A stretch of 64,000 nt of DNA from Elusimicrobiota bacterium (GTDB lineage: Bacteria; Elusimicrobiota; Elusimicrobia; UBA1565; UBA9628), in contig JACRDP010000007.1 of NCBI GenBank assembly GCA_016212855.1, forward strand, positions 1 through 64,000. Direction: 5' to 3'. Shown one piece after another: positions 1 through 64,000 of the stretch; position 1 is the stretch's first letter; every line of letters begins with the position of its first letter. A model generated the notes under the pieces. It ran no database searches. It saw nothing but the letters and a program-made list of their open reading frames with translations, and had not been told where the DNA came from. The position numbers were made by a program, and so were the translations under genes.

Positions 1-12
1 ACCTGCGTGTCG

Positions 13-32
13 TCCATGATGATCATCATGGA
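13..32. repeat. 20-bp perfect palindrome
   Basis: TCCATGATGATCATCATGGA reads identically on both strands. It sits in a gene-free segment at the window edge, so its upstream context is unknown. It could be an operator or part of a longer element; nothing in view decides this. Confidence 0.5.
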
Positions 33-75
33 TCCAAGTTAGCACGCCGCGCCGACGACGTCCTACCGCGCCTGC

Positions 76-131
76 TTCAGGCTCATCTTGCGTGAGAAAC
101 AGGCGTCTGTTCAGGCTCATGTTGCGTGAGA
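76..131 (+). repeat. Two 22-bp direct repeats, 34 bp apart, upstream of rpsT
   Basis: A 22-bp unit beginning TTCAGGCTCAT and ending GCGTGAGA occurs at 76-97 and again at 110-131 with one mismatch. The second copy ends 12 bp before the -35 hexamer of the rpsT promoter. The period of 34 bp is close to three helical turns, so paired protein binding sites upstream of the promoter are possible; a simple local duplication is the alternative. Confidence 0.55.
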
Positions 132-143
132 CAAGTCTGCTCA

Positions 144-173
144 TTGACGGACACGACGGGAAAAAGCCATAAT
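144..173 (+). promoter_or_regulatory. rpsT promoter
   Basis: TTGACG (144-149), an 18-bp spacer and CATAAT (168-173) form a good sigma-70-type promoter. Only 8 nt separate the -10 from the ATG at 182 and no Shine-Dalgarno fits, so the transcript would be leaderless or nearly so. Confidence 0.75.
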
Positions 174-181
174 CTCCGTCT

Positions 182-469
182 ATGGCAAAGAAGAAGCAGA
201 TGCGTCACAAGTCGGGACTCAAGGCTCACCGCCAGTCCCTCAAGCACGCGATCCACAACGCGTCCAAGCGTAAGTCCGTCCGCCTCGCCGTGCGCGCCCT
301 CGTGGACGCCGCGAAGAGCAAGGACGTCAAGGCGATCTTAGAGCTGACCGGCAAGGCCTCCGCCGCGCTCGACAAGGCCGCCAAGGCCGGCACCATCCAC
401 TGGAAGGCCGCCGCCCGCAAGAAGTCCCGCCTGGCCGCCCAGGTCCGAACTCTCACCGCCGCGAAGTAA
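182..469 (+). CDS. rpsT: 30S ribosomal protein S20
   Basis: A 95-residue, strongly basic, all-helical protein beginning MAKKKQMRHKSGLKAHRQS, the length and composition typical of bacterial S20, which binds 16S rRNA early in assembly of the small subunit. The conserved Lys/Arg/Ala-rich pattern, with Ser/Asn positions in the first helix and the Ala-rich C-terminus (AALDKAAKAGTIHWKAAARK), supports the assignment. It is a single-gene unit with its own promoter just upstream and an intrinsic terminator 20 bp downstream. The start codon lies only 8 nt after the -10 box, so translation probably begins at or next to the 5' end of the mRNA. Free-standing rpsT with its own promoter is common in bacteria. 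Confidence 0.95.
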   Translation: MAKKKQMRHKSGLKAHRQSLKHAIHNASKRKSVRLAVRALVDAAKSKDVKAILELTGKASAALDKAAKAGTIHWKAAARKKSRLAAQVRTLTAAK

Positions 470-488
470 GCCGCGAGGCCGACAACGA

Positions 489-520
489 GCGCCCGTCCCC
501 TTCGACGGGCGCTTCGCTTT
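489..520 (+). terminator. rpsT intrinsic terminator
   Basis: GCGCCCGTC (489-497), a 6-nt loop and GACGGGCGC (504-512) make a perfect 9-bp stem, followed by a short T-rich tail (TTCGCTTT). It lies 20 bp after the rpsT stop codon. Confidence 0.85.
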
Positions 521-527
521 AGAGGGG

Positions 528-598
528 GTCAGGCTTCACTATACGAACACTGCCCTCAAATCGGATCCGAGGGAATTGTTCGAATAGTGAAGCCTGAC
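528..598. repeat. 71-bp inverted-repeat element (REP/MITE-like)
   Basis: The left arm (528-549) and the reverse complement of the right arm (577-598) match at 21 of 22 positions (arm begins GTCAGGCTTCACTAT). Inside lies a second stem, CCCTC (553-557) with GAGGG (569-573), around a self-complementary core. It sits between the convergent rpsT and holA genes. The form resembles REP-type elements mobilised by Y1 (RAYT) transposases. It could also stop transcription arriving from holA. Confidence 0.65.
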
Positions 599-604
599 AC
601 CCAC

Positions 605-1618
605 TTACAGGCGCGAGGTCGGGGTGCAGAGCTCGACGACGAGGCCGGTGAGCTCGACCTTGGGGTCGAGCCAGGCCTTGGATTTGAGGTCGGTCTCGGT
701 CTCGAGCAGGCGTCTTAGGTCGCGTCGAAGGCGTTCTTCGCTGACGCGCTGGGCGCGGACGAAGAAGTCGCGGTCGTAGAAAATGCGCAGCTTCATCTCG
801 ATGTCCCGGGGTGCTAAGCCCGCCTTGAGCATGCGCTTGGCCTTGAGCTGCTTGAGGTAGGCGGCGCGCGCCTGCGACAGCGAGCGGAAGACGACCTCCT
901 CGGGCTTGACGCCCTCGTAGGCGTCCTCCAGGTAGTTCAGGCTGGCTTTCAAGTCGCGCGAGGAGATCAGCCGCTCGAATGCCCACGGGTCGGCGGCCTG
1001 GTGGTGGCCGAGGCTCGCGGAGACGGCTTCGAGCCCGATCGCGGTCTCCTTGCCGGCGAACAAGATCGCCTTCTCGAGCTCGCCGGACAAAATGCCCCAG
1101 TCGCCCCCGGCCTCCTCGACGAGAGCCGTCGCGGCCTCGGGCGCCATGGTCTTGCCCGCCTTCCGGGCCTCCGCGATCAGGCGCTCGACGGCTTCGTCCT
1201 CGGTCATCGGGGAGAAGACGACGACGGCGCCGGCCGCTTCGGCGGCGTTGGCCAGCGCATCCTTTTTGTCGGGGCGGCGATCCTCCGAGAGGAGCACCAA
1301 GGTCGTCGTCGTCGAGGGCGCCTTGAGATACTCGGCCAGCGCGGCGCGGGCCTCGGCGGGAATCTTGGGATTGCGCACGATCACGAGCCGCTTGTCGGAG
1401 AACACCGGCAAGGTCATGGCCTCGCTCAGGATCGTCGGGTATTCGGAGTTCGGATCGCCGGAGAATTCGCAGAGGTTGAAGTCGTCGGCTTTAAACAGCG
1501 CCTTGAGCCGCAGGACCGCGTCGGCCTTCGACGCGCTTTCCTCGCCGAACAGGTAGTAGACCGGCCGGAACTTTCCGGCCTTCCACTCCGCGTCGAGGGC
1601 GTGGGGCGCGATCTGCAT
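605..1618 (-). CDS. holA: DNA polymerase III subunit delta
   Basis: A 337-residue protein of the size usual for HolA, the clamp-loader subunit that opens the beta sliding clamp during replication. The N-terminus (FRPVYYLFGEES) matches the family's Y-L/V-x-G-E-E start of the AAA+-like domain; the C-terminal helical domain (DRDFFVRAQRVSEERL...) fits the collar region. As expected for delta, there is no canonical Walker A motif. It is the last gene of the minus-strand series leuS-lptE-holA, starting 4 nt after the lptE stop. The same order (leuS, lptE, holA) occurs in Escherichia coli, which supports all three assignments. An inverted-repeat element follows the stop codon. Confidence 0.9.
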   Translation of the reverse strand: MQIAPHALDAEWKAGKFRPVYYLFGEESASKADAVLRLKALFKADDFNLCEFSGDPNSEYPTILSEAMTLPVFSDKRLVIVRNPKIPAEARAALAEYLKAPSTTTTLVLLSEDRRPDKKDALANAAEAAGAVVVFSPMTEDEAVERLIAEARKAGKTMAPEAATALVEEAGGDWGILSGELEKAILFAGKETAIGLEAVSASLGHHQAADPWAFERLISSRDLKASLNYLEDAYEGVKPEEVVFRSLSQARAAYLKQLKAKRMLKAGLAPRDIEMKLRIFYDRDFFVRAQRVSEERLRRDLRRLLETETDLKSKAWLDPKVELTGLVVELCTPTSRL

Positions 1619-1622
1619 CGCC

Positions 1623-2237
1623 TCAGTACGGGTTGGAGATGACGGGCTTGAGCGGCTCGTCGGGCTTGGCCGCGGGTTGCGTGGAAGGGGCCTCGCCGGT
1701 GATGCGCCTCTCGGAGGTGCCGGTAACCGAGCCGAAGCCGTTGACCACGCGCTTGACGATGTTGCGCGCCAGGATGTCCCAGATCTGCTCGCGCGCCTGC
1801 TCCTCGGTCAGGCCGGCGCGAAGAGTCGCCGCGGGAAAGTTCAGGATGCCCTCGAGGTTCTTCTCCTCCCACAGAATCTGGTTGGAGCTCTTGTCGACGA
1901 ACTGCAGGTCCACGAGGATGCGCAGCTTGTAGGCGGTCGCGGCCTGGGTCGAGTCGTATTGCACGGCGGTCAGGATGTAGCGCGAGATCGTGATCCAGAC
2001 GATGCCCTGAGACTCGGGCTCGGGCACGAGAGGGTATCGGCCGTCGCGCAGGAACTCGTCGCGCACGCGCAGCATGAGCTTGTCCTCGAGGCCGAACTGC
2101 TGGGTCTTGTTGGAGACGGGCCGCAGGGCCAGCCGTTGGACGTGTTGGGGGATGATCTGCGGGGTCGGCTTGTACGCCACGTCGGTGCCGCACGCGGCGG
2201 AGAGAAGCAGCGCGAGGGGAAGAAGTCTCTTGATCAT
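1623..2237 (-). CDS. lptE: LPS-assembly lipoprotein LptE
   Basis: A 204-residue protein with a lipoprotein signal peptide: [11 protein letters not shown] followed by the lipobox LSAAC with Cys16 as the lipidation site. LptE plugs the LptD barrel in the outer membrane during lipopolysaccharide export. The mature part ([19 protein letters not shown]) matches the LptE/RlpB fold, which begins with a strand, then N-x-T/S and a helix. The ATG overlaps the leuS stop by 4 bp and holA follows after 4 nt, the gene order of E. coli. Sequence divergence in this family is high, so position carries much of the weight. Its presence implies a diderm cell with LPS or LOS. Confidence 0.8.
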
Positions 2238-4744
2238 TTGACCACCAGGTTGACCAGCTTTTTCGGGATTAAGATGACCTTCACGATCGTCTGCGTTCCG
2301 ACCGCCGTCTGAATTTTGACCAGCTTGACCGCCGTTTCCTTGACGAGCTCGTCCGGCGCGTCCGCGGCGATTTTAAACGTGTCGCGCAGCTTGCCGTTGA
2401 CCTGCACGGGATACTCCAGGACGCTCTCGATGAGGAATTGGGGGTCCCACGACGGCCACGGCTCGCGACAGAGCAGTTTCTCGTGGCCTAGCTTCTCCCA
2501 TAATTCTTCAGTCAAATGCGGAGCGAACGGATTGAGAAGAATGAGAAACGTATTGAGATCAGTTTTCGACGGCGCCTTATCAGCTTGGATCGCGTTGAGA
2601 TAAATCATCAGCGAAGAAATGGCCGTGTTGAAACCAAATGACTCGATGTCTTCGCCGACCTTTTTAATCGTGCGATGGCGCAATGCGACGAGTCCGTCGC
2701 CTTCGGCGCCGGCGTTGTTGAGATCATTGATGAGAACGAATGCCCTTTTGAGAAACCGATAAACACCTTCGATGCTCCGCATGTCCCACGGCTTTGCCTG
2801 CTCGAACGGGCCCATGAACATCTCGTATAGCCTGAACGCGTCCGCGCCGTAGCGTTTGAGCACGACGTCGGGATTGACGACGTTCTTCTTGGATTTGGAC
2901 ATCTTCTCGACTTGAGAGGTCAGGATCTCGCCGGTCGCGGTCAGCTTCGCCCGGTTCTGGTCGTCATATTCGACGTCCTCGTAGGTGTGATAGTTCCCTT
3001 TCGAGTCGCGGTTCGAGTAGGAGAGAATCATGCCCTGGTGCCTGAGTTTTTGAAAGGGCTCCTTCGTGGAGACGAAGCCGAGGTCGAAGAGAACCTTGTG
3101 CCAGAACCGGGAGTACAGCAGGTGGAGCACCGCGTGCTCGGCGCCGCCGACGTAGCAGTCCACCGGCCCCCAGGCTTTCTCGAGGTCCTTGGACCATGCC
3201 GCGGCTGAATTCTTGGGGTCGATGAAGCGCAGATAATACCAGCAGGAACCGGCCCACTGGGGCATGGTGTTGGTCTCGCGTTTGGCCGGGGCCGCGCACG
3301 CGGGGCACTTGGTGCTGACCCAGTCGGTCGCGTTCGCGAGCGGAGACTCGCCGGTGCCGGTGGGTTTGAAATCGGCGACTTCAGGCAGGCGCAGGGGCAG
3401 CTGGTCCTCGGGGACGGGAACGATGCCGCACTTGGCGCAGTGCACGATCGGAATCGGCTCGCCCCAGTAGCGTTGGCGCGAAAACAGCCAGTCGCGCAGC
3501 TTGTAGTTGACGCGCTTGGTCCCGAGCTTTTTCTCACCGAGCCAGGCGATCATCTTCTTCTTGGCTTCGGACGTCGCGAGCCCGTTGAGAAAATCGGAGT
3601 TGACCGCGACACCGTCTCCGGTGAAAGCCTTGTCGTCTTCGGCCTCGCCTTTGACGACGGTCACGATGGCGATCTGATACTTCGACGCGAATTCGTGGTC
3701 GCGCTCGTCGTGGGCCGGCACCGCCATGATCGCGCCCGTGCCGTAGGAGCCGAGCACGTAATCGGCTATCCAGACCGGGATTTTTTTGCCGTTGACCGGA
3801 TTGATCGCGAACCCGCCGGTGAACACGCCCGACTTCTCTTTCTGCAGCTCGGTGCGCTCGAGGTCGGACTTGTTTTTGGCCGCGTCGACGTAAGCGGCGA
3901 CGGCGGCCTTCTGCGCGGCGGCCGTCAGCTTGGCGACGAGCGCGTGTTCGGGGGCGAGGACCATGTAGGTCGCGCCGAACAAGGTGTCGGGGCGGGTCGT
4001 AAACACCTTGAGCTCGTCTCCGGCCTCGGTCTTGAACGCGACTTCGGCGCCCTCGGAGCGGCCAATCCAGTGCTTCTGCATCGCGAGCGTCGAGTCGGGC
4101 CAGTCGAGTCCGGCCAAGTCGCTTTCGAGCCGGTCGGCGTAAGCGGTGATCTTGAGGACCCACTGGCGCAGGTTCTTGCGCTCGACCTTGGTCCCGCAGC
4201 GCTCGCAGGCGCCGTTGAAGACCTCTTCATTGGCGAGACCGGTCTTGCACGACGGGCAGAAATTGATCGGGGCCGTGCTTTCGTAGGCGAGGCCCTTCTT
4301 GAAAAGCTGGAGGAAGATCCACTGCGTCCACTTATAGTAGCCGGGGTCGGTGGTGTCGACCTCGCGGTCCCAATCGTAGGAGAAGCCCAAAGCCTTGATC
4401 TGGCGGCGGAAGTTCTCGACGTTGTCCTTGGTGACCTTCGCGGGGTGCGTGCCGGTGGCGATGGCGAAGTTCTCGGCGGGCAGGCCGAAGGCGTCCCAGC
4501 CCATCGGGTGCAGGACGTCGAAGTCGCGCATGCGCTTGTAGCGGCACAGGATGTCGGTCGCCGTATAGCCCTCGGGGTGGCCGACGTGAAGGCCCGCGGC
4601 CGAGGGATAGGGGAACATGTCCAGGCAGTAGAATTTTTTCCCCGGGTGCGGTATTTTCGGCGCGCGGAAGGCCCCGTCGGCCTCCCACCGGTCCTGCCAC
4701 TTTTTCTCGATATCCGCGAAGGGGATATGTTCGGTCTTGCTCAC
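2234..4744 (-). CDS. leuS: Leucyl-tRNA synthetase
   Basis: An 836-residue class I aminoacyl-tRNA synthetase that charges tRNA-Leu. The HIGH-type signature is HVGH at residues 53-56 after PYPSAAGL; the KMSKS loop ([14 protein letters not shown]) lies near residue 610. The CP1 editing domain is present ([19 protein letters not shown]; the family's [15 protein letters not shown] motif), as are two zinc-type cysteine pairs (CPSC/CERC and CAKC/CPAC). The length is normal for bacterial LeuRS. The start is GTG. A perfect TATAAT lies 7 nt upstream, so leuS can be transcribed independently of the toxin-antitoxin pair just upstream on the same strand. A stretch around 2450-2700, in the anticodon-binding domain, is noticeably less GC-rich than the rest. 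Confidence 0.97.
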
Positions 4745-4751
4745 GAGGGGG

Positions 4752-4757
4752 ATTATA
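4752..4757 (-). promoter_or_regulatory. -10 box of leuS
   Basis: A perfect TATAAT on the minus strand lies 7 nt before the GTG start, inside the 22-bp gap after the toxin stop codon. No good -35 is visible at 16-18 bp. The distance again predicts a leaderless message. Confidence 0.5.
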
Positions 4758-4766
4758 GCTTTTCGA

Positions 4767-5075
4767 CTAGTCGAGGCCGAGGGCGAAACGCAGGGCGGCG
4801 TCGAGTGCGTCGAGCTTAGTCCCGGAGAGCTTGGCGACTCGACGCAGCAGACGGGATTTGTGAACCGAGTGCAAGGTGCCGGCGTCCGCGACGCACGGAA
4901 AGCGGAGTCCGTCTCGAGGGTCCAAAGGCACTTCCGAGAGCAGACCGCGAACGCGGCTTGTCACCTGCGCGACCATCACTTTATCGCGCGAGAGAATATG
5001 CGACTGGCGTGAGATGAGCACGACCGGGCGCGCCTTCGGCTCGATTTGCGCCCACCAGATGTCACCTCGGTTCAA
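4767..5075 (-). CDS. MazF/PemK-family endoribonuclease toxin
   Basis: A 102-residue protein with the MazF/PemK fold signature: N-terminal RGDIWWAQ, then [18 protein letters not shown] and a C-terminal helix ([19 protein letters not shown]). MazF toxins are sequence-specific RNases that stop growth when the paired antitoxin is lost. It begins 14 bp inside the end of the upstream antitoxin gene, the usual antitoxin-first coupling. The N-terminus is a little compact for the family ([10 protein letters not shown], where many members read DLDP..G.EQ.G.RPVLV), but the beta-barrel core looks intact. It lies directly upstream of leuS on the same strand. Confidence 0.85.
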
Positions 5076-5355
5076 AAAATTTCTCCCAATCGACGTTCTT
5101 ATCGGCCTCGTCTATCTCGGCCCAGGACTGTCTGGTCGCGGCCATGATCTCTTCGATCTCCTCTTTCGTGTGGGGATTCTTGGCGTAGGCGGCGTTGTCG
5201 CGCTCCTCCATGTCCTTGATTTCGGCTTCGCGCACCGCCTTCGCGAGGGATTCGGTGATCATTTTGCTCCTCGATTTACCCATCTTTTTCCTCATCTTCT
5301 CGGCCCTGATGTACAGGTCGGCGGGAAGACTGACGGCGGTCTTGATCGTTTTCAT
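5062..5355 (-). CDS. Ribbon-helix-helix antitoxin paired with the MazF-like toxin
   Basis: A 97-residue protein starting MKTIKTAVSLPADLYIRAE, a typical ribbon-helix-helix DNA-binding N-terminus (short beta strand, then helices containing RKKMGKSRSKMITESLAKAV). The acidic, Trp/Phe-containing C-terminus ([19 protein letters not shown]) resembles antitoxin tails that bind and cover MazF. The start chosen follows the operator-like palindrome; a start 14 codons upstream would read through that palindrome and the promoter and is unlikely. It should neutralise the toxin and repress its own operon. Confidence 0.85.
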   Translation of the reverse strand: MKTIKTAVSLPADLYIRAEKMRKKMGKSRSKMITESLAKAVREAEIKDMEERDNAAYAKNPHTKEEIEEIMAATRQSWAEIDEADKNVDWEKFFEPR

Positions 5356-5358
5356 ATC

Positions 5359-5397
5359 GGTATAACTAAGTTTATACCATAGCATGCCCGCCGTCAA
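5359..5397 (-). promoter_or_regulatory. Promoter and operator of the toxin-antitoxin operon
   Basis: On the minus strand, TTGACG (5392-5397) is followed by an AT-rich -10 region (TATAAA/TAAACT near 5368-5376). It overlaps an inverted repeat with 7-bp arms, GGTATAA and TTATACC (5359-5378). The arms lie between the -10 and the antitoxin start, the normal place for an RHH autorepressor operator. Confidence 0.65.
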
Positions 5398-5439
5398 GAC
5401 CTGCTACCATACGATTGAGGGTGGCGAAAAGTTCCATAG

Positions 5440-5520
5440 ACATGCCCGCGCGACGCGGCCGGCAGTGCGCTCTATCGCGCCGTCCTCGACCGCCTCGAGA
5501 CCTATCTCGTGCTGCGTTCG
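5440..5520 (+). pseudogene. Possible remnant of an IS91-type transposase N-terminus
   Basis: One frame encodes PRDAAGSALYRAVLDRLETY, resembling the N-terminal segment of IS91/IS1294-type transposases (P-R-x-P-x-x-S-x-L-Y-x-x-V-x-x-H-L-E-T-F). No continuation of that family follows; the frame becomes low-complexity and ends. The match is short and rests on memory of the family, so it is tentative. Confidence 0.25.
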
Positions 5521-5632
5521 CGCGCCAAGTCCGACTGCGTAAGCTTAAATGCGCCGCGCTCGGCGCTTCCGCGCGATCGCCGTCTTCAGCGGAACTTAAG
5601 CGGGAGTTCAGCCGCGAGCGAGCCGAGCCTGC

Positions 5633-5638
5633 TATTAG
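5633..5638 (+). promoter_or_regulatory. -10 box of the histidine kinase gene
   Basis: TATTAG lies exactly 6 nt before the GTG start codon, following the spacing repeated across the window. No convincing -35 is visible. Confidence 0.4.
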
Positions 5639-5644
5639 TGTGGG

Positions 5645-7093
5645 GTGAAATCCTTGCAATGGTATCATCTGTACTACATCCTGGCGCTTCTCGATCTGAC
5701 GGCGGTGTGCTCGAGCCAATACGTGAGCTTTCGGATCATGGCCATCTACGCCGACTCCGTCGCCGTAAATCAAGCCTGGGCCGCGCGGCTCGACGGATAC
5801 GCCCGCCTCTCTTCCCTGGCGTCCGCGGTCAATGCCCCCGGCAATGACGTCTTCGATTCCCGTGACGTGGCCGGCGAGTCTCTGCGCATGGAGAAGGCCT
5901 TGGCCGCCTTCAACGCGCAGGCGGCGACGCTGGCGCAGGCTGATCGGCGGGAGGAGAACCTGTCCCTCTCTCCGATCATGACGACGATGGACGAGATGCT
6001 TCAGGAAGCCCGCAGCATCTTCTCCTATTTCAAGGAGAAAGACACGCGCCGGGCCGGGCGCCGCATGGCCAGCATGGATCGCAAGTACGCCAAGCTCCGC
6101 GAGGCTTTGGCGGCGGCCGAGACGCGTGTCCGCACCATCCAGCGCCGGCACCTGCGCGCTCAGCAGGCCGCCGCCGAGGCTTCCGCCAGATACGAGTTGG
6201 TCGTCGCGGCGTTGACCTTGCTCATGGCGGCCGGCGCGGTGTTTTACGGGCGCCGCATGGTCCGCGAGATGGCGGACGCGCAGCGGGAAAAAGAGCGCGG
6301 CCAGGAGCTGCTCCGGCGTTCCGAAAAGATGTCCGCCATCGGCCAGCTCGCGGCCGGGGTGGCCCACGAGATCAACAACCCGCTCGGGGTGATCCTGGGC
6401 TTTTCCCAGAGCCTGGCCCGCCGGCTCAAGGCGGGAGACGAGATCGAGCTGCCGATCAAGTCGATCGAGCGCGAGGCCCTGCGCTGCAAGGCGCTCGTGC
6501 AAAGCCTGCTGACCTTCGCCCGGACCCAGCAGTCCGACCGGATCCCGATGGACCTCAACGAGGCCGTCGAGCAGGCGCTGACCTTGATCTCGCCCCAGGC
6601 GAAGATCGGGCGGGTGACGGTCGAGACGGCTCTGGCCGCGGACCTGCCGAAGATCCTGGGCAACAAGCATCAGATCGAGCAGGTGATCATGAACCTGGCC
6701 AAAAACGCCATCGACGCGATGCCCGGCGGGGGGGCGTTGACCTTGACCTCCGAGCTCGTATCGGGCGTTCCTCACTCCTGGATACTCCTGAAGGTCGTCG
6801 ACGACGGCGCGGGGATCCCCCCTGCCGTCGCCGCGAAGATCTTCGACCCCTTTTTTACGACGAAGCCGATCGGGCAGGGCACGGGACTCGGCTTGAGCCT
6901 CGTCAGCGAGATCGTCGAGAAGCACTCGGGCGAGGTGTCGGTGGAGAGCCGCCCCGGGCGGACCGCGTTCACGGTGAAGCTGCCCTCGCACACGGGCGGG
7001 GCACTCGACTGGCGCGCCGAGGAACTCCGCGCGCAGACCTCCGCCGAGCGCGGGTCCGGGGCGGAGACGAAGGGGAGCGTCGCTCATGGATGA
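5645..7093 (+). CDS. Membrane-bound sensor histidine kinase (NtrB type)
   Basis: A 482-residue kinase starting at GTG. An N-terminal hydrophobic segment (WYHLYYILALLDLTAVC), a roughly 150-residue extracytoplasmic helical region with two coiled-coil-like stretches, a second membrane segment (ELVVAALTLLMAAGAVFY) and a short linker lead to a HisKA domain with the H-box AAGVAHEINNPLG (His241). The catalytic domain has N (NLAKNAIDAM), G1 (DDGAGIP), F (FDPFFTTK) and G2 (GTGLGLS) boxes. The HEINNP form is typical of NtrB/ZraS-like kinases that pair with sigma-54 response regulators. Its partner begins 8 bp before its stop codon but is broken (see 7086-7269), so the kinase has lost its adjacent partner and may be orphaned. 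Confidence 0.92.
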   Translation: MKSLQWYHLYYILALLDLTAVCSSQYVSFRIMAIYADSVAVNQAWAARLDGYARLSSLASAVNAPGNDVFDSRDVAGESLRMEKALAAFNAQAATLAQADRREENLSLSPIMTTMDEMLQEARSIFSYFKEKDTRRAGRRMASMDRKYAKLREALAAAETRVRTIQRRHLRAQQAAAEASARYELVVAALTLLMAAGAVFYGRRMVREMADAQREKERGQELLRRSEKMSAIGQLAAGVAHEINNPLGVILGFSQSLARRLKAGDEIELPIKSIEREALRCKALVQSLLTFARTQQSDRIPMDLNEAVEQALTLISPQAKIGRVTVETALAADLPKILGNKHQIEQVIMNLAKNAIDAMPGGGALTLTSELVSGVPHSWILLKVVDDGAGIPPAVAAKIFDPFFTTKPIGQGTGLGLSLVSEIVEKHSGEVSVESRPGRTAFTVKLPSHTGGALDWRAEELRAQTSAERGSGAETKGSVAHG

Positions 7094-7269
7094 AGCGCGC
7101 AAGGTGATCCCTATCGTCGACGACGATGCCGCGCCTGGGCGGCTTCGGCGTGCTCGAGGAGGCGGCGGACACCCGTCCGAGAACGCCGGTGATCGTCATG
7201 ACCGGCTTCGGGACCGTTGAGATGGCCGTTCACGCCATGCGGCTGGGGGCGTCGGACTTTCTGCTCAGC
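7086..7269 (+). pseudogene. Internally deleted, truncated response regulator
   Basis: An ATG overlapping the kinase stop opens MDEARKVIPIVDDDAA, the start of a receiver domain with its acidic pocket. The sequence then jumps, with a +1 frame change at about 7125, to MPRLGGFGVLEEAAD and later TPVIVMTGFGTVEMAVHAM and LGASDFLL. That is the second half of an NtrC-type receiver up to where the conserved K-P-F should stand. About 40 residues, including the phosphoacceptor Asp, are missing. The output domains are gone too. The join falls on GATGCC, which suits both the D-D pocket and the D-x-x-M-P motif, suggesting a short-homology deletion. The remnant cannot be phosphorylated. Confidence 0.8.
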
Positions 7270-7403
7270 CCTTCGACTCCGGGCTCCTCGTCGGCGGCGG
7301 CGCTCTCGGCAATCCCGTCCTCGGCGTATCCCGAAACGAACAGGACCTTGCACGCCGGCATCAGCGCCTTGATCCGCCGCTCCAGCTTTTGGCGGAATGA
7401 GGG
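7258..7403 (-). pseudogene. C-terminal fragment of a second receiver domain
   Basis: On the minus strand an open frame reads SFRQKLERRIKALMPACKVL then FVSGYAEDGIAE and DEEPGVEGLSRK. This is the last third of a REC domain of the kind found in hybrid kinases (compare the common KVLFVSGYAED...FLQKPF). No start, acidic pocket or phosphorylation site remains, and the 5' side ends at a TAG (7404-7406). Its 3' end meets the 3' end of the facing regulator remnant at the position of the conserved Lys-Pro-Phe. Confidence 0.65.
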
Positions 7404-7427
7404 CTAGAAACTCCTGCTTCGTTGGCG

Positions 7428-8168
7428 TTAGGGCGCGGTTTCGCTTGCGTAAGGGCGCCGGATGCGCTCGACGCGCTTCTTGATGAACTTTCCCGTCTTG
7501 GCGTCGATCAGATACTGCCGGTATACATCGTGGGACAGCGCGGCGCCGTGAACGAGGCCGATGTCGTGAGGCTTGAGATCGCCGTCGACCACGATCCAAT
7601 ACCGCTTGCGCCTCAGCGATTTGTCGCTCCAGTCGCGGCTGACCGGGCCGGCGTTGCTCCGCAGGGTCAGCCCGTAGTTGTTGCCGTTGCCCTTCGGGAG
7701 TCCGGCCTTCCACGCGGCGGCGAGCGCCTGGCCGCTGTCGACGGGGAGATCGGCGAAGCAGGCGTCTGCGGAGTCGCTGAACTCCGCGGGAAGCGTGCCG
7801 CCCCCGCGCCCCTCGATGAGGGTCGAGTAGCTGTTGAAGGCGCCGAGCGTCGAGTCCTGGGGGCCGCTGTCCACGGGCTCGGACACCTCGACGCCGGTAA
7901 ACGGCTTGGTCGGCGAGTAGAAGTAGAACACGTACGAGTTGTAGTAGCCGGGCTTGTTGCCCGGGATTTTCGAATCGTGATAAATATTGACGACGGACGC
8001 GATGCCGACGAGGCAGGCGTCGTCGTTGCCTTCCGATTGCAGGTGGCGCAAGGCGCCGACGAGCAGGCGCTTGACGCTCGAGCCGAGCAAGGTATCCTGG
8101 ACCCCGAGCGATTGGGCGCTCGCTCGGAAAGGGAGCGTGAACAGGAGAGCGACGGCGAGGATTCTCAT
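7428..8168 (-). CDS. Exported protein of unknown function
   Basis: A 246-residue protein with a signal peptide (MRILAVALLFTLPFRASAQS, cleavage likely after ASA). The start chosen overlaps the M23 gene's stop by 4 bp; a longer frame upstream would overlap that gene heavily. The mature protein has an aromatic strand-rich middle (GYYNSYVFYFYSPTKPF) and a C-terminus (YWIVVDGDLKPHDIGLVHGA...YRQYLIDAKTGKFIKKR) that recalls PepSY-type propeptide segments with their D-A-x-T-G-K/E-I pattern. That resemblance is weak and is not used as the name. It is the last gene of the operon that begins at 14810, so it probably acts at the cell envelope. Confidence 0.7.
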   Translation of the reverse strand: MRILAVALLFTLPFRASAQSLGVQDTLLGSSVKRLLVGALRHLQSEGNDDACLVGIASVVNIYHDSKIPGNKPGYYNSYVFYFYSPTKPFTGVEVSEPVDSGPQDSTLGAFNSYSTLIEGRGGGTLPAEFSDSADACFADLPVDSGQALAAAWKAGLPKGNGNNYGLTLRSNAGPVSRDWSDKSLRRKRYWIVVDGDLKPHDIGLVHGAALSHDVYRQYLIDAKTGKFIKKRVERIRRPYASETAP

Positions 8169-9571
8169 GGAGCGGGCGCGCTCGAAACGGAGATCGAGAC
8201 GGGCGGAATGGAGAGGCGGCCGCGCCACACGCCGGCTCGAATCGTCGACGTCGAGTGGTAAAGGAATTCGGTACCGTAGGTCAGGGCGTAGCTCGTGGTT
8301 GCCAGCGCGAGCAGCGGCCCGGCGGCGGAGACGTTCTGTTCGAAGCAGAGAGTCTTGTTCTTGGGAATCTTGATCTGCTCGGTGAGCGGCCCCGAGGCGG
8401 ATTTGGAGGAGACGAGCAGGTCGAAGGCGCGCGGACCCTCGCCGACGCCCAGAACGAGCGGGCGCAGGGCGGCGTCGCGCACGAAGTCGAGGAAGGCGGG
8501 CTTGCGCGCCGTGTTCTGGAGCTCGACGAGCAACGAGACGCTTTCGCCGGAGGCGTAGACGGGCTTGGTCGGACGCGCGCGGGCGCGCAGGCCGCCGGAG
8601 CCCCTGCCCCACGCGGGCGCGGGGACCGCGGGGTCGGCGCCGCCCTCGCCGCCCGCGCAGAACGGCGAACGGATCAACGGGTTCTCGGGCTTGGCGTGGA
8701 GCTTGGCGTCGAGATCGAGGAAAACGAGCGAATAGGGATCGATGCGGGCGGTCTTGAGCTTGAGCGCCCAGTGCAGGTGCGGCCCGGTCACGCGCCCGGT
8801 CGCGCCGACCTTGCCGATGATCTGGCCCTTCTTGACCAGATCGCCGGGTTTGACCAGGAATTTGGAGAGGTGCGCGAATTGCGTGGTCAGGCCGAGGCCG
8901 TGGTCGAGGATGATCGTGTTGCCCGCGTAGAACAGCGGATCGGCGAGCAGAACCTTGCCCGCGGCGGGAGCGCGGACCGGGCGGCCCAGCTTGGCCTTGA
9001 GATCCATGCCCGAGTGCGGCGAGCGCGGCTGGCCGTTGAAGACGCGGCGTTCGCCGAAGCGGGCCGTCGCCGCGCCGGGAATGGGCGAGTCGAAGCGGCC
9101 CTCGAACAGGCGCTTCTCCTCGGTTTTGGCGAAGAGCTTGTGGAGCTTCGCGGCCTCGGCCTCGGCTCGCTCCGCGTCGTCCTTGGCCGGCGTCACGAAC
9201 TTCTGCTCGACTTTCAGCTCGACGACGGGGAAGGCGCCGTCGACGACGGTGAAGGGCTCGGACTTGCTCACCGTCCGGCCGCCGGGGGCGCGCAGCGCGG
9301 CCTCCAGCATCGACGGGCCGAGCGGGTAGTCGAGATCGAGGCCGAGGAAGGCGAGCCAGGTGCCCGTCGAGGCGCCCGGAAAGAAATCCAGCGCGCGTCC
9401 GCCCACGGTGGCCGAGGGCGGAGCCTTCTCGTCGTTGCCGGAGACGGTCACGAGGAGCAGTTCTCCGGGCTTGAAGGCTCGCGCCTCGATGGTCACGGTC
9501 GGATCAGGCCGCGCCGGCGGCGCGGCCGCGGCGGGCAGGGAGAAGAGGAACACGAGCGGCGCTATGATCAT
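8165..9571 (-). CDS. Exported M23-family (LytM) peptidoglycan endopeptidase
   Basis: A 468-residue protein with a signal peptide (MIIAPLVFLFSLPAAAAPPA), a beta-rich N-terminal domain, and a LytM domain at about residues 165-280. The zinc site is intact: HSGMDL near residue 185 supplies His and Asp, and HLHW near residue 264 supplies the catalytic and metal-binding His pair. These enzymes cut peptide cross-links in the wall. After the LytM domain lies a roughly 180-residue C-terminal beta domain (SGESVSLLVELQNTARKPAF...) that looks like an Ig-like or intracellular-proteinase-inhibitor-type fold; its role is unknown. The gene overlaps both neighbours by 4 bp. Confidence 0.9.
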   Translation of the reverse strand: MIIAPLVFLFSLPAAAAPPARPDPTVTIEARAFKPGELLLVTVSGNDEKAPPSATVGGRALDFFPGASTGTWLAFLGLDLDYPLGPSMLEAALRAPGGRTVSKSEPFTVVDGAFPVVELKVEQKFVTPAKDDAERAEAEAAKLHKLFAKTEEKRLFEGRFDSPIPGAATARFGERRVFNGQPRSPHSGMDLKAKLGRPVRAPAAGKVLLADPLFYAGNTIILDHGLGLTTQFAHLSKFLVKPGDLVKKGQIIGKVGATGRVTGPHLHWALKLKTARIDPYSLVFLDLDAKLHAKPENPLIRSPFCAGGEGGADPAVPAPAWGRGSGGLRARARPTKPVYASGESVSLLVELQNTARKPAFLDFVRDAALRPLVLGVGEGPRAFDLLVSSKSASGPLTEQIKIPKNKTLCFEQNVSAAGPLLALATTSYALTYGTEFLYHSTSTIRAGVWRGRLSIPPVSISVSSAPAP

Positions 9572-11124
9572 TCGGTCATCTTCTTATACAACACCCGGGC
9601 CTTGGCATTCGACGGCTCTCGACGTAGAACTTCCTCGAGTTGGGCGGAGCATTCCTTCAGGCGTCCGCGCTCGCACAGGAGCTTGGCCAGGTTCAGGCGG
9701 GCGTCGATCTGCTCCGGCGCCGCGGCCAACGATTTTTTCCACCATCCGATCGCCGCTTCGGGATCGCCGGCCAGGTAGGAGAGATTGCCGAGATTGTTGA
9801 GCGGCCCCGGTTTCGACGGAGCGAGCTCGACGGCGCGGAGGAAGGCCGCCCGCGCCCCGGGAAAATCCGAAGACTTGGCCTTGAGGTACCCGAGCTCCTC
9901 GGCCGCGGCGAAATCGCTCCGGGCCTCCAAAGTCTTGAGCCGTTGCGCGTCGACGGCGGCGTGAAACGGCGCCTCGGCCGCGTTGCGCCGGACCGCGAGA
10001 GCGGGCTGGACGGCGAGCACGGCGAACACCGTCAGCGCGGCGGCGGCGGCGAGCGGCGGGAGGGGGGCGCCGGCGCGCGGGCGGGCGGCCGCGCCGAATA
10101 AGAAAAATGCGGCGAATGCCGATACTCCAAATCGCAGATCGGGCGAGACGCAGGCGGCGGCGAACAACGCCAAGGCGCCGGCCGCGGCGGCCCCGCGCGC
10201 GGTATCGTCCTCGCGGCGCAGGGAGAGCCAGGCCGCCGCCGGGACGGCGAGCAGGACGGCGAGGCCGAGCGGGCCCGCTTCCGCCAAGGTTTGCAGATAC
10301 TCGTTATGGGCGAAATTCACGATCACGCGTCCGTCCGGCCAGCGAGCCTTGAGCGCCTCGGAGGCGAAGGCCGGGAACTCGAGATGAAAGCGGCCGAGGC
10401 CGCAACCGAGCCAAGGATGGGCGCGCCACAGCGTGAGCGCGTCGCGCCAGATCAAGGCGTGGGTCCACTCCCGGCCGTGAAACGTCCAGGCGGCCGTCGC
10501 GGCGGACGCGACGACGGCGGCGAGAGCGGCGATAAGGCTCCTTCCCTTAAGGCGCGCGAGCGCCCACAGCGTCAGCCCCCCGAGGAGCCCGAAAACCGCC
10601 GCGCGCGATTGCGAGAGCAGCAGTCCGACGGCCTGAAGCCCGGCCGCGGCGGCCCAGAGCCCGCGTTCGGTCCGGGCGCGCGACAGCGACAGCGGCAAAG
10701 CCGAGGCGAGGGCTGTTCCCAGGAAGATCGGATTGCCGAAGCTCGCGAAGGGGCGAGGGTTTCCGGTCAGGAATTGCGCGAGCGCCCAAGCCCCGGCCGC
10801 GGCGGCGCCCGCGGTCCACGCCGTCAACGCCGAGTTCGACTCGGAACGGCTCGCGGCCCAATAGGTCAGGCCGCAGAACAGGAGCCGTACGGCCTCGGCC
10901 TGCGCGACGGAGCGGTCGGGCGATAAGGCCCAGAAGAACAGTCCGGCGGCCGCGACTCCGGCGACCGGGACGTCGAGCTCGGCCCGCGACTTGTCGCGTC
11001 CGACCAGGAGCGCTCCGGCGAGGAGGACGACGGCCTCGACGGCGAGGAGCTTCCAGCGCAGGAGCTTCTGATCGGGAACGAGCCAGAAGGCCGCGGCCCC
11101 CAGCATCCACACGACTTTAGACAA
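9568..11124 (-). CDS. O-antigen ligase/polymerase-type membrane protein with TPR tail
   Basis: A 518-residue protein with about ten membrane helices through residue 375, followed by a soluble tail of tetratricopeptide repeats (AELGYLKAKSSDFPGARAAF, NNLGNLSYLAGDPEAAIGWW and LNLAKLLCERGRLKECSAQL). The O-antigen ligase (Wzy_C/WaaL-type) signature lies in the large loop: WLGCGLGRFHLEFP and NFAHNEYLQTLAEAGPLG. Such proteins join or polymerise surface polysaccharide at the outer face of the inner membrane. Membrane ligase plus TPR is a known variant in deep-branching bacteria. Whether this one acts on O-antigen, another glycan or a glycoprotein cannot be read from the sequence. Confidence 0.85.
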   Translation of the reverse strand: MSKVVWMLGAAAFWLVPDQKLLRWKLLAVEAVVLLAGALLVGRDKSRAELDVPVAGVAAAGLFFWALSPDRSVAQAEAVRLLFCGLTYWAASRSESNSALTAWTAGAAAAGAWALAQFLTGNPRPFASFGNPIFLGTALASALPLSLSRARTERGLWAAAAGLQAVGLLLSQSRAAVFGLLGGLTLWALARLKGRSLIAALAAVVASAATAAWTFHGREWTHALIWRDALTLWRAHPWLGCGLGRFHLEFPAFASEALKARWPDGRVIVNFAHNEYLQTLAEAGPLGLAVLLAVPAAAWLSLRREDDTARGAAAAGALALFAAACVSPDLRFGVSAFAAFFLFGAAARPRAGAPLPPLAAAAALTVFAVLAVQPALAVRRNAAEAPFHAAVDAQRLKTLEARSDFAAAEELGYLKAKSSDFPGARAAFLRAVELAPSKPGPLNNLGNLSYLAGDPEAAIGWWKKSLAAAPEQIDARLNLAKLLCERGRLKECSAQLEEVLRREPSNAKARVLYKKMTE

Positions 11125-11578
11125 GGAGGGAGGCGACGACGCGGTCCTGGACCTTGAACATGCGCTTGCGGTTCTTCTCGCGGTGGTCGTCGTGGCCGAG
11201 CAGGTGCAGCGCGCCGTGGACGACCAGAGTCGCGGATTCTGTCGCGACGCTGTGGCCGATCTCGCGCGCCTGACTGCGGGTCATCCAGGAAGAGACGATG
11301 ATGTCTCCTAACGGAAAATCATCGCCGATGATCCCGTGCGGCCTGTCGTGTGGGAAGGCGATGACGTCGGTGTCGTAGTCGTGCCCCAGGTAGTGGCGGT
11401 TCATGCGCAACATCTCGGCGCGGCCGAGGAAGATCACGTTGACCTCGCCGCGGAACCTCTTCTTCGAGGTCGCGAAGGCGCGCTCCACCGCCCGCCGGTA
11501 CAGCGAGGCCCGCCTCGCCGATTCGGGCAAGGAGGCCATACCCGCGACGATGATCCTCAACCCGCTTTTTCGTCCCAT
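11117..11578 (-). CDS. ybeY: Endoribonuclease YbeY
   Basis: A 153-residue metalloprotein needed for 16S rRNA 3'-end maturation and ribosome quality control. Family features include the central NRHYLGHDYDTDVIAFPHD block and the zinc motif HGALHLLGHDDH (residues 121-132). The motif is one residue longer than the usual H-G-x-L-H-L-x-G-Y-D-H, so the third ligand would be His132 after a two-Asp step. It overlaps the end of phoH by 22 bp and the next gene by 8 bp. The phoH-ybeY pairing is conserved across many bacteria and strengthens both calls. Confidence 0.93.
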   Translation of the reverse strand: MGRKSGLRIIVAGMASLPESARRASLYRRAVERAFATSKKRFRGEVNVIFLGRAEMLRMNRHYLGHDYDTDVIAFPHDRPHGIIGDDFPLGDIIVSSWMTRSQAREIGHSVATESATLVVHGALHLLGHDDHREKNRKRMFKVQDRVVASLLV

Positions 11579-12516
11579 TTATCGTAAGCCCGGATGATGC
11601 GCTTGACGATCGGATGGCGCGAGACGTCGGCTTCGGCCATGCGCACGACGGTCGCTCCTTCGAGGCCCTTGAGGATCTCGAGTACGCGCACGAGGCCGGA
11701 GGTCGCGTGCGAGCCGAGGTCGTTCTGCGTCGTGTCGCCCGTCACCACGGCCTTCGAGCCGGCGCCCATGCGCGTGAGGAACATCTTCATCTGCTCGGGC
11801 GTGGTGTTCTGCGCCTCGTCGAGGATCATAAACGCGTCCTCGAAGGTTCGCCCGCGCATGTAGGCGAGCGGCACGATCTCGATGACGTCGTTGTCGCGCC
11901 AGGTGCGGAAGCGTTCGCCGCCGAGCAGGCCGATGAAGCCGTCGTACAGCGGGCGCAGATAGGGGTTGACCTTCTCCATGAGGTCGCCGGGCAGGAAGCC
12001 GAGCTTCTCGCCGGCCTCGACGACTGGGCGCGAGAGCACGATTTTCGACACCTGCCGAGATTCCAAGGCGCGCAGGGCGCAGGCCACGGCCAAGAAGGTC
12101 TTGCCCGTGCCGGCCGGGCCGATGCCGAAGGTCAGGTCGTGCTCGGCGATCGCGTCGCAGTACTTCTGCTGGTTGGGCGTCCTCGCGCGTACGACCTTGC
12201 TGTTGTGGGCGCGGTACAGGCCGTCTTCGGGCAAGGCGGGCGCGTCGAGATTGATCGGCTCGAAGCCGCGCGGATCTAGAGGCGCCGCGGCGCGTCTTCG
12301 CAGCGCGTCGATTTCCGAGCGCAGGCGCTTGACCGCCTTCTCGACGCGGTTGGCGCTGCCCTTGACGGTCAAGGACAGATCGCCGCTGTCGGCGTCCTGG
12401 CGCAGAAAGATCTCCACTCCGAAGTCCCGCTCCAATTCGCGCAGCCGCGCGTCCTGCTCGCCGAGGAGCCGGATGGTCTCGCTTTGGTCGTTGAGGCGGA
12501 TCTGCTTGGTGGTCAT
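11557..12516 (-). CDS. phoH: PhoH-like ATPase
   Basis: A 319-residue P-loop ATPase. An N-terminal KH-like region (SGDLSLTVKGSANRVEKAVK) precedes the PhoH domain, with Walker A GIGPAGTGKT (residues 131-140), Walker B FMILDEAQNTTPEQ, and SRPVVEAGEKLGFLPGD, all hallmark segments. PhoH/YbeZ proteins are thought to be RNA-associated ATPases acting with YbeY in ribosome maturation or RNA quality control. The start chosen (MTTKQIRLND) overlaps the GH57 stop by 4 bp; the frame is open further upstream but only as antisense-type low-complexity sequence inside the previous gene. The next gene is ybeY, the standard neighbour. Confidence 0.94.
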   Translation of the reverse strand: MTTKQIRLNDQSETIRLLGEQDARLRELERDFGVEIFLRQDADSGDLSLTVKGSANRVEKAVKRLRSEIDALRRRAAAPLDPRGFEPINLDAPALPEDGLYRAHNSKVVRARTPNQQKYCDAIAEHDLTFGIGPAGTGKTFLAVACALRALESRQVSKIVLSRPVVEAGEKLGFLPGDLMEKVNPYLRPLYDGFIGLLGGERFRTWRDNDVIEIVPLAYMRGRTFEDAFMILDEAQNTTPEQMKMFLTRMGAGSKAVVTGDTTQNDLGSHATSGLVRVLEILKGLEGATVVRMAEADVSRHPIVKRIIRAYDKWDEKAG

Positions 12517-14810
12517 CGATTCTCCGCGGCCGCCTGCGCCAGGCCCAGGCGCTCCCCGACGGCGCGGCAGGCGTCGAGAGCCGCGCAGGGCCCGTGCTCC
12601 TCGAGGGCGGCCGCCCAGCGGCGCTGGGCGTCGCGCAGGCGCCAAACGCCCGACAGCAGGTCGGCGTCCCACAGCGCGTCGAGCCAGCGCAGGGCGCGCG
12701 AAACTTCGGCCGTGTCGGTGGGCGAGCCCACGACCGATTCCATGTGTTCGTGCAGGCGCTCCTCGAGCTCGCCGGCCCAGGGCAGCTCCCGGGCCGCAAA
12801 GGAGTGCGCCGGCGCCTCGGCCAGCAGTTCGAGAACCGCGTCGTCCTCCTTCGCCCCGAGGCGCAGCCCCGACGCGCATTCCACCCAGCGTCCGAGGAAC
12901 GCGGCGCGGGCGGCGCCGAGCGCGCCTTCGGAGGACAGCGCCTTCACGACTTCGGCGCGTTCGTCGACGAGCAAAGCGTCGAGGCCGGTCGAGTCGCCGA
13001 AGCGGGCTCCGAGAGCCGCGCGGAATTCGTCGTCGTTCGAGCGCAGAAACAGGGCGCCGAGCTCGGCGACATCGAGGGGTTCGACGCGGGGGGCGAGCCA
13101 GACCGCGAAGTCCAGGCGGTCGGCGCGATGGACGAGCGCATGGAACTCCTCGCGCTCGCGCGTCTCGGGGCGCTCGACCTCGACGGCCCGGATCGACAAA
13201 GTGCGGTCACGCCCGGCGAGGCCGGCCTTGTCCGCGCGAAACGCGGGCCCCAGCCGCCAGCGCATCAGGCGCGGCTCGGGCGCGGGCAGGCGCAGGTGGT
13301 CGAGCAAAGCCGCGTGCGCCGACGCTCTCGGAAGGCCGACCCGCATGGAAGCGACGAGAGTGCGCCACACCTTCGCGGCGTCGCCGAAGCGCGGCAGGTT
13401 CGAGGGGCAGGCGCTCAAGCGCTCGACGAAGCCGTCCTCGGCGTCCTCGCCGAGAAGCTTCGCCAGGTCCAGCGCCCGGGCGGCGCGCGTCAGGCACAGC
13501 ACGGCTTCGACGCCGGAGACGTCGTCGAAGAACCAGCCGCAGCTCGTGAACATGGCCAGGCGCTCGCGCTGCATCATCAGGAGCTTGAGCGCGCGGTCCT
13601 CGTCGGCGGCCAGCAGCGGGCGCTTCGCGCGCGCCTTCAGAAACGCCGAGGCGTTCTCCGCGCCGGGCTTCAGCCACAGTTCGACGGACTCGTCGCGGAC
13701 CTTCCAGGGATCCTCGAAGAAGCGCGAGGCGTCGTCCTCGTAAAACGAGTCGAGCCGGTGCGCCAGCTTCATGAACGCCTCGCGCAGGGGCGCTCGCCAG
13801 TTCTGTTTCCACTCGGGCAGATGGGCCGAGCGGCAGCCGCAGTCCTTTTCCCAGCGTCCCAGGCCGTGCTCGCAGCTCCACGACGTGTTCTCGCGGATGC
13901 GCACTTCGTGGGGCGGGGGGAACAGGGCCAGGAAGCGCGCGGGGTCGATCGGCGGAATGCCGTCGGCCGCGAGCAGATCGAGCGTGAGCGCCAGCACGCG
14001 CTCGGCACCCGGGTGGTGGTGGCCGTAGAACTCGCCGTCGGAGGCGACGTGTACGAGCTGGGCGCCGTCGCCGGGAAGCAGGCGCGCGCGGGCCGCGTCG
14101 GCGAAGCCTTCGGCGCTCGCTAAGGTCTCGCCGGTGACGACGCCGAGCGAGAGGCGGTGGTGATAGAAAAAGATCGCCAGCTTCTTGGACGGGTCGTGCG
14201 GAGAGCGCCAGAAATACGGCGTCTTCGGATCGATGTGCTCGGCGTCGAGCTCGACCCAGTTGGGGGAGCCCAAGTCGCGCACCGCCGAGCCCTGCTTGGG
14301 ATCGAGGATGGTGAACTCGACGCCTTCCCCGGCGAGGACCTCGAGCGTCTCCGAGTCCACCGCGGTCTCGGGCAGCCACATGCCTTTAGATGAACGGCCG
14401 AATCTATGTTTAAATTCGGCCAATCCCCAGCGCACCAAAGTTTCCTTATCTCTGCGCGACTCCAGCGGCAAAATATTATGGAAGTAAGGCTGGGCGATCG
14501 CGGTTTGCGTGGCGGCGTCGGCCGCCTGGATGCGCGCGAGGATGGCGGGCCGTTCGCGCTCGAGCCAGGACAGCAAGGTCGGGCCGAAATTGTAGGACAG
14601 ACGCTTGAGCGTCTCGTCGTAGGCGATCACATGCCCGTCGGAGCCGGCGTGCACGCCCAAGGCGATCGGGCCGTAGCACTCCTCGGCGATGCGCGCGTTC
14701 CAGTCGTGATACGGAGCCGCGGACGCCTCGCGGTCGACCGAGCCCGTCCACGGGTTTTCCCGCGGGGGCTGGTAAAAATGGCCGTGAACGCAGATATGCC
14801 TATGGCTCAC
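12513..14810 (-). CDS. GH57 family glycoside hydrolase with DUF3536
   Basis: A 765-residue protein starting at GTG. The N-terminal half is a GH57 (beta/alpha)7 barrel: HICVHGHFYQPPRENPW at the start, GMWLPETAVD near residue 147 (the Glu is the expected nucleophile), and VASDGEFYGHHHPG near residue 257 (the Asp is the expected acid/base). The C-terminal half (CGWFFDDVSGVEAVLCLTRA and beyond) matches the helical DUF3536 region usually fused to this subfamily. GH57 enzymes act on alpha-glucans such as starch or glycogen as amylases, glucanotransferases or branching enzymes; which one is not readable here. There is no signal peptide, so it is probably cytoplasmic and linked to glycogen; glgC lies about 4.4 kb further upstream. 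It heads the operon containing phoH and ybeY. Confidence 0.9.
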   Translation of the reverse strand: MSHRHICVHGHFYQPPRENPWTGSVDREASAAPYHDWNARIAEECYGPIALGVHAGSDGHVIAYDETLKRLSYNFGPTLLSWLERERPAILARIQAADAATQTAIAQPYFHNILPLESRRDKETLVRWGLAEFKHRFGRSSKGMWLPETAVDSETLEVLAGEGVEFTILDPKQGSAVRDLGSPNWVELDAEHIDPKTPYFWRSPHDPSKKLAIFFYHHRLSLGVVTGETLASAEGFADAARARLLPGDGAQLVHVASDGEFYGHHHPGAERVLALTLDLLAADGIPPIDPARFLALFPPPHEVRIRENTSWSCEHGLGRWEKDCGCRSAHLPEWKQNWRAPLREAFMKLAHRLDSFYEDDASRFFEDPWKVRDESVELWLKPGAENASAFLKARAKRPLLAADEDRALKLLMMQRERLAMFTSCGWFFDDVSGVEAVLCLTRAARALDLAKLLGEDAEDGFVERLSACPSNLPRFGDAAKVWRTLVASMRVGLPRASAHAALLDHLRLPAPEPRLMRWRLGPAFRADKAGLAGRDRTLSIRAVEVERPETREREEFHALVHRADRLDFAVWLAPRVEPLDVAELGALFLRSNDDEFRAALGARFGDSTGLDALLVDERAEVVKALSSEGALGAARAAFLGRWVECASGLRLGAKEDDAVLELLAEAPAHSFAARELPWAGELEERLHEHMESVVGSPTDTAEVSRALRWLDALWDADLLSGVWRLRDAQRRWAAALEEHGPCAALDACRAVGERLGLAQAAAENR

Positions 14811-14852
14811 GGCCTATTTTTAGCAAATACGGGCTACGACGAGCTCGACCGA

Positions 14853-15260
14853 CTATTCCCGGGAATAGTGATTATCAATAGTAACCGTCTTCGGCTTCGC
14901 TTTCGGCCCATTGTGCGGCACGACGAAGACGGAATACACCAAGCCGCATAGTGCTCCGATTCCGGCGCCGATCACCGCACCGATAGGGCCGCCTAGACTT
15001 CCGGCGACCGCGCCGCCGCTTCCCCATACCGTCATCTCGAGCGGCTTGCCCTCGGAAAAGAATCCGCTCAGACCGATGGACGTGCGTCGATGGTAGGGGG
15101 ACGCGCCGCCGATGGGCTCGACTTTCAGGATCACGGTTCCCGGCTTCGACGCGGCCGCAGAGGAGACCGCGACGTCGGCGGCTAAATCCGGCTCGGCCGC
15201 GCTCGGCAAAACGAGCGACGCGACGAGGATGGCGGCGAGGCTAAGCCTCGGTGCCTTCAT
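14853..15260 (-). CDS. Small exported glycine-zipper protein
   Basis: A 135-residue protein with a signal peptide (MKAPRLSLAAILVASLVLPS, cleavage near AAA/EPD). A C-terminal glycine-rich hydrophobic segment (GGAVAGSLGGPIGAVIGAGI) has the Gly-xxx-Gly spacing of glycine-zipper envelope proteins. The chosen ATG lies 20 bp before the end of the neighbouring membrane-protein gene. Upstream codons of the open frame are antisense-like and were not used. Role unknown; it is probably part of the small XRE-controlled unit. Confidence 0.7.
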   Translation of the reverse strand: MKAPRLSLAAILVASLVLPSAAEPDLAADVAVSSAAASKPGTVILKVEPIGGASPYHRRTSIGLSGFFSEGKPLEMTVWGSGGAVAGSLGGPIGAVIGAGIGALCGLVYSVFVVPHNGPKAKPKTVTIDNHYSRE

Positions 15261-15837
15261 ATCGTCGTCCTGCGTAGGCGCGAAACGCCGCGAGCTGGAT
15301 GAGGATGAGCAAGGCGAGCACGGGGAAGCAGGCGGGGGACAGCAGGTAGCCGCCGGCGCTGACGCCTCTGGGCGCCCGGTCCTCATCGTCCAGCGGCGAG
15401 CCGAACGGATTGAGATGTTTGTTCGAGGAGAAGCCCATGCCGACGGACAGCATGCCCTTCTTCGTCTCCTTGATTTCCGGATCGTAGACGACCCGCACAG
15501 AGGTCATGGTCATCACGAGCATGAGGCTTTGCAGGGCCAGGCTCAGAAGCAAGGCCGACCGGGCCGCATCGCCGGTGACCGCTCGCTCGCGCTCGTCGTC
15601 TTCGCGCAGGCCGCACAGCCGGGCCATCACGCGCTCTCGCCGCGCACGGTCGAGCACGAGGGTGGCGGGCCAGGCGGGGGCGCTGAGCACCCAGATAAAG
15701 GCGGCGGTATTGATCCAGTCCGCCCAAGGCGCCGGCGATTTGTAGGCGCCCGAGGCGAAGTCGAGAAGGAGGATGGGCCAGCCCCAGGCGGCGAAGGTCA
15801 GAACGGCCTTATGCGCGTTGATCGCTATTTTTTTCAT
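15241..15837 (-). CDS. Four-helix membrane protein of unknown function
   Basis: A 198-residue protein with four hydrophobic segments: AVLTFAAWGWPILLLDFA, TAAFIWVLSAPAWPATLVL, ALLLSLALQSLMLVMTM and PACFPVLALLILIQLAAF. A charged cytoplasmic loop (DRARRERVMARLCGLREDDE) lies between helices 2 and 3. Its ATG lies 29 bp inside the end of the XRE regulator gene. A small HTH regulator followed by a small membrane protein is a frequent arrangement in which the regulator controls the membrane protein, but no ligand or function can be named. Confidence 0.75.
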   Translation of the reverse strand: MKKIAINAHKAVLTFAAWGWPILLLDFASGAYKSPAPWADWINTAAFIWVLSAPAWPATLVLDRARRERVMARLCGLREDDERERAVTGDAARSALLLSLALQSLMLVMTMTSVRVVYDPEIKETKKGMLSVGMGFSSNKHLNPFGSPLDDEDRAPRGVSAGGYLLSPACFPVLALLILIQLAAFRAYAGRRYEGTEA

Positions 15838-16060
15838 AGGGATTCTCCACGAGGAAGACTTCCTCGACGGCGCGTCCGAAGCGGCGAGCGAGCAGTAGTC
15901 CGAGCTCCAAAGAAGGAAGGTACTCGCCGCGCTCCACGCAGTTGATCGTCACGCGCGTGACGCCGACGTCGGCGGCGAGCTGCTCCTGGGTGATGCCCTC
16001 CTCCGCGCGCAAAACGCGCAGGCGGTTGGAGACCTTCAGTTTCATCTGTTTAGGCGACAT
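15809..16060 (-). CDS. XRE-family helix-turn-helix regulator
   Basis: An 83-residue protein that is essentially one HTH_3 domain: NRLRVLRAEEGITQEQLAAD (helices 1-2), VGVTRVTINCVERGEYLPSL (recognition helix and loop), then LGLLLARRFGRAVEEVFLVE. This matches the compact YozG/Cro-like regulators of about 65-80 residues. A second ATG five codons in (MKLKVSNRL) is an equally good start. It is followed, with overlap, by a small membrane-protein gene. Two matching palindromes over its own promoter indicate negative autoregulation. Confidence 0.9.
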   Translation of the reverse strand: MSPKQMKLKVSNRLRVLRAEEGITQEQLAADVGVTRVTINCVERGEYLPSLELGLLLARRFGRAVEEVFLVENPYEKNSDQRA

Positions 16061-16062
16061 AA

Positions 16063-16109
16063 GTAAAGTTGTCTTTACATAGTGTAAAGAATACTTTACA
16101 TTTTGTCAA
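16063..16109 (-). promoter_or_regulatory. XRE promoter with two operator palindromes
   Basis: On the minus strand, TTGACA (16104-16109), a 17-bp spacer and TACACT (16081-16086) form a near-consensus promoter. Palindrome 1, TGTAAAGnnnnCTTTACA (16083-16100), fills the spacer. Palindrome 2, GTAAAGnnnnCTTTAC (16063-16078), covers the transcription start. Their centres are 21 bp apart, two helical turns, as expected for two cooperating XRE dimers. Confidence 0.85.
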
Positions 16110-16119
16110 GTCCTAAGCT

Positions 16120-18528
16120 TTAGCGTCGCTTTACGTTCAGCGCGCGGCGCACGCGGGTGAGGATCACGTCCTTGGCGGCGGGCTTGCGGATGTAGTCCGC
16201 GGCTCCGAGTTCCAGGGCCCGGGCTTCGGCATCGGTCTGGGCGCTGAAGAAGATCACGGGCGTGTCGATTCGCTTCTGCGCCTTGAGCTCCATGAGTCTG
16301 AGCCCGTCGAGGTTCGGCATGTTGAGGTCCGAGAGTATGAGATCGAACGGCGCGGCCGAGAGACGGGCGAGGGCCTCGACGCCGTCGCCGGCGACAGTAA
16401 CCGCGTAGCCCTGGCTTTCGAGCACGCGCCGGATCAGCAGGCGCGTGTCCTCGTCGTCTTCAGCGACGAGGATGCGGGGCGCGTTCGGGTCGGCGTCCAT
16501 GATGATCGCGGGCGTGGCGGCGGACTTCGCGGGCTTGGACGCGGCGGCGGGCGCGGGCTCGGCCGGCGGGGCCGCGGCGCTCGTCTTCTGCCGGTACTCG
16601 CGTTCTTCGAGAAGAACGCTTTCATACACGTCCTTCGGGTCGAAGAGCAACGCGCGGACTTTCTCGATCGCGTGGTCGGTGATCAGGATGTCGCCGCGCT
16701 TGCGGGCGAAGTCGCGGATCTCCGAGATCGGCTTGTCGCTGCGGATCATCTCCGAGATTTCGGGATAGAACTTAACGATCTCGTAAACGCCCTCGCGGCC
16801 AAGATAGCCCGTGCCCCCGCACTTCATGCAGCCGGCCGGCCGCGCGACCGTCGCGGGGACGTCATCGGTGAAGGGGGCGAACCACGCCTTCTCCTCGGCC
16901 GTGGCCGGACCGGAGACCTTGCAGTGCGGGCACAGCCGCTTTATTAATTTTTGGGCGATCACGCCCAAAATGCTGTCGGCCATGGCGCCGCGCGTGACGC
17001 CGATGCGCTCGAGGCGGAAGATCGCCGTGGTCGCGTTCGTCGTGTGCACCGAGGAGATCGTCAGGTGGCCGGTGCTCGAGAAGTCGATCGCCATCTTGGC
17101 CGAGAAGGAGTCGCGCATCTCGCCCAGGAAGAGGATGTCGGGGTCCTGGCGCAGGGAGGACTTGAGCAGAGCCTCGAAGGTCAGGCCGGCCTTCTCGTCG
17201 ACCTGCTGCTGATTGGCGCTCGCGATGCGGTATTCCACGGGATCTTCGACGGAAATCAGGCTGCGCGTCTTGCAGTCGATGTGCTGGAGCAGGCTGTAAA
17301 TCGTCGTGGTCTTGCCCGAGCCGGTCGGACCCGCGACGACGACGAGGCCGTGGTTGCGGTGCGCGAAGTCGATCATGTGCTGAACCTGCTGCTTCGACAT
17401 GCCGAGTTCCTCGAGCGCCTTCGCCTTGGCGTAGGGCTCGAGCAGGCGCAGGATCAGGCTCTCGCCCGCGGGCGTGCAGGTCGTGGCCAGGCGCGCGATG
17501 AAGGCGCGGCCGTCGATCTCGAGCTCCATCGAGCCGTCCTGCGGCTTGCGCCGCTCGGCGATGTCGAGCCGACCTTGCGCCTTGAAGCGGGTGATCAGTT
17601 GAAGCCCGGTCTGCGATTTGAGCGCGTACAGCTCGCGCATGTCGCCGTCGATGCGCAGGCGGACGACGGTCCGGTCGTCCTTGGGCTCGATGTGGATGTC
17701 GCTGGCGCGCTCGTACACGGCGGTCTCGAGAATGTTCGCCGCGATCTCCGCGACCGGCATGCTCTCGATGTCGGAGCCGAGCAGGGCCGCCACGCCCTCG
17801 CGATCGGGGCGTTTGAGCAGCAGCAGGATGTTCGCGGGCTCGGTGACCAGAATGCGCGGGAGCGCGCCGCCGCCGTAGCTCGCGAGCAAGGACAGCAGTT
17901 CGGCGTTGTACGGGTCTCCGACGACGAAGGCGGGCCCCTGGGCGTCCGCTACGGCGATGACGCGGTTCGAGCGGCAGAACGTCGCCGGCAGGACGCCGAG
18001 CCGGATCGACTCGGGATTGATGTGAGCGAGATAGGTCAGGCCCGCGGCGGCGGCGGCCTCCTTCGCGGTCGCGTACTGGACGCGCGGCTTCCTGCCCGGC
18101 GCCCAGGCGGCGGCGACGAGGCCTTCCTTTAGGCCGGCCCACTGGGACTTGGTCTTGGCATGTTTCCCGACGGTTTCCAGCAGAATCTTCTTATCCAGAG
18201 GCTTGGTCAGGTGGTCCACGCCGCCGGCCGCGAGGGCCCGGGCCTTGTCCTGCGGGGTCGAGAGCGCCGTCAGGAAGATGACCGGGACCATGGCCAGCTC
18301 CGGGTCGGCCTGAAGCGGCGCGCAGAATTCGTAGCCGGTCGTGCCCGGCATCATCACGTCGGTCAGGATCAAGTCTGGACGGCCCGTCTTAAGCCACGCG
18401 AGGGCCGCGTCGCCGTCCGGAAACGCATGGACGTCGTAGCCGCCGTTGATGAGGATGCGCTCGAGCAGCAGGCGCATGCTCTCGTCGTCCTCGACGGTGA
18501 CGACCACGGGCTTGCGGGGCTCGCTCAC
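16120..18528 (-). CDS. REC-GspE/PilB ATPase-REC fusion protein
   Basis: An 802-residue protein built as receiver, secretion-motor ATPase, receiver. REC1 (about 1-120) keeps the acidic pair (EDDES), phosphoacceptor Asp (LILTDVMMP), Thr and Lys (LTKPLD). The middle is a GspE/PilB-type ATPase: N2-domain-like DIHIEPKDDRTVVRLRIDG, Walker A GPTGSGKTTT near 397-405, Asp box (EDPVEYR), Walker B (DPDILFLGEMRD), His box (GHLTISSVHTTN), and a four-Cys zinc motif CPHC/CMKC near 533-568. REC2 (about 683-800) again has an intact pocket and Asp (LILSDLNMP). Such ATPases power type IV pilus extension or type II secretion. It overlaps the REC-Hpt gene by 4 bp. No pilus genes are near, so the target machine is unknown. 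Confidence 0.9.
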   Translation of the reverse strand: MSEPRKPVVVTVEDDESMRLLLERILINGGYDVHAFPDGDAALAWLKTGRPDLILTDVMMPGTTGYEFCAPLQADPELAMVPVIFLTALSTPQDKARALAAGGVDHLTKPLDKKILLETVGKHAKTKSQWAGLKEGLVAAAWAPGRKPRVQYATAKEAAAAAGLTYLAHINPESIRLGVLPATFCRSNRVIAVADAQGPAFVVGDPYNAELLSLLASYGGGALPRILVTEPANILLLLKRPDREGVAALLGSDIESMPVAEIAANILETAVYERASDIHIEPKDDRTVVRLRIDGDMRELYALKSQTGLQLITRFKAQGRLDIAERRKPQDGSMELEIDGRAFIARLATTCTPAGESLILRLLEPYAKAKALEELGMSKQQVQHMIDFAHRNHGLVVVAGPTGSGKTTTIYSLLQHIDCKTRSLISVEDPVEYRIASANQQQVDEKAGLTFEALLKSSLRQDPDILFLGEMRDSFSAKMAIDFSSTGHLTISSVHTTNATTAIFRLERIGVTRGAMADSILGVIAQKLIKRLCPHCKVSGPATAEEKAWFAPFTDDVPATVARPAGCMKCGGTGYLGREGVYEIVKFYPEISEMIRSDKPISEIRDFARKRGDILITDHAIEKVRALLFDPKDVYESVLLEEREYRQKTSAAAPPAEPAPAAASKPAKSAATPAIIMDADPNAPRILVAEDDEDTRLLIRRVLESQGYAVTVAGDGVEALARLSAAPFDLILSDLNMPNLDGLRLMELKAQKRIDTPVIFFSAQTDAEARALELGAADYIRKPAAKDVILTRVRRALNVKRR

Positions 18529-19211
18529 GAGTAGACCACCTTCACGCGCGCGAGATAGGCGCTTAGCGTCTCGAGGTGTTCGAGGGCTCGGGCGCCGTCG
18601 CTTTCCTTCGCCGCCGCTTCGATGAGCAGGCTTGTGTCGCTCAAGGGCCGGAAGCCGAAGCTGGCGCCGGCCCCGATGAGCTTGTGGCTCGAGGCGGCGA
18701 CGGACGCGTAGTCCCGGCGCGTGAGCGCCGCGCGCATCGACTCGGCCTCGGCGCGGCTGTTGTCGAGAAAGCGGGGGATCAGGTCGGCGAACTCCGGGTC
18801 GGCCCGGACGAGCTCGCCGTCGACGGGCGCGGGCGAGGCCTCGAGTTCCCGGGCCAGCGCCGCGAGCAGTTCCTCGCGCGCGAACGGCTTGCGTACCGTC
18901 GCGGTAAATCCCGCGTCGAGGCAGCGTTTCAGGTCGGCGGGCTCGGAGTTGGCGGTGAGCGCGAGGATGGGGGCGGGCTTACGGCCCCCGCGCTTCTCCC
19001 AGGCGCGCATGGCCTGGGCGGCCGTGAGGCCGTCCATGACCGGCATCTGGATATCCATGATGACCGCGTCATGTCCTCCGGAAATATAGAGGTCCAGCGC
19101 CGCCTGCCCATCCTCGGCGAGAGAGACTTGATAACCCGCTCGCGTCAGAGACAGCTCGAGCAGAGCCCTGAGAGAGGGGGTATCCTCGACGGCGAGCACC
19201 CGGGCGTTCAT
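18525..19211 (-). CDS. Receiver-Hpt phosphorelay protein
   Basis: A 228-residue protein. The REC domain (1-120) has DTPS at the pocket, phosphoacceptor Asp (AVIMDIQMPVMDGLTA), Thr (ALTANS) and Lys (VRKPF). The Hpt domain (about 135-228) has the active His in SHKLIGAGASFGF. No kinase or output domain is present, so it can only relay phosphate: accept on Asp, and pass to or take from other proteins through His. It overlaps both the REC-ATPase-REC gene downstream and glgC upstream by 4 bp, so co-translation with the fusion ATPase is likely and that protein's receivers are natural partners. The sensor kinase is not adjacent. Confidence 0.9.
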   Translation of the reverse strand: MNARVLAVEDTPSLRALLELSLTRAGYQVSLAEDGQAALDLYISGGHDAVIMDIQMPVMDGLTAAQAMRAWEKRGGRKPAPILALTANSEPADLKRCLDAGFTATVRKPFAREELLAALARELEASPAPVDGELVRADPEFADLIPRFLDNSRAEAESMRAALTRRDYASVAASSHKLIGAGASFGFRPLSDTSLLIEAAAKESDGARALEHLETLSAYLARVKVVYS

Positions 19212-20449
19212 CGCGGGATCGTCGTGCCGCGCGGCACGATGACGATGCCGCTCGGGTCCACGAAATACTTCTTCGCGTCCTCCTCGGCGTCGAAGCCGAG
19301 CTTGAGCTTCGAAGGGATCTCGTTAAAGCGGTCCACGATCACCCGCTTGAGGTGCGCCTCGGAGCGCACCTTGCAGAAGTCCATGATCATCGAGTCCTCG
19401 ATGACCGCTCCGTCGTGGATGTGCACGCCGCGGCCGATGATCGAATTGCGGATCGTCGCGTTGCGCACGAAGCAGCCGTCGCCGATGATGGCATTGGAGA
19501 GCTTGCCGTCCAGGATCTTGGCCGGCGGGCCGTCGTAGCGTCCGGAGTGGATGAACCAGCGCTTGTTGTTCAGATTGAGCTTGGGACGGGCGCCCAGAAT
19601 GTCCATGTTCGATTGGTAGTACGCGCCGATCGTCCCCACGTCGCGCCAGTACGCCTGCTCCTCGTACAGCTTCAGGCCGGGGAGGACGTTCGTGGAGAAA
19701 TCGTAGGCGTAGAGCTTGTGGGACTTAAGGATGGCGGGCAGGACGTTCTTGCCGAAATCGAGGTCGCTTTCTTCTTTGTGATGATTTTTGAGCAGATCCA
19801 CGAGCACGTCCTTCGTGAAAATATAATTGCCCATCGACGCCAGCGCGTGGGTCGTCGAGCCCGGCATGGGACTCGCCTGCGGGGGCTTTTCGATGAACTC
19901 CATCACGCGCCCGCTCTTGTCGGTCGAGACGATCCCGAAGGACGGCGCGCTCTTCAGCGGCACGGGAATCGTCGAGATCGTCACGTCGGCGCCCTTCTCG
20001 ACGTGCCACTGGATCATCTGCCCGACGTCCATGCGGTAGACGTGATCGGCTCCGAAGACGACGACAAGGTCTGGATCGAAGTCGTGGATGAGGTTTAAGT
20101 TCTGGCGCACCGCGTCGGCGGTGCCGCGGTACCACATCGTGCCCAGGCGCATCTGCGGAGGCACGACGGTGATGAAGTGCTCGCGCGTGAGGCCGGCCGT
20201 GCGCCAGTTCGCGCGCAGGTGCTCGATGAGGCTTTGCGACATGTACTGCACCAGCACGTAGATCGACAGCACGCCTGAGTTGACCAGGTTGGAGAGCACG
20301 AAGTCTACGATCCGGTATTTCCCGCCGAAGGGCACGGCGGGCTTGGAACGCTCGTGCGTCAGCGGGTGCAGGCGCTCGCCCTTGCCGCCGGCGAGCACGA
20401 TCGCCAGCACGCGCCGCGTGGGCGCGATGATCTTACTGGGGCTCGGCAT
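19208..20449 (-). CDS. glgC: Glucose-1-phosphate adenylyltransferase
   Basis: A 413-residue enzyme that makes ADP-glucose from glucose-1-phosphate and ATP, the committed step of bacterial glycogen synthesis. The nucleotidyltransferase domain has AIVLAGGKGERLHPLTHERS, PAVPFGGKYRIVDFVLSN, FGADHVYRMD (metal Asp) and FIEKPP; the C-terminal left-handed beta-helix (NAIIGDGCFVRNATIRNSII) is complete. The length is typical. It begins 17 bp inside the end of the adaptor-like gene and overlaps the REC-Hpt gene by 4 bp. The operon thus joins glycogen synthesis to a phosphorelay-linked motor ATPase. The GH57 enzyme to the left may use the same polymer. Confidence 0.95.
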   Translation of the reverse strand: MPSPSKIIAPTRRVLAIVLAGGKGERLHPLTHERSKPAVPFGGKYRIVDFVLSNLVNSGVLSIYVLVQYMSQSLIEHLRANWRTAGLTREHFITVVPPQMRLGTMWYRGTADAVRQNLNLIHDFDPDLVVVFGADHVYRMDVGQMIQWHVEKGADVTISTIPVPLKSAPSFGIVSTDKSGRVMEFIEKPPQASPMPGSTTHALASMGNYIFTKDVLVDLLKNHHKEESDLDFGKNVLPAILKSHKLYAYDFSTNVLPGLKLYEEQAYWRDVGTIGAYYQSNMDILGARPKLNLNNKRWFIHSGRYDGPPAKILDGKLSNAIIGDGCFVRNATIRNSIIGRGVHIHDGAVIEDSMIMDFCKVRSEAHLKRVIVDRFNEIPSKLKLGFDAEEDAKKYFVDPSGIVIVPRGTTIPR

Positions 20450-21449
20450 AAGGATCCTCGCCGTAATCGGTGGTGTCGAGCACTTCGGCGTGCTTTCCGG
20501 GCTTCTTCGCCGGCGCGGCCCCGCGGCGGTCCGCGCCGGGGTCTTCCGGGCTGAGCCCGCGCGCCTGCCGGCGCAGGGCCTCGAGATCGGCCTCCTGCTT
20601 GTGCCGCTGCGTGCCGTGCAGCTGAGCGTCGTCGAGAACGAGGATCTCGCGTTTCTCGTCGACGCCGGCGGTGATCTGGGTCAGCCCGAACGTCGTGATG
20701 CCCGTGGACACGCGCACCGGCAGATATACGGCGTCGCCGTCGTGCACCAACGCGTCGGTCGGCACGTAAAGAACATCCTTTTTCGACAGCGGGATGATCT
20801 GGCCTTCCCATTCGGTGCCGGGGTTGAAGTAGCGGTCGGGGGACATGATCAAGGTGAAGGTCGCCCCGGGCGTGACCTTCTCGCCCTGGATGTCCAGAAT
20901 GAAGCGCGTCACGCGGCCCTTGAGGATGCGTTTGGGATCGTTGAGCGGCCAGAAGATCAGCTCCTGGCCGTCCTTGATCCAGGTCGCGTCCTCGGGCCGC
21001 ACGCGCCCGACCAGCTTGAGCGTTCCGGCGGCCTCGAACATGACGGTCTCGGGCTTCACCCAGGTCTTGGCCTTCAGGAAGCTCTTGAGCACGAAGCAGA
21101 TGGTGGGGCAGCGCGCCGCCGTGGGCCGATAAACCCGCTGCCAGCGGTCCTCCATGATATCCACGTTCTGCGTGCCCTTGCTGTCGAGCATCGCCGCGAG
21201 CTCCTTATGGGCGAGAAAGGCGAGCGGCTGGTCGGCGCCTCGCCACACGTAGGTCGAGGTCAGCACGCTCTCGACGCGGCCCTCGATCGTGGACTTGATG
21301 CGGAATATGTCGTCGGGCACGACGGTGCCCGTCACCTTGACCTTGATCTCGAGGTCGCCGCGCTTGACCTTGGACGGCGTCGCGGCGTTCGCGGAAGAAA
21401 CGAGCAGTACGGCGGCAAGAATGGTCTTCACGCGGGTTAAGGTTAGCAC
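20433..21449 (-). CDS. Periplasmic adaptor (HlyD/RND)-like exported protein
   Basis: A 338-residue protein with an N-terminal signal sequence (ILAAVLLVSSANA). It begins like a membrane-fusion adaptor (RGDLEIKVKVTGTVVPDDIFRIKSTIEGRVESVL), with later beta-barrel-like segments (KLVGRVRPEDATWIKDGQEL, VLYVPTDALVHDGDAVYLPV) matching the macrolide-efflux/HlyD-D4 type. The long alpha-hairpin seems missing, and the Cys-containing insert near residue 113 is unusual. The C-terminus is charged and probably disordered. The start is GTG; a second GTG at 21431 would give a tidier signal peptide. It is the first gene of the operon leading to glgC. No transporter partner is adjacent, so the efflux role is unproven. 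Confidence 0.65.
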   Translation of the reverse strand: MLTLTRVKTILAAVLLVSSANAATPSKVKRGDLEIKVKVTGTVVPDDIFRIKSTIEGRVESVLTSTYVWRGADQPLAFLAHKELAAMLDSKGTQNVDIMEDRWQRVYRPTAARCPTICFVLKSFLKAKTWVKPETVMFEAAGTLKLVGRVRPEDATWIKDGQELIFWPLNDPKRILKGRVTRFILDIQGEKVTPGATFTLIMSPDRYFNPGTEWEGQIIPLSKKDVLYVPTDALVHDGDAVYLPVRVSTGITTFGLTQITAGVDEKREILVLDDAQLHGTQRHKQEADLEALRRQARGLSPEDPGADRRGAAPAKKPGKHAEVLDTTDYGEDPYAEPQ

Positions 21450-21465
21450 TTTGGCCTAACGCTGA

Positions 21466-21494
21466 ATTGTAAAGGGAAAACCCTAATCGCGCAA
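21466..21494 (-). promoter_or_regulatory. Promoter of the adaptor-glgC-REC/Hpt-ATPase operon
   Basis: Minus strand TTGCGC (21489-21494), a 17-bp spacer and TACAAT (21466-21471). Transcription should start near 21459, leaving a leader of about 10-28 nt. The spacer contains AGGG-TTTT-CCCT, which may act as a small hairpin for transcripts arriving from the protease gene upstream. Confidence 0.6.
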
Positions 21495-21521
21495 TGGCGC
21501 GGCGTGCGGCTTTGGGAGGGC

Positions 21522-22847
21522 TTAAAGCAGCTCGTTGATCGAGTCGGGAAGCGAGATCGGGCGCGGAGAGTCGGTCGGCGCGCCGCGTCCATCCACGTCC
21601 CAGCCCAGGCGCTTGGCCAGCGCGACGTCGAACCAGCGGTGCTTGCGGCCGTCTTTCGCGTCGTACCAGCGCAATTCGATCAGCGCGGCGCGCAGGCTCG
21701 CCTCGGATCCGGAACTCACGACCTTGACGAAGTCGCTTGTCGGCGCGTCTTCGGGGCCGTTGACGTAGAGGGCCGCGCTGCCTCGGACGAAGCAGCCCGG
21801 CAAGTCGATTTCTTCGGAGTTCCCACGGCCGCGCCGCGAGGCCCCGATCCACCATGACACGGCGTTGACGTTCAACAGTCCCGGGAAGGATCCGTCCAGG
21901 GCGGAGTTAAGATGCGCGTCGAGGACCGACCGGGGTGCGGGGCCGGTGTGCTCGATCCAGGGCTGGGACAACGTTTCGGGCGCGGGGCAGGACGCTTGTC
22001 CGGACTGTTCGACGGGGCCGCGGCTTTTCCGGGGCGTCTGTGACCGGGCCTTATCGCTGAAGGAACCGCGTTTCTTGTATTCCGCGAGGAAGCCCTTCAC
22101 CGCGTCCACGCCGACGGAAAAGCTCAGTCCGTCGGAGCCGCCGCTGGGCGAAAAAGTGAGCGTGTTGACGCCCACGACGGTTCCGTCCATCGTCACCAGC
22201 GGCCCGCCCGAATTCCCGGGATTGATGGACGCGTCGCTCTGCACGAATTTGACCGGGAAGCCTTTGATGCCGCCCTCGCGGTGGTCGAGCCCGCTGACGA
22301 CTCCTTGCGTCAACGTGAAGGGCAGGCCCATGGGATAGCCCATCATGGCGACCATGTCGCCCTCGCGCAATTTGGCCGCGTCGCCGAGGGCAAGCGCCGG
22401 CCAGCCCTTCGCCCGCGCGGGCAGCCGGATGACGGCGAGGTCTCGCCCCGAGAAGGGATCCTTCTCCGTTCCCATGGAGCCGAGCGCGACGACGACCCCG
22501 GCGTATTCATTCCCATCCGCAAAGAGCACCTTGACCTTGCCGTTGAGGCCTTGGTCCAGCACCACGTGGGAATTGGTGATCATCAAGCCCGAGGCGTCGA
22601 CGATGAAGCCGGTCCCCGTGCCGTCGCCGGCGCGGATCATGCCCACCGAGGGCTTGGACTCCGCCGTGAGATGGGCGAGCGCGTCGTTGATCTGCTGGAG
22701 GATGCCGTTCTTGTGAGATAGAAGCCAGGGGCGGCCGGCCTGCGCCCTCAGCACGAGATCGTGAGCGACCCCCATCTCCGCGGCGAATTCCTGGGAGTGA
22801 AGCGGCAAAGACAGCGTGAGAACCGCGGCGGCGAGCGAAGCGATCAT
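21522..22847 (-). CDS. Exported HtrA/DegP-like serine protease
   Basis: A 441-residue exported trypsin-fold protease. After a signal peptide (MIASLAAAVLTLSLPLHSQ) comes the segment EFAAEM, then a helix-rich stretch and the protease domain with His94 (TNSHVV), Asp136 (SGRDLAVIRL) and Ser213 (NPGNSGGPL), the order and spacing of the DegP/HtrA family. No PDZ domain follows. Instead there is a roughly 180-residue C-terminal region with several cysteines (SCPAPETL, LPGCFVRG) that I do not recognise. The start is supported by a strong Shine-Dalgarno (AGGAGA) 6 nt upstream. The gene lies 25 bp after the preceding gene's stop, so the two are probably co-transcribed. Confidence 0.88.
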   Translation of the reverse strand: MIASLAAAVLTLSLPLHSQEFAAEMGVAHDLVLRAQAGRPWLLSHKNGILQQINDALAHLTAESKPSVGMIRAGDGTGTGFIVDASGLMITNSHVVLDQGLNGKVKVLFADGNEYAGVVVALGSMGTEKDPFSGRDLAVIRLPARAKGWPALALGDAAKLREGDMVAMMGYPMGLPFTLTQGVVSGLDHREGGIKGFPVKFVQSDASINPGNSGGPLVTMDGTVVGVNTLTFSPSGGSDGLSFSVGVDAVKGFLAEYKKRGSFSDKARSQTPRKSRGPVEQSGQASCPAPETLSQPWIEHTGPAPRSVLDAHLNSALDGSFPGLLNVNAVSWWIGASRRGRGNSEEIDLPGCFVRGSAALYVNGPEDAPTSDFVKVVSSGSEASLRAALIELRWYDAKDGRKHRWFDVALAKRLGWDVDGRGAPTDSPRPISLPDSINELL

Positions 22848-22872
22848 AATATCTCCTGTGTCGAGCGTCGAA

Positions 22873-23400
22873 TCAGAAATGTCCGGTGAAAGCGGAGGCG
22901 AGCAGGCCCAGCCCCACGCCCGCGATGGCGCCGGCAACCCACATGATGCCTCCGGCGACGACGTTCACGACCGGGGGCGCGGTTTTATACGTGGCGTACG
23001 CGGCCGCGGTGCATTTCAGGTAGCCGGCCTTCATGTTGCTGCCCCAGGACGCGACGGCGGCGTCCACGACGCGATCGTCGTAGTAATCGCGCCAGGTGCG
23101 GTTGCTCTCGGCGTCCTGGAACATCTTCGTCAAGGTCGGCGACTCGTCGATCGTGCGTTGAAGCAGCTTGGCCTCGCCCTCCCGCGTTTTTTTGAGGAGC
23201 TCGCCGGGCAGCCCGGAGTTCTCGTCGATCGCGTCCTGGATCAGGCGATCCGTTTCTCCGCCGGAGGCGCTCACGGCCGAGGCCGGTGTCGCGCAGGAGC
23301 TCCCGTCAAACCCGCAGCCTTGCCGGAGCGACTCCGAGGCGGGCAGTTCAGCCGCGGCGGGACCGGCGGCGATCATCACGGCCAGAATTATTTTTCTCAT
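22873..23400 (-). CDS. Small exported protein of unknown function
   Basis: A 175-residue protein with a signal peptide (MRKIILAVMIAAGPAAAELP), a Cys pair (GCGFDGSSC), a charged helical middle (GELLKKTREGEAKLLQRTID) and a C-terminal Gly/Ala-rich membrane-like helix (VAGGIMWVAGAIAGVGLGLL). It may therefore be exported and anchored by its C-terminus. The start is set by a -10 box exactly 6 nt upstream and by the signal peptide; the longer frame lacks both. No family is recognised. The first 17 bases around the start match those of the next upstream gene. Confidence 0.65.
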   Translation of the reverse strand: MRKIILAVMIAAGPAAAELPASESLRQGCGFDGSSCATPASAVSASGGETDRLIQDAIDENSGLPGELLKKTREGEAKLLQRTIDESPTLTKMFQDAESNRTWRDYYDDRVVDAAVASWGSNMKAGYLKCTAAAYATYKTAPPVVNVVAGGIMWVAGAIAGVGLGLLASAFTGHF

Positions 23401-23406
23401 AATAAC

Positions 23407-23412
23407 GGTGTA
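23407..23412 (-). promoter_or_regulatory. -10 box, 6 nt before the start at 23400
   Basis: TACACC on the minus strand, with GTTATT between it and the ATG. There is no Shine-Dalgarno and no clear -35. It fits the leaderless pattern of the window. Confidence 0.45.
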
Positions 23413-23417
23413 GGAGC

Positions 23418-23927
23418 CTAGAAGGCGGTCGCTAGCGCCTCCAGCAACTTCGTCGTTTTGGCCTTCGACGCCGGGCATCGGGCGCTCATGCCGAGGGACT
23501 GGTTCAGGCGGGTCTGAAAGACTTTATGCATCTGCCGCGCTTCGCGGAAGGCGCCGAGGAGGGGATCGCGCGTCGTTTGACTGTCATGCACGATCACGTC
23601 CATGACGAAGTACACGTTCTTGGCGGTGTCGCGGACCAGTACGTAGGTGTGCTGGGTCACGCTGTAGCCTCTGGCGGCGCTCTCCTCGTGGATGATCTCG
23701 ACCGCCTCGGTCGGCTTGTCTTGGCGGACGGCGACGATGCACTGATTGTCGCGCAATTCGAAGTCGCCGATAGAATCGAGCCGCACCAGCCGGCCATGGA
23801 GTTCCGGGCCGGCCTCCAACTCGATCTTAAAATCTCTTTCGACGTTGGGCCTGTCAAGCGGCGCCACGGCGCGGACCGTAGCGCTGCAGAAGAGTGCGGT
23901 CGTCACGGCTAAGATTATTTTTCTCAT
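23418..23927 (-). CDS. Small exported protein of unknown function
   Basis: A 169-residue protein with a signal peptide (MRKIILAVTTALFCSATVRA) and a mature part with alternating strands (DFKIELEAGPELHGRLVRLD, YSVTQHTYVLVRDTAKNVYF) and a C-terminal helical tail containing one Cys. It is not recognised. A -10 box TACACT lies 6 nt before the ATG. The sequence ATTATGAGAAAAATAAT around the start is identical to that of the gene at 23400, although the mature proteins differ. Confidence 0.65.
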   Translation of the reverse strand: MRKIILAVTTALFCSATVRAVAPLDRPNVERDFKIELEAGPELHGRLVRLDSIGDFELRDNQCIVAVRQDKPTEAVEIIHEESAARGYSVTQHTYVLVRDTAKNVYFVMDVIVHDSQTTRDPLLGAFREARQMHKVFQTRLNQSLGMSARCPASKAKTTKLLEALATAF

Positions 23928-23933
23928 AATTTG

Positions 23934-23939
23934 AGTGTA
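23934..23939 (-). promoter_or_regulatory. -10 box, 6 nt before the start at 23927
   Basis: TACACT on the minus strand, then CAAATT, then ATG. No Shine-Dalgarno and no clear -35. The 110-bp gap beyond it to the reductase stop (23940-24051) shows no gene or convincing terminator. Confidence 0.5.
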
Positions 23940-24051
23940 ACGGCTGCGCGCCGGGGCCCCCAGTGACTTAAGGGCAGAGTCGCCGCGGCAAACGGTCTAC
24001 AACCGGACCTTCGTGAAAAGTCCCGTTTTAGTAACCGGTTCGCGCACTACT

Positions 24052-24804
24052 CTAACCGAGCACGCCGCCGTTGACGTTGAGCACTTGCCCGGTGATGTAC
24101 GACGCTTCGTCCGACGCCAGAAATAGAACGGCCCGGGCGACGTCGACGGGCTCGCCCATGCGCGCCAGAGGAATCCGGGCCACGAAATGCGTCTTGACCT
24201 CTTCCGGAAGCCGGTCCGTCATCGGCGTTTTGATGAATCCCGGGGAGATGGCGTTCGCGGTGATGCTGCGCGAAGCGAGCTCGCGCGCGACTGATTTCGT
24301 CAGCGCGATCAGACCGCCCTTCGACGCGGCGTAGTTGACCTGCCCGCCGTTTCCTTCCTGTCCGACGATGGACGCGATGTTGACGATGCGGCCGTAGCGC
24401 GCCTTCATCATCGGGCGCACGCAGGCCTGGACGAAATTGAACGCCCCCTTCAAGTTCACGTCCAGCACGAGATCCCACTGCTCCTCGGACATGCGCATGA
24501 TGAGATTGTCCTTGGCGATGCCGGCGTTGTTGACCAGGATGTCGATCTTGCCGAATTTGGCCATCACGGCGTCGACCACGGCCGCGCATTCCTCCTGTTT
24601 GGTGACGTCGCAGGCCGAGCCCATGGCCGTCCCGCCCCAGCCGGCCGTCAAAGCCGCGGCGGCTTGCGCCGTCTTTTCGGCGTTGACGTCGACGATGACG
24701 ACGCTGGCGCCTTCGGCGGCGAACAGTTCGGCGGTCCCGTAGCCGATTCCCTGGGCCGCGCCGGTGACGAGCGCGACCTTGCCCTTCAGTCTTTGGCCAG
24801 TCAT
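24052..24804 (-). CDS. SDR-family 3-oxoacyl-ACP reductase (FabG-like)
   Basis: A 250-residue short-chain dehydrogenase: cofactor motif TGAAQGIGYG near residue 15, CDVT, NNAG, the catalytic Ser in NIASIVGQEGN and Y-x-x-x-K in NYAASKGG, ending SYITGQVLNVNGG. Asp at the end of strand 2 (VIVDVN) would favour NADH, whereas classical NADPH-dependent FabG usually has Arg/Lys there. FabG enzymes reduce 3-oxoacyl-ACP in fatty-acid synthesis; NADH-linked relatives also act in beta-oxidation-like or PHB pathways. It overlaps an acyl-CoA dehydrogenase gene by 4 bp, so a role in acyl-CoA or fatty-acid oxidation is as likely as synthesis. It is not in the usual fab cluster. Confidence 0.88.
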   Translation of the reverse strand: MTGQRLKGKVALVTGAAQGIGYGTAELFAAEGASVVIVDVNAEKTAQAAAALTAGWGGTAMGSACDVTKQEECAAVVDAVMAKFGKIDILVNNAGIAKDNLIMRMSEEQWDLVLDVNLKGAFNFVQACVRPMMKARYGRIVNIASIVGQEGNGGQVNYAASKGGLIALTKSVARELASRSITANAISPGFIKTPMTDRLPEEVKTHFVARIPLARMGEPVDVARAVLFLASDEASYITGQVLNVNGGVLG

Positions 24805-26033
24805 GATGGATTCTCCTGAGCGGATAGTCTGATCATGCCCGCGGCGATCTCGTTGCGCTGGATCTGGTTGGTTCCTTCATAGATCTGCATGATCTTCGCG
24901 TCGCGCATGAACTTCTCGATGGGGAAGTCGCGCATGTAACCGATGCCGCCGCACATCTGAACGCAGTCGACGGCGATCTTCATGGCGGCGTCCGAGCAAA
25001 CGACCTTGGACATCGCCGACTCCATGCTCCAGCGCTCGACTCCCAGCGACTTCATCTCGTCGTAGACGATGGTGTCGTCCTTGATGGCCTTGGCGATGGC
25101 CGGGTTCAAGCCTTTGTCCATCGCCCGCGCCGTCGCGTAGAGAAGGGCGCGACCGGACTCGACGGCGATCGCGCAGTCGGCCATCATGTGTTGGATCGCC
25201 TGGAAGCTGGAAATGGCCTGGCCGAATTGGCGGCGCATACGGATGTAGGACAGAGTCTCGTTCATGACGCCGGTCGCCAAGCCCACGGCCTGGGCGGCGA
25301 TCGCCGGCCGGGTGAAGTCGAAGGACGCCTGCGCCACGAACAGGCCGAAGCCTTCTTTGTAGAGAAGATTCTCCTTGGGAATGCGGCAATCCTGAAAATG
25401 AAGCTCGAGTGTGGGCGAGGCTCGGATGCCCATCTTCTTTTCTTTTTTCCCGAAGGTGAAGCCCTTGGCGCCCTTCTCCACGACGAAGGCGGAGATGCCG
25501 CGCGCGCCGCGCGCGGGATTGGTCGAGGCGAAGACGACGTAGACATCGGCCGCCTCGCCGCCGGAGCAGAAGTTCTTGACGCCGTTTAAGACGTAGCCGT
25601 CGCCGTCGGGCTTGGCCGTGCAGCGCAGGGCCGTGGCGTCGGAGCCGGCGCTCGGCTCGGTGATGGAGAAAGCCCCCAAGCGGTCGCCGGAGGCGAGGTC
25701 GGGAAGCCAACGCGTCCTCTGCTCGGGCGTTCCGAACAGAAGTATCGGAATCGCGCAGGGCGCCGACGTGGTCACCGCGAGCGAAATTCCCGGGCAGGCT
25801 TGCGAGAGATGCTCCGACAGAAGGACCGCTTCCAAGGTGTTGCCGCCGGTCCCGCCGTATGCCTCGGGCAGATACACTCCGAGCAAGCCCGCGCGTTTGA
25901 TCTCTTCATAGATCGGCCAGGGGAACTCCTCGGTGACGTCGTAATGCTCGCGCACCGGCTTGATCTTTTCCCGGCCGATGCGGTCCGTGAGGGTCACGAT
26001 CTCCCGTTGCTCTTCCGTCAAGCCGTAGTCCAT
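24801..26033 (-). CDS. Acyl-CoA dehydrogenase
   Basis: A 410-residue flavoprotein of the acyl-CoA dehydrogenase family, which inserts a trans-2,3 double bond into acyl-CoAs and passes electrons to ETF. Expected segments are present: an N-terminal helical domain (LTEEQREIVTLTDRIGREKI), the FAD/substrate strand FSITEPSAGSDA, the middle beta domain, RRQFGQAISSFQAIQ, CGGIGYMRDFPIEKFMRDAK and the catalytic-Glu/FAD motif QIYEGTNQIQR. The length is a little above the usual 380, owing to a short C-terminal extension. It follows the metalloprotease gene by 2 nt and overlaps the FabG-like gene by 4 bp, forming a small lipid-oxidation pair. Confidence 0.93.
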   Translation of the reverse strand: MDYGLTEEQREIVTLTDRIGREKIKPVREHYDVTEEFPWPIYEEIKRAGLLGVYLPEAYGGTGGNTLEAVLLSEHLSQACPGISLAVTTSAPCAIPILLFGTPEQRTRWLPDLASGDRLGAFSITEPSAGSDATALRCTAKPDGDGYVLNGVKNFCSGGEAADVYVVFASTNPARGARGISAFVVEKGAKGFTFGKKEKKMGIRASPTLELHFQDCRIPKENLLYKEGFGLFVAQASFDFTRPAIAAQAVGLATGVMNETLSYIRMRRQFGQAISSFQAIQHMMADCAIAVESGRALLYATARAMDKGLNPAIAKAIKDDTIVYDEMKSLGVERWSMESAMSKVVCSDAAMKIAVDCVQMCGGIGYMRDFPIEKFMRDAKIMQIYEGTNQIQRNEIAAGMIRLSAQENPS

Positions 26034-26035
26034 GT

Positions 26036-27988
26036 CTAGAGCCGCCGATCGGAGAGCGAGCGGGTCAGCGCGTCGAGGATCTCTTGCATGACTTTATCCT
26101 CTTTAAGGCTCGATGTCCCGGCCTGACCGATCGGAGCCTTGTACCAGCACTTGGGCCGCAATCCGACGGTAAATCCCTGCGCCGCCGTGCAGGCGCCGGT
26201 GATGGGGGTGGCGTCGACCTGTTCCTCGTCCAGCGGCTTGGAGCAAAGAGCGCCCGCGTAATAGGAATCGAGTCGGCACTGAGTGTCGGGATGCAGATCG
26301 TTCGTCTTGGCCACGACCGCTGGATCGGGCGTGGAAAAGGACGGAGAGGTCGTCTGGCCGCGCAGATCCTTGAATAAGGCCGCGATCGACATCCCCGCCA
26401 GGGCGCCGGCTTCGCACAGCTTGCGGTCGGTGGCGGAGGCGTGAGCGTCGCGGCAGGCCTTCACGGCCACGGGGTCGAGCTTGGAGGTGTCCTCGTTGCC
26501 GGTAAAGGTCCTGCGCAGGCACTTTAAAGCGGCGAAATAATCGGAACCGCCTTCGTTGGTGGGCCACAGGGCGTCCGTCTTGGGAAATCCTCCGATGTGG
26601 TGGCCGATCTCGTGACAGGCGACCAAGGCGAAGCCTGCGGCGGTCACCGCCTTGTGCCGCGCCAGGCCGCCGTACATGTTGATGACCCAGGTGTTGTTGA
26701 ACTGCATGGCTCCGGCGTTGACGGTGTCGTCGGCCCACTTGCGGTTGACGCGGAGCTTCTTGCCCTTGGCGGCGAAGATCGGGGCGTAGACGGCTTCGAC
26801 GCGCGTGAGCACCGCATCGAAGCTGGCCTCGTCTATGCCGAGCGCGTTCACGTCGCCGATGGGGATGTGCAGGTTGTTGGGCGGCAAGAAGCCGTCACAG
26901 ACAGCCCGAGGTTGCGGCGGGATCGGGGCGATTGTCCGAATCTCGAAGTTTCCGACCCAGCCTTGCTGGTCGCGGGGAGCGTTGATCTTCGAAAACTGGA
27001 GTTCGTCGAAGGATTCGGCGCCGGGCACGCGTCGTACGCCGATGCGGTCGCCGACGGAAAAGCGTCTAACAAAGCTGTCCCGATAAACGACCGTGTACCA
27101 CTGCGAAGTTGCCTCGTCGACAAGAGTCAGCTCTTCAAAACGGGCGTCGGATGGGGAGGCGGAGATTCCCTTGACGCTGAAGGGGCCCTCATACCCGTTC
27201 ACTCCGGGCGTTTTCTTGAGGTCGACTTTACAGCCGGCCAATGTTTCGATGGCGCCGCCGACTTTGCGAGCCGCCGCGGCCTGAAGCGCGGCGTGAACGT
27301 CCGGCACGCGGCAAAGCGGCTTCAAGGCCAAAGCGGCCGTCGAGCTGATCAGGCCGCCGCTCAAAAACCAGCTGTCGTCGTAAGCGAGGATGCGCAGGAC
27401 CGCGTCGCGTATCTCGACATCCGTGCCGATCACGGAGACGTTCATCACGGAAATAACCGCCTGATCGACCACAAACAGATCGTCGATGAACCGGATGGGC
27501 GTCTTCAGTATTTCCAAGATGCGGGCTCGGATGGCGCCGTCGGTCGCGATCCGGGGCCACAGAATCTCCATCCCCGACAGTTTGATGGAGTCATCGCCGT
27601 CTTTTAAGAAAAGCTCTTGAATGGCGAGGCGCACCGAGTCGTCTTCCAGCGCCACGCTGCCCAAAGTCACCATCGTCAGCGCGCGGATCTCGACGGCCGG
27701 ATCGGTCAAGCACGATTTAAGACGCTCGCGAACGACCATGTTCGTTTTGACATACGGCGCGAGCTGCTGGATCGCAAGCAGGCGAACCATGGGGTCGGCG
27801 TCGTTCAGATCTTTGAGGAGGTCTTGGAGGGGGCGCGAGAGTCCAGGGGCGGCGGGTCGCTGCGCGTGCTTGATCTTTAATATTCGTGTTTGCGTGAGGA
27901 CGCGGTTCATGTCCGGCATATCCGCGACGAACTCTTGTGCGGCGGCAGGCGAGGCGACGAGCATAAGCGTAAGGAGTAATTTATTCAT
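26036..27988 (-). CDS. Exported HEAT-repeat zinc metalloprotease
   Basis: A 650-residue exported protein. After the signal peptide (MNKLLLTLMLVASPAAA) comes QEFVADM, then HEAT-like repeats at about 50-250 (LNDADPMVRLLAIQQLAPYV, LTDPAVEIRALTMVTLGSVA). A beta-rich linker precedes a zincin domain with CHEIGHHIGG at 458-467 (His459, Glu460, His463) and, downstream, NEGGSDYFAALKCLRR, whose Glu or Asp may be the third ligand. Several cysteines after it suggest disulphides in the periplasm or outside. The protease half recalls uncharacterised zincins of predatory and deep-branching bacteria with the pattern N-E-G-x-x-D-Y-(F/Y)-A-x-L-K-C-L-R; that is from memory. HEAT plus zincin in one exported chain is unusual. 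Confidence 0.8.
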   Translation of the reverse strand: MNKLLLTLMLVASPAAAQEFVADMPDMNRVLTQTRILKIKHAQRPAAPGLSRPLQDLLKDLNDADPMVRLLAIQQLAPYVKTNMVVRERLKSCLTDPAVEIRALTMVTLGSVALEDDSVRLAIQELFLKDGDDSIKLSGMEILWPRIATDGAIRARILEILKTPIRFIDDLFVVDQAVISVMNVSVIGTDVEIRDAVLRILAYDDSWFLSGGLISSTAALALKPLCRVPDVHAALQAAAARKVGGAIETLAGCKVDLKKTPGVNGYEGPFSVKGISASPSDARFEELTLVDEATSQWYTVVYRDSFVRRFSVGDRIGVRRVPGAESFDELQFSKINAPRDQQGWVGNFEIRTIAPIPPQPRAVCDGFLPPNNLHIPIGDVNALGIDEASFDAVLTRVEAVYAPIFAAKGKKLRVNRKWADDTVNAGAMQFNNTWVINMYGGLARHKAVTAAGFALVACHEIGHHIGGFPKTDALWPTNEGGSDYFAALKCLRRTFTGNEDTSKLDPVAVKACRDAHASATDRKLCEAGALAGMSIAALFKDLRGQTTSPSFSTPDPAVVAKTNDLHPDTQCRLDSYYAGALCSKPLDEEQVDATPITGACTAAQGFTVGLRPKCWYKAPIGQAGTSSLKEDKVMQEILDALTRSLSDRRL

Positions 27989-28012
27989 AGGGAGTTGGTT
28001 GTTATAAATTCG

Positions 28013-29560
28013 TCATCGGACAGGTGCCGCCAGGACGGCGGCCAGGCGCGTGAAAGACCCGTCGACATCGAGGGGGCCCGAGGCCTCCCGCGACAAGAGA
28101 GCAACGCGCAGGGCGCGCCAGGTCGCCGCGCAAATCTCCAAGACGTCTTCGGGCCGCTCCGACGCCGGAGCGGAGCGCAATTTCTCCAGTCGCCGGGCCA
28201 GCCGGCGGCCGTCTTGGCACTCGTGTTTCGACAGGATGGCATAGATGGCCGCTCCCGAGGCCGGGCGGCGGAGAGCTTTGAGCGCATGCCCCGCCAAGAC
28301 CAGATGCGTGCCCTCCCAAATCTCCTGCGCTATGGCGTCTTCGGCAAGACGCGGCAATATCGAGAAGTCGCGCAACGTCGCGTTGCCGGCGAGAATGAGG
28401 CGCGCCTCGTGAATCATGCGGCTGGCGCCGCGGGACAGCTCCATCTTAAGAAGGGGGAGAAGGACTTCCGCGGCGGGATCGCCGCGCTCGATGCAGGCGA
28501 TGCCTTCGAAGTAGGCCAAGGTTCCGGCGGCGAGTTCCGCTTCCATGCGCTCGAGCGCGGCGGCGATGGGCGGGAGCTCCGCGGCCGGTCTGCCCGCGAC
28601 GCGGCGCGCGCGCGCGTAGAGTGAAGCTTCGACGAAGGACCGGCGCATGAAGCCCAGGGCCCCGGCCGCCACGTGCAGGCGCGACGCGCTGATGACGGTG
28701 TTCAGAAGGATCGCGATGCCCCGGGACGCCCGGCCGATCAGCTCGGCGTAGGCGCCGCGGTATTCGACCTCCGCCGTGGCCTTGCCGCGCGTGCCGCTCA
28801 AGTCCTTGAGGCGCAGAATGTGGCACTCGTTGAGGCTTCCGTCATTCAGGCGACGCGGCACGAGGAAAAGTCCCACCGCATTCGAGCCTTCGGGCTTGGC
28901 CGTCGTGACCCACAATTCCCCGGGGTTGGAGCAGAACCATTTCAGCCCGGTCAGACGCCAGGTTCCGTCCACGGCGAGAACCGCGCGCGTCTCTCCCGCC
29001 GAGACGTCGCTGCCGCCCTGCTGCTCGGTGACGAATTGGCCGCCGGTGAAGGGCGTGGGGCCGTCCGCGTCGCGCACGATCGGCAGGTAGAGAGCTTTTT
29101 GTTCCGCGGTGCCGTATTCTTCAATGACGGCGGCGAGTCCGTCGGTCATCGCCAGCGGGCAGCCCACGCCGCCTTCGCCGTTCTGGGCCAGAAGGTACGC
29201 CATGGTCATGCGTTCGAGCAGCGGCTTGGGGGGAAGAAGTCCGTGCCGGAACGCGAGGCGTCTCGCCTGGAGCTGTTCCTCGTTGTAGACGACGCGGTCG
29301 ACGCGGCGGCCCCAGCGGTCATATTTTTGCAGGCGCGGATACTTGCCGTCTTGATGCGCCTCTTCGATCAAGCGGCCGAGCTCGCCGCCGCAGGCCGCGC
29401 CGAACGCCGTCAGGGCCGCGAGCGCCGCCGCGCGCCGCGGGCCCGGCAGCCGCTCCGTGAGAATAGCGCTCACCAGGCGGTCCTCGGTAAAAAAATTAGA
29501 ACCGGACGCGCCGGAGTATTCGGGCGCCACCGCAGTCTTTAACGCCGTTTCGGGACTCAC
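28013..29560 (-). CDS. Acyl-CoA dehydrogenase, AidB-like
   Basis: A 515-residue flavoprotein longer than classical acyl-CoA dehydrogenases and with the layout of AidB/ACAD11-type members: a long N-terminal helical section, MTDGLAAVIEEYGT, GGQFVTEQQGGSDVSAGETR in the FAD/substrate region, WFCSNPGELW, RLHVAAGALGFMRRSFVEAS, and a C-terminal EIWEGTHLVLAGHALKAL, where this group places its reactive-Glu region. The substrate is unknown; E. coli AidB is linked to the alkylation response, but many homologues are plain acyl-CoA dehydrogenases. Its start overlaps the stop of the alpha/beta hydrolase gene by 4 bp. Confidence 0.85.
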   Translation of the reverse strand: MSPETALKTAVAPEYSGASGSNFFTEDRLVSAILTERLPGPRRAAALAALTAFGAACGGELGRLIEEAHQDGKYPRLQKYDRWGRRVDRVVYNEEQLQARRLAFRHGLLPPKPLLERMTMAYLLAQNGEGGVGCPLAMTDGLAAVIEEYGTAEQKALYLPIVRDADGPTPFTGGQFVTEQQGGSDVSAGETRAVLAVDGTWRLTGLKWFCSNPGELWVTTAKPEGSNAVGLFLVPRRLNDGSLNECHILRLKDLSGTRGKATAEVEYRGAYAELIGRASRGIAILLNTVISASRLHVAAGALGFMRRSFVEASLYARARRVAGRPAAELPPIAAALERMEAELAAGTLAYFEGIACIERGDPAAEVLLPLLKMELSRGASRMIHEARLILAGNATLRDFSILPRLAEDAIAQEIWEGTHLVLAGHALKALRRPASGAAIYAILSKHECQDGRRLARRLEKLRSAPASERPEDVLEICAATWRALRVALLSREASGPLDVDGSFTRLAAVLAAPVR

Positions 29561-30432
29561 AAGTGTTCCGTGAAAAATTCAACCAGGCGCGTATCGTACT
29601 CCGTGCCCGCGGTTTCCCGGCACATCGTATGGCTCGCCTCGGGTACCATCCACAGCTGCTTCGGCTCTCCCGCGGCGCCGTAAATCAGCTTCACGTCCTC
29701 GGGCGGCATCAGGAGGTCGCGTTCACCGCCGATGACGAGCAGGGGCCTGGGAGAGATCAGCGCGGCGGACGCGACGGGATCGAACTGTTCGATCTCGGAG
29801 GCGTTGACGCGCGAACGCACGATCTTGATCGTCAGCGCGACGAGCGGATAGTACGGCACCCTGACATTGTTCCAGAACCAGCGCGCGATGACGGTGCGGT
29901 AGTCGGTGAACGGGCTCTCGACGACCGCGCAGCGAATGTCCGGGTGCTTGGACATGGAGACGACGGTGACCGTCGCGCCCATCGACAGCCCGAAGACGCC
30001 GACGTTGCCCATCAACTGGGGCTTGGCTTGGCGCAGCCAGGCCATCGCGGCGTCGAAATCGATCGTCTCCAGACCGCCGCTGGTGGTCATCGTGCCTTCG
30101 CTCTCGCCGTGCGAGCGGAAATCGAAATAGACCAGGTTGAAGCCGCCGGTCTTATTGAGGAAGTAGGTCTGCTGAAGAAGCAGCCCTTTGTTGTCGCTCA
30201 TGCCGTGGCACATCAGGATCGTGCGCTTGTCGCCGCCGGGCGAAGGTAGAAACCAGCCTTTGAGCTTGAGTCCGTCTCGCGTGCTGAAGGAGAAGTTCTC
30301 GTAGGGCAGTTCGTAGTGTTCGGGGAAATGCGTCAACGGCGACATGGGCGGGCTGAGGAGGTAGCCGGCGGCCCGCCAGCAAACGCCGTACACGATGACG
30401 GCCAGGAGGATGGTTCCCGTAACCCACATCAT
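29557..30432 (-). CDS. Membrane-anchored alpha/beta hydrolase
   Basis: A 291-residue protein with one N-terminal membrane helix (TGTILLAVIVYGVCWRAAGY) and an alpha/beta-hydrolase domain: oxyanion region LMCHGMSDNKG, DFRSHGESEG, nucleophile elbow GVFGLSMGA, Asp in PRPLLVIGGERDLLMPPED and His in VPEASHTM. It resembles the FrsA/BEM46-type hydrolases; the substrate is unknown. Although one open frame runs from the protease upstream straight into this gene, its own ATG at 30432 overlaps the protease's restored-frame stop by 4 bp (ATGA), the standard junction here. Two separate genes are therefore the better reading. Confidence 0.85.
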   Translation of the reverse strand: MMWVTGTILLAVIVYGVCWRAAGYLLSPPMSPLTHFPEHYELPYENFSFSTRDGLKLKGWFLPSPGGDKRTILMCHGMSDNKGLLLQQTYFLNKTGGFNLVYFDFRSHGESEGTMTTSGGLETIDFDAAMAWLRQAKPQLMGNVGVFGLSMGATVTVVSMSKHPDIRCAVVESPFTDYRTVIARWFWNNVRVPYYPLVALTIKIVRSRVNASEIEQFDPVASAALISPRPLLVIGGERDLLMPPEDVKLIYGAAGEPKQLWMVPEASHTMCRETAGTEYDTRLVEFFTEHL

Positions 30433-31386
30433 GGCTGTGGGGCGGCGGAAACCGCGCCGAGTGAAGAGGAAATCGCCGGTTTCAGCTCGGACGCGCGTGC
30501 GCGGTGCTGGAGAACGGGAATCCTCGCGGCGACGACGGCGATCTTGGTCGCGTCCTCCCCGGCATCCTTCGTCGCTGCAAACATTGGAGACGAGGCAGGA
30601 GCCGCGTTTGACGTAGTCGTTGTCGCCGCGCGTCAGGACGCCTTCGATGAGGCCGGTTTTGGCGTTGAACACCGGTGAACCCGAGTTTCCGCCGTAGGAG
30701 TCGAGGTTGGCGGTGAAGTAGCCGTCGAATGAGGCATTGCGCACCGAGGCGCCGCCCGCGATCTTGGTGGGAAGTCCCGCGGGATGGCCGATGACGACAA
30801 GCGACGTCTTGTCTTTGATGACGCCGGTCCTGTTCAGCTTCAACGGCGCGTGTCCCTTGACGACGCGGTCGAGCTTGACGAGCGCCCAGTCGACGACGTC
30901 ATCGGTCTGCTCACGGCCGAGCAACTGCTTGCAGCCGTAAACATCCTTCGAGGGGACTTCGTAAGGGAGCACGTCTTTTTTCTTGATGGCGAAGCCGAAG
31001 ACATACTTAATCCGGTGGCAGTCGGCCTCGTCTTCGACGCAGTGGCCGGCCGTCATGATGACATCGGGCGCGATCAGCGCACCGGAGCAGTAAGGTCCCG
31101 ACTCCTGGTCGTAGAATGGTTCGTCATGGCACAGCTGCATGGTCTGTCCGTAAGGTCGGGTGTGCAGCGAGGCGCGTGATTGCCATTGCGCCACTTGGAC
31201 GGCCGCGAACAATCCGACCGTGGAGTCCGCCAACTTCAGCAGTCGGGCGTCCTTGGTCTGGTAGAGATCGAGCCGATCATCGGCACCGTAGATGACCTTA
31301 TCGTTAGCTTGCGCGACGGCGGAGGGCGCGTTTAAAATGAAAACGATGATGATGAGGAGAAGCGTCCAATGGAAGCGCCGCATCAT
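30429..31386 (-). CDS. Exported trypsin-like (S1) serine protease, C-terminus frameshifted
   Basis: A signal peptide (WTLLLIIIVFILNAPSAVAQ) is followed by a trypsin-fold domain with His (TAGHCVE), Asp (VVDWALVKLD) and Ser (SYGGNSGSPVF), plus paired cysteines including CSDEGC. After VCSDEGCR the frame runs out of register at a CCCC run on the plus strand (30557-30560). Shifting one base restores EDATKIAVVAARIPVLQHRA and an end at 30429 that overlaps the next gene's ATG. In the sequence as given, the protein instead reads on into the hydrolase as a 609-residue fusion. All catalytic residues precede the slip, so activity may survive. A homopolymer sequencing error is a strong alternative. Confidence 0.75.
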
Positions 31387-31577
31387 AGTGGAACCGTCTT
31401 GAAGACGAACAGCTGCGAAACGAATCGGTTGAGTCCGCGCGCAGGCCTGGTAGAATCGCGGCGATCGACGGATAAGATGTGGTAATCGGGACGAGCGGAT
31501 TGTATTTTCCGGGAGCGGTCTTGACGCGTTCCGCGAACCGTCAGCGTCGTCATCGCCGGCAGTATTTTAGGAGCCAT
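31383..31577 (-). CDS. Possible small basic protein
   Basis: A 64-codon frame beginning MAPKILPAMTTLTVRGTRQD starts 10 bp after the ftsH stop and overlaps the protease start by 4 bp, which is the spacing of a real operon gene. Against this, it is Arg-rich, has no recognisable family or signal peptide, and only a weak GGA precedes it. It is listed because of its position; it may be an untranslated junction. Confidence 0.3.
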   Translation of the reverse strand: MAPKILPAMTTLTVRGTRQDRSRKIQSARPDYHILSVDRRDSTRPARGLNRFVSQLFVFKTVPL

Positions 31578-31587
31578 CAGAGAGTCC

Positions 31588-34380
31588 TCACTGTATTTTG
31601 GGATGGGCGAGAGCCTCGATGTCGTCGGACGACAGGGTCTCCTTGACCATCAAGGCCTCAATCATCGCTTTGTGCTTCTCAGCGCCGGCACGCAGGCGCG
31701 CCTCGGTCCGGACCATCGACGCTTTCAGAAGCTTATTGACCTCAGCCAGAGCCTTCGTGTCCGCTTCGCCGCCGAAGGCGCTTTGGCCGTATTGGTTGGG
31801 GGCGGTCTGAGCCAGGCCCATCTCCTCGCTCATGCCGAGCTGTTGGACCATGGCCCGGGCCACGCGCGTCGCCGCCTCGAGGTCCGAGCCGGGGCCGGTG
31901 GACCACTTGCCGTAGAGTATTTTTTCGGCGACGAGGCCGCCGAGCGCGGTATCGAGCCTCGCTTCCAGTTGATCGTGCGTGTGGAGGTAGGTGTCGCCGT
32001 CCTGAGAGCCGGTCTCGGCGAAGCCGAGCGCGCCCGAGCCGTGAGGCAGGATGGTGACCTTGTTGACGGGCACGCGCAGCTCCGGGACCTCGTTGAGCAG
32101 GTTGGCGAGCACGTGGCCGGCCTCGTGCGCCGCGATGCGGCGTTTGAGGGCCTCGGACAGGCGCAAGGTGCGCTTGCCGCCGATCGTCGCGCGGTCGACG
32201 GCTTCATCGACGTCGGTCGAGTTGATCGATTCACCGCCGCGCCGGGCGGCGAGCAGGGCCGCCTCGTTGATCACGTTTTCAAGAAACGCGCCGGAAAGCC
32301 CCGTGGTGCGGCGGGCGATCAGGCGCAGGTCCACCTCGGCGGCCAGGCGCGCCTTCTTGGCGTGCAGGGCCAGGATCGCCTCGCGGCCCATCGCTTGGGG
32401 CAGGCCGACATGAATGGTGCGGTCGAAGCGCCCGGGTCGTATGAGCGCCGGGTCGAGGACGTCGGCGCGGTTGGTCGCGGCGATGACGAGGATGCCGTCG
32501 GAGTTGTCGAAGCCGTCCATCTCCTTAAGAAGCGCGTTGATCGTCTGGTCGTGCTCCAGGTCGCCGCCGGTGCCGGCGCCGCCGCCGCCGCGCTTCTTGC
32601 CGACCGCGTCGATCTCATCGATGAAGATGATGACCGGCGCGTCCTTGGTCACGTTCTTTCGCGCGGCTTCGAACAGTTCGCGCACGCGGCGCGCGCCCAG
32701 GCCGACGTACATCTCGACGAAATCGGAGCCGGAGATCGAGATGAAGGAGGCGTTGGTCTCGCCGGCGAGGGCCCGGGCGAGCAGGGTTTTCCCGGTGCCG
32801 GGAGGTCCTTCCATCAAGACGCCCTTGGGCATGCGCGCGCCGAGCAGCTTGAAGCGGGCGGGGTCGCGCAGGAAGTCGACGATCTCCTGGACCTCGACGA
32901 GGCTCTCGTCGATCCCGGCGACGTCGGCGAAGCGAGTCTTGGGCTTCTCCATGTTCATCTTCGGCTTGTTGTTGACGCCCGCGGGCCCGCCTCCGCCCCC
33001 GCCGTTTTGCCGATTCATGTATTTCCGCATGAGCCAGGTGCCGACGACGAAAATCAAGACGAGAGGGCCGAAGCTCCAGAATATATTGCTGAGCATCGAG
33101 GGAGCGGGCTTGGGCTTGGCCAGGTCCTCGGCGACTTTCGCGATGCGCTCGGCCGCGTCGGCGGTGCGCTTGGAGTCTTGCGACAGCTGCTCGGCGGCCG
33201 CCGCCTTCGGGTCGGGCTTAACCGGCTCCATCCGCGCGGGTTTGGCGGCCTCGGCGGGCGCCGCGATCGTCTGCGCGATCGCCGTCGGGGCCGGCGGCAC
33301 GTAGCGATCGGCGAAAGGATTGGCGAGATAAAGCCAGCCGGTGAAGGCGATCAGAACGGCGGCCGCGGCCGGAATCGACCAGCGGAAGAAAGAGCTGGTT
33401 TTGTACAACGTCTTGAACATCTGGATGTCTTTCTTGAGAGAAGGCTTCGGCGCGGGCTTCGGCGGCTGGGAGGGGATGGCCGCCGCGGGAACGGCGGCGA
33501 CGGCGACGTAGGCCGGCTCGGTTCCCGGGTCGACGCCGCGAGAAGTCAGGGCGGCTGCGGCGGCGAGGCGCACGGCGGCGTTTCGATCCTTGTAGGACTC
33601 AGCCAGCGCGTCGTTGAGTTCGGGCTTGCCGGGCCGGAGCGTCGCGGCGTCGCGTGCGATGCGCTTGAGCGCGGTGCGCTGTAGATACCACCACGGGTCC
33701 ATGCCGGCGGATTTCGCGGTCTGAATCTCGGCGCGGGCGCCGAGACGGAGCAGGTCGAGGTAATGGGGCAAGGTCTTCTCGATCGGCAGGGCGTCGAGGA
33801 TCCGGAGCGCGCCGATCTTCACCTCGGAGCGGCGTTCGTCGACGTTGAGGATCGCGGCGGCGGCGACCTTGAGCGCGGCGGCTGGATCTGTATTGAGCAG
33901 CTTCTCCATGTCGGCGACGACGCGTGTCGCGGGGACGAAGGGCTCGTGCGCGGGGCGCTTCGCGGGAGCCGTCTCGGGGCTCGGTCCCTCCGGCGCGGAG
34001 GGGGCGCTCAGCGCGTCGTGACCGTCGAACAGGGACGATAGGTGATTCAGCGCGCCTTCGTCGCGCCCCGTGGTTTCGGGCACGGCCGCCAATCTCGCCG
34101 AGGCGGCGGTAAGCGCTGCGACAGCGCTAGGCGTCGCTGCGGGGGCGGACGGCGTGACGGGAACTGGAACGAGATTTAAGATCGTGATAGACGTGGCGGC
34201 TAGAGCAAGCGTGGGCGTTGCCAGGGGACTGAGCCCAGGGGCGATGGAGCCGACGGTTCCTAAGAGTCCGGAGCCGAGCGAGACGGGCCGGATTGTCGTG
34301 GCGACCTGTCCCCACGCCGGAGCCCCGGGCGCGCTTATCATGAGGGAAATCGCGACGATCGAAGCGAGGCATTTGTTCAT
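31588..34380 (-). CDS. FtsH-family AAA+ zinc protease with exported HEAT-like extension
   Basis: A 930-residue protein, about 300 longer than standard FtsH. Residues 1-24 form a signal peptide or first membrane helix, followed by an Ala/Pro-rich low-complexity stretch and a helical HEAT-like region (about 150-300; [40 protein letters not shown]). Two membrane helices (near 341-360 and 430-450) bracket a helical segment. The AAA+ core follows with Walker A GPPGTGKT (near 525), [14 protein letters not shown], the SRH ([18 protein letters not shown]) and protease zinc site HEAGH (near 751). FtsH degrades membrane and regulatory proteins. The extra domain would face the periplasm and may select substrates; that is inference. 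Confidence 0.9.
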
Positions 34381-34386
34381 GCCCCC

Positions 34387-34392
34387 ATAGTA
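34387..34392 (-). promoter_or_regulatory. -10 box, 6 nt before the ftsH-like start
   Basis: TACTAT on the minus strand, then GGGGGC, then ATG. It predicts a leaderless message for the long operon downstream. No clear -35. The rest of the 123-bp gap to 34503 shows no gene. Confidence 0.45.
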
Positions 34393-34503
34393 GCCGCTAT
34401 TGGTATTCGTCGCGCGGGTCGTTGGCGCCAGAGCGCGGCGGCAGGTGGTCTAGCAGTAAGTCTTGGCGGGGAGTGACGTATTGGTGTACTTCAGGTTACT
34501 ACG

Positions 34504-35349
34504 TTAGAAGTCGAAGGCTTTGCGCGCGCGAATCTGCAGGAGAAAGACGGCGCTGCCTTCGGCCTTCTCGTAAACGGAATAGGCCGTCGAGGCCTCGAGC
34601 GCGTCGCGCATGGCCGCGATCGAGCGGTGCACGGCGCCTTCCTCGGCTCGGATGATGACTCCCGACCCGTGCGTGAGCGAACCGCGTTGAGCGACCATCT
34701 GCTCGATGTGGCGGGCGAGCTTTCTCCGGTAAATCTCCAGGCCCGGGAAGGTGCGGGGGAACATATAGAACTTGCCGGTCAGAGGGCTTTTGTATTTGCC
34801 GGCCGACACGCGCCGCGCGAGCTTGTGTTTGACGAGCTTTTTGAGCCCCGCTTCGAGCGAGGCCTTGGGCAGGCCGGTGATTTTGGCCAGGCCGGCGGAG
34901 TCATAAGTGCCGCGATCGTTGACCAGGCATTCGAATGCCCAGTAGGTGGCGGCGTCCCCCACGATTGCTTTATACTGCGCGGGGGTGATGTGGTAGGCCT
35001 GCTCGCTGAGCAGGCGCTTGGCCGTCTGTTGGCCGTCGTTTTTCTCGTGCTTGGAAATCAGCAAGGGGCCGAGCATGGACTGGAAGTTTTCCTCAGTGCC
35101 GAAATGATCGCGCAGATAATCGGTGACGAAGCGTTGATACAATTCGTCGCTGGGCGGGATGCGCAGAAGGCTCAATAGAATCGGGAGCCACTCGGGCCGG
35201 GGCAGGTGCTGGCCGCGTTCGAGTTTGAGGTAATAGGCGAAGGTGAAGGGGAAAACGTGGCGGCCGCCGTTGCGGTGATAGAAGGCGTAGGGCGTCGTGA
35301 AGCCTGATTCCAGGCGCAAACGCTCGAGTGATTTGGAGAAAAGCGCCAT
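34504..35349 (-). CDS. Putative transcriptional regulator, tandem copy 2
   Basis: A 281-residue protein very similar along its whole length to its upstream neighbour. The N-terminus (ESGFTTPYAFYHRNGGRHVF then PFTFAYYLKLERGQHLPRPE) looks like an XRE-type helix-turn-helix in which Y-L-K-L-E-R-G forms the recognition turn. A winged-helix-like segment follows in the middle (LAKITGLPKASLEAGLKKLV), and the C-terminus (VIIRAEEGAVHRSIAAMRDA) resembles the effector part of TIGR02147/DUF4423-like regulators. The start is placed 1 bp after the upstream copy's stop, matching that copy's N-terminus exactly; the longer frame is read-through of its neighbour. The target is unknown. Confidence 0.75.
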   Translation of the reverse strand: MALFSKSLERLRLESGFTTPYAFYHRNGGRHVFPFTFAYYLKLERGQHLPRPEWLPILLSLLRIPPSDELYQRFVTDYLRDHFGTEENFQSMLGPLLISKHEKNDGQQTAKRLLSEQAYHITPAQYKAIVGDAATYWAFECLVNDRGTYDSAGLAKITGLPKASLEAGLKKLVKHKLARRVSAGKYKSPLTGKFYMFPRTFPGLEIYRRKLARHIEQMVAQRGSLTHGSGVIIRAEEGAVHRSIAAMRDALEASTAYSVYEKAEGSAVFLLQIRARKAFDF

Positions 35350-35350
35350 A

Positions 35351-36196
35351 TCAGAAGTCGAAAGCCTTGCGCGTGCGGATCTGAAGGATGAAGATGCCGC
35401 TGCCCTCGGCCTTTTCATACACGGAGTAGGCGGTGGCGGCTTCAAGCGCGTCGCGCATGGCCGTAATCGAGCGGCGCACCGCGCCTTCCTCGGCGCGGAT
35501 CATGACACCCGACTGATGCACCACGGCCCCGCTGCGGGCGACCATCTCGCTCTGATACCTTCTCAGCTTGACGTAGTAGTGCTCGATATCCGGGAAGTCC
35601 TTGGGGAAGACGTAGTATTTTCCGGCCAAGGGGCTTTTGTATTTTCCTTTCGTCACGCGACGAGCGAGTTTCTGCGCTACGAGTTTCTTGAGCCCCGCTT
35701 CGAGCGACGACTTCGGTAGGCCGGTGACTTGGGACAGCTCGGCGGCATCGAAGGAGCCTCGGTCGTTGACCAGGCACTCGAAAGCCCAGTAGGTCGGAGC
35801 GTCGCTCACGATCGCCTGAAACTGTTTGGGCGTGATGTGATAGGACTGCTCGGTGAGCAGACGCTTGGTCGCCTGCTGGCCGTATTTTTTCTCGTGCTTG
35901 GAGATCAGCAGGGGCCCGAGCAGGGACTGGAAGTTCGCCTCGGTGCCGAAATGGTCGCGCAGGTAGTCGGTGATGAAGCGCCGATACAGCTCGTCGCTGG
36001 GGGGGATGCGCAGCAGGCTCAGTAGGATCGGGAGCCACTCGGGCCGGGGCAGATGCTGGCCGCGTTCAAGCTTGAGGTAATAGGCGAAGGTGAAGGGAAA
36101 AACGTGGCGGCCGCCGTTGCGGTGGTAAAAGGCGTAGGGCGTCGTGAATCCCGACTCCAGGCGCAGTCGCTCGAGAGATTTCGAGAATAGAGCCAT
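35351..36196 (-). CDS. Putative transcriptional regulator, tandem copy 1
   Basis: A 281-residue paralogue of the following gene with the same predicted layout: an N-terminal XRE-like HTH (FAYYLKLERGQHLPRPEWL), a middle winged helix (LSQVTGLPKSSLEAGLKKLV) and a C-terminal regulatory part ending IFILQIRTRKAFDF. The first 75 residues of the two copies are almost identical, while the C-terminal third differs more (QSEMVARSGAVVHQSGVMIR here). That suggests shared DNA contacts with diverging ligand or partner recognition. A promoter with -35 and -10 precedes it and predicts a leaderless start. The gene pair lies upstream of the ftsH-like operon on the same strand. Confidence 0.75.
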   Translation of the reverse strand: MALFSKSLERLRLESGFTTPYAFYHRNGGRHVFPFTFAYYLKLERGQHLPRPEWLPILLSLLRIPPSDELYRRFITDYLRDHFGTEANFQSLLGPLLISKHEKKYGQQATKRLLTEQSYHITPKQFQAIVSDAPTYWAFECLVNDRGSFDAAELSQVTGLPKSSLEAGLKKLVAQKLARRVTKGKYKSPLAGKYYVFPKDFPDIEHYYVKLRRYQSEMVARSGAVVHQSGVMIRAEEGAVRRSITAMRDALEAATAYSVYEKAEGSGIFILQIRTRKAFDF

Positions 36197-36202
36197 GCGC
36201 GA

Positions 36203-36231
36203 ATTCTACAACACTCACGCGGTGGGGCCAA
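36203..36231 (-). promoter_or_regulatory. Promoter of the tandem regulator pair
   Basis: Minus strand TTGGCC (36226-36231), a 17-bp spacer and TAGAAT (36203-36208), then 6 nt (TCGCGC) to the ATG. Both boxes and the spacer are good, making this one of the better-supported leaderless promoters. Confidence 0.7.
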
Positions 36232-36241
36232 GAGCCGCGCT

Positions 36242-36811
36242 CTAAAAGGTGAACCAGCCTTTGGTCGAGCCGGGGGAAGTTTTCTCCGCGATCATCCCCG
36301 CCACGGCGCCCAGCGGCGCGGCCACGGCGCCGACGATGGCTCCGGGAATCGAGAGGAGGATGCCGAGGGCGTAAAAGGCGTTGGTCCCGAAGTTGGACGC
36401 GTACGGTCCTCCGCACGCCTGGATACCGAGGACGGAGAGGCCGACGAATCCGGCGAATACGGTTTTGAAGCCGCTATCGAGGCCTTTGTAAAATCCGGCT
36501 TTCACCGTGCCGTCCTCGACCTCGGTGAAACCCGTCGGGGTCGGGACCATGCGCGTGTGTTTCTTCGCACCGTCGCCCAGGGCGGCGACGCCAAGCGGAG
36601 ATGAGGCCGCTGGTCGTTGAGTCGTCGCGACTGCGGAGGCCGCCTCCGGCGTGTCTGCTGCGGATTCATTCAGGCAGGCGGAGAGCCCGTCGCTTTGCGC
36701 GGAAACCTTAAGACAGTCAAGCGCGGAGTTCAGTGCGGCGTGGGCGCGGTCGCCGTTGACGGCGGCGCACGCGGCGAAGGCGGTCAGGACGGCGATCTGT
36801 TTCAGGGACAT
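36242..36811 (-). CDS. Exported glycine-zipper protein of unknown function
   Basis: A 189-residue protein with a signal peptide (SLKQIAVLTAFAACAAVNGD, cleavage near AHA), two cysteines in the mature N-terminus (DCLKVSAQSDGLSAC), a Pro/Ala linker and a hydrophobic Gly-rich C-terminal part (GILLSIPGAIVGAVAAPLGA). The start is fixed by a strong Shine-Dalgarno (AAGGAG) 7 nt before the second of two adjacent ATGs. It begins 15 bp after the stop of the upstream secreted-protein gene and is probably its operon partner. It resembles the small glycine-zipper protein at 14853-15260 in layout, though not clearly in sequence. Confidence 0.65.
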   Translation of the reverse strand: MSLKQIAVLTAFAACAAVNGDRAHAALNSALDCLKVSAQSDGLSACLNESAADTPEAASAVATTQRPAASSPLGVAALGDGAKKHTRMVPTPTGFTEVEDGTVKAGFYKGLDSGFKTVFAGFVGLSVLGIQACGGPYASNFGTNAFYALGILLSIPGAIVGAVAAPLGAVAGMIAEKTSPGSTKGWFTF

Positions 36812-36825
36812 CATTGAGCTCCTTG

Positions 36826-38109
36826 TTAACGCCACGAACCGATGATCGAGCGAAGGATCAGCATGTAAGCCGCGAAACGGCGCACGGGCTGCGGGACATC
36901 CCCGGCCTGCAGACTGGTCAGGCTCAGAGCCCCTTTGAGGGTCATCTGGAAGCGTCCCTCACCGCGGTTGATGATGACGTTTGAAGCGTTCAAGGTGGCC
37001 GAAATCCTCTCTCCTGACAGAGCGCCCGTGATGGCCGAAGACTCACTGTCCAAATCGACGGTGATCGTTTCGCCTTCCTGTTTAAAGACCATCGCGGAGG
37101 GCGGACCGTCCGGCGCGCCGATAAAGCCGATCGCCACGGGTTTCCCGTCGATCGCCGCCTCGATGCCATCCTGCCCGTTGACCACGGAAACGGTCGGCAG
37201 AGCTTCGCCGCTGTAGGCCGTCCCGTTCTTGATGGGCCGGTCGTGCCAGGTATAGCCTTCAGGCGCGACTGCGGGCTTGAGAGCGCCGACACGGCCGTCG
37301 CCATCGAGGAAAGCGAGGATTTCATCGAGAGCGGCCTTGTCCTTGCCGGAAACCGGGTTTCGGGCCTGCGCGCCGCGCAGAATTTTCGCCGCGGCCTTGC
37401 GGGCCGCCTTCGTTTCCAGCGTCGCGTCGAAGGACTGCTTGGGGTGGCCCATGGGGTTGGCGGAATACTCTTTGAAGGAGATGCTCGCGCTGCCCGGGAA
37501 GGCGAACACGCTCATCTCGTACCGGCTTCTCCAGCCGTAGCGCAGGACCGCGGTGCCGCCGGTCCCGGATTTGACGAGCGCGTCGAACTTCAACTGAGAG
37601 ACATCGAACCAGGCGGGCGCCTGGGCGAACTCATTCGAGCTGTCCGGGGTGACCGCGGCGGACCGGGCGGACACCGCGAGAGACTCGTGGCTTGTGGGCG
37701 CGGAGTTCTCGAAGAGCTGCCCGAGCGCGGCGGCTTTCTGGGGCTCGCCGGCGGAAGCGTCGCGGATCACGCCGAGGGGCGAGTCCGCGGCCGCTGCCGG
37801 AGCCGCCGCAAAGGGCCGGATGAGGGCCGCAGGTATTCCCGGGGTGGCCGCGAGCGGGTTGAAGGCGGCGACATTCGGCAGGAGCGGCGGCGCGCCGAGC
37901 CGGGCGGGATCGAATGAGGCGCCGAGGACGAGCGCGGTGATCTCCGCCGGCGAGGCGGACATGAGCATCGGCGCCGAACCGAGGCGGGCGCCGTCGAAGG
38001 ATGCGCCGAGCCCGGGGATCGCATTCATGCCCGTGACAGGCGCGCGCACCGTGGTTTGGGCGGCGGCGGGAGCGGCGGTGAAGATGACGGCGAGGATGAT
38101 GTTTTTCAT
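36826..38109 (-). CDS. Exported protein of unknown function with duplicated N-terminal segment
   Basis: A 427-residue protein with a signal peptide (MKNIILAVIFTAAPAAAQ). The mature N-terminus contains a duplicated unit, LGASFDGARLGSAPML and LGASFDPARLGAPPLL, 28 residues apart. An Ala/Pro-rich linker with KAAALGQLFENSAP follows. The rest is strand-rich (TAVLRYGWRSRYEMSVFAFP, ATLNASNVIINRGEGRFQMT), suggesting a beta-sandwich or barrel-like exported domain. A Shine-Dalgarno (AGGAGAG) precedes the ATG, and the gene begins 16 bp after the previous stop, so it is operon-internal. No family is recognised. Confidence 0.7.
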   Translation of the reverse strand: MKNIILAVIFTAAPAAAQTTVRAPVTGMNAIPGLGASFDGARLGSAPMLMSASPAEITALVLGASFDPARLGAPPLLPNVAAFNPLAATPGIPAALIRPFAAAPAAAADSPLGVIRDASAGEPQKAAALGQLFENSAPTSHESLAVSARSAAVTPDSSNEFAQAPAWFDVSQLKFDALVKSGTGGTAVLRYGWRSRYEMSVFAFPGSASISFKEYSANPMGHPKQSFDATLETKAARKAAAKILRGAQARNPVSGKDKAALDEILAFLDGDGRVGALKPAVAPEGYTWHDRPIKNGTAYSGEALPTVSVVNGQDGIEAAIDGKPVAIGFIGAPDGPPSAMVFKQEGETITVDLDSESSAITGALSGERISATLNASNVIINRGEGRFQMTLKGALSLTSLQAGDVPQPVRRFAAYMLILRSIIGSWR

Positions 38110-38125
38110 ATGGATGCTCTCCTGT

Positions 38126-38773
38126 CTAGAGGCCGGATGGCGGCAGCCCGAGCCGGATGACTTCGTCGAAAAGTTCGCGCTCTTTCGGATTCCTGGCCAT
38201 GCTCCAGGAGCCGGCCTTATTCTGGCGATGGATCGCGTCGTAGTCGATGACGAGTCGGCGCTTCTGGTCCATGGCGTCGCGGCGAAGGGACTCGAAGGCC
38301 TTCAACGCCCGCTCGGCGTCAGCCCAGCCGCGGGGATCGTCGTTGAGGTCCAGCGTGGCGAGATGGGCGTCCATGTAAAGGATTTCGATCGCCTTGTTGA
38401 CGTAGACGCCGCCGTCGTCCCGGCCCGAGCCGTTCTTAATCAGCTTGAAGCTGATAGGACGCGCCTCGTAGTCGGACACCATCGCAGGCATGGGGCGCCC
38501 TTGGTGCTTGACCTTGTACGCCGGCGTCGAGGCTGAGTCGAGCAAGCGGACGCACCAATCCTGAGGCGGCCTCGGGCGCTCATAATTCGATCCGGAGATT
38601 TGCGCCTGCCAGCAATCCCGCTGCTCGGGAGCGGCCGCCCGCTCCGCCGCCGCGGCGGCCCTGAGGGCTTCCGTCCGGGCGAGAATATCGCGCACGGCGG
38701 GCATCTCGGCGCCGAATTCCTGTGCACCGGCTGAAGTCGAGACGAACATTGCGATCAGGAGCAGGTTTTTCAT
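38126..38773 (-). CDS. Exported protein of unknown function with QEFGAEM N-terminus
   Basis: A 215-residue protein with a signal peptide (MKNLLLIAMFVSTSAGA) followed by QEFGAEMPAVRDILARTEAL, a motif shared with two other exported proteins in this window (starts at 22847 and 27988). Two cysteines (DCWQAQ, DWCVRL) could form a disulphide. The C-terminal half is helical and charged (RALKAFESLRRDAMDQKRRL). No enzyme motif is visible. It heads a three-gene unit of exported proteins and has a -10 box 6 nt before the ATG. Confidence 0.7.
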   Translation of the reverse strand: MKNLLLIAMFVSTSAGAQEFGAEMPAVRDILARTEALRAAAAAERAAAPEQRDCWQAQISGSNYERPRPPQDWCVRLLDSASTPAYKVKHQGRPMPAMVSDYEARPISFKLIKNGSGRDDGGVYVNKAIEILYMDAHLATLDLNDDPRGWADAERALKAFESLRRDAMDQKRRLVIDYDAIHRQNKAGSWSMARNPKERELFDEVIRLGLPPSGL

Positions 38774-38779
38774 GCTTTC

Positions 38780-38785
38780 AGTGTA
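38780..38785 (-). promoter_or_regulatory. -10 box, 6 nt before the start at 38773
   Basis: TACACT on the minus strand, then GAAAGC, then ATG. No Shine-Dalgarno. The remaining gap to 38884 holds short palindromes only (GGTTCACC; GTCGC/GCGAC) and no clear terminator. Confidence 0.5.
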
Positions 38786-38884
38786 GCCGCGGTCTCGGTC
38801 GAACTCCGGTGTCCTTGGGCCGCGCCGGCGGCGGCGAAGGGTCTACGATCAAGAGTCGCCGTCGCGACGTGATTTGGTGAACCT

Positions 38885-41800
38885 TTAGTTACCATGTCGC
38901 CGGGCGTCATCCTTAACGACAGTGATGGCCGTGTCGAGCGAGAACTCGGGCGAATGGGCCGGCTTGCCCAGAGTCAGGCGCAGGGCGCCGTCCGCGCCGC
39001 GATCGAGCCTCGAGCCGAGTTCGGAGGCGTCATAGGCGATGACGATGTCTCTATTCGTTCCCGCGGGAAGGCCGACGGCCAGGCGGGCGACGGCGGCGCT
39101 CAGCGCGTCCTCGCCGTAGACCTTCACGAGCTCAGTCCGCGTCGTCGTGTCGACGCGCACATGCAGGCCGGCCGGCCAGCCCGGGGCCGCGCGCAGCGTT
39201 TCCAGCGTGCGAGCGAAGCTTCCCGCGTCGGCGACGGCCGCTTCATGGGACTCCTCGACGATCCGGGTCCGCAGGCGTTCGATGGACCCGGCGCGTCGCG
39301 TGCGCAGATCGCGGCGGTTTCTTTCGTCGAGGCGCTTGAAGGATTCGGAGATCATGCGCGCGCCGAGGTCCCCGGGCTTCATCCCGCGGTCGACGGTCAG
39401 GCGGTCGAACTCCTCGGACGCGAGCATGAGCTGCAGCACCGCGCGGTTGATCTCGCGCCGCACGGACTGCGCCGCCAGGGCGAGGGCTTGATCGAGAGCC
39501 TTGGCGGCCTCGGGCGCCATGTTGGCGCGCAGATCCTTCGCCGCCTGCTCGGGAAGCGCGCGGAGGACCGCGATGACCCCGGCGTTATCCAGGCTCGACA
39601 GGCCGAGGTCGGCGCCGAGCTGGGCGCGCAAGCGAGCGGCGACCTCGGGCGGCAGATAGGACAGCGCCTGATCGGCGAGGGCGATGCGGTCCGTGAGCCG
39701 GGGCAGACGCGCGATCACGTCGGTTTCAAGGGCGCTCGCGAAGGCGTCGCGGGTGCGGTTGATCAGCGCGTTGGCGATGGCGAACGAGTCTCCGCCCACG
39801 GGACCGCCGACGAGACGGCCGAGCTCGCCGCGCACGGTTTTCTGGAAGAGCATGTCCGCGGCGTCCTGCGTCAACGGCGACACCGGCGAGCCGTTGTAGC
39901 GCGCGGCGCCGGCCAGGAGTAGGGCGGAGGCGGGCGTGATGCGCAAGGTGCCGAGCGGCCCGACGGAGACCTTCAGTTCGGAGACGGAGGCGAGAATCTG
40001 GGAGCGGACCGCGGACTGGACCGCGCCGTCCCAGAACCCGGGGTCGGACAGAAGGCCGATCGCCTCGACGGCCATGGAGCGCCGGGAGGCGTATTCTTTT
40101 TTAACATCGGGGATGGGCCCCAGTTCTTGCTCGATGACGCGGCGCAGCTCCGCCGCGGTCAAGGTGTTGGCGCCGTTCGCGGCTTGTGAAATAAGACCGG
40201 CGATGAGCTCCTTGGTCTGGGGGGGCAGCGGCGAGGCCGCGATCGCGTCGAGCGCGGCGGCGACCTCGTTGGTGGGCAGGCGGGAGATCACGGTCAGCGC
40301 CGCGCCGAGGGCCGCTTCCGGATCGAGCGTCTTGGCGATATTGTCCGTGACTTCCAGACCCGCGGCCCCCAGGCGTCCGATGCTCGCGGCCAAAGCGGCG
40401 GCTTCCTGCGTGCCTTTGTCGGAGACCTTGTCCCTGCCGCCGAAGATGACGTCTGCATTCAGCGTCACGGCCGCGCCCGGCATCCAGCGCAGGCCGGTCA
40501 GGCAGCCGTCGTTGGAGACGTCGACGCCGCCGTAGGAAATCCTCTCCTTCTCGCACAGCGCGTAGATCGACGACCCCGGAGCGAAGGTCAAAGACGCTTC
40601 GACTTCGGCGCCGCGGCGGCCGTACTCGATGGTCTTGCCGTGCTCGTCCTTCAGGCTCATGCGGACCGAGACGGGTTTGCCGGCGAGGGTGGAGGAAAGT
40701 CCGGCCTGCACCTTCTGCTCGACGACGGTCGCCGCCCAACGCTGCGAGGCGCCGAGCTCGAAATCCACCACCGTTCCGGGAATCGGCCCGGAGATGACGG
40801 CGGTCGCTTGCGGCGAGCCCTCTCGTCCGAGGCCGACCTTGGCCCCGTTGCCGCGCGCCAAATCAGAGAGAAAATCGTGACCGAGGGGCTGGACTTCCTC
40901 GGTCCAGCCGCCGATCAAGGCGCCTTGGTGTCCGGAGGGAAGCGTGACGCGCATGCCGGCGGAGGCGTTGGCGGCCACGTTGGGCGCATAGCCCGAGGCC
41001 TTGGCCAGCATCGTGGCCGACCAGGCGAGGTCCACCGCGACTGGCGACTCGAAAGGCAGCGGAATGCGCGCGGCGCGGCCGAACTGGGCGAGGCCGCCCG
41101 CCAGTATACCGAGCTCTGATCGCCACGGATCTTCCACGGCGAAGCGCGAGCGCAGCGAGGCGATGGAGCCGTCGGGCAAGCCCAGCCGCCGGCCCATGTC
41201 GCTTAAGCGGTCGAAGGAATCGGACTGCGCGCCGTCGCCGAAAAAGCGGGAGTTGATCTGGATGACGCCCGCTTGAAGCTCGAGACGGCGGTCGATCGCC
41301 GAGTCGATCGGGGAGCGCGTGACCCGGCGGACGTTGACGTAAGGGCTTTCGGCCAAGAGCCCCGAGCGGTCGCCGACGCCGAGCTGGCCGACGGAGACGT
41401 TCCAGTTTCCGGCGCTGACGGAGACTTCATTGGGCTGCCCGTTGCGCATGGACAGCGAGACCGAGACGGGCGACCTGTCGTTGGAGGAGCCGTCGAACGC
41501 GGCTCCGCCGTTGGCGGAAGCGCCGGCCACGGCGGACTGAAATGAGGGCAATCGCTCCGGCCGCGGCGCGGCCGGCCGGACGGCGATGGTGCGGGGAAGT
41601 GCTGCGACGGCGGGCGAAGAGAGCAGCTGCTCGGCTCGTTCGGCCATGCGAAGGCCGCTTTCGGGCACCGCGGCGCCGGAACGCACGCTGTCGCGCAGCG
41701 CGGCCAGGTATTTGCGCACTTTCTCGTCGGCCGTCGTTTCGGGATATTCCGCGGCGTAGTTCTCGACGCGGACGGCGGCGTCGTTCCAGTCGCCGTGCCG

Positions 41801-42256
41801 CGTGTCGCTGAGCGCGTCGGATAACCCATTCTTTGCGAGGAGCGCGCGCATGCGCAGACGCGCGGGCTCGGCTTGAACGATCAGCTCCCGCGTCTCGATG
41901 GCCTCAAGCCAGGTCACGGCTTCCTTCGCGACGGGGGCGTCCTCCGCGGAGGCGGCCAACGCTTGGCCGATGCCCAGGCGCGCGCGGTCGAGATGCGCCG
42001 CGCAGGTCGCGTTCAAGGGGCACTCGTCGAGGAACAGGCGATACATCAAAACGGCGCGTTCGGGTTGCCCGCCGGCAGCCATCTTCTCCGCGGCGGCGAG
42101 ACGTTCCTCGGGATTAACCACACCGGCGGCTTGAACGGGTTTACGCGGCAAGAGATCGAGCAGGTTCCAGCGCGATTCGGCCGGCTGTCCGGTCATCGAG
42201 GCGGTGGCGGAGCCGGCCAGAACGGCGATCATGAGCAGCGATATCTTCTTTTTCAT
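38885..42256 (-). CDS. Large exported protein of unknown function
   Basis: A 1123-residue protein with a signal peptide (MKKKISLLMIAVLAGSATAS). Residues about 45-220 are helical and TPR-like (LAAAEKMAAGGQPERAVLMY, VRVENYAAEYPETTADEKVR), with a Cys pair. The middle (about 260-580) is strand-rich with Gly/Ser and reads like beta-barrel or porin-type sequence (VSLSMRNGQPNEVSVSAGNW, ASAGMRVTLPSGHQGALIGG, VDFELGASQRWAATVVEQKV). The last 500 residues are mostly helical with few charges clustered. This could be an outer-membrane or surface component with a TPR docking domain; no family is recognised. It follows the protein at 42267 by 10 bp, so the two probably work together. Confidence 0.7.
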   Translation of the reverse strand: MKKKISLLMIAVLAGSATASMTGQPAESRWNLLDLLPRKPVQAAGVVNPEERLAAAEKMAAGGQPERAVLMYRLFLDECPLNATCAAHLDRARLGIGQALAASAEDAPVAKEAVTWLEAIETRELIVQAEPARLRMRALLAKNGLSDALSDTRHGDWNDAAVRVENYAAEYPETTADEKVRKYLAALRDSVRSGAAVPESGLRMAERAEQLLSSPAVAALPRTIAVRPAAPRPERLPSFQSAVAGASANGGAAFDGSSNDRSPVSVSLSMRNGQPNEVSVSAGNWNVSVGQLGVGDRSGLLAESPYVNVRRVTRSPIDSAIDRRLELQAGVIQINSRFFGDGAQSDSFDRLSDMGRRLGLPDGSIASLRSRFAVEDPWRSELGILAGGLAQFGRAARIPLPFESPVAVDLAWSATMLAKASGYAPNVAANASAGMRVTLPSGHQGALIGGWTEEVQPLGHDFLSDLARGNGAKVGLGREGSPQATAVISGPIPGTVVDFELGASQRWAATVVEQKVQAGLSSTLAGKPVSVRMSLKDEHGKTIEYGRRGAEVEASLTFAPGSSIYALCEKERISYGGVDVSNDGCLTGLRWMPGAAVTLNADVIFGGRDKVSDKGTQEAAALAASIGRLGAAGLEVTDNIAKTLDPEAALGAALTVISRLPTNEVAAALDAIAASPLPPQTKELIAGLISQAANGANTLTAAELRRVIEQELGPIPDVKKEYASRRSMAVEAIGLLSDPGFWDGAVQSAVRSQILASVSELKVSVGPLGTLRITPASALLLAGAARYNGSPVSPLTQDAADMLFQKTVRGELGRLVGGPVGGDSFAIANALINRTRDAFASALETDVIARLPRLTDRIALADQALSYLPPEVAARLRAQLGADLGLSSLDNAGVIAVLRALPEQAAKDLRANMAPEAAKALDQALALAAQSVRREINRAVLQLMLASEEFDRLTVDRGMKPGDLGARMISESFKRLDERNRRDLRTRRAGSIERLRTRIVEESHEAAVADAGSFARTLETLRAAPGWPAGLHVRVDTTTRTELVKVYGEDALSAAVARLAVGLPAGTNRDIVIAYDASELGSRLDRGADGALRLTLGKPAHSPEFSLDTAITVVKDDARRHGN

Positions 42257-42266
42257 AGTTGTCTCG

Positions 42267-43187
42267 TTACTGAAAAGTCCCGTCGAGCACGGCGAGGGCG
42301 CGTGCGCGCGCTTTTGCGGCGGCCTTCCGGTGCTCGTCTCCTTCCTTAGAGAAGTCGAAATCGAAGCGCTCGGGGCCGGGAATGGGCGAGGGGAGGCGGT
42401 AGCAGTTGCGCGGATTGGCGGGGCCGGCCGGGTCGAGGTCCTCCGCCGTCGGCCAATGCTCGCGCGGGGCGCCGGGCACGGCCAATGAGAAATCAATCTC
42501 AGCGGCCAAGAGAGTCATGCCGGTGAGGTCATAGCGCGAGTCCGAAGAATAGTCATGGATGAAGTCATGGGCGCGCTCCGAAAGCCAAATCAAGTGAGGG
42601 CGCACGTCTTCGTCACCGGTCATGTCGGGGTAGGTATTGAGGAAGCACTTCACCCTCTGGCTGGAACCATTCCACCCCGCCTTGCCGAGGTTGACCCCAT
42701 TCAACTGGGTATAGCGGGCGATCGACGCCAGTTGGCGTGCGCCTCTCAGGCGCAGGGCCTGCACTTGGGCCGCGGCCCGGCGTCTCAAATCAGGATCGCT
42801 CAACGGGATGAAGTGATTGAGCGCGGAGTCGGCCTTGCGGTTGTCCAGGTCGTAGCCGCCGGCGTGATAACCGTAAACCATGCCCAGCCAGAAATGGGCT
42901 TCCTGGCGCGCGTACGCCTGGTCCGGATCGCTCCGGGTCAACCTCAGGAACTTCTCCGCCGCGTTCGTCAGCAGGGCGTCATTCTTTTCGTCCCGGGGGC
43001 AATGATCGTAGAGTTCACGAGTCATGCCGTGGAGAAGGCGGACGTCGTTGGTGCGCTCGACATCCGGCCACTGTTCAGTCTGAGCCCAGAAATCGAGCCG
43101 CCATGTCGAAGGGCACGCCGGCATGGCCTGTAACGATTGGCTTAGGGTCAGCGCGAGGGCGGCGAGGATGAGCCGGGAGCGGATCAT
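42267..43187 (-). CDS. Exported helical-repeat protein of unknown function
   Basis: A 306-residue protein with a signal peptide (RLILAALALTLSQSLQA) and five or six cysteines. The mature part is helical with TPR-like pairs (EKFLRLTRSDPDQAYARQEA, DSALNHFIPLSDPDLRRRAA), an acidic/aromatic region and a Pro-rich tail. It starts 5 nt after a TATACT box and lies 10 bp ahead of the giant exported protein on the same strand. The pairing suggests a two-gene surface or periplasmic system whose function cannot be named from sequence. Confidence 0.7.
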   Translation of the reverse strand: MIRSRLILAALALTLSQSLQAMPACPSTWRLDFWAQTEQWPDVERTNDVRLLHGMTRELYDHCPRDEKNDALLTNAAEKFLRLTRSDPDQAYARQEAHFWLGMVYGYHAGGYDLDNRKADSALNHFIPLSDPDLRRRAAAQVQALRLRGARQLASIARYTQLNGVNLGKAGWNGSSQRVKCFLNTYPDMTGDEDVRPHLIWLSERAHDFIHDYSSDSRYDLTGMTLLAAEIDFSLAVPGAPREHWPTAEDLDPAGPANPRNCYRLPSPIPGPERFDFDFSKEGDEHRKAAAKARARALAVLDGTFQ

Positions 43188-43192
43188 GCCAC

Positions 43193-43198
43193 AGTATA
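43193..43198 (-). promoter_or_regulatory. -10 box, 5 nt before the start at 43187
   Basis: TATACT on the minus strand, then GTGGC and ATG. In the rest of the gap (43199-43331) GGGGTT/AACCCC (43281-43298) forms a small hairpin without a T tract, and TGAGCGA/TCGCTCA flanks about 43305-43335. Neither is a clear terminator. Confidence 0.5.
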
Positions 43199-43331
43199 GA
43201 GACGCGCGAGCGCGCGGGCCTGAGGCGGAGGGGAAAGAAAAATCCGGCAACCGTTCTATCTGGGGCGAAGGGGTAAGCGCGGGGTTTTGGTCAACCCCGG
43301 GTTACTGAGCGATGGGAACAATTCGGGTCGC

Positions 43332-43814
43332 TCAATCGTATGGTAGGGGGGCCTTGACGGAACCCTGCAAGATCAAACTGCCGAGCGTCATCGCGACGCA
43401 TGCGGACAGATTGAGGCTTCTTGCCCGAACATCAATAGGAATTCTGCGCTCGCGCCCCGCCCATTTCGCGTGCACATCTGGAGGCAGGCCGCCGGTCTCC
43501 GAGCCGAACACGAGCGTCGCGCCGGCGGACACTTCCGAGGGATTCCAGTCTTTCGCGGCCTTGGTGGAGAGCAGCCATACCTCGCGCGACGGCTCGACGG
43601 ACGCCATCCAGGTCGAGACGCTGTCGTGCTGCTTTAAGTCGAGCTGAGGCCAGTAGTCGAGGCCCGCGCGCTTGAGGTTCGCGTCGGTGATCTGATAGCC
43701 GAGCGGATGCACCAAATGAAGCCGGCAGCCCATGGCCATGCAGGAGCGTCCGATCTGGCCGGTGTTGCCCGCGATGTCCGGGCGCACCAGGACGACCTCG
43801 TACTTCGGGGCCAC
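43332..43814 (-). CDS. trmL: tRNA (cytidine(34)-2'-O)-methyltransferase
   Basis: A 160-residue SPOUT methyltransferase of the TrmL/YibK type, which methylates the ribose of the wobble base in tRNA-Leu isoacceptors. Signature segments are PDIAGNTGQIGRSC at the start, LVFGSETGGLPPD (motif 2) and the knotted C-terminal SLNLSACVAMTLG (motif 3). The length matches the family's minimal single-domain form. The final DPLPYD-like tail is slightly extended. It begins 1 nt after thyX ends, and co-transcription is likely. Confidence 0.93.
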   Translation of the reverse strand: MAPKYEVVLVRPDIAGNTGQIGRSCMAMGCRLHLVHPLGYQITDANLKRAGLDYWPQLDLKQHDSVSTWMASVEPSREVWLLSTKAAKDWNPSEVSAGATLVFGSETGGLPPDVHAKWAGRERRIPIDVRARSLNLSACVAMTLGSLILQGSVKAPLPYD

Positions 43815-43815
43815 C

Positions 43816-44556
43816 TTACTTCGCGGCGGTCTGAAGGACCGGCAACGCCGCTTTCTCGGCGGCGATGATCGGATTCTCGCCCTTCCAGCCGTCGCGCAGG
43901 AAGGCCTCGTACGTCCAGGGCATGAGGTTCTTGAACTGCGCCGCGAGCGCCTCGCCGTAGGCCTGTATCTCGAGCTGGGCGTGCATGTCGGCGCGAAGCG
44001 CCACGAAGTTCATGAGGGAGCGCGCGTTGACGGTCCAGTAGAACTCGGTGTAGAGGTTGACCGGCAGGACCATGCGCGCCATTTCGCGCGCCACGCCCAT
44101 ATTGATCATCTCTTTATACGTCTTGAGCGAAGCGTCGACTTGTTTGGCGAACATGTCGTGGAGGGCCTTCTGATCGAGCTCGATGGCCGTGTTGGACGCT
44201 TGCTTGTTTTTCTTGTCCTGCCCGCGCCACTTCTCCGGCATGTAGAAGTAGTCCTTCACTTCCGTATATCTGAAGGATACTTCGTTGTAGGCCGCGAAGC
44301 GATGCCGGAACCACTGGCGCGCCACGAAGATCGGCGCGGAGACGTGGAACTTGAACACCGAGTGCTCGAAGGGCGTCATGTGCGAGTGCTTGAGGAGGTA
44401 GCCGATGAGCTTCTTGTCCGCGTCGGCCCCTTTGGAGACGCCGCCATAGGAGACGCGGGCCGCGTCCACGACGCCCTGGTCGCCGCCCATGAAATCCACG
44501 AGGCGCACGAAGCCTTTGTCCAAGACCTTGACCGGCTCATGATTGATGTCGTTCAT
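43816..44556 (-). CDS. thyX: Flavin-dependent thymidylate synthase
   Basis: A 246-residue enzyme that methylates dUMP to dTMP using methylenetetrahydrofolate and FAD. The ThyX signature RHR-x7-S is present as RHRFAAYNEVS (Arg84 to Ser94), followed by FRYTEV. Other family segments include HSHMTPFEHSVFKFHVSAPI, WTVNARSLMNFVALR and the C-terminal PWTYEAFL. A ThyX organism often lacks classical ThyA. A Shine-Dalgarno (GGAGGA) precedes the ATG, which overlaps the preceding gene by 4 bp. Confidence 0.96.
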   Translation of the reverse strand: MNDINHEPVKVLDKGFVRLVDFMGGDQGVVDAARVSYGGVSKGADADKKLIGYLLKHSHMTPFEHSVFKFHVSAPIFVARQWFRHRFAAYNEVSFRYTEVKDYFYMPEKWRGQDKKNKQASNTAIELDQKALHDMFAKQVDASLKTYKEMINMGVAREMARMVLPVNLYTEFYWTVNARSLMNFVALRADMHAQLEIQAYGEALAAQFKNLMPWTYEAFLRDGWKGENPIIAAEKAALPVLQTAAK

Positions 44557-45524
44557 CGGAATCCTCCGGACGCGCGCGGCGCGTCATCTCGATATTGACG
44601 GACGTCGGGCAAAGCGGACGCGGCTTTCGACACGGCGCCGATCCAGTCGGTCAGGCGCTCGTCGCCGATGACGCCCTTGCCGTTCCAGCGGTAGCCGGAC
44701 GTGCCGAGCATCTTTTGAAGGAGCTGGCCGACGCGCTTGCCGTCGGGGGCGAGGGGGACGGCGACGACGCCGCCCTTGGTGACGAGGGCGCGCAAAGTGG
44801 CTTTGTTTTCGGAGCGGTCCTTGTCCTGCTGGACGGCGCGCACGCCGTCGCGGACCCAGATGATGGCGCTTTCGCGGAACGCGCCCTTGACGCGGACCGA
44901 CTCGGCGATCGCCGTGACGGCGGTTTTCCAGGTCTCGAGATTTTTGTCGGAGCGCGGGGCGATGGCGACGAGGATCACGGCCTCCTTGGCGGGGTCGCGC
45001 GCCAGCCCCTTGGCGCGGTCGGCGAGGATGTCGGCGAGGACGGGGGACTTGTCGATGGTCGCGGTGAGGACGAGGTCGGCGTCGCTCTTGAGGCGCTTGG
45101 CGCCGGAGCGCGTCGAGGGGAGGACGAGCGAGCTTTTGTTGGCGGAGTGGACCGGGGCCATGCCCTGGCCGGCGCGATCGGGCCGGTCGTCGGTCGGCTC
45201 CTCGCGGATGCCGAAGAGAAAGCGGAGCTGATCCATCATCGGGGATTCGGAGACGAGATCGAGGGGGACGGCGACGATCTTTGAGACGTGCTGGTTCTTG
45301 AGGCGGTCGATGCCGTTCTGGACGGACTTGGCGTCGCCGGAAGTGTCGACGCTTTCGATCGCGATTCCGGTCTGGGAGGCGCGGATGGAAGCGAGTTCCT
45401 TGCGCCAAGCGCCGCCCGCGTCGGTGGCGAGGAGCAGGACGCCGTAGGGCTTCTTGCCCATCGAGGTGTTGCCGAAGTTCGCGGCCGAGGCCGCGCAGGC
45501 CAGAATGAGCGCGAAGCGGATCAC
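44553..45524 (-). CDS. Exported CbiX/sirohydrochlorin-chelatase-like protein
   Basis: A 323-residue protein with a signal-like N-terminus (MIRFALILACAASAANF), then two halves that each resemble a CbiX/CbiK-type chelatase domain. The first reads YGVLLLATDAGGAWRKELAS ... QNGIDRLKNQHVSKIVAVPL; the second AVILVAIAPRSDKNLETWKT ... LRALVTKGGVVAVPLAPDGK. In true chelatases the opening reads LLxxHG with a metal-binding His. Here it is LLLATDAGG and LVAIAP, so the His is missing and chelatase activity is doubtful. It may be an exported binding protein of that fold. It overlaps thyX and the response regulator gene by 4 bp each. Confidence 0.55.
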   Translation of the reverse strand: MIRFALILACAASAANFGNTSMGKKPYGVLLLATDAGGAWRKELASIRASQTGIAIESVDTSGDAKSVQNGIDRLKNQHVSKIVAVPLDLVSESPMMDQLRFLFGIREEPTDDRPDRAGQGMAPVHSANKSSLVLPSTRSGAKRLKSDADLVLTATIDKSPVLADILADRAKGLARDPAKEAVILVAIAPRSDKNLETWKTAVTAIAESVRVKGAFRESAIIWVRDGVRAVQQDKDRSENKATLRALVTKGGVVAVPLAPDGKRVGQLLQKMLGTSGYRWNGKGVIGDERLTDWIGAVSKAASALPDVRQYRDDAPRASGGFR

Positions 45525-45916
45525 GCCCGCCCCTTTTTATTGAGGACCGCTTCGAGGCGTTCGCGCAGCTCCTGAATGCTGACGGGCTTGGCGACGAACT
45601 CGTCGCCGCCGGAGAGCGCCGCGCTGGTCTTGTCGTGCGTCGAGTCGCGGGCGGTCAGGAAAAGGACGGGGGTGCGCTTGGCGCCGGCCTTTTTCTCGAG
45701 GGCGCGGATCTTTTGGCAAGAGGCCAGTCCGTCGAGACGGGGCATCATGAGGTCCATGAGGATGACGTCCGGCGTGGAGGCGGAAAAGGCCGAGACGGCT
45801 TCGATGCCGTCGGAGGCCGTGACGACCTCGTAGCCGAGGCGCGTGAGCTGGATGGAAAGGATTTCGCGGATCGACGGGTCGTCGTCCACGACGAGGATCT
45901 TCTTGTTAGCGCTCAT
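45521..45916 (-). CDS. Single-domain response regulator
   Basis: A 131-residue stand-alone receiver: pocket DDDPS, phosphoacceptor Asp in VILMDLMMPRLDG, Thr in FLTARDS and Lys in VAKPVS. There is no output domain, as in CheY/Spo0F-type proteins, so it must act by protein contact or by passing phosphate on. Its start overlaps nothing upstream, but a 9-bp hairpin lies directly before it. Its stop overlaps the CbiX-like gene by 4 bp. No kinase is adjacent. Confidence 0.92.
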   Translation of the reverse strand: MSANKKILVVDDDPSIREILSIQLTRLGYEVVTASDGIEAVSAFSASTPDVILMDLMMPRLDGLASCQKIRALEKKAGAKRTPVLFLTARDSTHDKTSAALSGGDEFVAKPVSIQELRERLEAVLNKKGRA

Positions 45917-45923
45917 ACGGTCC

Positions 45924-45943
45924 GCCGGGCCCAAGGGCCCGGC
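45924..45943. other. Perfect 9-bp hairpin before the response regulator start
   Basis: GCCGGGCCC, AA, GGGCCCGGC. On the minus strand it ends 7 nt before the ATG and no T-run follows, so it is not a standard terminator. It could limit ribosome access or mark an mRNA end between the FG-GAP gene and the regulator gene. Confidence 0.5.
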
Positions 45944-45979
45944 GCAGATGCTGCGGAGGAAATCCTCATAGCATCTAGT

Positions 45980-47332
45980 CTAGGGGTCGAAGGTCCAGAC
46001 CGCCGACTTGCCGGTCGAGCCGGCGACGGCGACGACGAGTTCTTTGCGGCCGGGCTCGGCCTCGACGAGGGCGAAGCCCGGGGAGGAGCCGCCGAGGTCG
46101 GCCTTCCACGCGGTCTCGAAGGCGACGCCGGTCCAGGTCTTGGCGTGCAGTTCGCCGCCGTTGAACAGGCCGAAGGGGTTGGCGAGGCCGCCGAGCATGG
46201 CGAGGTTGCGCACGACGTAGAAGGTGGAGAAGCCCTTGTCGCCGTAGGTCGAAAGCATGGGCGGGTGGAACTCGAGCATCTTGTCGTACCAGCGCACGCG
46301 GATCGGGCTTTGGCCGAAGCCCTCGGAAGAGCGCCAGTGGCCGTTGGCGAACTGGACGCGGAGGCTGTTGACGCTGGTCAGGTACAGGGCCGCCGGTTCG
46401 CCGGCGGCGTCGATCTGGGCGTAGGTGAAGCCGTACAGCCAGTCGGCGCGCTTCGGGTTGAGCGCCGGGCGTCCCTGCTCGTACTTGCCGTCTTTGTAAA
46501 CGAGCGGGTACACCGCGCCGAAGGGGAAGGTCTTGTCGTCCTGGATCTGCTGGGAGGCGACGACGCGCTCGCCCTTGGGATTCTGGTGCGCGCGCACGAG
46601 GTAGGGGAGGTCGGCCGCCTTAGCCCATTTGCCGGCGGCGAGCTTGAAGACGTAGGTTTCGAGGCGGCGGAACTGCTCGTTGTACGCGGACACGAACAGC
46701 TCGGCCTTCTTGTCGCCGTCGAGGTCGGCGGCTTCGAGCGAGACGATGCGCACGCCGGTGCCCACGACGGCTCCTTCGGCGAGCGGCTTGTGCTCGGCGG
46801 CGGGGTAGGCGTAGAGCCTGAATTTCGTTTCATCGGATAAGACGATCTGGGGCTTGCCCGCGCCGTCGAAGTCGGCCACGGACATGCCGGTCACGACGAA
46901 GGGAAGGGCGCCGCCGCGGGTGCGGGGCGCGCGCAGGTCGGCCTCGCCGACGCGGCGGATGGAGGTCGGCGCGACCGGGGCGACGGGCGGCGGCGGGGCG
47001 ACGATCGCGAGCAGCCGGGCCCGCTGACCGGTCGCGATCATCGGGTTGGGCTCGGGCACGCGGCCCACGGAGTACTTCTCGGAGATCTCTTCGATCTTGC
47101 CTTCGCCGACCTTGCTTTCGGCCTTGCCCAGCTCCTCGCCGGTGACGGGGTGCTTGATGGACTCGCCTTCGGCGTAGACCTGGAAACCGCGGCCGGGAGC
47201 GGCGCCGTCGGCGGCGGTGAGGTCGAGCCAGACCTGAGTGCCTTGGGTCCGGACGACGTAGCCTCTCGTCGGAGCGGCGGCCTGAGAGGGGGAGGAAACG
47301 AGGAAAAGCGCGGACAGCGCGAGGGCGATCAT
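45980..47332 (-). CDS. Exported FG-GAP/VCBS-like beta-propeller protein
   Basis: A 450-residue protein with a signal peptide (MIALALSALFLVSSPSQAAA). The N-terminal region (RGYVVRTQGTQVWLDLTAAD, GRGFQVYAEGESIKHPVTGE) looks like a small beta domain. The rest carries propeller-type repeats with the Ca-binding pattern D-x-D-G-x-G/K-x-x: VADFDGAGKPQIVLSD and AADLDGDKKAELFVSAYN. Such proteins are usually extracellular adhesion or scaffold proteins. A -10 box (TAGCCT) lies 6 nt before the ATG. It is divergent from the plus-strand operon at 47369, with 36 bp between starts. Confidence 0.75.
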   Translation of the reverse strand: MIALALSALFLVSSPSQAAAPTRGYVVRTQGTQVWLDLTAADGAAPGRGFQVYAEGESIKHPVTGEELGKAESKVGEGKIEEISEKYSVGRVPEPNPMIATGQRARLLAIVAPPPPVAPVAPTSIRRVGEADLRAPRTRGGALPFVVTGMSVADFDGAGKPQIVLSDETKFRLYAYPAAEHKPLAEGAVVGTGVRIVSLEAADLDGDKKAELFVSAYNEQFRRLETYVFKLAAGKWAKAADLPYLVRAHQNPKGERVVASQQIQDDKTFPFGAVYPLVYKDGKYEQGRPALNPKRADWLYGFTYAQIDAAGEPAALYLTSVNSLRVQFANGHWRSSEGFGQSPIRVRWYDKMLEFHPPMLSTYGDKGFSTFYVVRNLAMLGGLANPFGLFNGGELHAKTWTGVAFETAWKADLGGSSPGFALVEAEPGRKELVVAVAGSTGKSAVWTFDP

Positions 47333-47338
47333 TTCCAG

Positions 47339-47344
47339 AGGCTA
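47339..47344 (-). promoter_or_regulatory. -10 box, 6 nt before the start at 47332
   Basis: TAGCCT on the minus strand, then CTGGAA and ATG. It lies in a 36-bp divergent gap which must also hold the promoter of the plus-strand gene at 47369. Confidence 0.35.
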
Positions 47345-47368
47345 TCATATTTTTTTGTAGGCTTGAGC

Positions 47369-48610
47369 ATGGCTTACGCCTATCCGTCTCCGCGCACCGG
47401 CACCGCCCAAGACCTGATGCGCGTGATCACCAAGTCCTACGAAAACCGGCTCGCCGCGGACGGGACGGTGTTGCCGGAGAAGCCCGAATATCAGCGACGC
47501 TGGCTGGAGCCGGCGACGCGCGCGATCGGCATGACCTTGGCGGTGATCTTCGAGGTTCTTCCCGCCGACTGGGTCGTCGGCCTCCATAATAAGCTGTTCC
47601 TGCACCTCTCTGCGGGCCGTTCCTATCCCTTCAATCCGGCCTCGCCGGCTGTCCGCGGCGCCGCGGCTTTGGCCGCGCGCCTAGAGAGCGAATCGGGGAA
47701 GGCGCCGGCTTTGCTCGCCGCCATTTCGCACCCGCCGGTGATGGGAGATCTCGCCCATCTGAATTTCGAGCTCGTAAGGCACTCGATGCTCGCTCTGCGC
47801 GAGGTGCGCGGGCGGCCGTGCCGGCCGCGTCTGGTGGTGGCGATCGATCCGTTCGCGCTCGATACGATCAGCGTGGCCGAAGAGGGGCTGTACGCGGGCT
47901 TCATGGGGTCGTTTCATCTCGGCCTCGACCGCCTCGCGCTCGGGCGCGGCCATCTCGGCCCTTTGATGTCGCCTCACACCCGCTGGGACCGCATGCCGCT
48001 GCGATTATTCAGAACGTTGTCCGAAGGACGCGAAGTCGGGATGGTCCTGTCGGGAGGCGTTCCCGCGACGGGACGCGTTCTTTACGGCGTGCGCGAGTGG
48101 GCGGGGCGAGCGCGCGCGCTGGGCTCCCTCGAGGGCCTGCGCGACGACGCGTCTTTCAAGCGTTTTGAGGAGACGGCGCCGCCGTCCCTGCATCTTCCGA
48201 AGGGCGCCGGGCGGCTGCTCGAGGCCTGGCTGATGACGGCGGCCGCGGGCCTTTTGCCCGGAGAGACCGCCGAGTCCGCCGCGCGGGCCGCGCTCGCCGC
48301 GCTGCGCGTCCCCGAGACCGCGCGCGCGACCTTGCTCGCCGAGCTCGCGCGCGACCTGGCGCGCGAGACGCCGTCGCGCAAGCGCCTCTTCCGCCTGCTC
48401 GCCGGCCGCGTCGCGCGCCGCCGCCCCCTTGTGCTCCTGCCCATCGTGCACGGCACTTCGCCGCTCGGGGTCGTCGAACGCGAGGTCTGGGGCGTGACCT
48501 GGCTGTCGGCCGGGCGCGTGCGCGTCGCGCGCGCCGGGACGCCCGGCGCGCGCGAGGACATGACGGCGGAGGAGCTGTCCGACCGGTTCACGGCTGAGCA
48601 CTTCGCATGA
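47369..48610 (+). CDS. Conserved-looking protein of unknown function
   Basis: A 413-residue, probably cytoplasmic protein without signal peptide. The N-terminal part contains a hydrophobic stretch (IGMTLAVIFEVLPADWVVGL), a His/Asp-containing segment (LLAAISHPPVMGDLAHLNFE), and strand-helix alternation (PRLVVAIDPFALDTISVAEE, GREVGMVLSGGVPATGRVLY). The C-terminal half is Arg/Ala-rich and helical, ending in VLLPIVHGTSPLGVVEREVW. No family is recognised. It overlaps the arginine-deiminase-fold gene by 4 bp (ATGA) and is the first gene of a four-gene plus-strand operon, so it may act with that enzyme. Confidence 0.7.
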   Translation: MAYAYPSPRTGTAQDLMRVITKSYENRLAADGTVLPEKPEYQRRWLEPATRAIGMTLAVIFEVLPADWVVGLHNKLFLHLSAGRSYPFNPASPAVRGAAALAARLESESGKAPALLAAISHPPVMGDLAHLNFELVRHSMLALREVRGRPCRPRLVVAIDPFALDTISVAEEGLYAGFMGSFHLGLDRLALGRGHLGPLMSPHTRWDRMPLRLFRTLSEGREVGMVLSGGVPATGRVLYGVREWAGRARALGSLEGLRDDASFKRFEETAPPSLHLPKGAGRLLEAWLMTAAAGLLPGETAESAARAALAALRVPETARATLLAELARDLARETPSRKRLFRLLAGRVARRRPLVLLPIVHGTSPLGVVEREVWGVTWLSAGRVRVARAGTPGAREDMTAEELSDRFTAEHFA

Positions 48611-49509
48611 GCGCGAATTTATATCGCTCCATCGGGGACTTGAAGGGCTTCTCGCTCAAGAACTGCCCGCCGATGAGCGAGCCCTCGGGCGTGCTGATGT
48701 GCCCTCCCGATCACTTCCAGATCCTGTCGGTGAAGAACCCTTTTATGAGCAGCCACGTCGGCGCGGTCGACCGCGACAAAGCCCGCCGTCAATGGGACGA
48801 GCTCGTCGCCGCGTTCGAGAAGGCGGGCTGCCCCGTGTCCCTGGTGCCGGCGACGCCCGGGCTCGAGGATATGGTGTTCGCGGCCAACTCGTCTTTGGCC
48901 GGCACTCGTCCGGACGGCGAGAAAGTCGCCCTGCTGTCCTCGATGCGCCACACGTCCCGCCGCAAGGAGACCGAGGCGTTCGGCGCCTGGTACGAGGCGA
49001 ACGGCTACCGCGTGGCTCGGCTCAAGCCCGGCGGGCATGAGACGTTCGAAGGCTCGGGCGACGCGGTGTGGCACCCGGGCAAGCGGCTGATCTGGGGCGG
49101 GCACGGCTTCCGCACCGACCCGGCGATGTTCGAGCAGGTCGCGGAGATCTTCAAGACGCCCGTCATCCAGCTCAAGCTCGTCAACGAGCGCTTCTACCAT
49201 CTCGACACCTGCTTCTGCCCGCTGACGCCGGAGGCGGTGCTGATCTACCCGTCGGCCTTCGACGCCGCGAGCCTCGAGCTGATTCTCAAGATCTTCCCGA
49301 TCGTCATCACCTCCTCCGAGTCCGACGCGGTGTCGCGCATGGCCTGCAACGCTTCGGTGTGGCGTTCGAAGACGGCCATCATCCAGAAGGGCGCCGCGGC
49401 CGCGGCCGGGCACATGCGCGCGATGGGTCTTTCCGTCGTCGAGGTCGATACGTCCGAGTTCGTGAAGTCGGGCGGGAGCGTGTACTGCATGAAGCAGTCT
49501 CTTTTCTGA
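48607..49509 (+). CDS. Arginine-deiminase-fold hydrolase (DDAH/amidinotransferase-like)
   Basis: A 300-residue enzyme of the guanidino-group-modifying (pentein) superfamily. Expected pieces are MVFAANSSLAG (substrate loop), HETFEGSGDAVWHPGKRLIW (acidic catalytic position), GGHGFRTD, FYHLDTCFCPL with the catalytic His and its Asp partner, and GGSVYCMKQSL with the nucleophilic Cys near residue 294. These match dimethylargininase-like proteins more closely than long bacterial arginine deiminases. Possible products are citrulline plus amines or ornithine; the substrate cannot be set from sequence. It overlaps the preceding gene by 4 bp, and the next gene begins at its stop (TGATG). Confidence 0.85.
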   Translation: MSANLYRSIGDLKGFSLKNCPPMSEPSGVLMCPPDHFQILSVKNPFMSSHVGAVDRDKARRQWDELVAAFEKAGCPVSLVPATPGLEDMVFAANSSLAGTRPDGEKVALLSSMRHTSRRKETEAFGAWYEANGYRVARLKPGGHETFEGSGDAVWHPGKRLIWGGHGFRTDPAMFEQVAEIFKTPVIQLKLVNERFYHLDTCFCPLTPEAVLIYPSAFDAASLELILKIFPIVITSSESDAVSRMACNASVWRSKTAIIQKGAAAAAGHMRAMGLSVVEVDTSEFVKSGGSVYCMKQSLF

Positions 49510-50408
49510 TGACGCGTCTTCCCGCGCTCCTCTTGGCGGCCGTCTCGGCTTCGGCCGCGTCCCTGTCGCCCGTGACCGGACCGTCGGCGCGCACCGCCGC
49601 GGAGCTCGCGCGCCTGGAGGCGCAGGCCGCGTCGAGCCCGACGGCTCGACGCCTTTTTAGCGCGACCCGCCGCGTCCCGCGCCGCGAGGTGCGCGGGTCG
49701 GAGCTCGCCGACGCGATCGGCGTGCGCGGGGGCGCGGCGCCTGAGATCATCCTCGACGCGGCCCGCCTGCCCGAGACGACCGAGACCGACGCCGAGATCC
49801 TGCTCGTGCTCAACGCGGCGCGGGCCGAGCTCGCCTTTCCGATCCCGGTCGTGGAGGCCGAGCAGGCGGCGTGGCAGAAGACGCTCCTGTTCTGCGTCGA
49901 GCGCGGCGCCGAGGACCCGGCGGGCTTCGGGGCGGTTTTGAAGCGCGCCGTGAATGAGCAAGGCTCCCGCAGCGAGTCGCTGGAGCGTTCCGCTTTACCG
50001 GCGCGCTCTCCGTGGGAGCTCTCCGAGACGCCGGCGCTGAAGCTGCCCGCCGGGGCGCTCGCCCGGGCGGGCCTGCTCCTGCACCTGCTCGACAAGGATC
50101 CGCAGCGTTTCTATTGGGCGGTCGAGGCGGGCACGCCCTGGCCGCGGGGCTCGGCGCGGTTGTCCGAGCTCGAGGATCTTTTCGCCCTGAGGGCCAAGGA
50201 GCTCGCCGCGCTCAAGACCCCGCCCGACGGCCTCTACGCCGTTCTCGGCGGGCGGCGCTATCCCGCGTCGCTGGCGCGCGCGGCCTTCCTTCTGCGTGGA
50301 ACCGGAGAGCTCGAGCGCCTGCGCGAGTCGCTCGAGAACTACGACGGAGTCGGCCTGGCCTCGGCGCGTATCGCGATCAACCGCTGGCGCCGCGCGACCG
50401 CGAAGTGA
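49509..50408 (+). CDS. Exported protein of unknown function
   Basis: A 299-residue protein with a signal peptide (RLPALLLAAVSASAASLSPV). The mature part is helical and Ala/Arg/Glu-rich. It includes AELAFPIPVVEAEQAAWQKT and DGLYAVLGGRRYPASLARAA, with a possible Asp/Glu-rich core. No known family. Its ATG shares one base with the previous stop (TGATG) and its stop overlaps the GTG start of the RlmM-like gene by 4 bp (GTGA), so all are translated in series. Confidence 0.65.
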   Translation: MTRLPALLLAAVSASAASLSPVTGPSARTAAELARLEAQAASSPTARRLFSATRRVPRREVRGSELADAIGVRGGAAPEIILDAARLPETTETDAEILLVLNAARAELAFPIPVVEAEQAAWQKTLLFCVERGAEDPAGFGAVLKRAVNEQGSRSESLERSALPARSPWELSETPALKLPAGALARAGLLLHLLDKDPQRFYWAVEAGTPWPRGSARLSELEDLFALRAKELAALKTPPDGLYAVLGGRRYPASLARAAFLLRGTGELERLRESLENYDGVGLASARIAINRWRRATAK

Positions 50409-51358
50409 CTTTGCACCTCTGCCAGCCGGGCTACGAATCGTTTCTGATCAAGGAGCTCGGTTCCGTCGAAAAATCCGGTCCCGGCTGGGTGAGCGGACCC
50501 GACGCGAAGGGGGAGTCTTGCTTCGCGCACCTGTCCCTCAAGAACACGGTCGAGGTCGAGGGGAAATCGCTCAACGCCTTGGCCGGGGCGATGGCCGATT
50601 ATTTCACGACGTCCACCAAGGACGAGCGGTTCGAAGGACCGTGGCCTTTCTGCGTCGAGTCCGCCGGCGATCCCGGCTTGAATCGCCGCGCCAAAACCGC
50701 GGCCGAGGAATGCTTCAGCCGGATCAAAGGCCGTATGTCCCGCGTCGCCAAGCTGGCGGAGCAGGGCCGCCCGGGACCGGGCCCGGCGCGCGGATTCTTC
50801 GCCTATCTTCCGACCTTCGACAAGGCGTACGTCAGCCGCGAAGCCGTCGCCGGCGGACAGCGCCGCATGGGCGACGATCCGAACGCCCCGTCACGTTCCT
50901 ATTTGAAGGCGGAGGAGGCTTACGGCATACTCGGAAAATCACCGCGGAGCGGTGAAGCGGTCGTCGATCTCGGCGCCGCGCCCGGAGGCTGGAGCTACAG
51001 CGCCGCCAAGCGCGGCGCGTCCGTCGTCGCCGTGGACAACGGGCCGTTAAAAGGCGGCGCCGTTTGCGCCGCGATCGTCCACCGCGCCGAGGACGCCTTT
51101 AAATTCGTTCCCGAGAAGACCGTCGACTGGCTCTTTTGCGACATGGTGGAGGACCCCGACCGCATCGCCGATCTGCTCGGGCGATGGCTCGAGAACAAGT
51201 GGTGCCGCCGTTTCGTCGTGAACTTGAAATTCGGCCGCAATGATCCCCTGCGCGTGCTCGCGCGAGCGGAGGAGTTCCGGCCGCGCTGTTCCCTTCTGCG
51301 CGTGAGGCATCTGTTTCACGACCGCGAAGAGCTGACGCTCGTCGGCGAGCTTACTTAA
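50405..51358 (+). CDS. 23S rRNA 2'-O-ribose methyltransferase, RlmM-like
   Basis: A 317-residue FtsJ/RrmJ-fold methyltransferase starting at GTG. The N-terminal part is THUMP-like ([17 protein letters not shown]), and the Rossmann domain has [20 protein letters not shown] (SAM site), [19 protein letters not shown] (catalytic Asp) and FVVNLKFGR (catalytic Lys). The tail [18 protein letters not shown] supplies the final Glu. This K-D-K-E arrangement and the order of domains match RlmM (C2498 of 23S rRNA), though the protein is shorter than E. coli RlmM (about 366). Its last 8 bp overlap the end of the convergent hybrid kinase gene. Confidence 0.85.
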
Positions 51359-53792
51359 GGGCGTCGGCGATCAGCGCGAGCTCGCTCTCGAGCTCGTCGA
51401 GCTCTTCGGACGCGGCCTTGCCGGCCTGCTCCAGACGCGCGCACAGCAGCGGCAGGCGCCGGGCCCCGAGGGAGACGCTGGCGCCGGAGAGGGTGTGAGC
51501 GGCGCGCTTGAACGACTCGCCGTCGGGGTCATCGCGCATGACTTTCAATAGTCGGCGCGCATCCTGCAGGTATTCTTTTTTCCAGCGCGGCGCGGACGCG
51601 CCGACGAGCGCGGAGGCGCCGCGCAGGATGTCAGGGTCCACCGGAGCCGTCCAGTGCGCCAGCGCGGCGGCGACGTCGTCGAGCCGCACCGGCTTAGACA
51701 GGTAGTCGTCCATTCCCGCCGCGAGGCATTTCTCGCGGTCGTCCTTGAGAGCGTAGGCCGTCATCGCGACGACCGGCGTGCGCGCGCCGAGACCCTCGCG
51801 GCGGCGGAGCTCGATGGTCGCGGCGTAGCCGTCCAGGCCGGGCATCGAGCAGTCCATGAAGACGAGGTCGTACGAGAAGCGCGAGAGCGCCTCGAGCGCG
51901 AGCGCCCCGTCCGCCGCGGAGTCGGCGGCGACTCCGAGGTGCGCGAGCATCTCGATGGCGATGTTCCGGTTGGCGTCGTTGTCCTCGACGACGAGAACGC
52001 GCAGGCGCGAAAATTCGGCGGCCGTCGCCGGGCGCCGCTCGTCCGCGCGCGGCGCGCCGTCCTCCGAGAGCGGCACGCGGAACCAAAAGCGCGAGCCGGA
52101 GCCGGGCGCGCTCTCGAGCCCGATTTCGCCCCCCATCATCTCAATAAGCCGTCGGCTGATGGCCAGGCCGAGGCCCGTCCCGCCGTAGCGCCGCGTCGTC
52201 GACGCGTCGGCCTGGGTGAAGGGCTTAAAGAGCTTGCCGTGAACCTTCGGCTCGATCCCGATGCCGGTGTCGGTCACCGCCACCGCGAGCGTGAGCGGTC
52301 CGGGTCCGCCCTCGGCGCGTGCCTCGAGCCGGACCTCGCCGCGCTCCGTGAACTTCAGGGCGTTGCCGAGCAGGTTGGACACCACCTGGCGCAGGCGCAG
52401 GGGGTCGGCGTGGAGGAACTCCGGGATCGAGTCGTCGAGCGTCACCTTCAGCGCGAGGCCTTTGGCTTCGGCCTGGCCGCCGAAGAGCTCCGCCGTTTCG
52501 CGCAGCAGGCGGCGGCAGTCCGTGGGCAGCGGCTCGAGCGTCATGCGGCCGGCCTCGATCTTGGACAGGTCGAGGAGCTGGTCGATGATCGTGGTGAGGG
52601 TGTCGACCGCCCTGTGCGCGACCTTGGCCCGCGAGCCATGCGGCTCCGGCAGGGGCTCGACGCTCATCAGCTCGCACATGCCGTGGATGGCGTTGAGCGG
52701 CGTGCGCATCTCGTGGCTGATGTTGGCCAGGAACTCGGATTTCGCGCGATCGGAGTCCTGCGCCGCGTCGCGGGCCACGCGCAGCTCCTCGCTGAGCCGG
52801 CGGTTCTCGGTGATGTCCTCGGCCAGGCCCGCGACGCGGAACACGGCCCCGTTTTCGTCGCGTACCGGGAAGGCGCGGTCGCGGATCCAGCGCGTCTCGC
52901 CGTCCGGGCGGAGGATGCGGTAGGTCTCGTCGTAGTCGCCGCGCGCCTGCTTCGTCTTCGCCGCGTCGAGCACGCGGTCGTGGTCCTCGGGGTGCAGGGC
53001 CTCGAGCCAGGTCATCGGCGAGTCGTAGAGGCTGCGGCACGTGCGCCCCCAGACGAGCTCGTAGCCGGGGCTGACGTAGATGATCGTCTTCTTCTCGACG
53101 TCGGAGAGCCAGATGACCTCGCGAATGTTCTCGGCGACCTGGCGGAAGCGCTGCTCGCTTTCGCGCAGAGCTTCCTCCATGTTCTTGCGCTCGTGAATGT
53201 CGGTGTGCGAGCCGGACATGCGCAGGACCTTCCCGTCCGCGCCCCGCAGCACCGCTCCGCGGGCGAGGATCCAACGGTAGGAGCCGTCTTTGTGGCGCAG
53301 GCGGTGTTCCAGTTCGTAGACGGGTATGCGGCCGTCGTGGTAGTCGCCGACTTTTTCGCGCGCGCGGGGAAGGTCGTCGGGGTGGATCAGCTTTTCCCAG
53401 GCGGTGAAGTCGTTGGGGATCTTATCGTCCGCGTAGCCGAGCATGGATTTGTAGCGCGGCGAGAAGTAAACCTTGTTCGTGACGACGTCCCAGTCCCACA
53501 GCCCGTCCTGGGAGCCGCCCACGGCGAGGACGAAGCGTTCGTGGCTGAGGCGCATGTCCTCGGCCACGCGCTCGCGCTCGTTCTCCGTGCGCCGGAGCTG
53601 GGCGCCGGCCAGGAGCACGAAGACCGACACCAGAAGGGCCTGGGAGACGCTCGCGACGACGGCCACGGTCACCAGGCTCGCCAGGCCCGCGCGCAGGACG
53701 AGCACGCAGACCACGGTGATGCTCAGGGGCGCCAGCACGACGACGGGGAGCAGCCGGACGAGGAGAAGCCTGTTCGCGTTCGGGGCGGCCAT
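51351..53792 (-). CDS. Hybrid sensor histidine kinase (PAS-PAS-HisKA-HATPase-REC-Hpt)
   Basis: An 813-residue protein. Two N-terminal membrane helices ([40 protein letters not shown]) leave almost no periplasmic loop. Two PAS domains follow ([20 protein letters not shown] with [23 protein letters not shown] with PAC), then HisKA ([12 protein letters not shown]), HATPase ([30 protein letters not shown]), REC ([31 protein letters not shown]) and a C-terminal Hpt ([16 protein letters not shown]). This is an ArcB/BarA-like full phosphorelay. A TAGAAT box lies 6 nt before the ATG, and the promoter region is shared with the divergent Lys-rich protein gene. Confidence 0.95.
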
Positions 53793-53795
53793 GGG

Positions 53796-53824
53796 TTGAT
53801 TCTACCAACTCAGGGGGCTATACT
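53796..53824 (+). promoter_or_regulatory. Divergent promoter region, with leaderless starts on both sides
   Basis: Plus strand: TTGATT (53796-53801), a 17-bp spacer, TATACT (53819-53824), then 6 nt to the ATG at 53831. Minus strand: TAGAAT (53799-53804), then 6 nt to the ATG at 53792. The plus -35 and the minus -10 overlap, so the two promoters should exclude each other. Confidence 0.7.
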
Positions 53825-53830
53825 AAGTCC

Positions 53831-54196
53831 ATGATCTTGAGACGATTCGTCCTCGCCCTGCTGACCCTCTCCTTCGCCGTCCCCGCCGCCCTCGTCCGCG
53901 CCCAGACGGAAATCGCGAGCGACGAGGACAAGCCCGCGCCCAAGACCAAGAAAAAGACTCCCGCCAAGAAGAAGGGCTTCGATTACGAGCGCTCCAAGTA
54001 CAAGTCGAAGGAGCCGTCGCAGACGACGAACTACAAGTTCAACGAGAAGGGCGAGCCGATCAGCGGCGAGAAGAAGAAGGCGCCCGCCAAGAAGAAGAAG
54101 CGCTCCGAGCCTCCTGAGGAGGATCCGCTCAAGCCCGAGGGCTGCGGCTCCGAAGACAACTGCGCCGAGAAGAAGTCCGAGGCCGACGCGCTCTAG
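53831..54196 (+). CDS. Lysine-rich exported protein
   Basis: A 121-residue protein with a signal peptide (FVLALLTLSFAVPAALVRAQ). The mature part is low-complexity and highly charged (KPAPKTKKKTPAKKKGFDYE, KKKAPAKKKKRSEPPEEDP), with a Cys pair near the end (GCGSEDNC). It is probably disordered, perhaps binding LPS, DNA or wall polymers. The promoter with a good -35/-10 gives a leaderless start. Its TAG stop is read from the same CTAG palindrome as the stop of the convergent kinase gene. Confidence 0.7.
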   Translation: MILRRFVLALLTLSFAVPAALVRAQTEIASDEDKPAPKTKKKTPAKKKGFDYERSKYKSKEPSQTTNYKFNEKGEPISGEKKKAPAKKKKRSEPPEEDPLKPEGCGSEDNCAEKKSEADAL

Positions 54197-55749
54197 GCGG
54201 ACGTGCCGTTCGGAAGGCGCGCGACGAAACGCGCGCCTTTTCCGGGCTCGCTCTCCGCGCGGATAGTCCCGCGGTGGGCGTCGACGATTCCCTTGCAGAT
54301 GGCCAGGCCGAGGCCCGTTCCCGGCGTCTTGCGCGTGATCGCGTCGCCCGCCCGGTAGAACTTCTCGAATAGGCGGGGCAGGTCGGCCTTCGCGATGCCG
54401 GGTCCTTCGTCGGCGACGCTGAGCTCGAGATTCGTCCCGGCCCTGATTGCTGATAGAGCCACGCGCCCGCCCTCGGGCGTGTACTTGAGCGCGTTGCCCA
54501 CGAGGTTTACGAACAGGCGATAGAGCTGCTCTTCGTCGCCGTGAATGGTCTCGGCGCCAGGCGAGATGGAGAGGACAAAGCGCGGCTTGGACTTGTGCTC
54601 CTTGAAAAGCCGCTCGACGCGGTCGAACAGCGCGGCGGTCTTCACCGTGACGAGGTTCGTCTCGATCCCGCCGCTTTCGATGCGCGCGATGTCGAGGAAG
54701 TCGTTGACCATGTGGCCGAGCCGGGTCGCTTCGTCGAGAATGATCTGGAGGTAGTGCCCGCGCTTGCTCGTGTCGAGCTCGTCGCCGAAGTCGCGTAAGG
54801 TCTCTGCGAAGCCGCGGATGGCGGTCAGCGGCGTGCGCAGCTCGTGGCTGACGAGCGCGGTGAACTCGGACTTCATGCGCTCGATCTGCTTGCGCTTGGT
54901 GATGTCCCGGTAGGAGCGCACGATCGCGAAAGCCTCGCCGGAGTCGTCTTTGAGCAAGGTGAACGTGCCTTCGATCGCGACCAAAGACCCGTCCTTGCGC
55001 ACGCGCTCGGTTTCGACTCCGTTCTTGAACCCCTTGGCGTGAACTTCGGCGATCACGTCGCGGATCTGCTCGACGCGCTCCGGCGGCACCAGGAACGCGC
55101 CGTGGCGTCCGAGGACCTCGTCGAGGCGCCATTGTAGGAGGTCTTCCGCGCCGGCGTTCCAGGTGAGGATCTTCTCGTGGAGATCGGTCACGAAGATCGC
55201 GTCCGCGGACTGATCGACGATCGCGGCGGAGATCTTCTGATGCTGGAGCGTCTGCTGGATCATACGCGCGTTGCGCAGATGCCGCGCGATCTCGACGAGC
55301 CCGCCCTCGCGCTCCGAATCCAAGGGCTCGGCCTTGACCCGGCCGAAGACGACGCCTCCGGTGACGATCGCGACCTCCGCGGTCAGGCGCAGCAGCGGCG
55401 CGGCCTCCCAGGACCGCAAGCCGTCCGTGGCCGTGACGATTTTGCGTTCGCCGAGGGCGCGCGTCAAAAGTTCGCGCTCCGTGGCGTGGGACGGCTCTCC
55501 GGCGAGGCGCTTGTCGGCGTGGCGATAGAAGGACACGGGCCGGCCGAGCTCGTCGGCGAAAAAGACCTCGACGGATTGGGCGCCCATCAGCGCCATCGCC
55601 GCGTGGCAGGCCTCGGGCAGGGCCGCGGCGAAGGGCTTGTCGCCGAACAAGGCGACGGACATCCGGTTGAGAAGCACCAGGCGCTGGTAGCGCTGGGTCA
55701 TCAAATCCCGAGGGAGAACGGCGGGATCGGCTTGCGGGGAATCGCCCAT
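54193..55749 (-). CDS. Soluble sensor histidine kinase (GAF-like, PAS, HisKA, HATPase)
   Basis: A 518-residue kinase without membrane helices. N-terminal residues 30-170 look like a GAF domain (AALPEACHAAMALMGAQSVE, FADELGRPVSFYRHAD). A PAS domain follows (IVDQSADAIFVTDLHEKILT with PAC region GTFTLLKDDSGEAFAIVRSY), then HisKA (TALVSHELRTPLTAIRGFAE) and HATPase ([44 protein letters not shown]). This is the common PhoR/ResE-like core. No response regulator is adjacent. TAGAAT lies 8 nt before the start; the divergent gene at 55784 shares this gap. Confidence 0.93.
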   Translation of the reverse strand: MGDSPQADPAVLPRDLMTQRYQRLVLLNRMSVALFGDKPFAAALPEACHAAMALMGAQSVEVFFADELGRPVSFYRHADKRLAGEPSHATERELLTRALGERKIVTATDGLRSWEAAPLLRLTAEVAIVTGGVVFGRVKAEPLDSEREGGLVEIARHLRNARMIQQTLQHQKISAAIVDQSADAIFVTDLHEKILTWNAGAEDLLQWRLDEVLGRHGAFLVPPERVEQIRDVIAEVHAKGFKNGVETERVRKDGSLVAIEGTFTLLKDDSGEAFAIVRSYRDITKRKQIERMKSEFTALVSHELRTPLTAIRGFAETLRDFGDELDTSKRGHYLQIILDEATRLGHMVNDFLDIARIESGGIETNLVTVKTAALFDRVERLFKEHKSKPRFVLSISPGAETIHGDEEQLYRLFVNLVGNALKYTPEGGRVALSAIRAGTNLELSVADEGPGIAKADLPRLFEKFYRAGDAITRKTPGTGLGLAICKGIVDAHRGTIRAESEPGKGARFVARLPNGTSA

Positions 55750-55757
55750 GGTCGGCT

Positions 55758-55763
55758 ATTCTA
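55758..55763 (-). promoter_or_regulatory. -10 box, 8 nt before the kinase start at 55749
   Basis: TAGAAT on the minus strand. The same AT-rich block holds TATATT (55762-55767) on the plus strand, a candidate -10 for the divergent small membrane protein at 55784. Confidence 0.45.
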
Positions 55764-55783
55764 TATTATGATGGGCGCAGCGC

Positions 55784-55984
55784 ATGACGCACGACCACCT
55801 TCGCCGTCTTCTGCTTTTCGTCGCGATCCTGTCGTTACCGGCGCTGCTGATCAAGGGCGCGACGCCGGGACGGCTGATCCTGTTCGGCGTCGCCGGGCTG
55901 GGCTGGTACGGGCTGTCCCGCTATAAGGCCCACTCCCTCGACCGCGACCGCTTCATGGGCGGCAAACTCGGACGCGACCTTTAA
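55784..55984 (+). CDS. Small membrane protein of unknown function
   Basis: A 66-residue protein with two hydrophobic stretches (LLLFVAILSLPALLIKG and LILFGVAGLGWYGLSRY) and a basic/acidic C-terminus ending in GGKLGRDL. No family is recognised. It is divergent from the sensor kinase gene, and its stop abuts (0 bp gap) the end of the convergent gene at 55985. Short length and lack of homologues known to me keep confidence moderate. Confidence 0.55.
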   Translation: MTHDHLRRLLLFVAILSLPALLIKGATPGRLILFGVAGLGWYGLSRYKAHSLDRDRFMGGKLGRDL

Positions 55985-56809
55985 TTACTGGAAGAACAAC
56001 AGCTCGACGCCGAACTTGTACTCGGCGTCGTCGACCGGGACGAACTTCTCCCCGATGATCTTCTTGCCCTGCTCGACGAGGAAGGCCTTGCGTTTCTCGA
56101 GCCGCAGGGCCAGATCCTCCCGCGTCTTCGCGATCAGGCCCACGTAGCCGAGTTCGGGGCCCACGTAGACGAGCAGCCCATGCTCGCCGTTCTGAGCGAC
56201 GCGCACGCCCGAGGCCGCGATCAGCCCCGCGTCGATGTCGTCGCCGGGCTTGAGCACGCGCAGCAGGGTCTCGTGCGCGGGCGCGTTCTCGGCCTTGGCG
56301 AGATAGAGGATCGAGTAGGTCGGCAGGAGGAACTCGAGGTTTAAGACCCGCACGGAGACCGGCGTCAGGCCGGCGATCACGAGCTCGGTCCGGATCTTCG
56401 CCATGTTCGCGCGCAGACCGGCGTCGTCCTTCGGGGGGAACTGCCGGGGCTCGGCCATGAAGGCCCGGATCACGCGCCCGTCGGACGTGTGGTAAGGCAG
56501 GCGGAACATGCCGTCCTTCAAGACGGGAGTTCCGGGCTGCACGCCCGCGTTGCGCAGAATCTCGGACCAGTACGCGGTCGCCTCGGCGAACTGCTCGGGG
56601 GTGTCGGCGTAGCCGTACAGCGTGTCCTTGCCCGCCTGGATGTGCATGTGGCTCTTGTCGATGACGTCGGCGGGACGCGAGGGGGGGGCGGCCGGCGCCG
56701 GAACCTCGACGGCCAGCTGGGCCGGGACGACGAAATTGAACGCGGGCAGGAGCTCGGCGGAGGCGGCGAGCGGCGACAGCAGGAGCGCGGCGAGAGAGAG
56801 TGTCTTCAT
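55985..56809 (-). CDS. Exported protein of unknown function
   Basis: A 274-residue protein with a signal peptide (MKTLSLAALLLSPLAASAEL), a Pro/Ala linker and a mixed alpha/beta mature part (TPEQFAEATAYWSEILRNAG, RVLNLEFLLPTYSILYLAKA, LLVYVGPELGYVGLIAKTRE). There are no cysteines and no enzyme motif I recognise. It is a single-gene unit with TAGAAT 6 nt before the ATG, divergent from the ferritin-like gene. Confidence 0.65.
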   Translation of the reverse strand: MKTLSLAALLLSPLAASAELLPAFNFVVPAQLAVEVPAPAAPPSRPADVIDKSHMHIQAGKDTLYGYADTPEQFAEATAYWSEILRNAGVQPGTPVLKDGMFRLPYHTSDGRVIRAFMAEPRQFPPKDDAGLRANMAKIRTELVIAGLTPVSVRVLNLEFLLPTYSILYLAKAENAPAHETLLRVLKPGDDIDAGLIAASGVRVAQNGEHGLLVYVGPELGYVGLIAKTREDLALRLEKRKAFLVEQGKKIIGEKFVPVDDAEYKFGVELLFFQ

Positions 56810-56815
56810 GGCGCG

Positions 56816-56821
56816 ATTCTA
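56816..56821 (-). promoter_or_regulatory. -10 box, 6 nt before the start at 56809
   Basis: TAGAAT on the minus strand, then CGCGCC and ATG. No clear -35. Confidence 0.5.
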
Positions 56822-56880
56822 TCACAACGCGGCGCGGCGCTTGTTGAGAAACCGCGCCGGATCGAGGTCTTTTATTGGGG

Positions 56881-56886
56881 TATCAT
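56881..56886 (+). promoter_or_regulatory. -10 box, 6 nt before the start at 56893
   Basis: TATCAT, then GGAGGC and ATG. The GGAGG is too close to the ATG to act as a Shine-Dalgarno, so the -10 reading is preferred. Confidence 0.45.
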
Positions 56887-56892
56887 GGAGGC

Positions 56893-57393
56893 ATGGACTG
56901 GTCTCCCTTCGTCGTCTGCCCTCCCGAGGAACGTGCGCCGTCCGCGCGCGGCATGGGCGGCCCCGACGGCCTCGGCGACCGCCTGCGCACCGCGGCCTTC
57001 GCGGAGCGCCAGGCGTTCGCGGCGTTCATGTGGGCGGCGGAGAATATCCCCGACGCCTCGAACGAGCTGCGCGACGTCTGGCGCCGCATCGGGCTCGAAG
57101 AGAAGAAGCATCTCGACATGCTCCTGGGCCGTATGAAAGAACTCTCTGTTGAGGTCGCCGCGCGGCCTGTCTCCGACCGCCTTTGGCGCGGCTTGAGTTC
57201 CTGCGTGACCGTGGCAGAATTCTCCGCGCTGATGCGCGAGGCGGAGGCTCGCGGGCAGGCCGCGGAAGAGACCTTCCGACGCGCCCTCGCCGACCGCGAC
57301 CCAGTCACGGCGGCCATTTTCGGCTCGATCGCCGACGACGAGGCTGAACACCTCGCCTTGGCCGACCGGTTGTCGGTCCACCGCGCACCTTAA
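56893..57393 (+). CDS. Ferritin-like diiron protein
   Basis: A 166-residue helical protein with the spaced Glu/His pattern of a ferritin-like four-helix bundle: AFAERQAFAAFMWAAENI (helix 1 Glu), LEEKKHLDMLLGRM (E-x-x-H on helix 2), MREAEARGQAAEETFRRALA (helix 3) and DDEAEHLALADRL (E-x-x-H on helix 4). Such proteins handle iron or reactive oxygen or act as oxidases. It resembles rubrerythrin/DUF455-type bundles but lacks a rubredoxin domain. The start rests on the -10 box 6 nt upstream; a TTG start 6 codons earlier is possible. An AT-rich palindrome follows the gene. Confidence 0.7.
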   Translation: MDWSPFVVCPPEERAPSARGMGGPDGLGDRLRTAAFAERQAFAAFMWAAENIPDASNELRDVWRRIGLEEKKHLDMLLGRMKELSVEVAARPVSDRLWRGLSSCVTVAEFSALMREAEARGQAAEETFRRALADRDPVTAAIFGSIADDEAEHLALADRLSVHRAP

Positions 57394-57428
57394 CGCGCAC
57401 GGTCCTTCGTTTTAAATAAAAAAATATA

Positions 57429-57484
57429 TATTTTATATGCCTTATTCACTTTCGGCGCCGAAAGTGAATAAGGCATATAAAATA
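57429..57484. repeat. 56-bp perfect AT-rich palindrome
   Basis: The left arm (57429-57456) and right arm (57457-57484) are exact reverse complements over 28 bp with no spacer; the centre is CTTTCGGC/GCCGAAAG. Pairing continues beyond with a few mismatches. The 57410-57500 block is strongly AT-rich against a GC-rich background. As RNA it would make a 26-bp stem with a tetraloop and an AU-rich tail, so it could end the ferritin-like gene's transcript. It could also be a mobile-element remnant or binding site. Confidence 0.85.
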
Positions 57485-57571
57485 AATATAATTTTTATGA
57501 AAACGTGGGATATTCGTCGGTCCTAGCAGAGGCTGGGTCCTCCGGCCCGTGCGTCAGGCCTCATTTCGGCA

Positions 57572-57577
57572 TAAACT
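57572..57577 (+). promoter_or_regulatory. -10 box, 6 nt before the start at 57584
   Basis: TAAACT, then GATGCT and ATG. No clear -35. Confidence 0.35.
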
Positions 57578-57583
57578 GATGCT

Positions 57584-58777
57584 ATGAGGCGTCTCGCCGC
57601 CGTCCTTTTCCCCCTCGCTTTCGCCACCTTAGCTCCCGCCGCGGTCGTCGAGCGCGTGTCTCCGGTCGTCGACGTCGCCATCGGCTCCCCGTTACCGGTC
57701 CTTTCGCCCGCCGTCGCTCCCTCGTTGTCCGCGAGCTTCGCGCCCGCGCTCCTGCCCTCGCTGCCTTCTCCTGCTCTCTCTCTTAAACCCGTCGCGACGC
57801 CCGTCGCCGTCGTCGCCGCCCTCCCGCTCACCGCTTCCGCCGCCCTGCCTCGCGAGCGCGGCCCGCCGACCGCGCGCGATGCGGAGTACGGCGCGGCCGT
57901 CGCGCACGGCGTCGCGGCGAAGGCTCAGGATTGGGGCGTACCCTCCGCCGAGATTCTCGAGAATCACGATGCGATCTTGGTCGGCGAGAGCCATCACAGC
58001 CTCGCCTCGGTCGGCGAACTCGCGAAGGCTCTGCCCGGCCTCGCCGCGGCGGGCGTGAAGGTCCTGGGCATCGAGGGCCTCAAGCGCCCGAGCCAGGACG
58101 CCGTGGACGCCTATCTCGCGCGCCGCGCCGCTTTGCCGCCGGAGGTTCTCGCCTTCTCGCCTCGCCGCCGCGCGGCGTTCGAGGGGCTGTTCGAAGCCGC
58201 GCGCGAAGCGGGCGTACGCATCATCGCTCTCGGCGTGCCCCTCGATGCGTGGGCGAAGCAGACGGCCGAGCTCGCCGCGGCCAAGACCGGCGACCCGATG
58301 GAGAGCTTCCTCGCGGCTCCGGGCGAGCAGCTGTACCGCGCGCAAACGAGCTACGAGCCCGGCTACAACGAGGCCGTCGCCGAGGTTTACGTCGCTCGCC
58401 GCAACGCGAGCATGGCCGCCTTCCTCGTCGAATCGATGGTCCGCGGAGCGAAGGCCGTCGTGCTCGTGGGCCAAAATCACGTGGAGGGCGCCGACGACAT
58501 TCCCTCCTCTTTGATGCGCGCGCCGGGAAATTGGGGCAGCATGGGCCGGGAGCTCGCCCGTTGGGGCCTCAAGGCTTTTTCGCTGACGCTCACCGGCGGC
58601 CTGTACGTCGACGCGGACGGAGCGGCCGACGACCGCGCCGCGCGCCCGGCGGCCTACGCGGCGGCCGCGAAGGCCGCGCCGGACGGCGGACGCGCCTTTA
58701 AACGGTCAGGGCCCGACAAAGGTCTATATCATGCCGGCGGCACCGTGCCCTCCGGGTCTTTCCGCGCGCGCCGATAA
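57584..58777 (+). CDS. Exported ChaN/TraB-like protein
   Basis: A 397-residue protein with a signal peptide (MRRLAAVLFPLAFATLAPAA), about 70 residues of Ala/Pro/Ser low-complexity sequence, then a domain with the ChaN/TraB-Tiki superfamily pattern: AILVGESHHSLASVGELAKA, then GVKVLGIEGLKRP, then VYVARRNASMAAFLVESMV and VVLVGQNHVEG. The first G-E-x-H plus downstream Glu, the R-N-x-x-M segment and the final G-x-N-H are the conserved metal/active-site features of that group, which includes haem-binding lipoproteins and membrane-associated metalloproteases. Which activity it has is open. Confidence 0.7.
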   Translation: MRRLAAVLFPLAFATLAPAAVVERVSPVVDVAIGSPLPVLSPAVAPSLSASFAPALLPSLPSPALSLKPVATPVAVVAALPLTASAALPRERGPPTARDAEYGAAVAHGVAAKAQDWGVPSAEILENHDAILVGESHHSLASVGELAKALPGLAAAGVKVLGIEGLKRPSQDAVDAYLARRAALPPEVLAFSPRRRAAFEGLFEAAREAGVRIIALGVPLDAWAKQTAELAAAKTGDPMESFLAAPGEQLYRAQTSYEPGYNEAVAEVYVARRNASMAAFLVESMVRGAKAVVLVGQNHVEGADDIPSSLMRAPGNWGSMGRELARWGLKAFSLTLTGGLYVDADGAADDRAARPAAYAAAAKAAPDGGRAFKRSGPDKGLYHAGGTVPSGSFRARR

Positions 58778-58782
58778 TTCGC

Positions 58783-58788
58783 TATCCT
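58783..58788 (+). promoter_or_regulatory. -10 box, 6 nt before the pta start
   Basis: TATCCT, then CGGCGC and ATG. The same hexamer, with CGG as the first three spacer bases, occurs before the gene at 59974. Confidence 0.45.
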
Positions 58789-58794
58789 CGGCGC

Positions 58795-59820
58795 ATGACC
58801 ACCTTGACCAAGAACCGCGACATCGTCGGCGACATCCGGCGCAAGGCCGCCGCGCTGAAAAAGCGCATCGTGCTTCCGGAGGGGGACGAGAAGCGCACGC
58901 TCAAAGCCGCGGCTATATTAAAAGTAAATGGTCTATGTGTACCGGTTCTGGTGGGAAATGCCGATTCCGTCAAGAAAAATGCCGTTGCCAACGGCGTTGA
59001 CCTTGCCGGCATCGAGGTCGTGGATCCTTCGACCGATGCCAAAACTCAGGAGTATGTTTCCCAATACTACGAGTTGCGTAAACACAAAGGCATCTCCGAG
59101 GACGACGCGAAGAAATCGGTGCTTGACCCGATGGTGTTCGCGGTCATGATGCTCCACAACGACCGCGTCGACGGCTTCCTGTCGGGCGCCGACCACGCGA
59201 CCGCCGACACCGTGCGCCCCGCGCTTCACATCATCAAGCCCGCGCCCGGCGTGCGTACGATCTCCTCCTTCTTCATCATGATCTTCCCCAAGCCCGAGTT
59301 GGGCGACGACGGCGTGCTCATCATGGGCGACTGCGCGATCAACATCGACCCGGTGCCCGTGAAGCTCGCCGCGATCGGCATCTCCTCGGCGCGCATGGCG
59401 AAGGTCCTGTGCGGCATCGAGCCGCGCATCGCCTTCCTATCCTTCTCCACGAACGGCTCGACCGAGCACGAGCTCGTCAACGCGGTCAAAGAAGCCGTCC
59501 GCGTCGCGAAAGAGAAGGCGCCCGATCTCGCCATCGACGGCGAGATGCAGGCCGACGCCGCGCTCGTCCCCGAGATCGGCCAGAAGAAATTCCCCGGTTC
59601 CAAAGTCGCCGGCCGCGCCAACGTCCTGGTCTTCCCCGATCTCCAGAGCGGGAACATCGGCTACAAATTGGTGCAAAGGCTGACGGGAGCTGAAGCGCTC
59701 GGTCCGATCATGCAGGGCTTCGCCAAGCCCGTCAACGACCTCTCCCGCGGCGCTTCCGTCGACGACATCGTCAACATGGCCTGCGTGACCGCTCTTCAGT
59801 CCGACCCGTCATTGCGCTAG
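58795..59820 (+). CDS. pta: Phosphate acetyltransferase
   Basis: A 341-residue enzyme of the compact PTA_PTB type, interconverting acetyl-CoA plus phosphate and acetyl phosphate plus CoA. Family segments include RIVLPEGDEKRTLKAAAIL, VDGFLSGADHATADTVRPAL, GVRTISSFFIM, DCAINIDPVPVKLAAIGISS, ARMAKVLCGIEPRIAFLSFS, DGEMQADAALVPEIGQKKFP and the C-terminal GASVDDIVNMACVTALQ. No N-terminal regulatory domain is present. Together with a Hyf-type hydrogenase a little downstream it suggests fermentation with acetate and ATP formation. The acetate kinase gene is not in view. Codons in about 58905-59075 are markedly less GC-rich than the rest of the gene. Confidence 0.95.
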   Translation: MTTLTKNRDIVGDIRRKAAALKKRIVLPEGDEKRTLKAAAILKVNGLCVPVLVGNADSVKKNAVANGVDLAGIEVVDPSTDAKTQEYVSQYYELRKHKGISEDDAKKSVLDPMVFAVMMLHNDRVDGFLSGADHATADTVRPALHIIKPAPGVRTISSFFIMIFPKPELGDDGVLIMGDCAINIDPVPVKLAAIGISSARMAKVLCGIEPRIAFLSFSTNGSTEHELVNAVKEAVRVAKEKAPDLAIDGEMQADAALVPEIGQKKFPGSKVAGRANVLVFPDLQSGNIGYKLVQRLTGAEALGPIMQGFAKPVNDLSRGASVDDIVNMACVTALQSDPSLR

Positions 59821-59900
59821 AACTGCCGTTTGCTGTGTTCGAGGCCGGCGCGGGAGACGATTTTATCTCAAGATAAACGCGGGTGAGAAAAGTTCCATCA

Positions 59901-59919
59901 ACCTGCCAAAGTGGCAGGT
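59901..59919. promoter_or_regulatory. 19-bp inverted repeat upstream of the promoter at 59939
   Basis: ACCTGCCA, AAG, TGGCAGGT: perfect 8-bp arms ending 19 bp before a -35 box. On the plus strand an A-run rather than a T-run follows, so an operator fits better than a terminator for pta. A second small inverted repeat, TTTATCT-CA-AGATAAA, lies at 59862-59877. Confidence 0.45.
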
Positions 59920-59938
59920 AAAAAATGAGGCGAGCCCC

Positions 59939-59967
59939 TTGTAATTTCGCGACTCACGGGCTATCCT
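59939..59967 (+). promoter_or_regulatory. Promoter of the gene at 59974
   Basis: TTGTAA (59939-59944), a 17-bp spacer and TATCCT (59962-59967), then exactly 6 nt to the ATG. It is among the best examples of the leaderless layout. Confidence 0.7.
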
Positions 59968-59973
59968 CGGAAC

Positions 59974-60591
59974 ATGGCCAAAACCCCTCGGCTTCTCCTG
60001 CTTTTGACGTTCGCCCTCGCGCCGCGCGCCGCCCTCGCGCAGAAAGAGTTCTCCGACTGCCGCATGGGACACGTCGTCCTGCTCCTGCCGGGCGAGAAGC
60101 CTCCGAAGGGCCCCGGCTGCGGCGGCGTGACCGCGACGATCGATCTCGCCGTCGCGTCCGCGCTCGCCGACAGGGCGGCCGCGATGGCGGCTGAGAACGC
60201 GAAAAAGCTCGCCGAACCGGAGGCCTCCGCCATTGGCGCGATCTCGAGCCCTTACGCGAACGAGGTTCTCACCGAGGACGCGACCGTCGCGAAGCGCGTC
60301 GGCGAGAAGGAACTCGTCTGGCAGACGGTGCACGACAAGCTGGTCGCGGCCAAGACCGAGGTGAAAAAGCTCAGTGAAGAAGACGAGGAGCCCTCCGGTG
60401 AGCGCGTCAAGGAACTCAACGCCCTGGCGACCCGTATCGCGGCTGGCGCCGCGATTCTAAAAGACATCGCCGCCGACAAGGCCCGCTTCAAGGCCTTCAT
60501 GGCGCTCGATAAGAAGGCCGAGACGGACGCGGCCGTCCTCAAGCGTAAAGCCGCGCTCTTCGCGAAGATCGCGCCCCCGAAGAAAGCTTAG
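59974..60591 (+). CDS. Exported helical protein of unknown function
   Basis: A 205-residue protein with a signal peptide (MAKTPRLLLLLTFALAPRAA, cleavage near ALA), two cysteines (DCRMGH, GPGCGG) around a short hydrophobic strand, and a long charged helical remainder with coiled-coil character (KLVAAKTEVKKLSEEDEEP, TDAAVLKRKAALFAKIAPPK). No family is recognised. It is a single-gene unit with its own leaderless-type promoter. Confidence 0.65.
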   Translation: MAKTPRLLLLLTFALAPRAALAQKEFSDCRMGHVVLLLPGEKPPKGPGCGGVTATIDLAVASALADRAAAMAAENAKKLAEPEASAIGAISSPYANEVLTEDATVAKRVGEKELVWQTVHDKLVAAKTEVKKLSEEDEEPSGERVKELNALATRIAAGAAILKDIAADKARFKAFMALDKKAETDAAVLKRKAALFAKIAPPKKA

Positions 60592-60597
60592 AAACCG

Positions 60598-60620
60598 GCG
60601 TCGGCGGGCCCCGCCGACGC
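60598..60620 (+). terminator. Strong hairpin after the gene ending at 60591
   Basis: GCGTCGGCGGG (60598-60608) and CCCGCCGACGC (60610-60620) pair over 11 bp around one base. It starts 6 bp after the stop codon. No T-run follows, so termination may be inefficient or factor-dependent. Confidence 0.45.
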
Positions 60621-60660
60621 TGCCGCTCGATCCGCGGACCCGGCCCCGCCGTTGTATATA

Positions 60661-60669
60661 TGCTATAAT
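60661..60669 (+). promoter_or_regulatory. Extended -10 promoter ahead of the hydrogenase genes
   Basis: TGCTATAAT: a consensus TATAAT (60664-60669) with the upstream TG of an extended -10. Transcription would start near 60676, giving a leader of about 87 nt before hyfB, longer than elsewhere in the window. Confidence 0.6.
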
Positions 60670-60688
60670 GGGAATATAGTAATTTATC

Positions 60689-60766
60689 ATGCGGGAGTCC
60701 GGGGGACATGTGGTTGAGGATGGAGGGGCGGTGAACGTACGCGCCGCCGCGGCGGGGGCGCCGTGA
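60689..60766 (+). CDS. Possible 25-codon leader peptide coupled to hyfB
   Basis: ATG at 60689 opens MRESGGHVVEDGGAVNVRAA and stops at a TGA overlapping the hyfB GTG by 3 bp (GTGA). It begins about 13 nt after the predicted transcription start. The overlap resembles a coupled operon gene, but the frame is short, has no Shine-Dalgarno, and its C-terminus is low-complexity. It may be chance. Confidence 0.25.
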   Translation: MRESGGHVVEDGGAVNVRAAAAGAP

Positions 60767-62727
60767 CTTTCCTCGTCGCCGCGGTCGCGTTGCTCGCGGC
60801 CGGCGCCGCGCTCTCCCTCCTGCTGGCCGGATTCCCGCGCGCGTCGCGAGCGGCCTCGCTCGCGTGCTTGACCGCGGGTTGCCTGGCGGGTCTTCTGCCC
60901 GCACTCCTGGTCTTCGGCGGAGGCGAACTTCCCGCTCTTCGCATCCCTTGGGCGGTGCCGATGGGCGAAATCCTCCTGACGATGGATCCCTTGTCCGCCT
61001 TTTTTCTCCTGCCGGTCTTCGTCGTCGGCCTGGCCGCCGGCGTATATGGGGAAGGCTATCTCGAGGCCTCCCGCGGTCATCTGTCGGCGCCCGCGGTTCG
61101 CTTCTTCTACTGTCTGTTGACCGCGTCGATGGCGGTCGTCGTGTGCGCCGGCAACGCCGTGCTTTTTCTCGCGGCCTGGGAGATCATGGCTCTGGCCGCT
61201 TTTTTCCTGGTCTGCTCGGAAGACCGCAAACCCGAGGTCCGCCGGGCGGGGCTGATCTACGTCGTCTGCACGCACACGGCGATCCTCAGCCTGTTCGTTT
61301 TTTTCGCCGTTCTCGGCGGGCGCGCCGGCTCGATGGACTTCGCGGCCATGAAGGCCGTGATGCCCGGACCGGGCCCGGCGCTCACCGGCTTGTTCGCGCT
61401 GGCGGCGGTCGGCTTCGGCTTGAAGGCCGGCTTCATGCCGTTTCACTTCTGGCTTCCGGAAGCGCATCCGGTGGCCCCGAGCCACGCCTCGGCCGTGCTG
61501 TCCGCCGTGGTGCTCAAGATGGGCGTTTACGGATTGCTCCGGTTCGTCTCCTTCTGCCCCGTCGTGCCCGAGAGTTGGGGACTCGCGCTCCTGGCGCTCG
61601 GAGCGGCGTCGGCCGTCCTCGGCGTTCTCTACGCGCTGGTCCAGCACGACTTGAAAAGACTGCTGGCTTATTCCAGCATCGAGAACGTCGGCATCATCCT
61701 GATGGGGATCGGCCTCGGCTGCCTCGGGCTTTCCCGCGGCCGCCCCGCTCTCGCCGCGATCGGCTTCGCCGCGGCTCTGCTCCACGTGCTCAACCACAGC
61801 CTGTTCAAATCCCTGCTGTTTCTGGGGGCCGGCGCCTACAATCAGGCTTTGGGCAGCCGGGACATCGAGGGCGCGGGCGGCTTGCTGAGACGGATGCCGT
61901 GGACTTCGTTGTTCGCCTGGACCGGCGCGGCGGCGGCGTGCGGTCTTCCGCCCCTCAACGGTTTCATCGGCGAATGGCTTCTTTACCGGGGCCTGCTCGT
62001 CGGTCCGGCGCGCGGCGCCGCGTTCGCGGCGGCGGCGCTGGCGCTCGTCGGAGGAATCGCGGCGGCTAGTTTCACGATGGCCTACGGCGCGCTGACGTTG
62101 GGCGAGCCCCGCGGTCCGGCGGCGCGGGGCGCGGAGGATCCGGGCGGTCTCATGCTCTGGCCGATGTCGTTTCTGGCGGCCGCGTGTCTCGCGCTCGGCG
62201 TGGTCCCCGGTCCCGCCGTACGGGCCGCGGCGCGGGCCGCCGCGGTGATCGGCGGGCTTCCGCCCGCGGCGGCGGCGGAGGCCGCCGGCGCGATCTCGTC
62301 GCCGCTGCCGTTCGTCGGCGCGCTCGGCGCCGGCGTGATCGGGCTCGCGGTCCTCTTCTGGATCGTGCGCCGGGCGCTGCTGACGGGCCGGCGCGTCGAA
62401 ACCGGGCCGACATGGGGCTGCGGCTTCAGCCGCCCGTCGCCCGAGATGCAGTACACGGCGTCGTCCTACGCTCAGCCGCTCGCGCGGGTGTTTCGGGGCC
62501 TGCTCAGGACGGAGGTCGAGGCCGCCGCGCCGTCTGGCTACTGGCCGGCGGGGGCCGGCTTCTCGACCCGCACGCCCGATCCGGTCTTGGACCGGACCGT
62601 GTCTCCGGCGCTGGCGCTGCTCGAGCGCGGTCTCACCGTGGTCCGCCGCGTGCAGCACGGCCGGCTCCAGTACTATCTTCTCTACGTGCTCGTTTTCCTC
62701 GTCCTGGTGCTCGTGTGGAAATTATGA
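60763..62727 (+). CDS. hyfB: Hydrogenase-4 component B (Mrp/NuoL-like proton-channel subunit)
   Basis: A 654-residue integral membrane protein with about 15 hydrophobic helices, homologous to the antiporter-like NuoL/M/N and MrpA/D subunits. The core signatures are present: AWEIMALAAFFLVCSED (helix 5 Glu), GFMPFHFWLPEAHPVAPSHA (helix 7 Lys/His region), YSSIENVGIILMGIGLG, LNHSLFKSLLFLGAGAYNQA (the Lys/His of helix 8) and GLPPLNGFIGEWLLYRGLL. With HyfC and HyfE it builds the membrane arm of a group-4 [NiFe]-hydrogenase or formate hydrogenlyase-like complex. The start is GTG; it overlaps hyfC by 4 bp. Confidence 0.93.
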   Translation: MTFLVAAVALLAAGAALSLLLAGFPRASRAASLACLTAGCLAGLLPALLVFGGGELPALRIPWAVPMGEILLTMDPLSAFFLLPVFVVGLAAGVYGEGYLEASRGHLSAPAVRFFYCLLTASMAVVVCAGNAVLFLAAWEIMALAAFFLVCSEDRKPEVRRAGLIYVVCTHTAILSLFVFFAVLGGRAGSMDFAAMKAVMPGPGPALTGLFALAAVGFGLKAGFMPFHFWLPEAHPVAPSHASAVLSAVVLKMGVYGLLRFVSFCPVVPESWGLALLALGAASAVLGVLYALVQHDLKRLLAYSSIENVGIILMGIGLGCLGLSRGRPALAAIGFAAALLHVLNHSLFKSLLFLGAGAYNQALGSRDIEGAGGLLRRMPWTSLFAWTGAAAACGLPPLNGFIGEWLLYRGLLVGPARGAAFAAAALALVGGIAAASFTMAYGALTLGEPRGPAARGAEDPGGLMLWPMSFLAAACLALGVVPGPAVRAAARAAAVIGGLPPAAAAEAAGAISSPLPFVGALGAGVIGLAVLFWIVRRALLTGRRVETGPTWGCGFSRPSPEMQYTASSYAQPLARVFRGLLRTEVEAAAPSGYWPAGAGFSTRTPDPVLDRTVSPALALLERGLTVVRRVQHGRLQYYLLYVLVFLVLVLVWKL

Positions 62728-63623
62728 CCGCGCTCGCCGGGCTCCTCGCGCACGGCGCGGCGTTGCTGCTCCTGCCGCCGCTCCTGCTCGGCATCATCGG
62801 CAAGACCAAGGCCGCGTTCGGCGGCCGCACGGGGCCGCCCTTTCTTCAGCCGTATCACGATCTCCTCAAGCTTTTGGGCAAGGGGGCCGTCTACAGCCGC
62901 ACGACCACTTGGATGTTCCGACTCGGGCCGGTTCTGTCGCTCGCCGCGATTCTGGTCGCGGGCTGCGTGGTCCCTCTGGCCGGAGGCTCGGCCCTGTCCT
63001 TCACGGGGGACGCGATCCTCTTCGCCTATCTGCTGGGCCTGAGCCGCTTCGCGACCATCACCGCGGCCTTGGACGCCGGCTCGAGTTTCGAGGGGATGGG
63101 CGCGAGCCGCGAGGCGGCCTTCGCGAGCCTCGCGGAGCCGGCGCTGATTTTGGTCCTGGCCGGGCTGTCCGGTTCCTCGGGGGATCTGTCCATGACCGGG
63201 ATGTTCGGCGGCGCGGCGCGGTGGGAAACCGCGTCCGGCTTGGTCATGGCCGCCGTCGGTCTCTTCCTCGTGCTGTTGACCGAGAACTCCCGCATTCCCG
63301 TGGACGATCCGGCGACCCATCTGGAATTGACCATGATCCACGAGGTGATGGTTCTCGATCACGGCGGGCCGGACCTCGCGTTTATCCAGTACGGCGCATC
63401 GGTGAAGCTTCTCCTGTGGTCGTCTTTGCTCGTCCGGCTGCTGCTGCCGGACGCGCCGGGGGCGGCCGGCTGGGCGGTCTGGGCGCTCGGGGTCGTCGCG
63501 CTCGCGGCCGTCGTCGGCGCCGTCGAGTCGACGATGGCCCGCTTGAAAATGCCCCGCGTGCCGCAGCTTCTGTTCGTCGCGATATGCGCGGCGGCCTTCG
63601 CGATGATGTTCATGGTGAAATGA
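62724..63623 (+). CDS. hyfC: Hydrogenase-4 component C (NuoH-like membrane subunit)
   Basis: A 299-residue membrane protein of the NuoH/HycD/HyfC family, which anchors the hydrogenase module and forms part of the proton path. Matching segments are GGRTGPPFLQPYHDLLKLLGKG, LLGLSRFATITAALDAGSSFEGMGASRE as the long conserved loop, ENSRIPVDDPATHLELTMIHEV with its conserved acidic residues, and a final helix bundle. The G-A-S-R-E motif and the E-N-S-R-I-P-V-D-D-P loop are hallmarks. Its ATG overlaps hyfB by 4 bp, and hyfE begins 1 bp after its stop. Confidence 0.94.
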   Translation: MTALAGLLAHGAALLLLPPLLLGIIGKTKAAFGGRTGPPFLQPYHDLLKLLGKGAVYSRTTTWMFRLGPVLSLAAILVAGCVVPLAGGSALSFTGDAILFAYLLGLSRFATITAALDAGSSFEGMGASREAAFASLAEPALILVLAGLSGSSGDLSMTGMFGGAARWETASGLVMAAVGLFLVLLTENSRIPVDDPATHLELTMIHEVMVLDHGGPDLAFIQYGASVKLLLWSSLLVRLLLPDAPGAAGWAVWALGVVALAAVVGAVESTMARLKMPRVPQLLFVAICAAAFAMMFMVK

Positions 63624-63624
63624 C

Positions 63625-64000
63625 ATGGAACAAATCGCTCAGCTGCTTCTCGCCGGGACGATCTTTCTGAGCTTCGCGCTCCTGGGCACCGCGTCCCTGT
63701 CCGGGTGCGTGAGGCTGCTGTCTTTTCAGGGCTACTGTCTCAGTCTGCTTCCGATCTTCATCCATCAGGACGGCTTCACGCCGCGCTCGCTGCTGCTCGT
63801 GGCGGGCATGGCGATCTTGAAGGGCTGGCTGGTCCCGAAGGTGCTCTTGCATGCCATACGAGAGGTCCGGGCCGTGCGCGAGACGGAGCCCCTCATCGGC
63901 TACGGCGTCTCGCTGCTCATCGGGCTCGCGATCGTCGTGATCTCCGCGCTGCTGGCGCAACGCCTCCCGATTCCCGCGGGCGTGCGCTCGGGGCTGCTCG
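63625..64000 (+). CDS. hyfE: Hydrogenase-4 component E (NuoK-like subunit), partial
   Basis: The reading frame begins MEQIAQLLLAGTIFLSFALL and stays open to the window edge (125 codons seen). It shows three to four hydrophobic helices and the HyfE-type pattern: RLLSFQGYCLSLLPIF, then ILKGWLVPKVLLHAI, then PLIGYGVSLLIGLAIVVISA. HyfE corresponds to a NuoK-like subunit with extra helices (about 210-220 residues when complete). It starts 1 bp after hyfC. HyfF, the catalytic subunits and maturation genes would be expected beyond the window. Confidence 0.88.
   Translation, partial: MEQIAQLLLAGTIFLSFALLGTASLSGCVRLLSFQGYCLSLLPIFIHQDGFTPRSLLLVAGMAILKGWLVPKVLLHAIREVRAVRETEPLIGYGVSLLIGLAIVVISALLAQRLPIPAGVRSGLL

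What the first reader, a model, noticed from the sequence alone, without database searches (positions are those of the whole stretch)
168..59976. Window-wide leaderless start architecture: TAnnnT, 6 nt, start codon
At 14 genes a -10-like TAnnnT hexamer ends exactly 6 nt before the start codon. Starts: 5645 (TATTAG), 23400 (TACACC), 23927 (TACACT), 34380 (TACTAT), 36196 (TAGAAT), 38773 (TACACT), 47332 (TAGCCT), 53792 (TAGAAT), 53831 (TATACT), 56809 (TAGAAT), 56893 (TATCAT), 57584 (TAAACT), 58795 (TATCCT), 59974 (TATCCT). Four more have 5-8 nt (43187, 4744, 182, 55749). Several also have a -35 at 17-18 bp (182, 36196, 53831, 59974). With initiation normally about 7 nt after the -10, the first transcribed base is the A or G of the start codon. 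Genes inside operons use 4-bp overlaps or a Shine-Dalgarno (22847, 36811, 38109). So this genome seems to use leaderless mRNAs for operon heads, including the S20, Pta and FtsH-like genes. Leaderless genes are known in Actinobacteria and Deinococcus; for this lineage I know of no description.
Basis: partly seen in the sequence, partly recalled or inferred. Interest (0 to 1): 0.75.

Follow-up and report, generated by a model that had tools for sequence, protein, structure and literature searches.

The report
Leaderless genes in an Elusimicrobiota bacterium
In this uncultured bacterium many genes carry their promoter directly against the start codon, so the messenger RNA very probably begins at the start codon with no leader; this style is known from several other bacterial groups and here appears in a new lineage, sometimes with two back-to-back genes sharing about 25 bases of control DNA.

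Summary
The window lies in an Elusimicrobiota MAG. With starts chosen without the motif, TAnnnT ends exactly 6 nt before the start codon in 46 of 229 putative operon heads in 798 kb (32% of the genome); background 3.2 per position (Poisson P 2e-36). Outside the window: 38 of 206. Unselected features appear in register: TTG at -35 (17-bp spacer), G at -14, C at -1. Shine-Dalgarno is nearly missing there but peaks in operon-internal genes. De novo search finds tGcTAtAaT at gap 6, and AGGAGG in Bacillota. Orthologous pta, rpsT, leuS and two divergent pairs keep the arrangement. The excess falls from genus to class and is absent in the phylum genomes sampled outside the class.

Best reading: sigma-70 promoters whose start site is the start codon, giving leaderless mRNAs for about 30% of heads and 14% of genes. 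A known kind (Zheng 2011; Zhong 2025), not found in print for this phylum in the library searched. Possibly new corollary: divergent leaderless genes 23-25 bp apart sharing a two-way -10. No 5' ends were mapped.

The parts
168..173 (+). -10 (CATAAT) of rpsT, gap 8 to ATG at 182; -35 TTGACG at 144-149, spacer 18
   Evidence: TTGAC[GC]-17/18-NNTAAT kept in 27 of 30 rpsT loci (own included); S20
4752..4757 (-). -10 TATAAT of leuS, gap 7 to GTG at 4744
   Evidence: TATAAT at gap 6-9 in the 6 relatives read; LeuRS
23934..23939 (-). -10 TACACT, gap 6 to ATG at 23927
34387..34392 (-). -10 TACTAT, gap 6 to ATG at 34380 of the AAA/M41 (FtsH-like) gene; start uncertain
   Evidence: caller preferred 34083
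36203..36208 (-). -10 TAGAAT, gap 6 to ATG at 36196; -35-like TTGGCC, spacer 17
38780..38785 (-). -10 TACACT, gap 6 to ATG at 38773
43193..43198 (-). -10 TATACT, gap 5 to ATG at 43187
47339..47344 (-). -10 TAGCCT, gap 6 to ATG at 47332 (FG-GAP protein), one half of a 36-bp divergent intergenic region
47358..47363 (+). -10 TAGGCT, gap 5 to ATG at 47369, other half of the 36-bp divergent intergenic region
53799..53804 (-). -10 TAGAAT, gap 6 to ATG at 53792 (hybrid histidine kinase), one half of a 38-bp divergent intergenic region
53819..53824 (+). -10 TATACT, gap 6 to ATG at 53831; -35-like TTGATT, spacer 17, overlapping the opposite promoter
55758..55763 (-). -10 TAGAAT, gap 8 to ATG at 55749 (histidine kinase); start uncertain, caller preferred 55701
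56816..56821 (-). -10 TAGAAT, gap 6 to ATG at 56809
56881..56886 (+). -10 TATCAT, gap 6 to ATG at 56893 (rubrerythrin/DUF455-like)
   Evidence: caller used 56893 and 56953
57572..57577 (+). -10 TAAACT, gap 6 to ATG at 57584 (ChaN-like haem-binding)
58783..58788 (+). -10 TATCCT, gap 6 to ATG at 58795 (Pta)
   Evidence: TA...T kept at gap 6 in 11 of 12 relatives and gap 7 in 1
59962..59967 (+). -10 TATCCT, gap 6 to ATG at 59974; -35-like TTGTAA, spacer 17
5633..5638 (+).
23407..23412 (-).

Best explanation
These are housekeeping (sigma-70 type) promoters, often with an extended -10, placed so that the transcription start is the first base of the start codon or lies within about 1-3 nt of it. The mRNA therefore has essentially no 5' UTR and no Shine-Dalgarno sequence, and would be translated as a leaderless mRNA (70S ribosome on a 5'-terminal AUG or GUG, as known elsewhere). 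Genes inside operons use Shine-Dalgarno or tight stop-start coupling instead. About 30% of putative operon heads and about 14% of all sampled genes carry the signal. Shown here by sequence: the promoter motif, its exact position, near-absence of SD at those genes, and conservation. Inferred: the actual 5' ends and the mode of ribosome loading.
For: Exact peak at gap 6 (46 of 229 heads; gaps 5/7/8: 8/20/7; background 3.23 per position) with starts called without the motif; internal ATG control flat (11 of 3771 at gap 6), operon-internal tight genes 7 of 368. Outside the window alone: 56 of 620 genes, P 6e-42. Unselected features in the 66 gap-6 genes: TTG starting at -35 in 16, at most 2 at any other position from -50 to -17; G at -14 in 44 (P 4e-10); C at -1 in 42 (P 1e-8). 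Start codons of the 79 heads with gap 5-8 are ATG 64, GTG 15, TTG 0, against TTG 10 of 150 other heads, as purine initiation would give (one relative's leuS does start with TTG). SD-like 4-mers in 2 of 46 gap-6 heads, against a strong -12 to -9 peak in tight genes (40 at -12, background 4.35). De novo motif tGcTAtAaT at gap 6. 0 of 46 gap-6 heads has a downstream in-frame start with SD within 19 codons (7 of 150 other heads; too few to be decisive). Conservation: pta TAnnnT at gap 6 in 11 of 12 relatives with the inner bases varying; rpsT promoter in 27 of 30 loci; leuS in own plus 6 of 6 relatives at gap 6-9, read by eye. Divergent pairs with start codons 23-25 bp apart leave little room for two leaders. 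RpoD is encoded (cut by a contig end).
Against: No RNA data. 150 of 229 heads lack TAnnnT at gap 5-8. For rpsT the conserved hexamer sits at gap 7-9 in 25 of 30 loci, so its 5' UTR may be 1-3 nt, not zero. Gap 6 is also seen in 13 of 79 genes lying 21-60 nt behind a same-strand gene and 7 of 368 tight genes. Coding signal in codons 2-9 of 59 gap-6 genes is weaker (0.22) than in tight genes (0.35), so some starts may lie further downstream. Start calls come from my own simple caller. The same pipeline found 13% excess on a D. radiodurans plasmid, a known leaderless organism, and the de novo search did not find a -10 there, so percentages are rough.
Confidence: 0.93

Rival explanations
1. The hexamers are real -10 elements, but the called start codons are wrong: transcription starts there and translation begins at a later in-frame codon behind a short leader.
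For: Start calls are computational; codons 2-9 of gap-6 genes have a lower coding score (0.22) than codons 10-17 (0.39); the FtsH-like gene has a competing start at 34083.
Against: 0 of 46 gap-6 heads have a downstream in-frame start with SD within 19 codons, against 7 of 150 other heads and 14 of 368 tight genes (not significant alone). In-frame sequence upstream of the start scores negative. S20 matches its family model from residue 8 at model position 3 and begins MAKKK or similar in relatives. Orthologous pta starts keep the 6-nt spacing in 11 of 12 relatives.
Confidence: 0.05
2. The T/A-rich hexamer is a translational signal (S1 binding or an unstructured start region), not a promoter.
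For: AT-rich or U-rich start regions occur in non-SD genes of several phyla and S1 binding is discussed there (PMC5397173, passages).
Against: Sharp one-position peak, TTG exactly 17 bp upstream, G at -14 and C at -1; concentrated in heads (46 of 229) and rare in tight genes (7 of 368).
Confidence: 0.02
3. Chance or composition artefact of a GC-rich genome, or reader selection.
Against: P 6e-42 outside the window, flat internal-ATG control, no gap-6 excess in Bacillota (1 against 8.1) or E. coli (1 against 0.8).
Confidence: 0.001

Closest known systems
TA-led (leaderless) genes of bacteria, Zheng et al. 2011 (PMC3160421; passages read)
   Same: TANNNT about 12 bp upstream of the start; in high-GC genomes the inner three bases carry little information; group averages such as 13% of genes (Acidobacteria), 19% (Actinobacteria), 39% (Deinococcus-Thermus)
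   Different: 'Elusimicrob' occurs 0 times in its main text; the within-phylum gradient and the compact divergent pairs are from this work
-10-motif adjacent to ORFs in Deinococcus-Thermus, Zhong et al. 2025 (PMC12340547; passages read)
   Same: TANNNT a few bp before the ORF, a -35 raises transcription, shown by experiment to drive leaderless genes
   Different: Other phylum ('Elusimicrob' 0 times); here no experiment; here the hexamer is often preceded by G at -14
Bidirectional promoters of E. coli and Salmonella (PMC12825309, PMC10268837; passages read)
   Same: Pseudo-symmetric -10 with divergent start sites most often 18 bp apart, 10 and 23 bp also common; inferred distances of 23 and 18 bp occur here
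   Different: Here the inferred start sites lie at the start codons of two leaderless genes, so the whole intergenic region is 19-25 bp; 'leaderless' occurs 0 times in both papers

Membership tests
Bacterial leaderless (TA-led) genes | TANNNT-like -10 about 10-12 bp upstream of the start, above background expectation | tested here: met
   46 of 229 heads at gap 6, background 3.23; de novo motif
Bacterial leaderless (TA-led) genes | No Shine-Dalgarno at these genes | tested here: met
   2 of 46 gap-6 heads with an SD-like 4-mer in -18 to -5; tight genes peak at -12
Bacterial leaderless (TA-led) genes | Mapped mRNA 5' end at or within a few nt of the start codon | not testable with these tools
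   no RNA data on hand
Bacterial leaderless (TA-led) genes | Translation from the 5'-terminal start codon | not testable with these tools
   needs N-terminal peptides, ribosome profiling or a reporter
Sigma-70 promoters | -35 TTG about 17 bp before the -10, in register | tested here: met
   TTG at -35 in 16 of 66 gap-6 genes, 0-2 at other positions from -50 to -17
Sigma-70 promoters | A housekeeping sigma factor in the genome | tested here: inconclusive
   RpoD C-terminal model, 306.7 bits, E 1e-91, under the 354-bit cut-off; the match ends 2 bases from the contig end (contig length)
Loss of SD translation (anti-SD lost) | 16S 3' end lacks CCUCC | tested here: not met
   27 SSU loci of relatives searched with one pattern: 18 matched and all 18 carry CCTCC; the full-length L094 and the partial loci other than L104 did not match the pattern; own 16S absent from the MAG
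Bidirectional promoters | Divergent -10 elements with start sites 10, 18 or 23 bp apart | tested here: met
   Of 23 compact pairs computed, inferred 23 bp in two own pairs and one pair each of G021, G048 and G089; 18 bp in G040 and as one of two options in G157; G024 gave none; the other 15 give 25-75 bp
Bidirectional promoters | Transcription in both directions shown | not testable with these tools
   no RNA data

The most novel reading that the evidence does not exclude
Leaderless starts allow a minimal two-way gene switch: two divergent leaderless genes whose start codons lie only about 19-25 bp apart and share one pseudo-symmetric -10 (often the same TA step), so a single RNA polymerase site chooses between two complete genes with no leader or other control DNA between them. 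In this genome dihydrouridine synthase / 2-hydroxyacid dehydrogenase (25 bp) and FAH / a CxxC protein (23 bp) are such pairs; most relatives read keep both -10s with longer spacers.
Probability: 0.45. Interest if true: 0.6.

Novelty: new member of a known kind. Interest (0 to 1): 0.42.

Why it matters
It would add the Elusimicrobia lineage of Elusimicrobiota to the bacteria that use leaderless mRNAs widely, with a gradient inside one phylum (excess at gaps 5-8: 30% of heads in this genome, 21% genus, 11% family, 10% order, 5% class, none outside the class, small samples) that makes gain or loss of the habit traceable among relatives that keep an intact anti-SD where it could be read. It also helps annotation: starts in these MAGs can be set by the -10 as well as by SD. 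The compact divergent pairs give a clean test of how RNA polymerase chooses direction when promoter and start codon coincide.

Tried and rejected
Rejected: chance or composition; a purely translational motif; loss of the anti-SD. bS21 absence as a correlate: 111 of 119 phylum genomes have it; its absence in G000 is not informative in a 72.7% complete MAG. Rfam (gathering cut-off) and tRNA scans of the window found nothing. The de novo motif search on D. radiodurans MP1 (70 heads), G157 (95) and E. coli (42) did not return a -10, and in own tight genes it returned a periodic cgAGan rather than a clean SD, so that method needs large, well-started samples. The signal was weak or absent in some relatives: G040 2 at gap 6 (P 0.13); G089 13 at gap 6 but no excess over gaps 5-8; G079 none. 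Lineage percentages rest on small samples: 61, 67, 87, 243 and 192 heads from 3, 8, 5, 9 and 15 genomes. Genes with caller score 8 or less, with less than 60 nt upstream, or with no neighbour in the stretch were dropped before counting. In the Dus/dehydrogenase pair, 14 relatives were fetched: 9 scored by script (8 with both -10s at gap 5-9, G024 with one only), 2 (G016, G011) read by eye as having both, 3 (G026, G032, G165) not scorable because the Dus start does not align.
Full report
What the window is. The window is contig C2, bases 1-64000, of a 2.5-Mb MAG in 30 contigs, 72.7% complete. Leucyl-tRNA synthetase (2234-4744) has its best named relative, 83% identical, in 'Elusimicrobia bacterium isolate nzgw214'; the next four rows (L002-L005) are Elusimicrobium, Elusimicrobiales, Elusimicrobia and Elusimicrobiaceae at 62-63%, and two more Elusimicrobia rows (L023, L055) have 64 and 60%; the other rows, the closest at 60% or in short pieces, carry other labels (80 loci kept). 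So the lineage is Elusimicrobiota, high GC (66%).

I read the upstream DNA of every start named. Twelve of the 14 'exactly 6 nt' cases hold strictly; 5645 (TATTAG) and 23400 (TACACC) are not TAnnnT. The 5-8 nt cases hold, but for rpsT (182) the conserved hexamer in relatives is CATAAT at gap 8. The SD cases 22847, 36811 and 38109 have AGGAG. The functional names S20, Pta and FtsH-like (AAA plus peptidase M41) are right. The FtsH-like start at 34380 and the histidine kinase start at 55749 are not what my caller chose (34083, 55701).

Genome-wide test. I wrote a gene caller that picks starts by codon usage, start-codon type and overlap with neighbours, without any upstream motif. I applied it to 41 stretches of the genome, 798 kb, window included. 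After dropping low-scoring genes and those too close to a stretch end, 676 genes remain, 229 of them putative heads (divergent neighbour, or more than 60 nt to the same-strand neighbour). Counting the gap between TAnnnT and the start codon in heads gives 8, 46, 20 and 7 at gaps 5, 6, 7 and 8, against a mean of 3.23 per position at gaps 10-39 (P for gap 6 2e-36). Genes 21-60 nt behind a same-strand gene have 13 of 79 at gap 6; tight operon-internal genes 7 of 368. At 3771 internal ATGs it holds 11, like its neighbours. Outside the window alone it is 56 of 620 genes, P 6e-42. The excess at gaps 5-8 is 68 for 229 heads (30%) and 97 for 676 genes (14.3%).

What the element is. The 66 genes with gap 6 were chosen on T, A and T only. 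Other positions then show a promoter: TTG starting at -35 in 16 of 66 (0-2 at other positions from -50 to -17; 8 at -16, which is part of the extended -10), hence a 17-bp spacer; G at -14 in 44; A at -9 in 38; C at -1 in 42. Six bases between -10 and start codon put the usual start site on the A or G of the codon, with C before it as initiators prefer (general knowledge of sigma-70 promoters). Of 79 heads with gap 5-8 none starts with TTG, against 10 of 150 other heads. A motif search without any prior found TAtAaT (6 wide) and tGcTAtAaT (within 30 wide) with gap 6 on top; the same program found AGGAGG in 26 Bacillota loci and GGAG in a phylum genome outside the class (G079).

Two modes. SD-like 4-mers peak at -12 to -9 in the 368 tight genes (40 at -12, background 4.35) and moderately at -11 in the 150 other heads (15, background 2.1), but hardly occur in gap-6 heads (2 at -11). 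Of 27 SSU loci from relatives, 18 matched my 3'-end pattern and all 18 keep CCTCC; one full-length locus (L094) did not match the pattern and was not read further. So SD initiation persists inside operons, while a large minority of operon heads appear leaderless.

Conservation. pta: in 12 relatives TA...T is kept at gap 6 (11) or 7 (1) while the inner bases change. rpsT: TTGAC[GC], 17 or 18 bp, NNTAAT is found in 27 of 30 loci (own included), the -10 ending 6-9 nt before ATG in 26 of these and 12 nt in one (loci were cut for 30 of 55 matching genomes). leuS: TATAAT at gap 6-9 before GTG or TTG in the own genome and in all 6 relatives fetched, read by eye (38 of 38 family genomes have a match).

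Spread. With the same pipeline the excess over gaps 5-8 is 21% of 61 heads in the genus, 11% of 67 in the family, 10% of 87 in the order, 5% of 243 in the class, none (-3%) of 192 in phylum genomes outside the class, and none (-8%) of 290 in Bacillota. On a D. radiodurans plasmid it is 13% of 70 (gap-6 P 1e-5), and in 100 kb of E. coli 4% of 42 (gap-6 P 0.55). The samples are small, but they fit a trait of the class that is strongest near this genome.

Divergent pairs. In the own sample 12 of 57 divergent pairs have 0-59 bp between start codons, and all 12 have at least one TAnnnT at gap 5-9, 5 of them on both sides. The same length class holds 3 of 16 pairs in the genus, 3 of 14 in the family, 3 of 19 in the order and 7 of 49 in the class; Bacillota 1 of 47 (without a nearby TAnnnT); E. 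coli 0 of 11; phylum outside the class 0 of 15; D. radiodurans plasmid 2 of 13, one with both -10s. Two own pairs are extreme: dihydrouridine synthase (PF01207) / 2-hydroxyacid dehydrogenase (PF00389, PF02826), 25 bp, and FAH hydrolase (PF01557) / a 114-aa CxxC protein without Pfam match, 23 bp. The inferred start sites are 23 bp apart in both, one of the spacings reported for bidirectional promoters (18 most common, 10 and 23 also; PMC12825309, passages). From the match coordinates the first pair lies within about 130 bp in 14 of the relatives searched (my arithmetic), and both -10s near both starts are found in 8 of 9 relatives scored by script. The second keeps both in 4 of 4 relatives where the genes lie 34-43 bp apart; in several others about 1.3 kb lies between them. 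Only a minority of the compact pairs have the 18 or 23 bp geometry; most have two separate promoters with start sites 25-75 bp apart.

Known or new. Leaderless genes with TANNNT about 12 bp before the start were predicted in 207 of 953 bacterial genomes (PMC3160421, passages) and tested by experiment in Deinococcus (PMC12340547, passages). In the library searched, two papers hold both 'leaderless' and 'Elusimicrobi'. One of them (PMC10783764, passages read) lists the anti-SD type of Elusimicrobia, and the passages seen do not call it leaderless; the other is on a mycobacterial chaperone (listing only). A search for Elusimicrobi with transcription start site and promoter gave three papers on other subjects by title (listing only). 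Wider searches were capped lists: 20 of 52, 25 of 536, 15 of 129, 15 of 68 and 12 of 15 shown; no title among those shown names leaderless genes in this phylum. One paper, on an archaeon by its title, holds leaderless, bidirectional promoters and divergent transcription together (listing only). So the finding is a new lineage for a known kind, with a possibly new minimal two-gene arrangement. Most subscription papers and bioRxiv preprints are not in the library.

Noticed in passing
L116:19125-19147 and L203:3172-3196 (own genome); window 47333-47368 and 53793-53830: Very short divergent intergenic regions (23, 25, 36 and 38 bp) with a -10 facing each way; in the first two the -10s share the TA step
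   Followed up: partly
window 144-173 (rpsT) and 4752-4763 (leuS): Both promoters have an AAAAGC stretch directly before the -10 (AAAAAGC-CATAAT and AAAAGC-TATAAT); it recurs in 5 of the 6 relatives' leuS promoters and many rpsT promoters
   Followed up: no
window 16120-18528: 802-aa protein with receiver domains at both ends around a GspE/PilB-type secretion ATPase
   Followed up: no
L293, L294, L295 (genus g9): The dihydrouridine synthase side of the conserved divergent pair has no start at the aligned place; a different N-terminus or start is used
   Followed up: no
G003:C40, G015:C4 and G020:C16 (match coordinates): The dihydrouridine synthase / dehydrogenase pair is separated by about 0.8, 0.8 and 2.1 kb in these three relatives
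   Followed up: no
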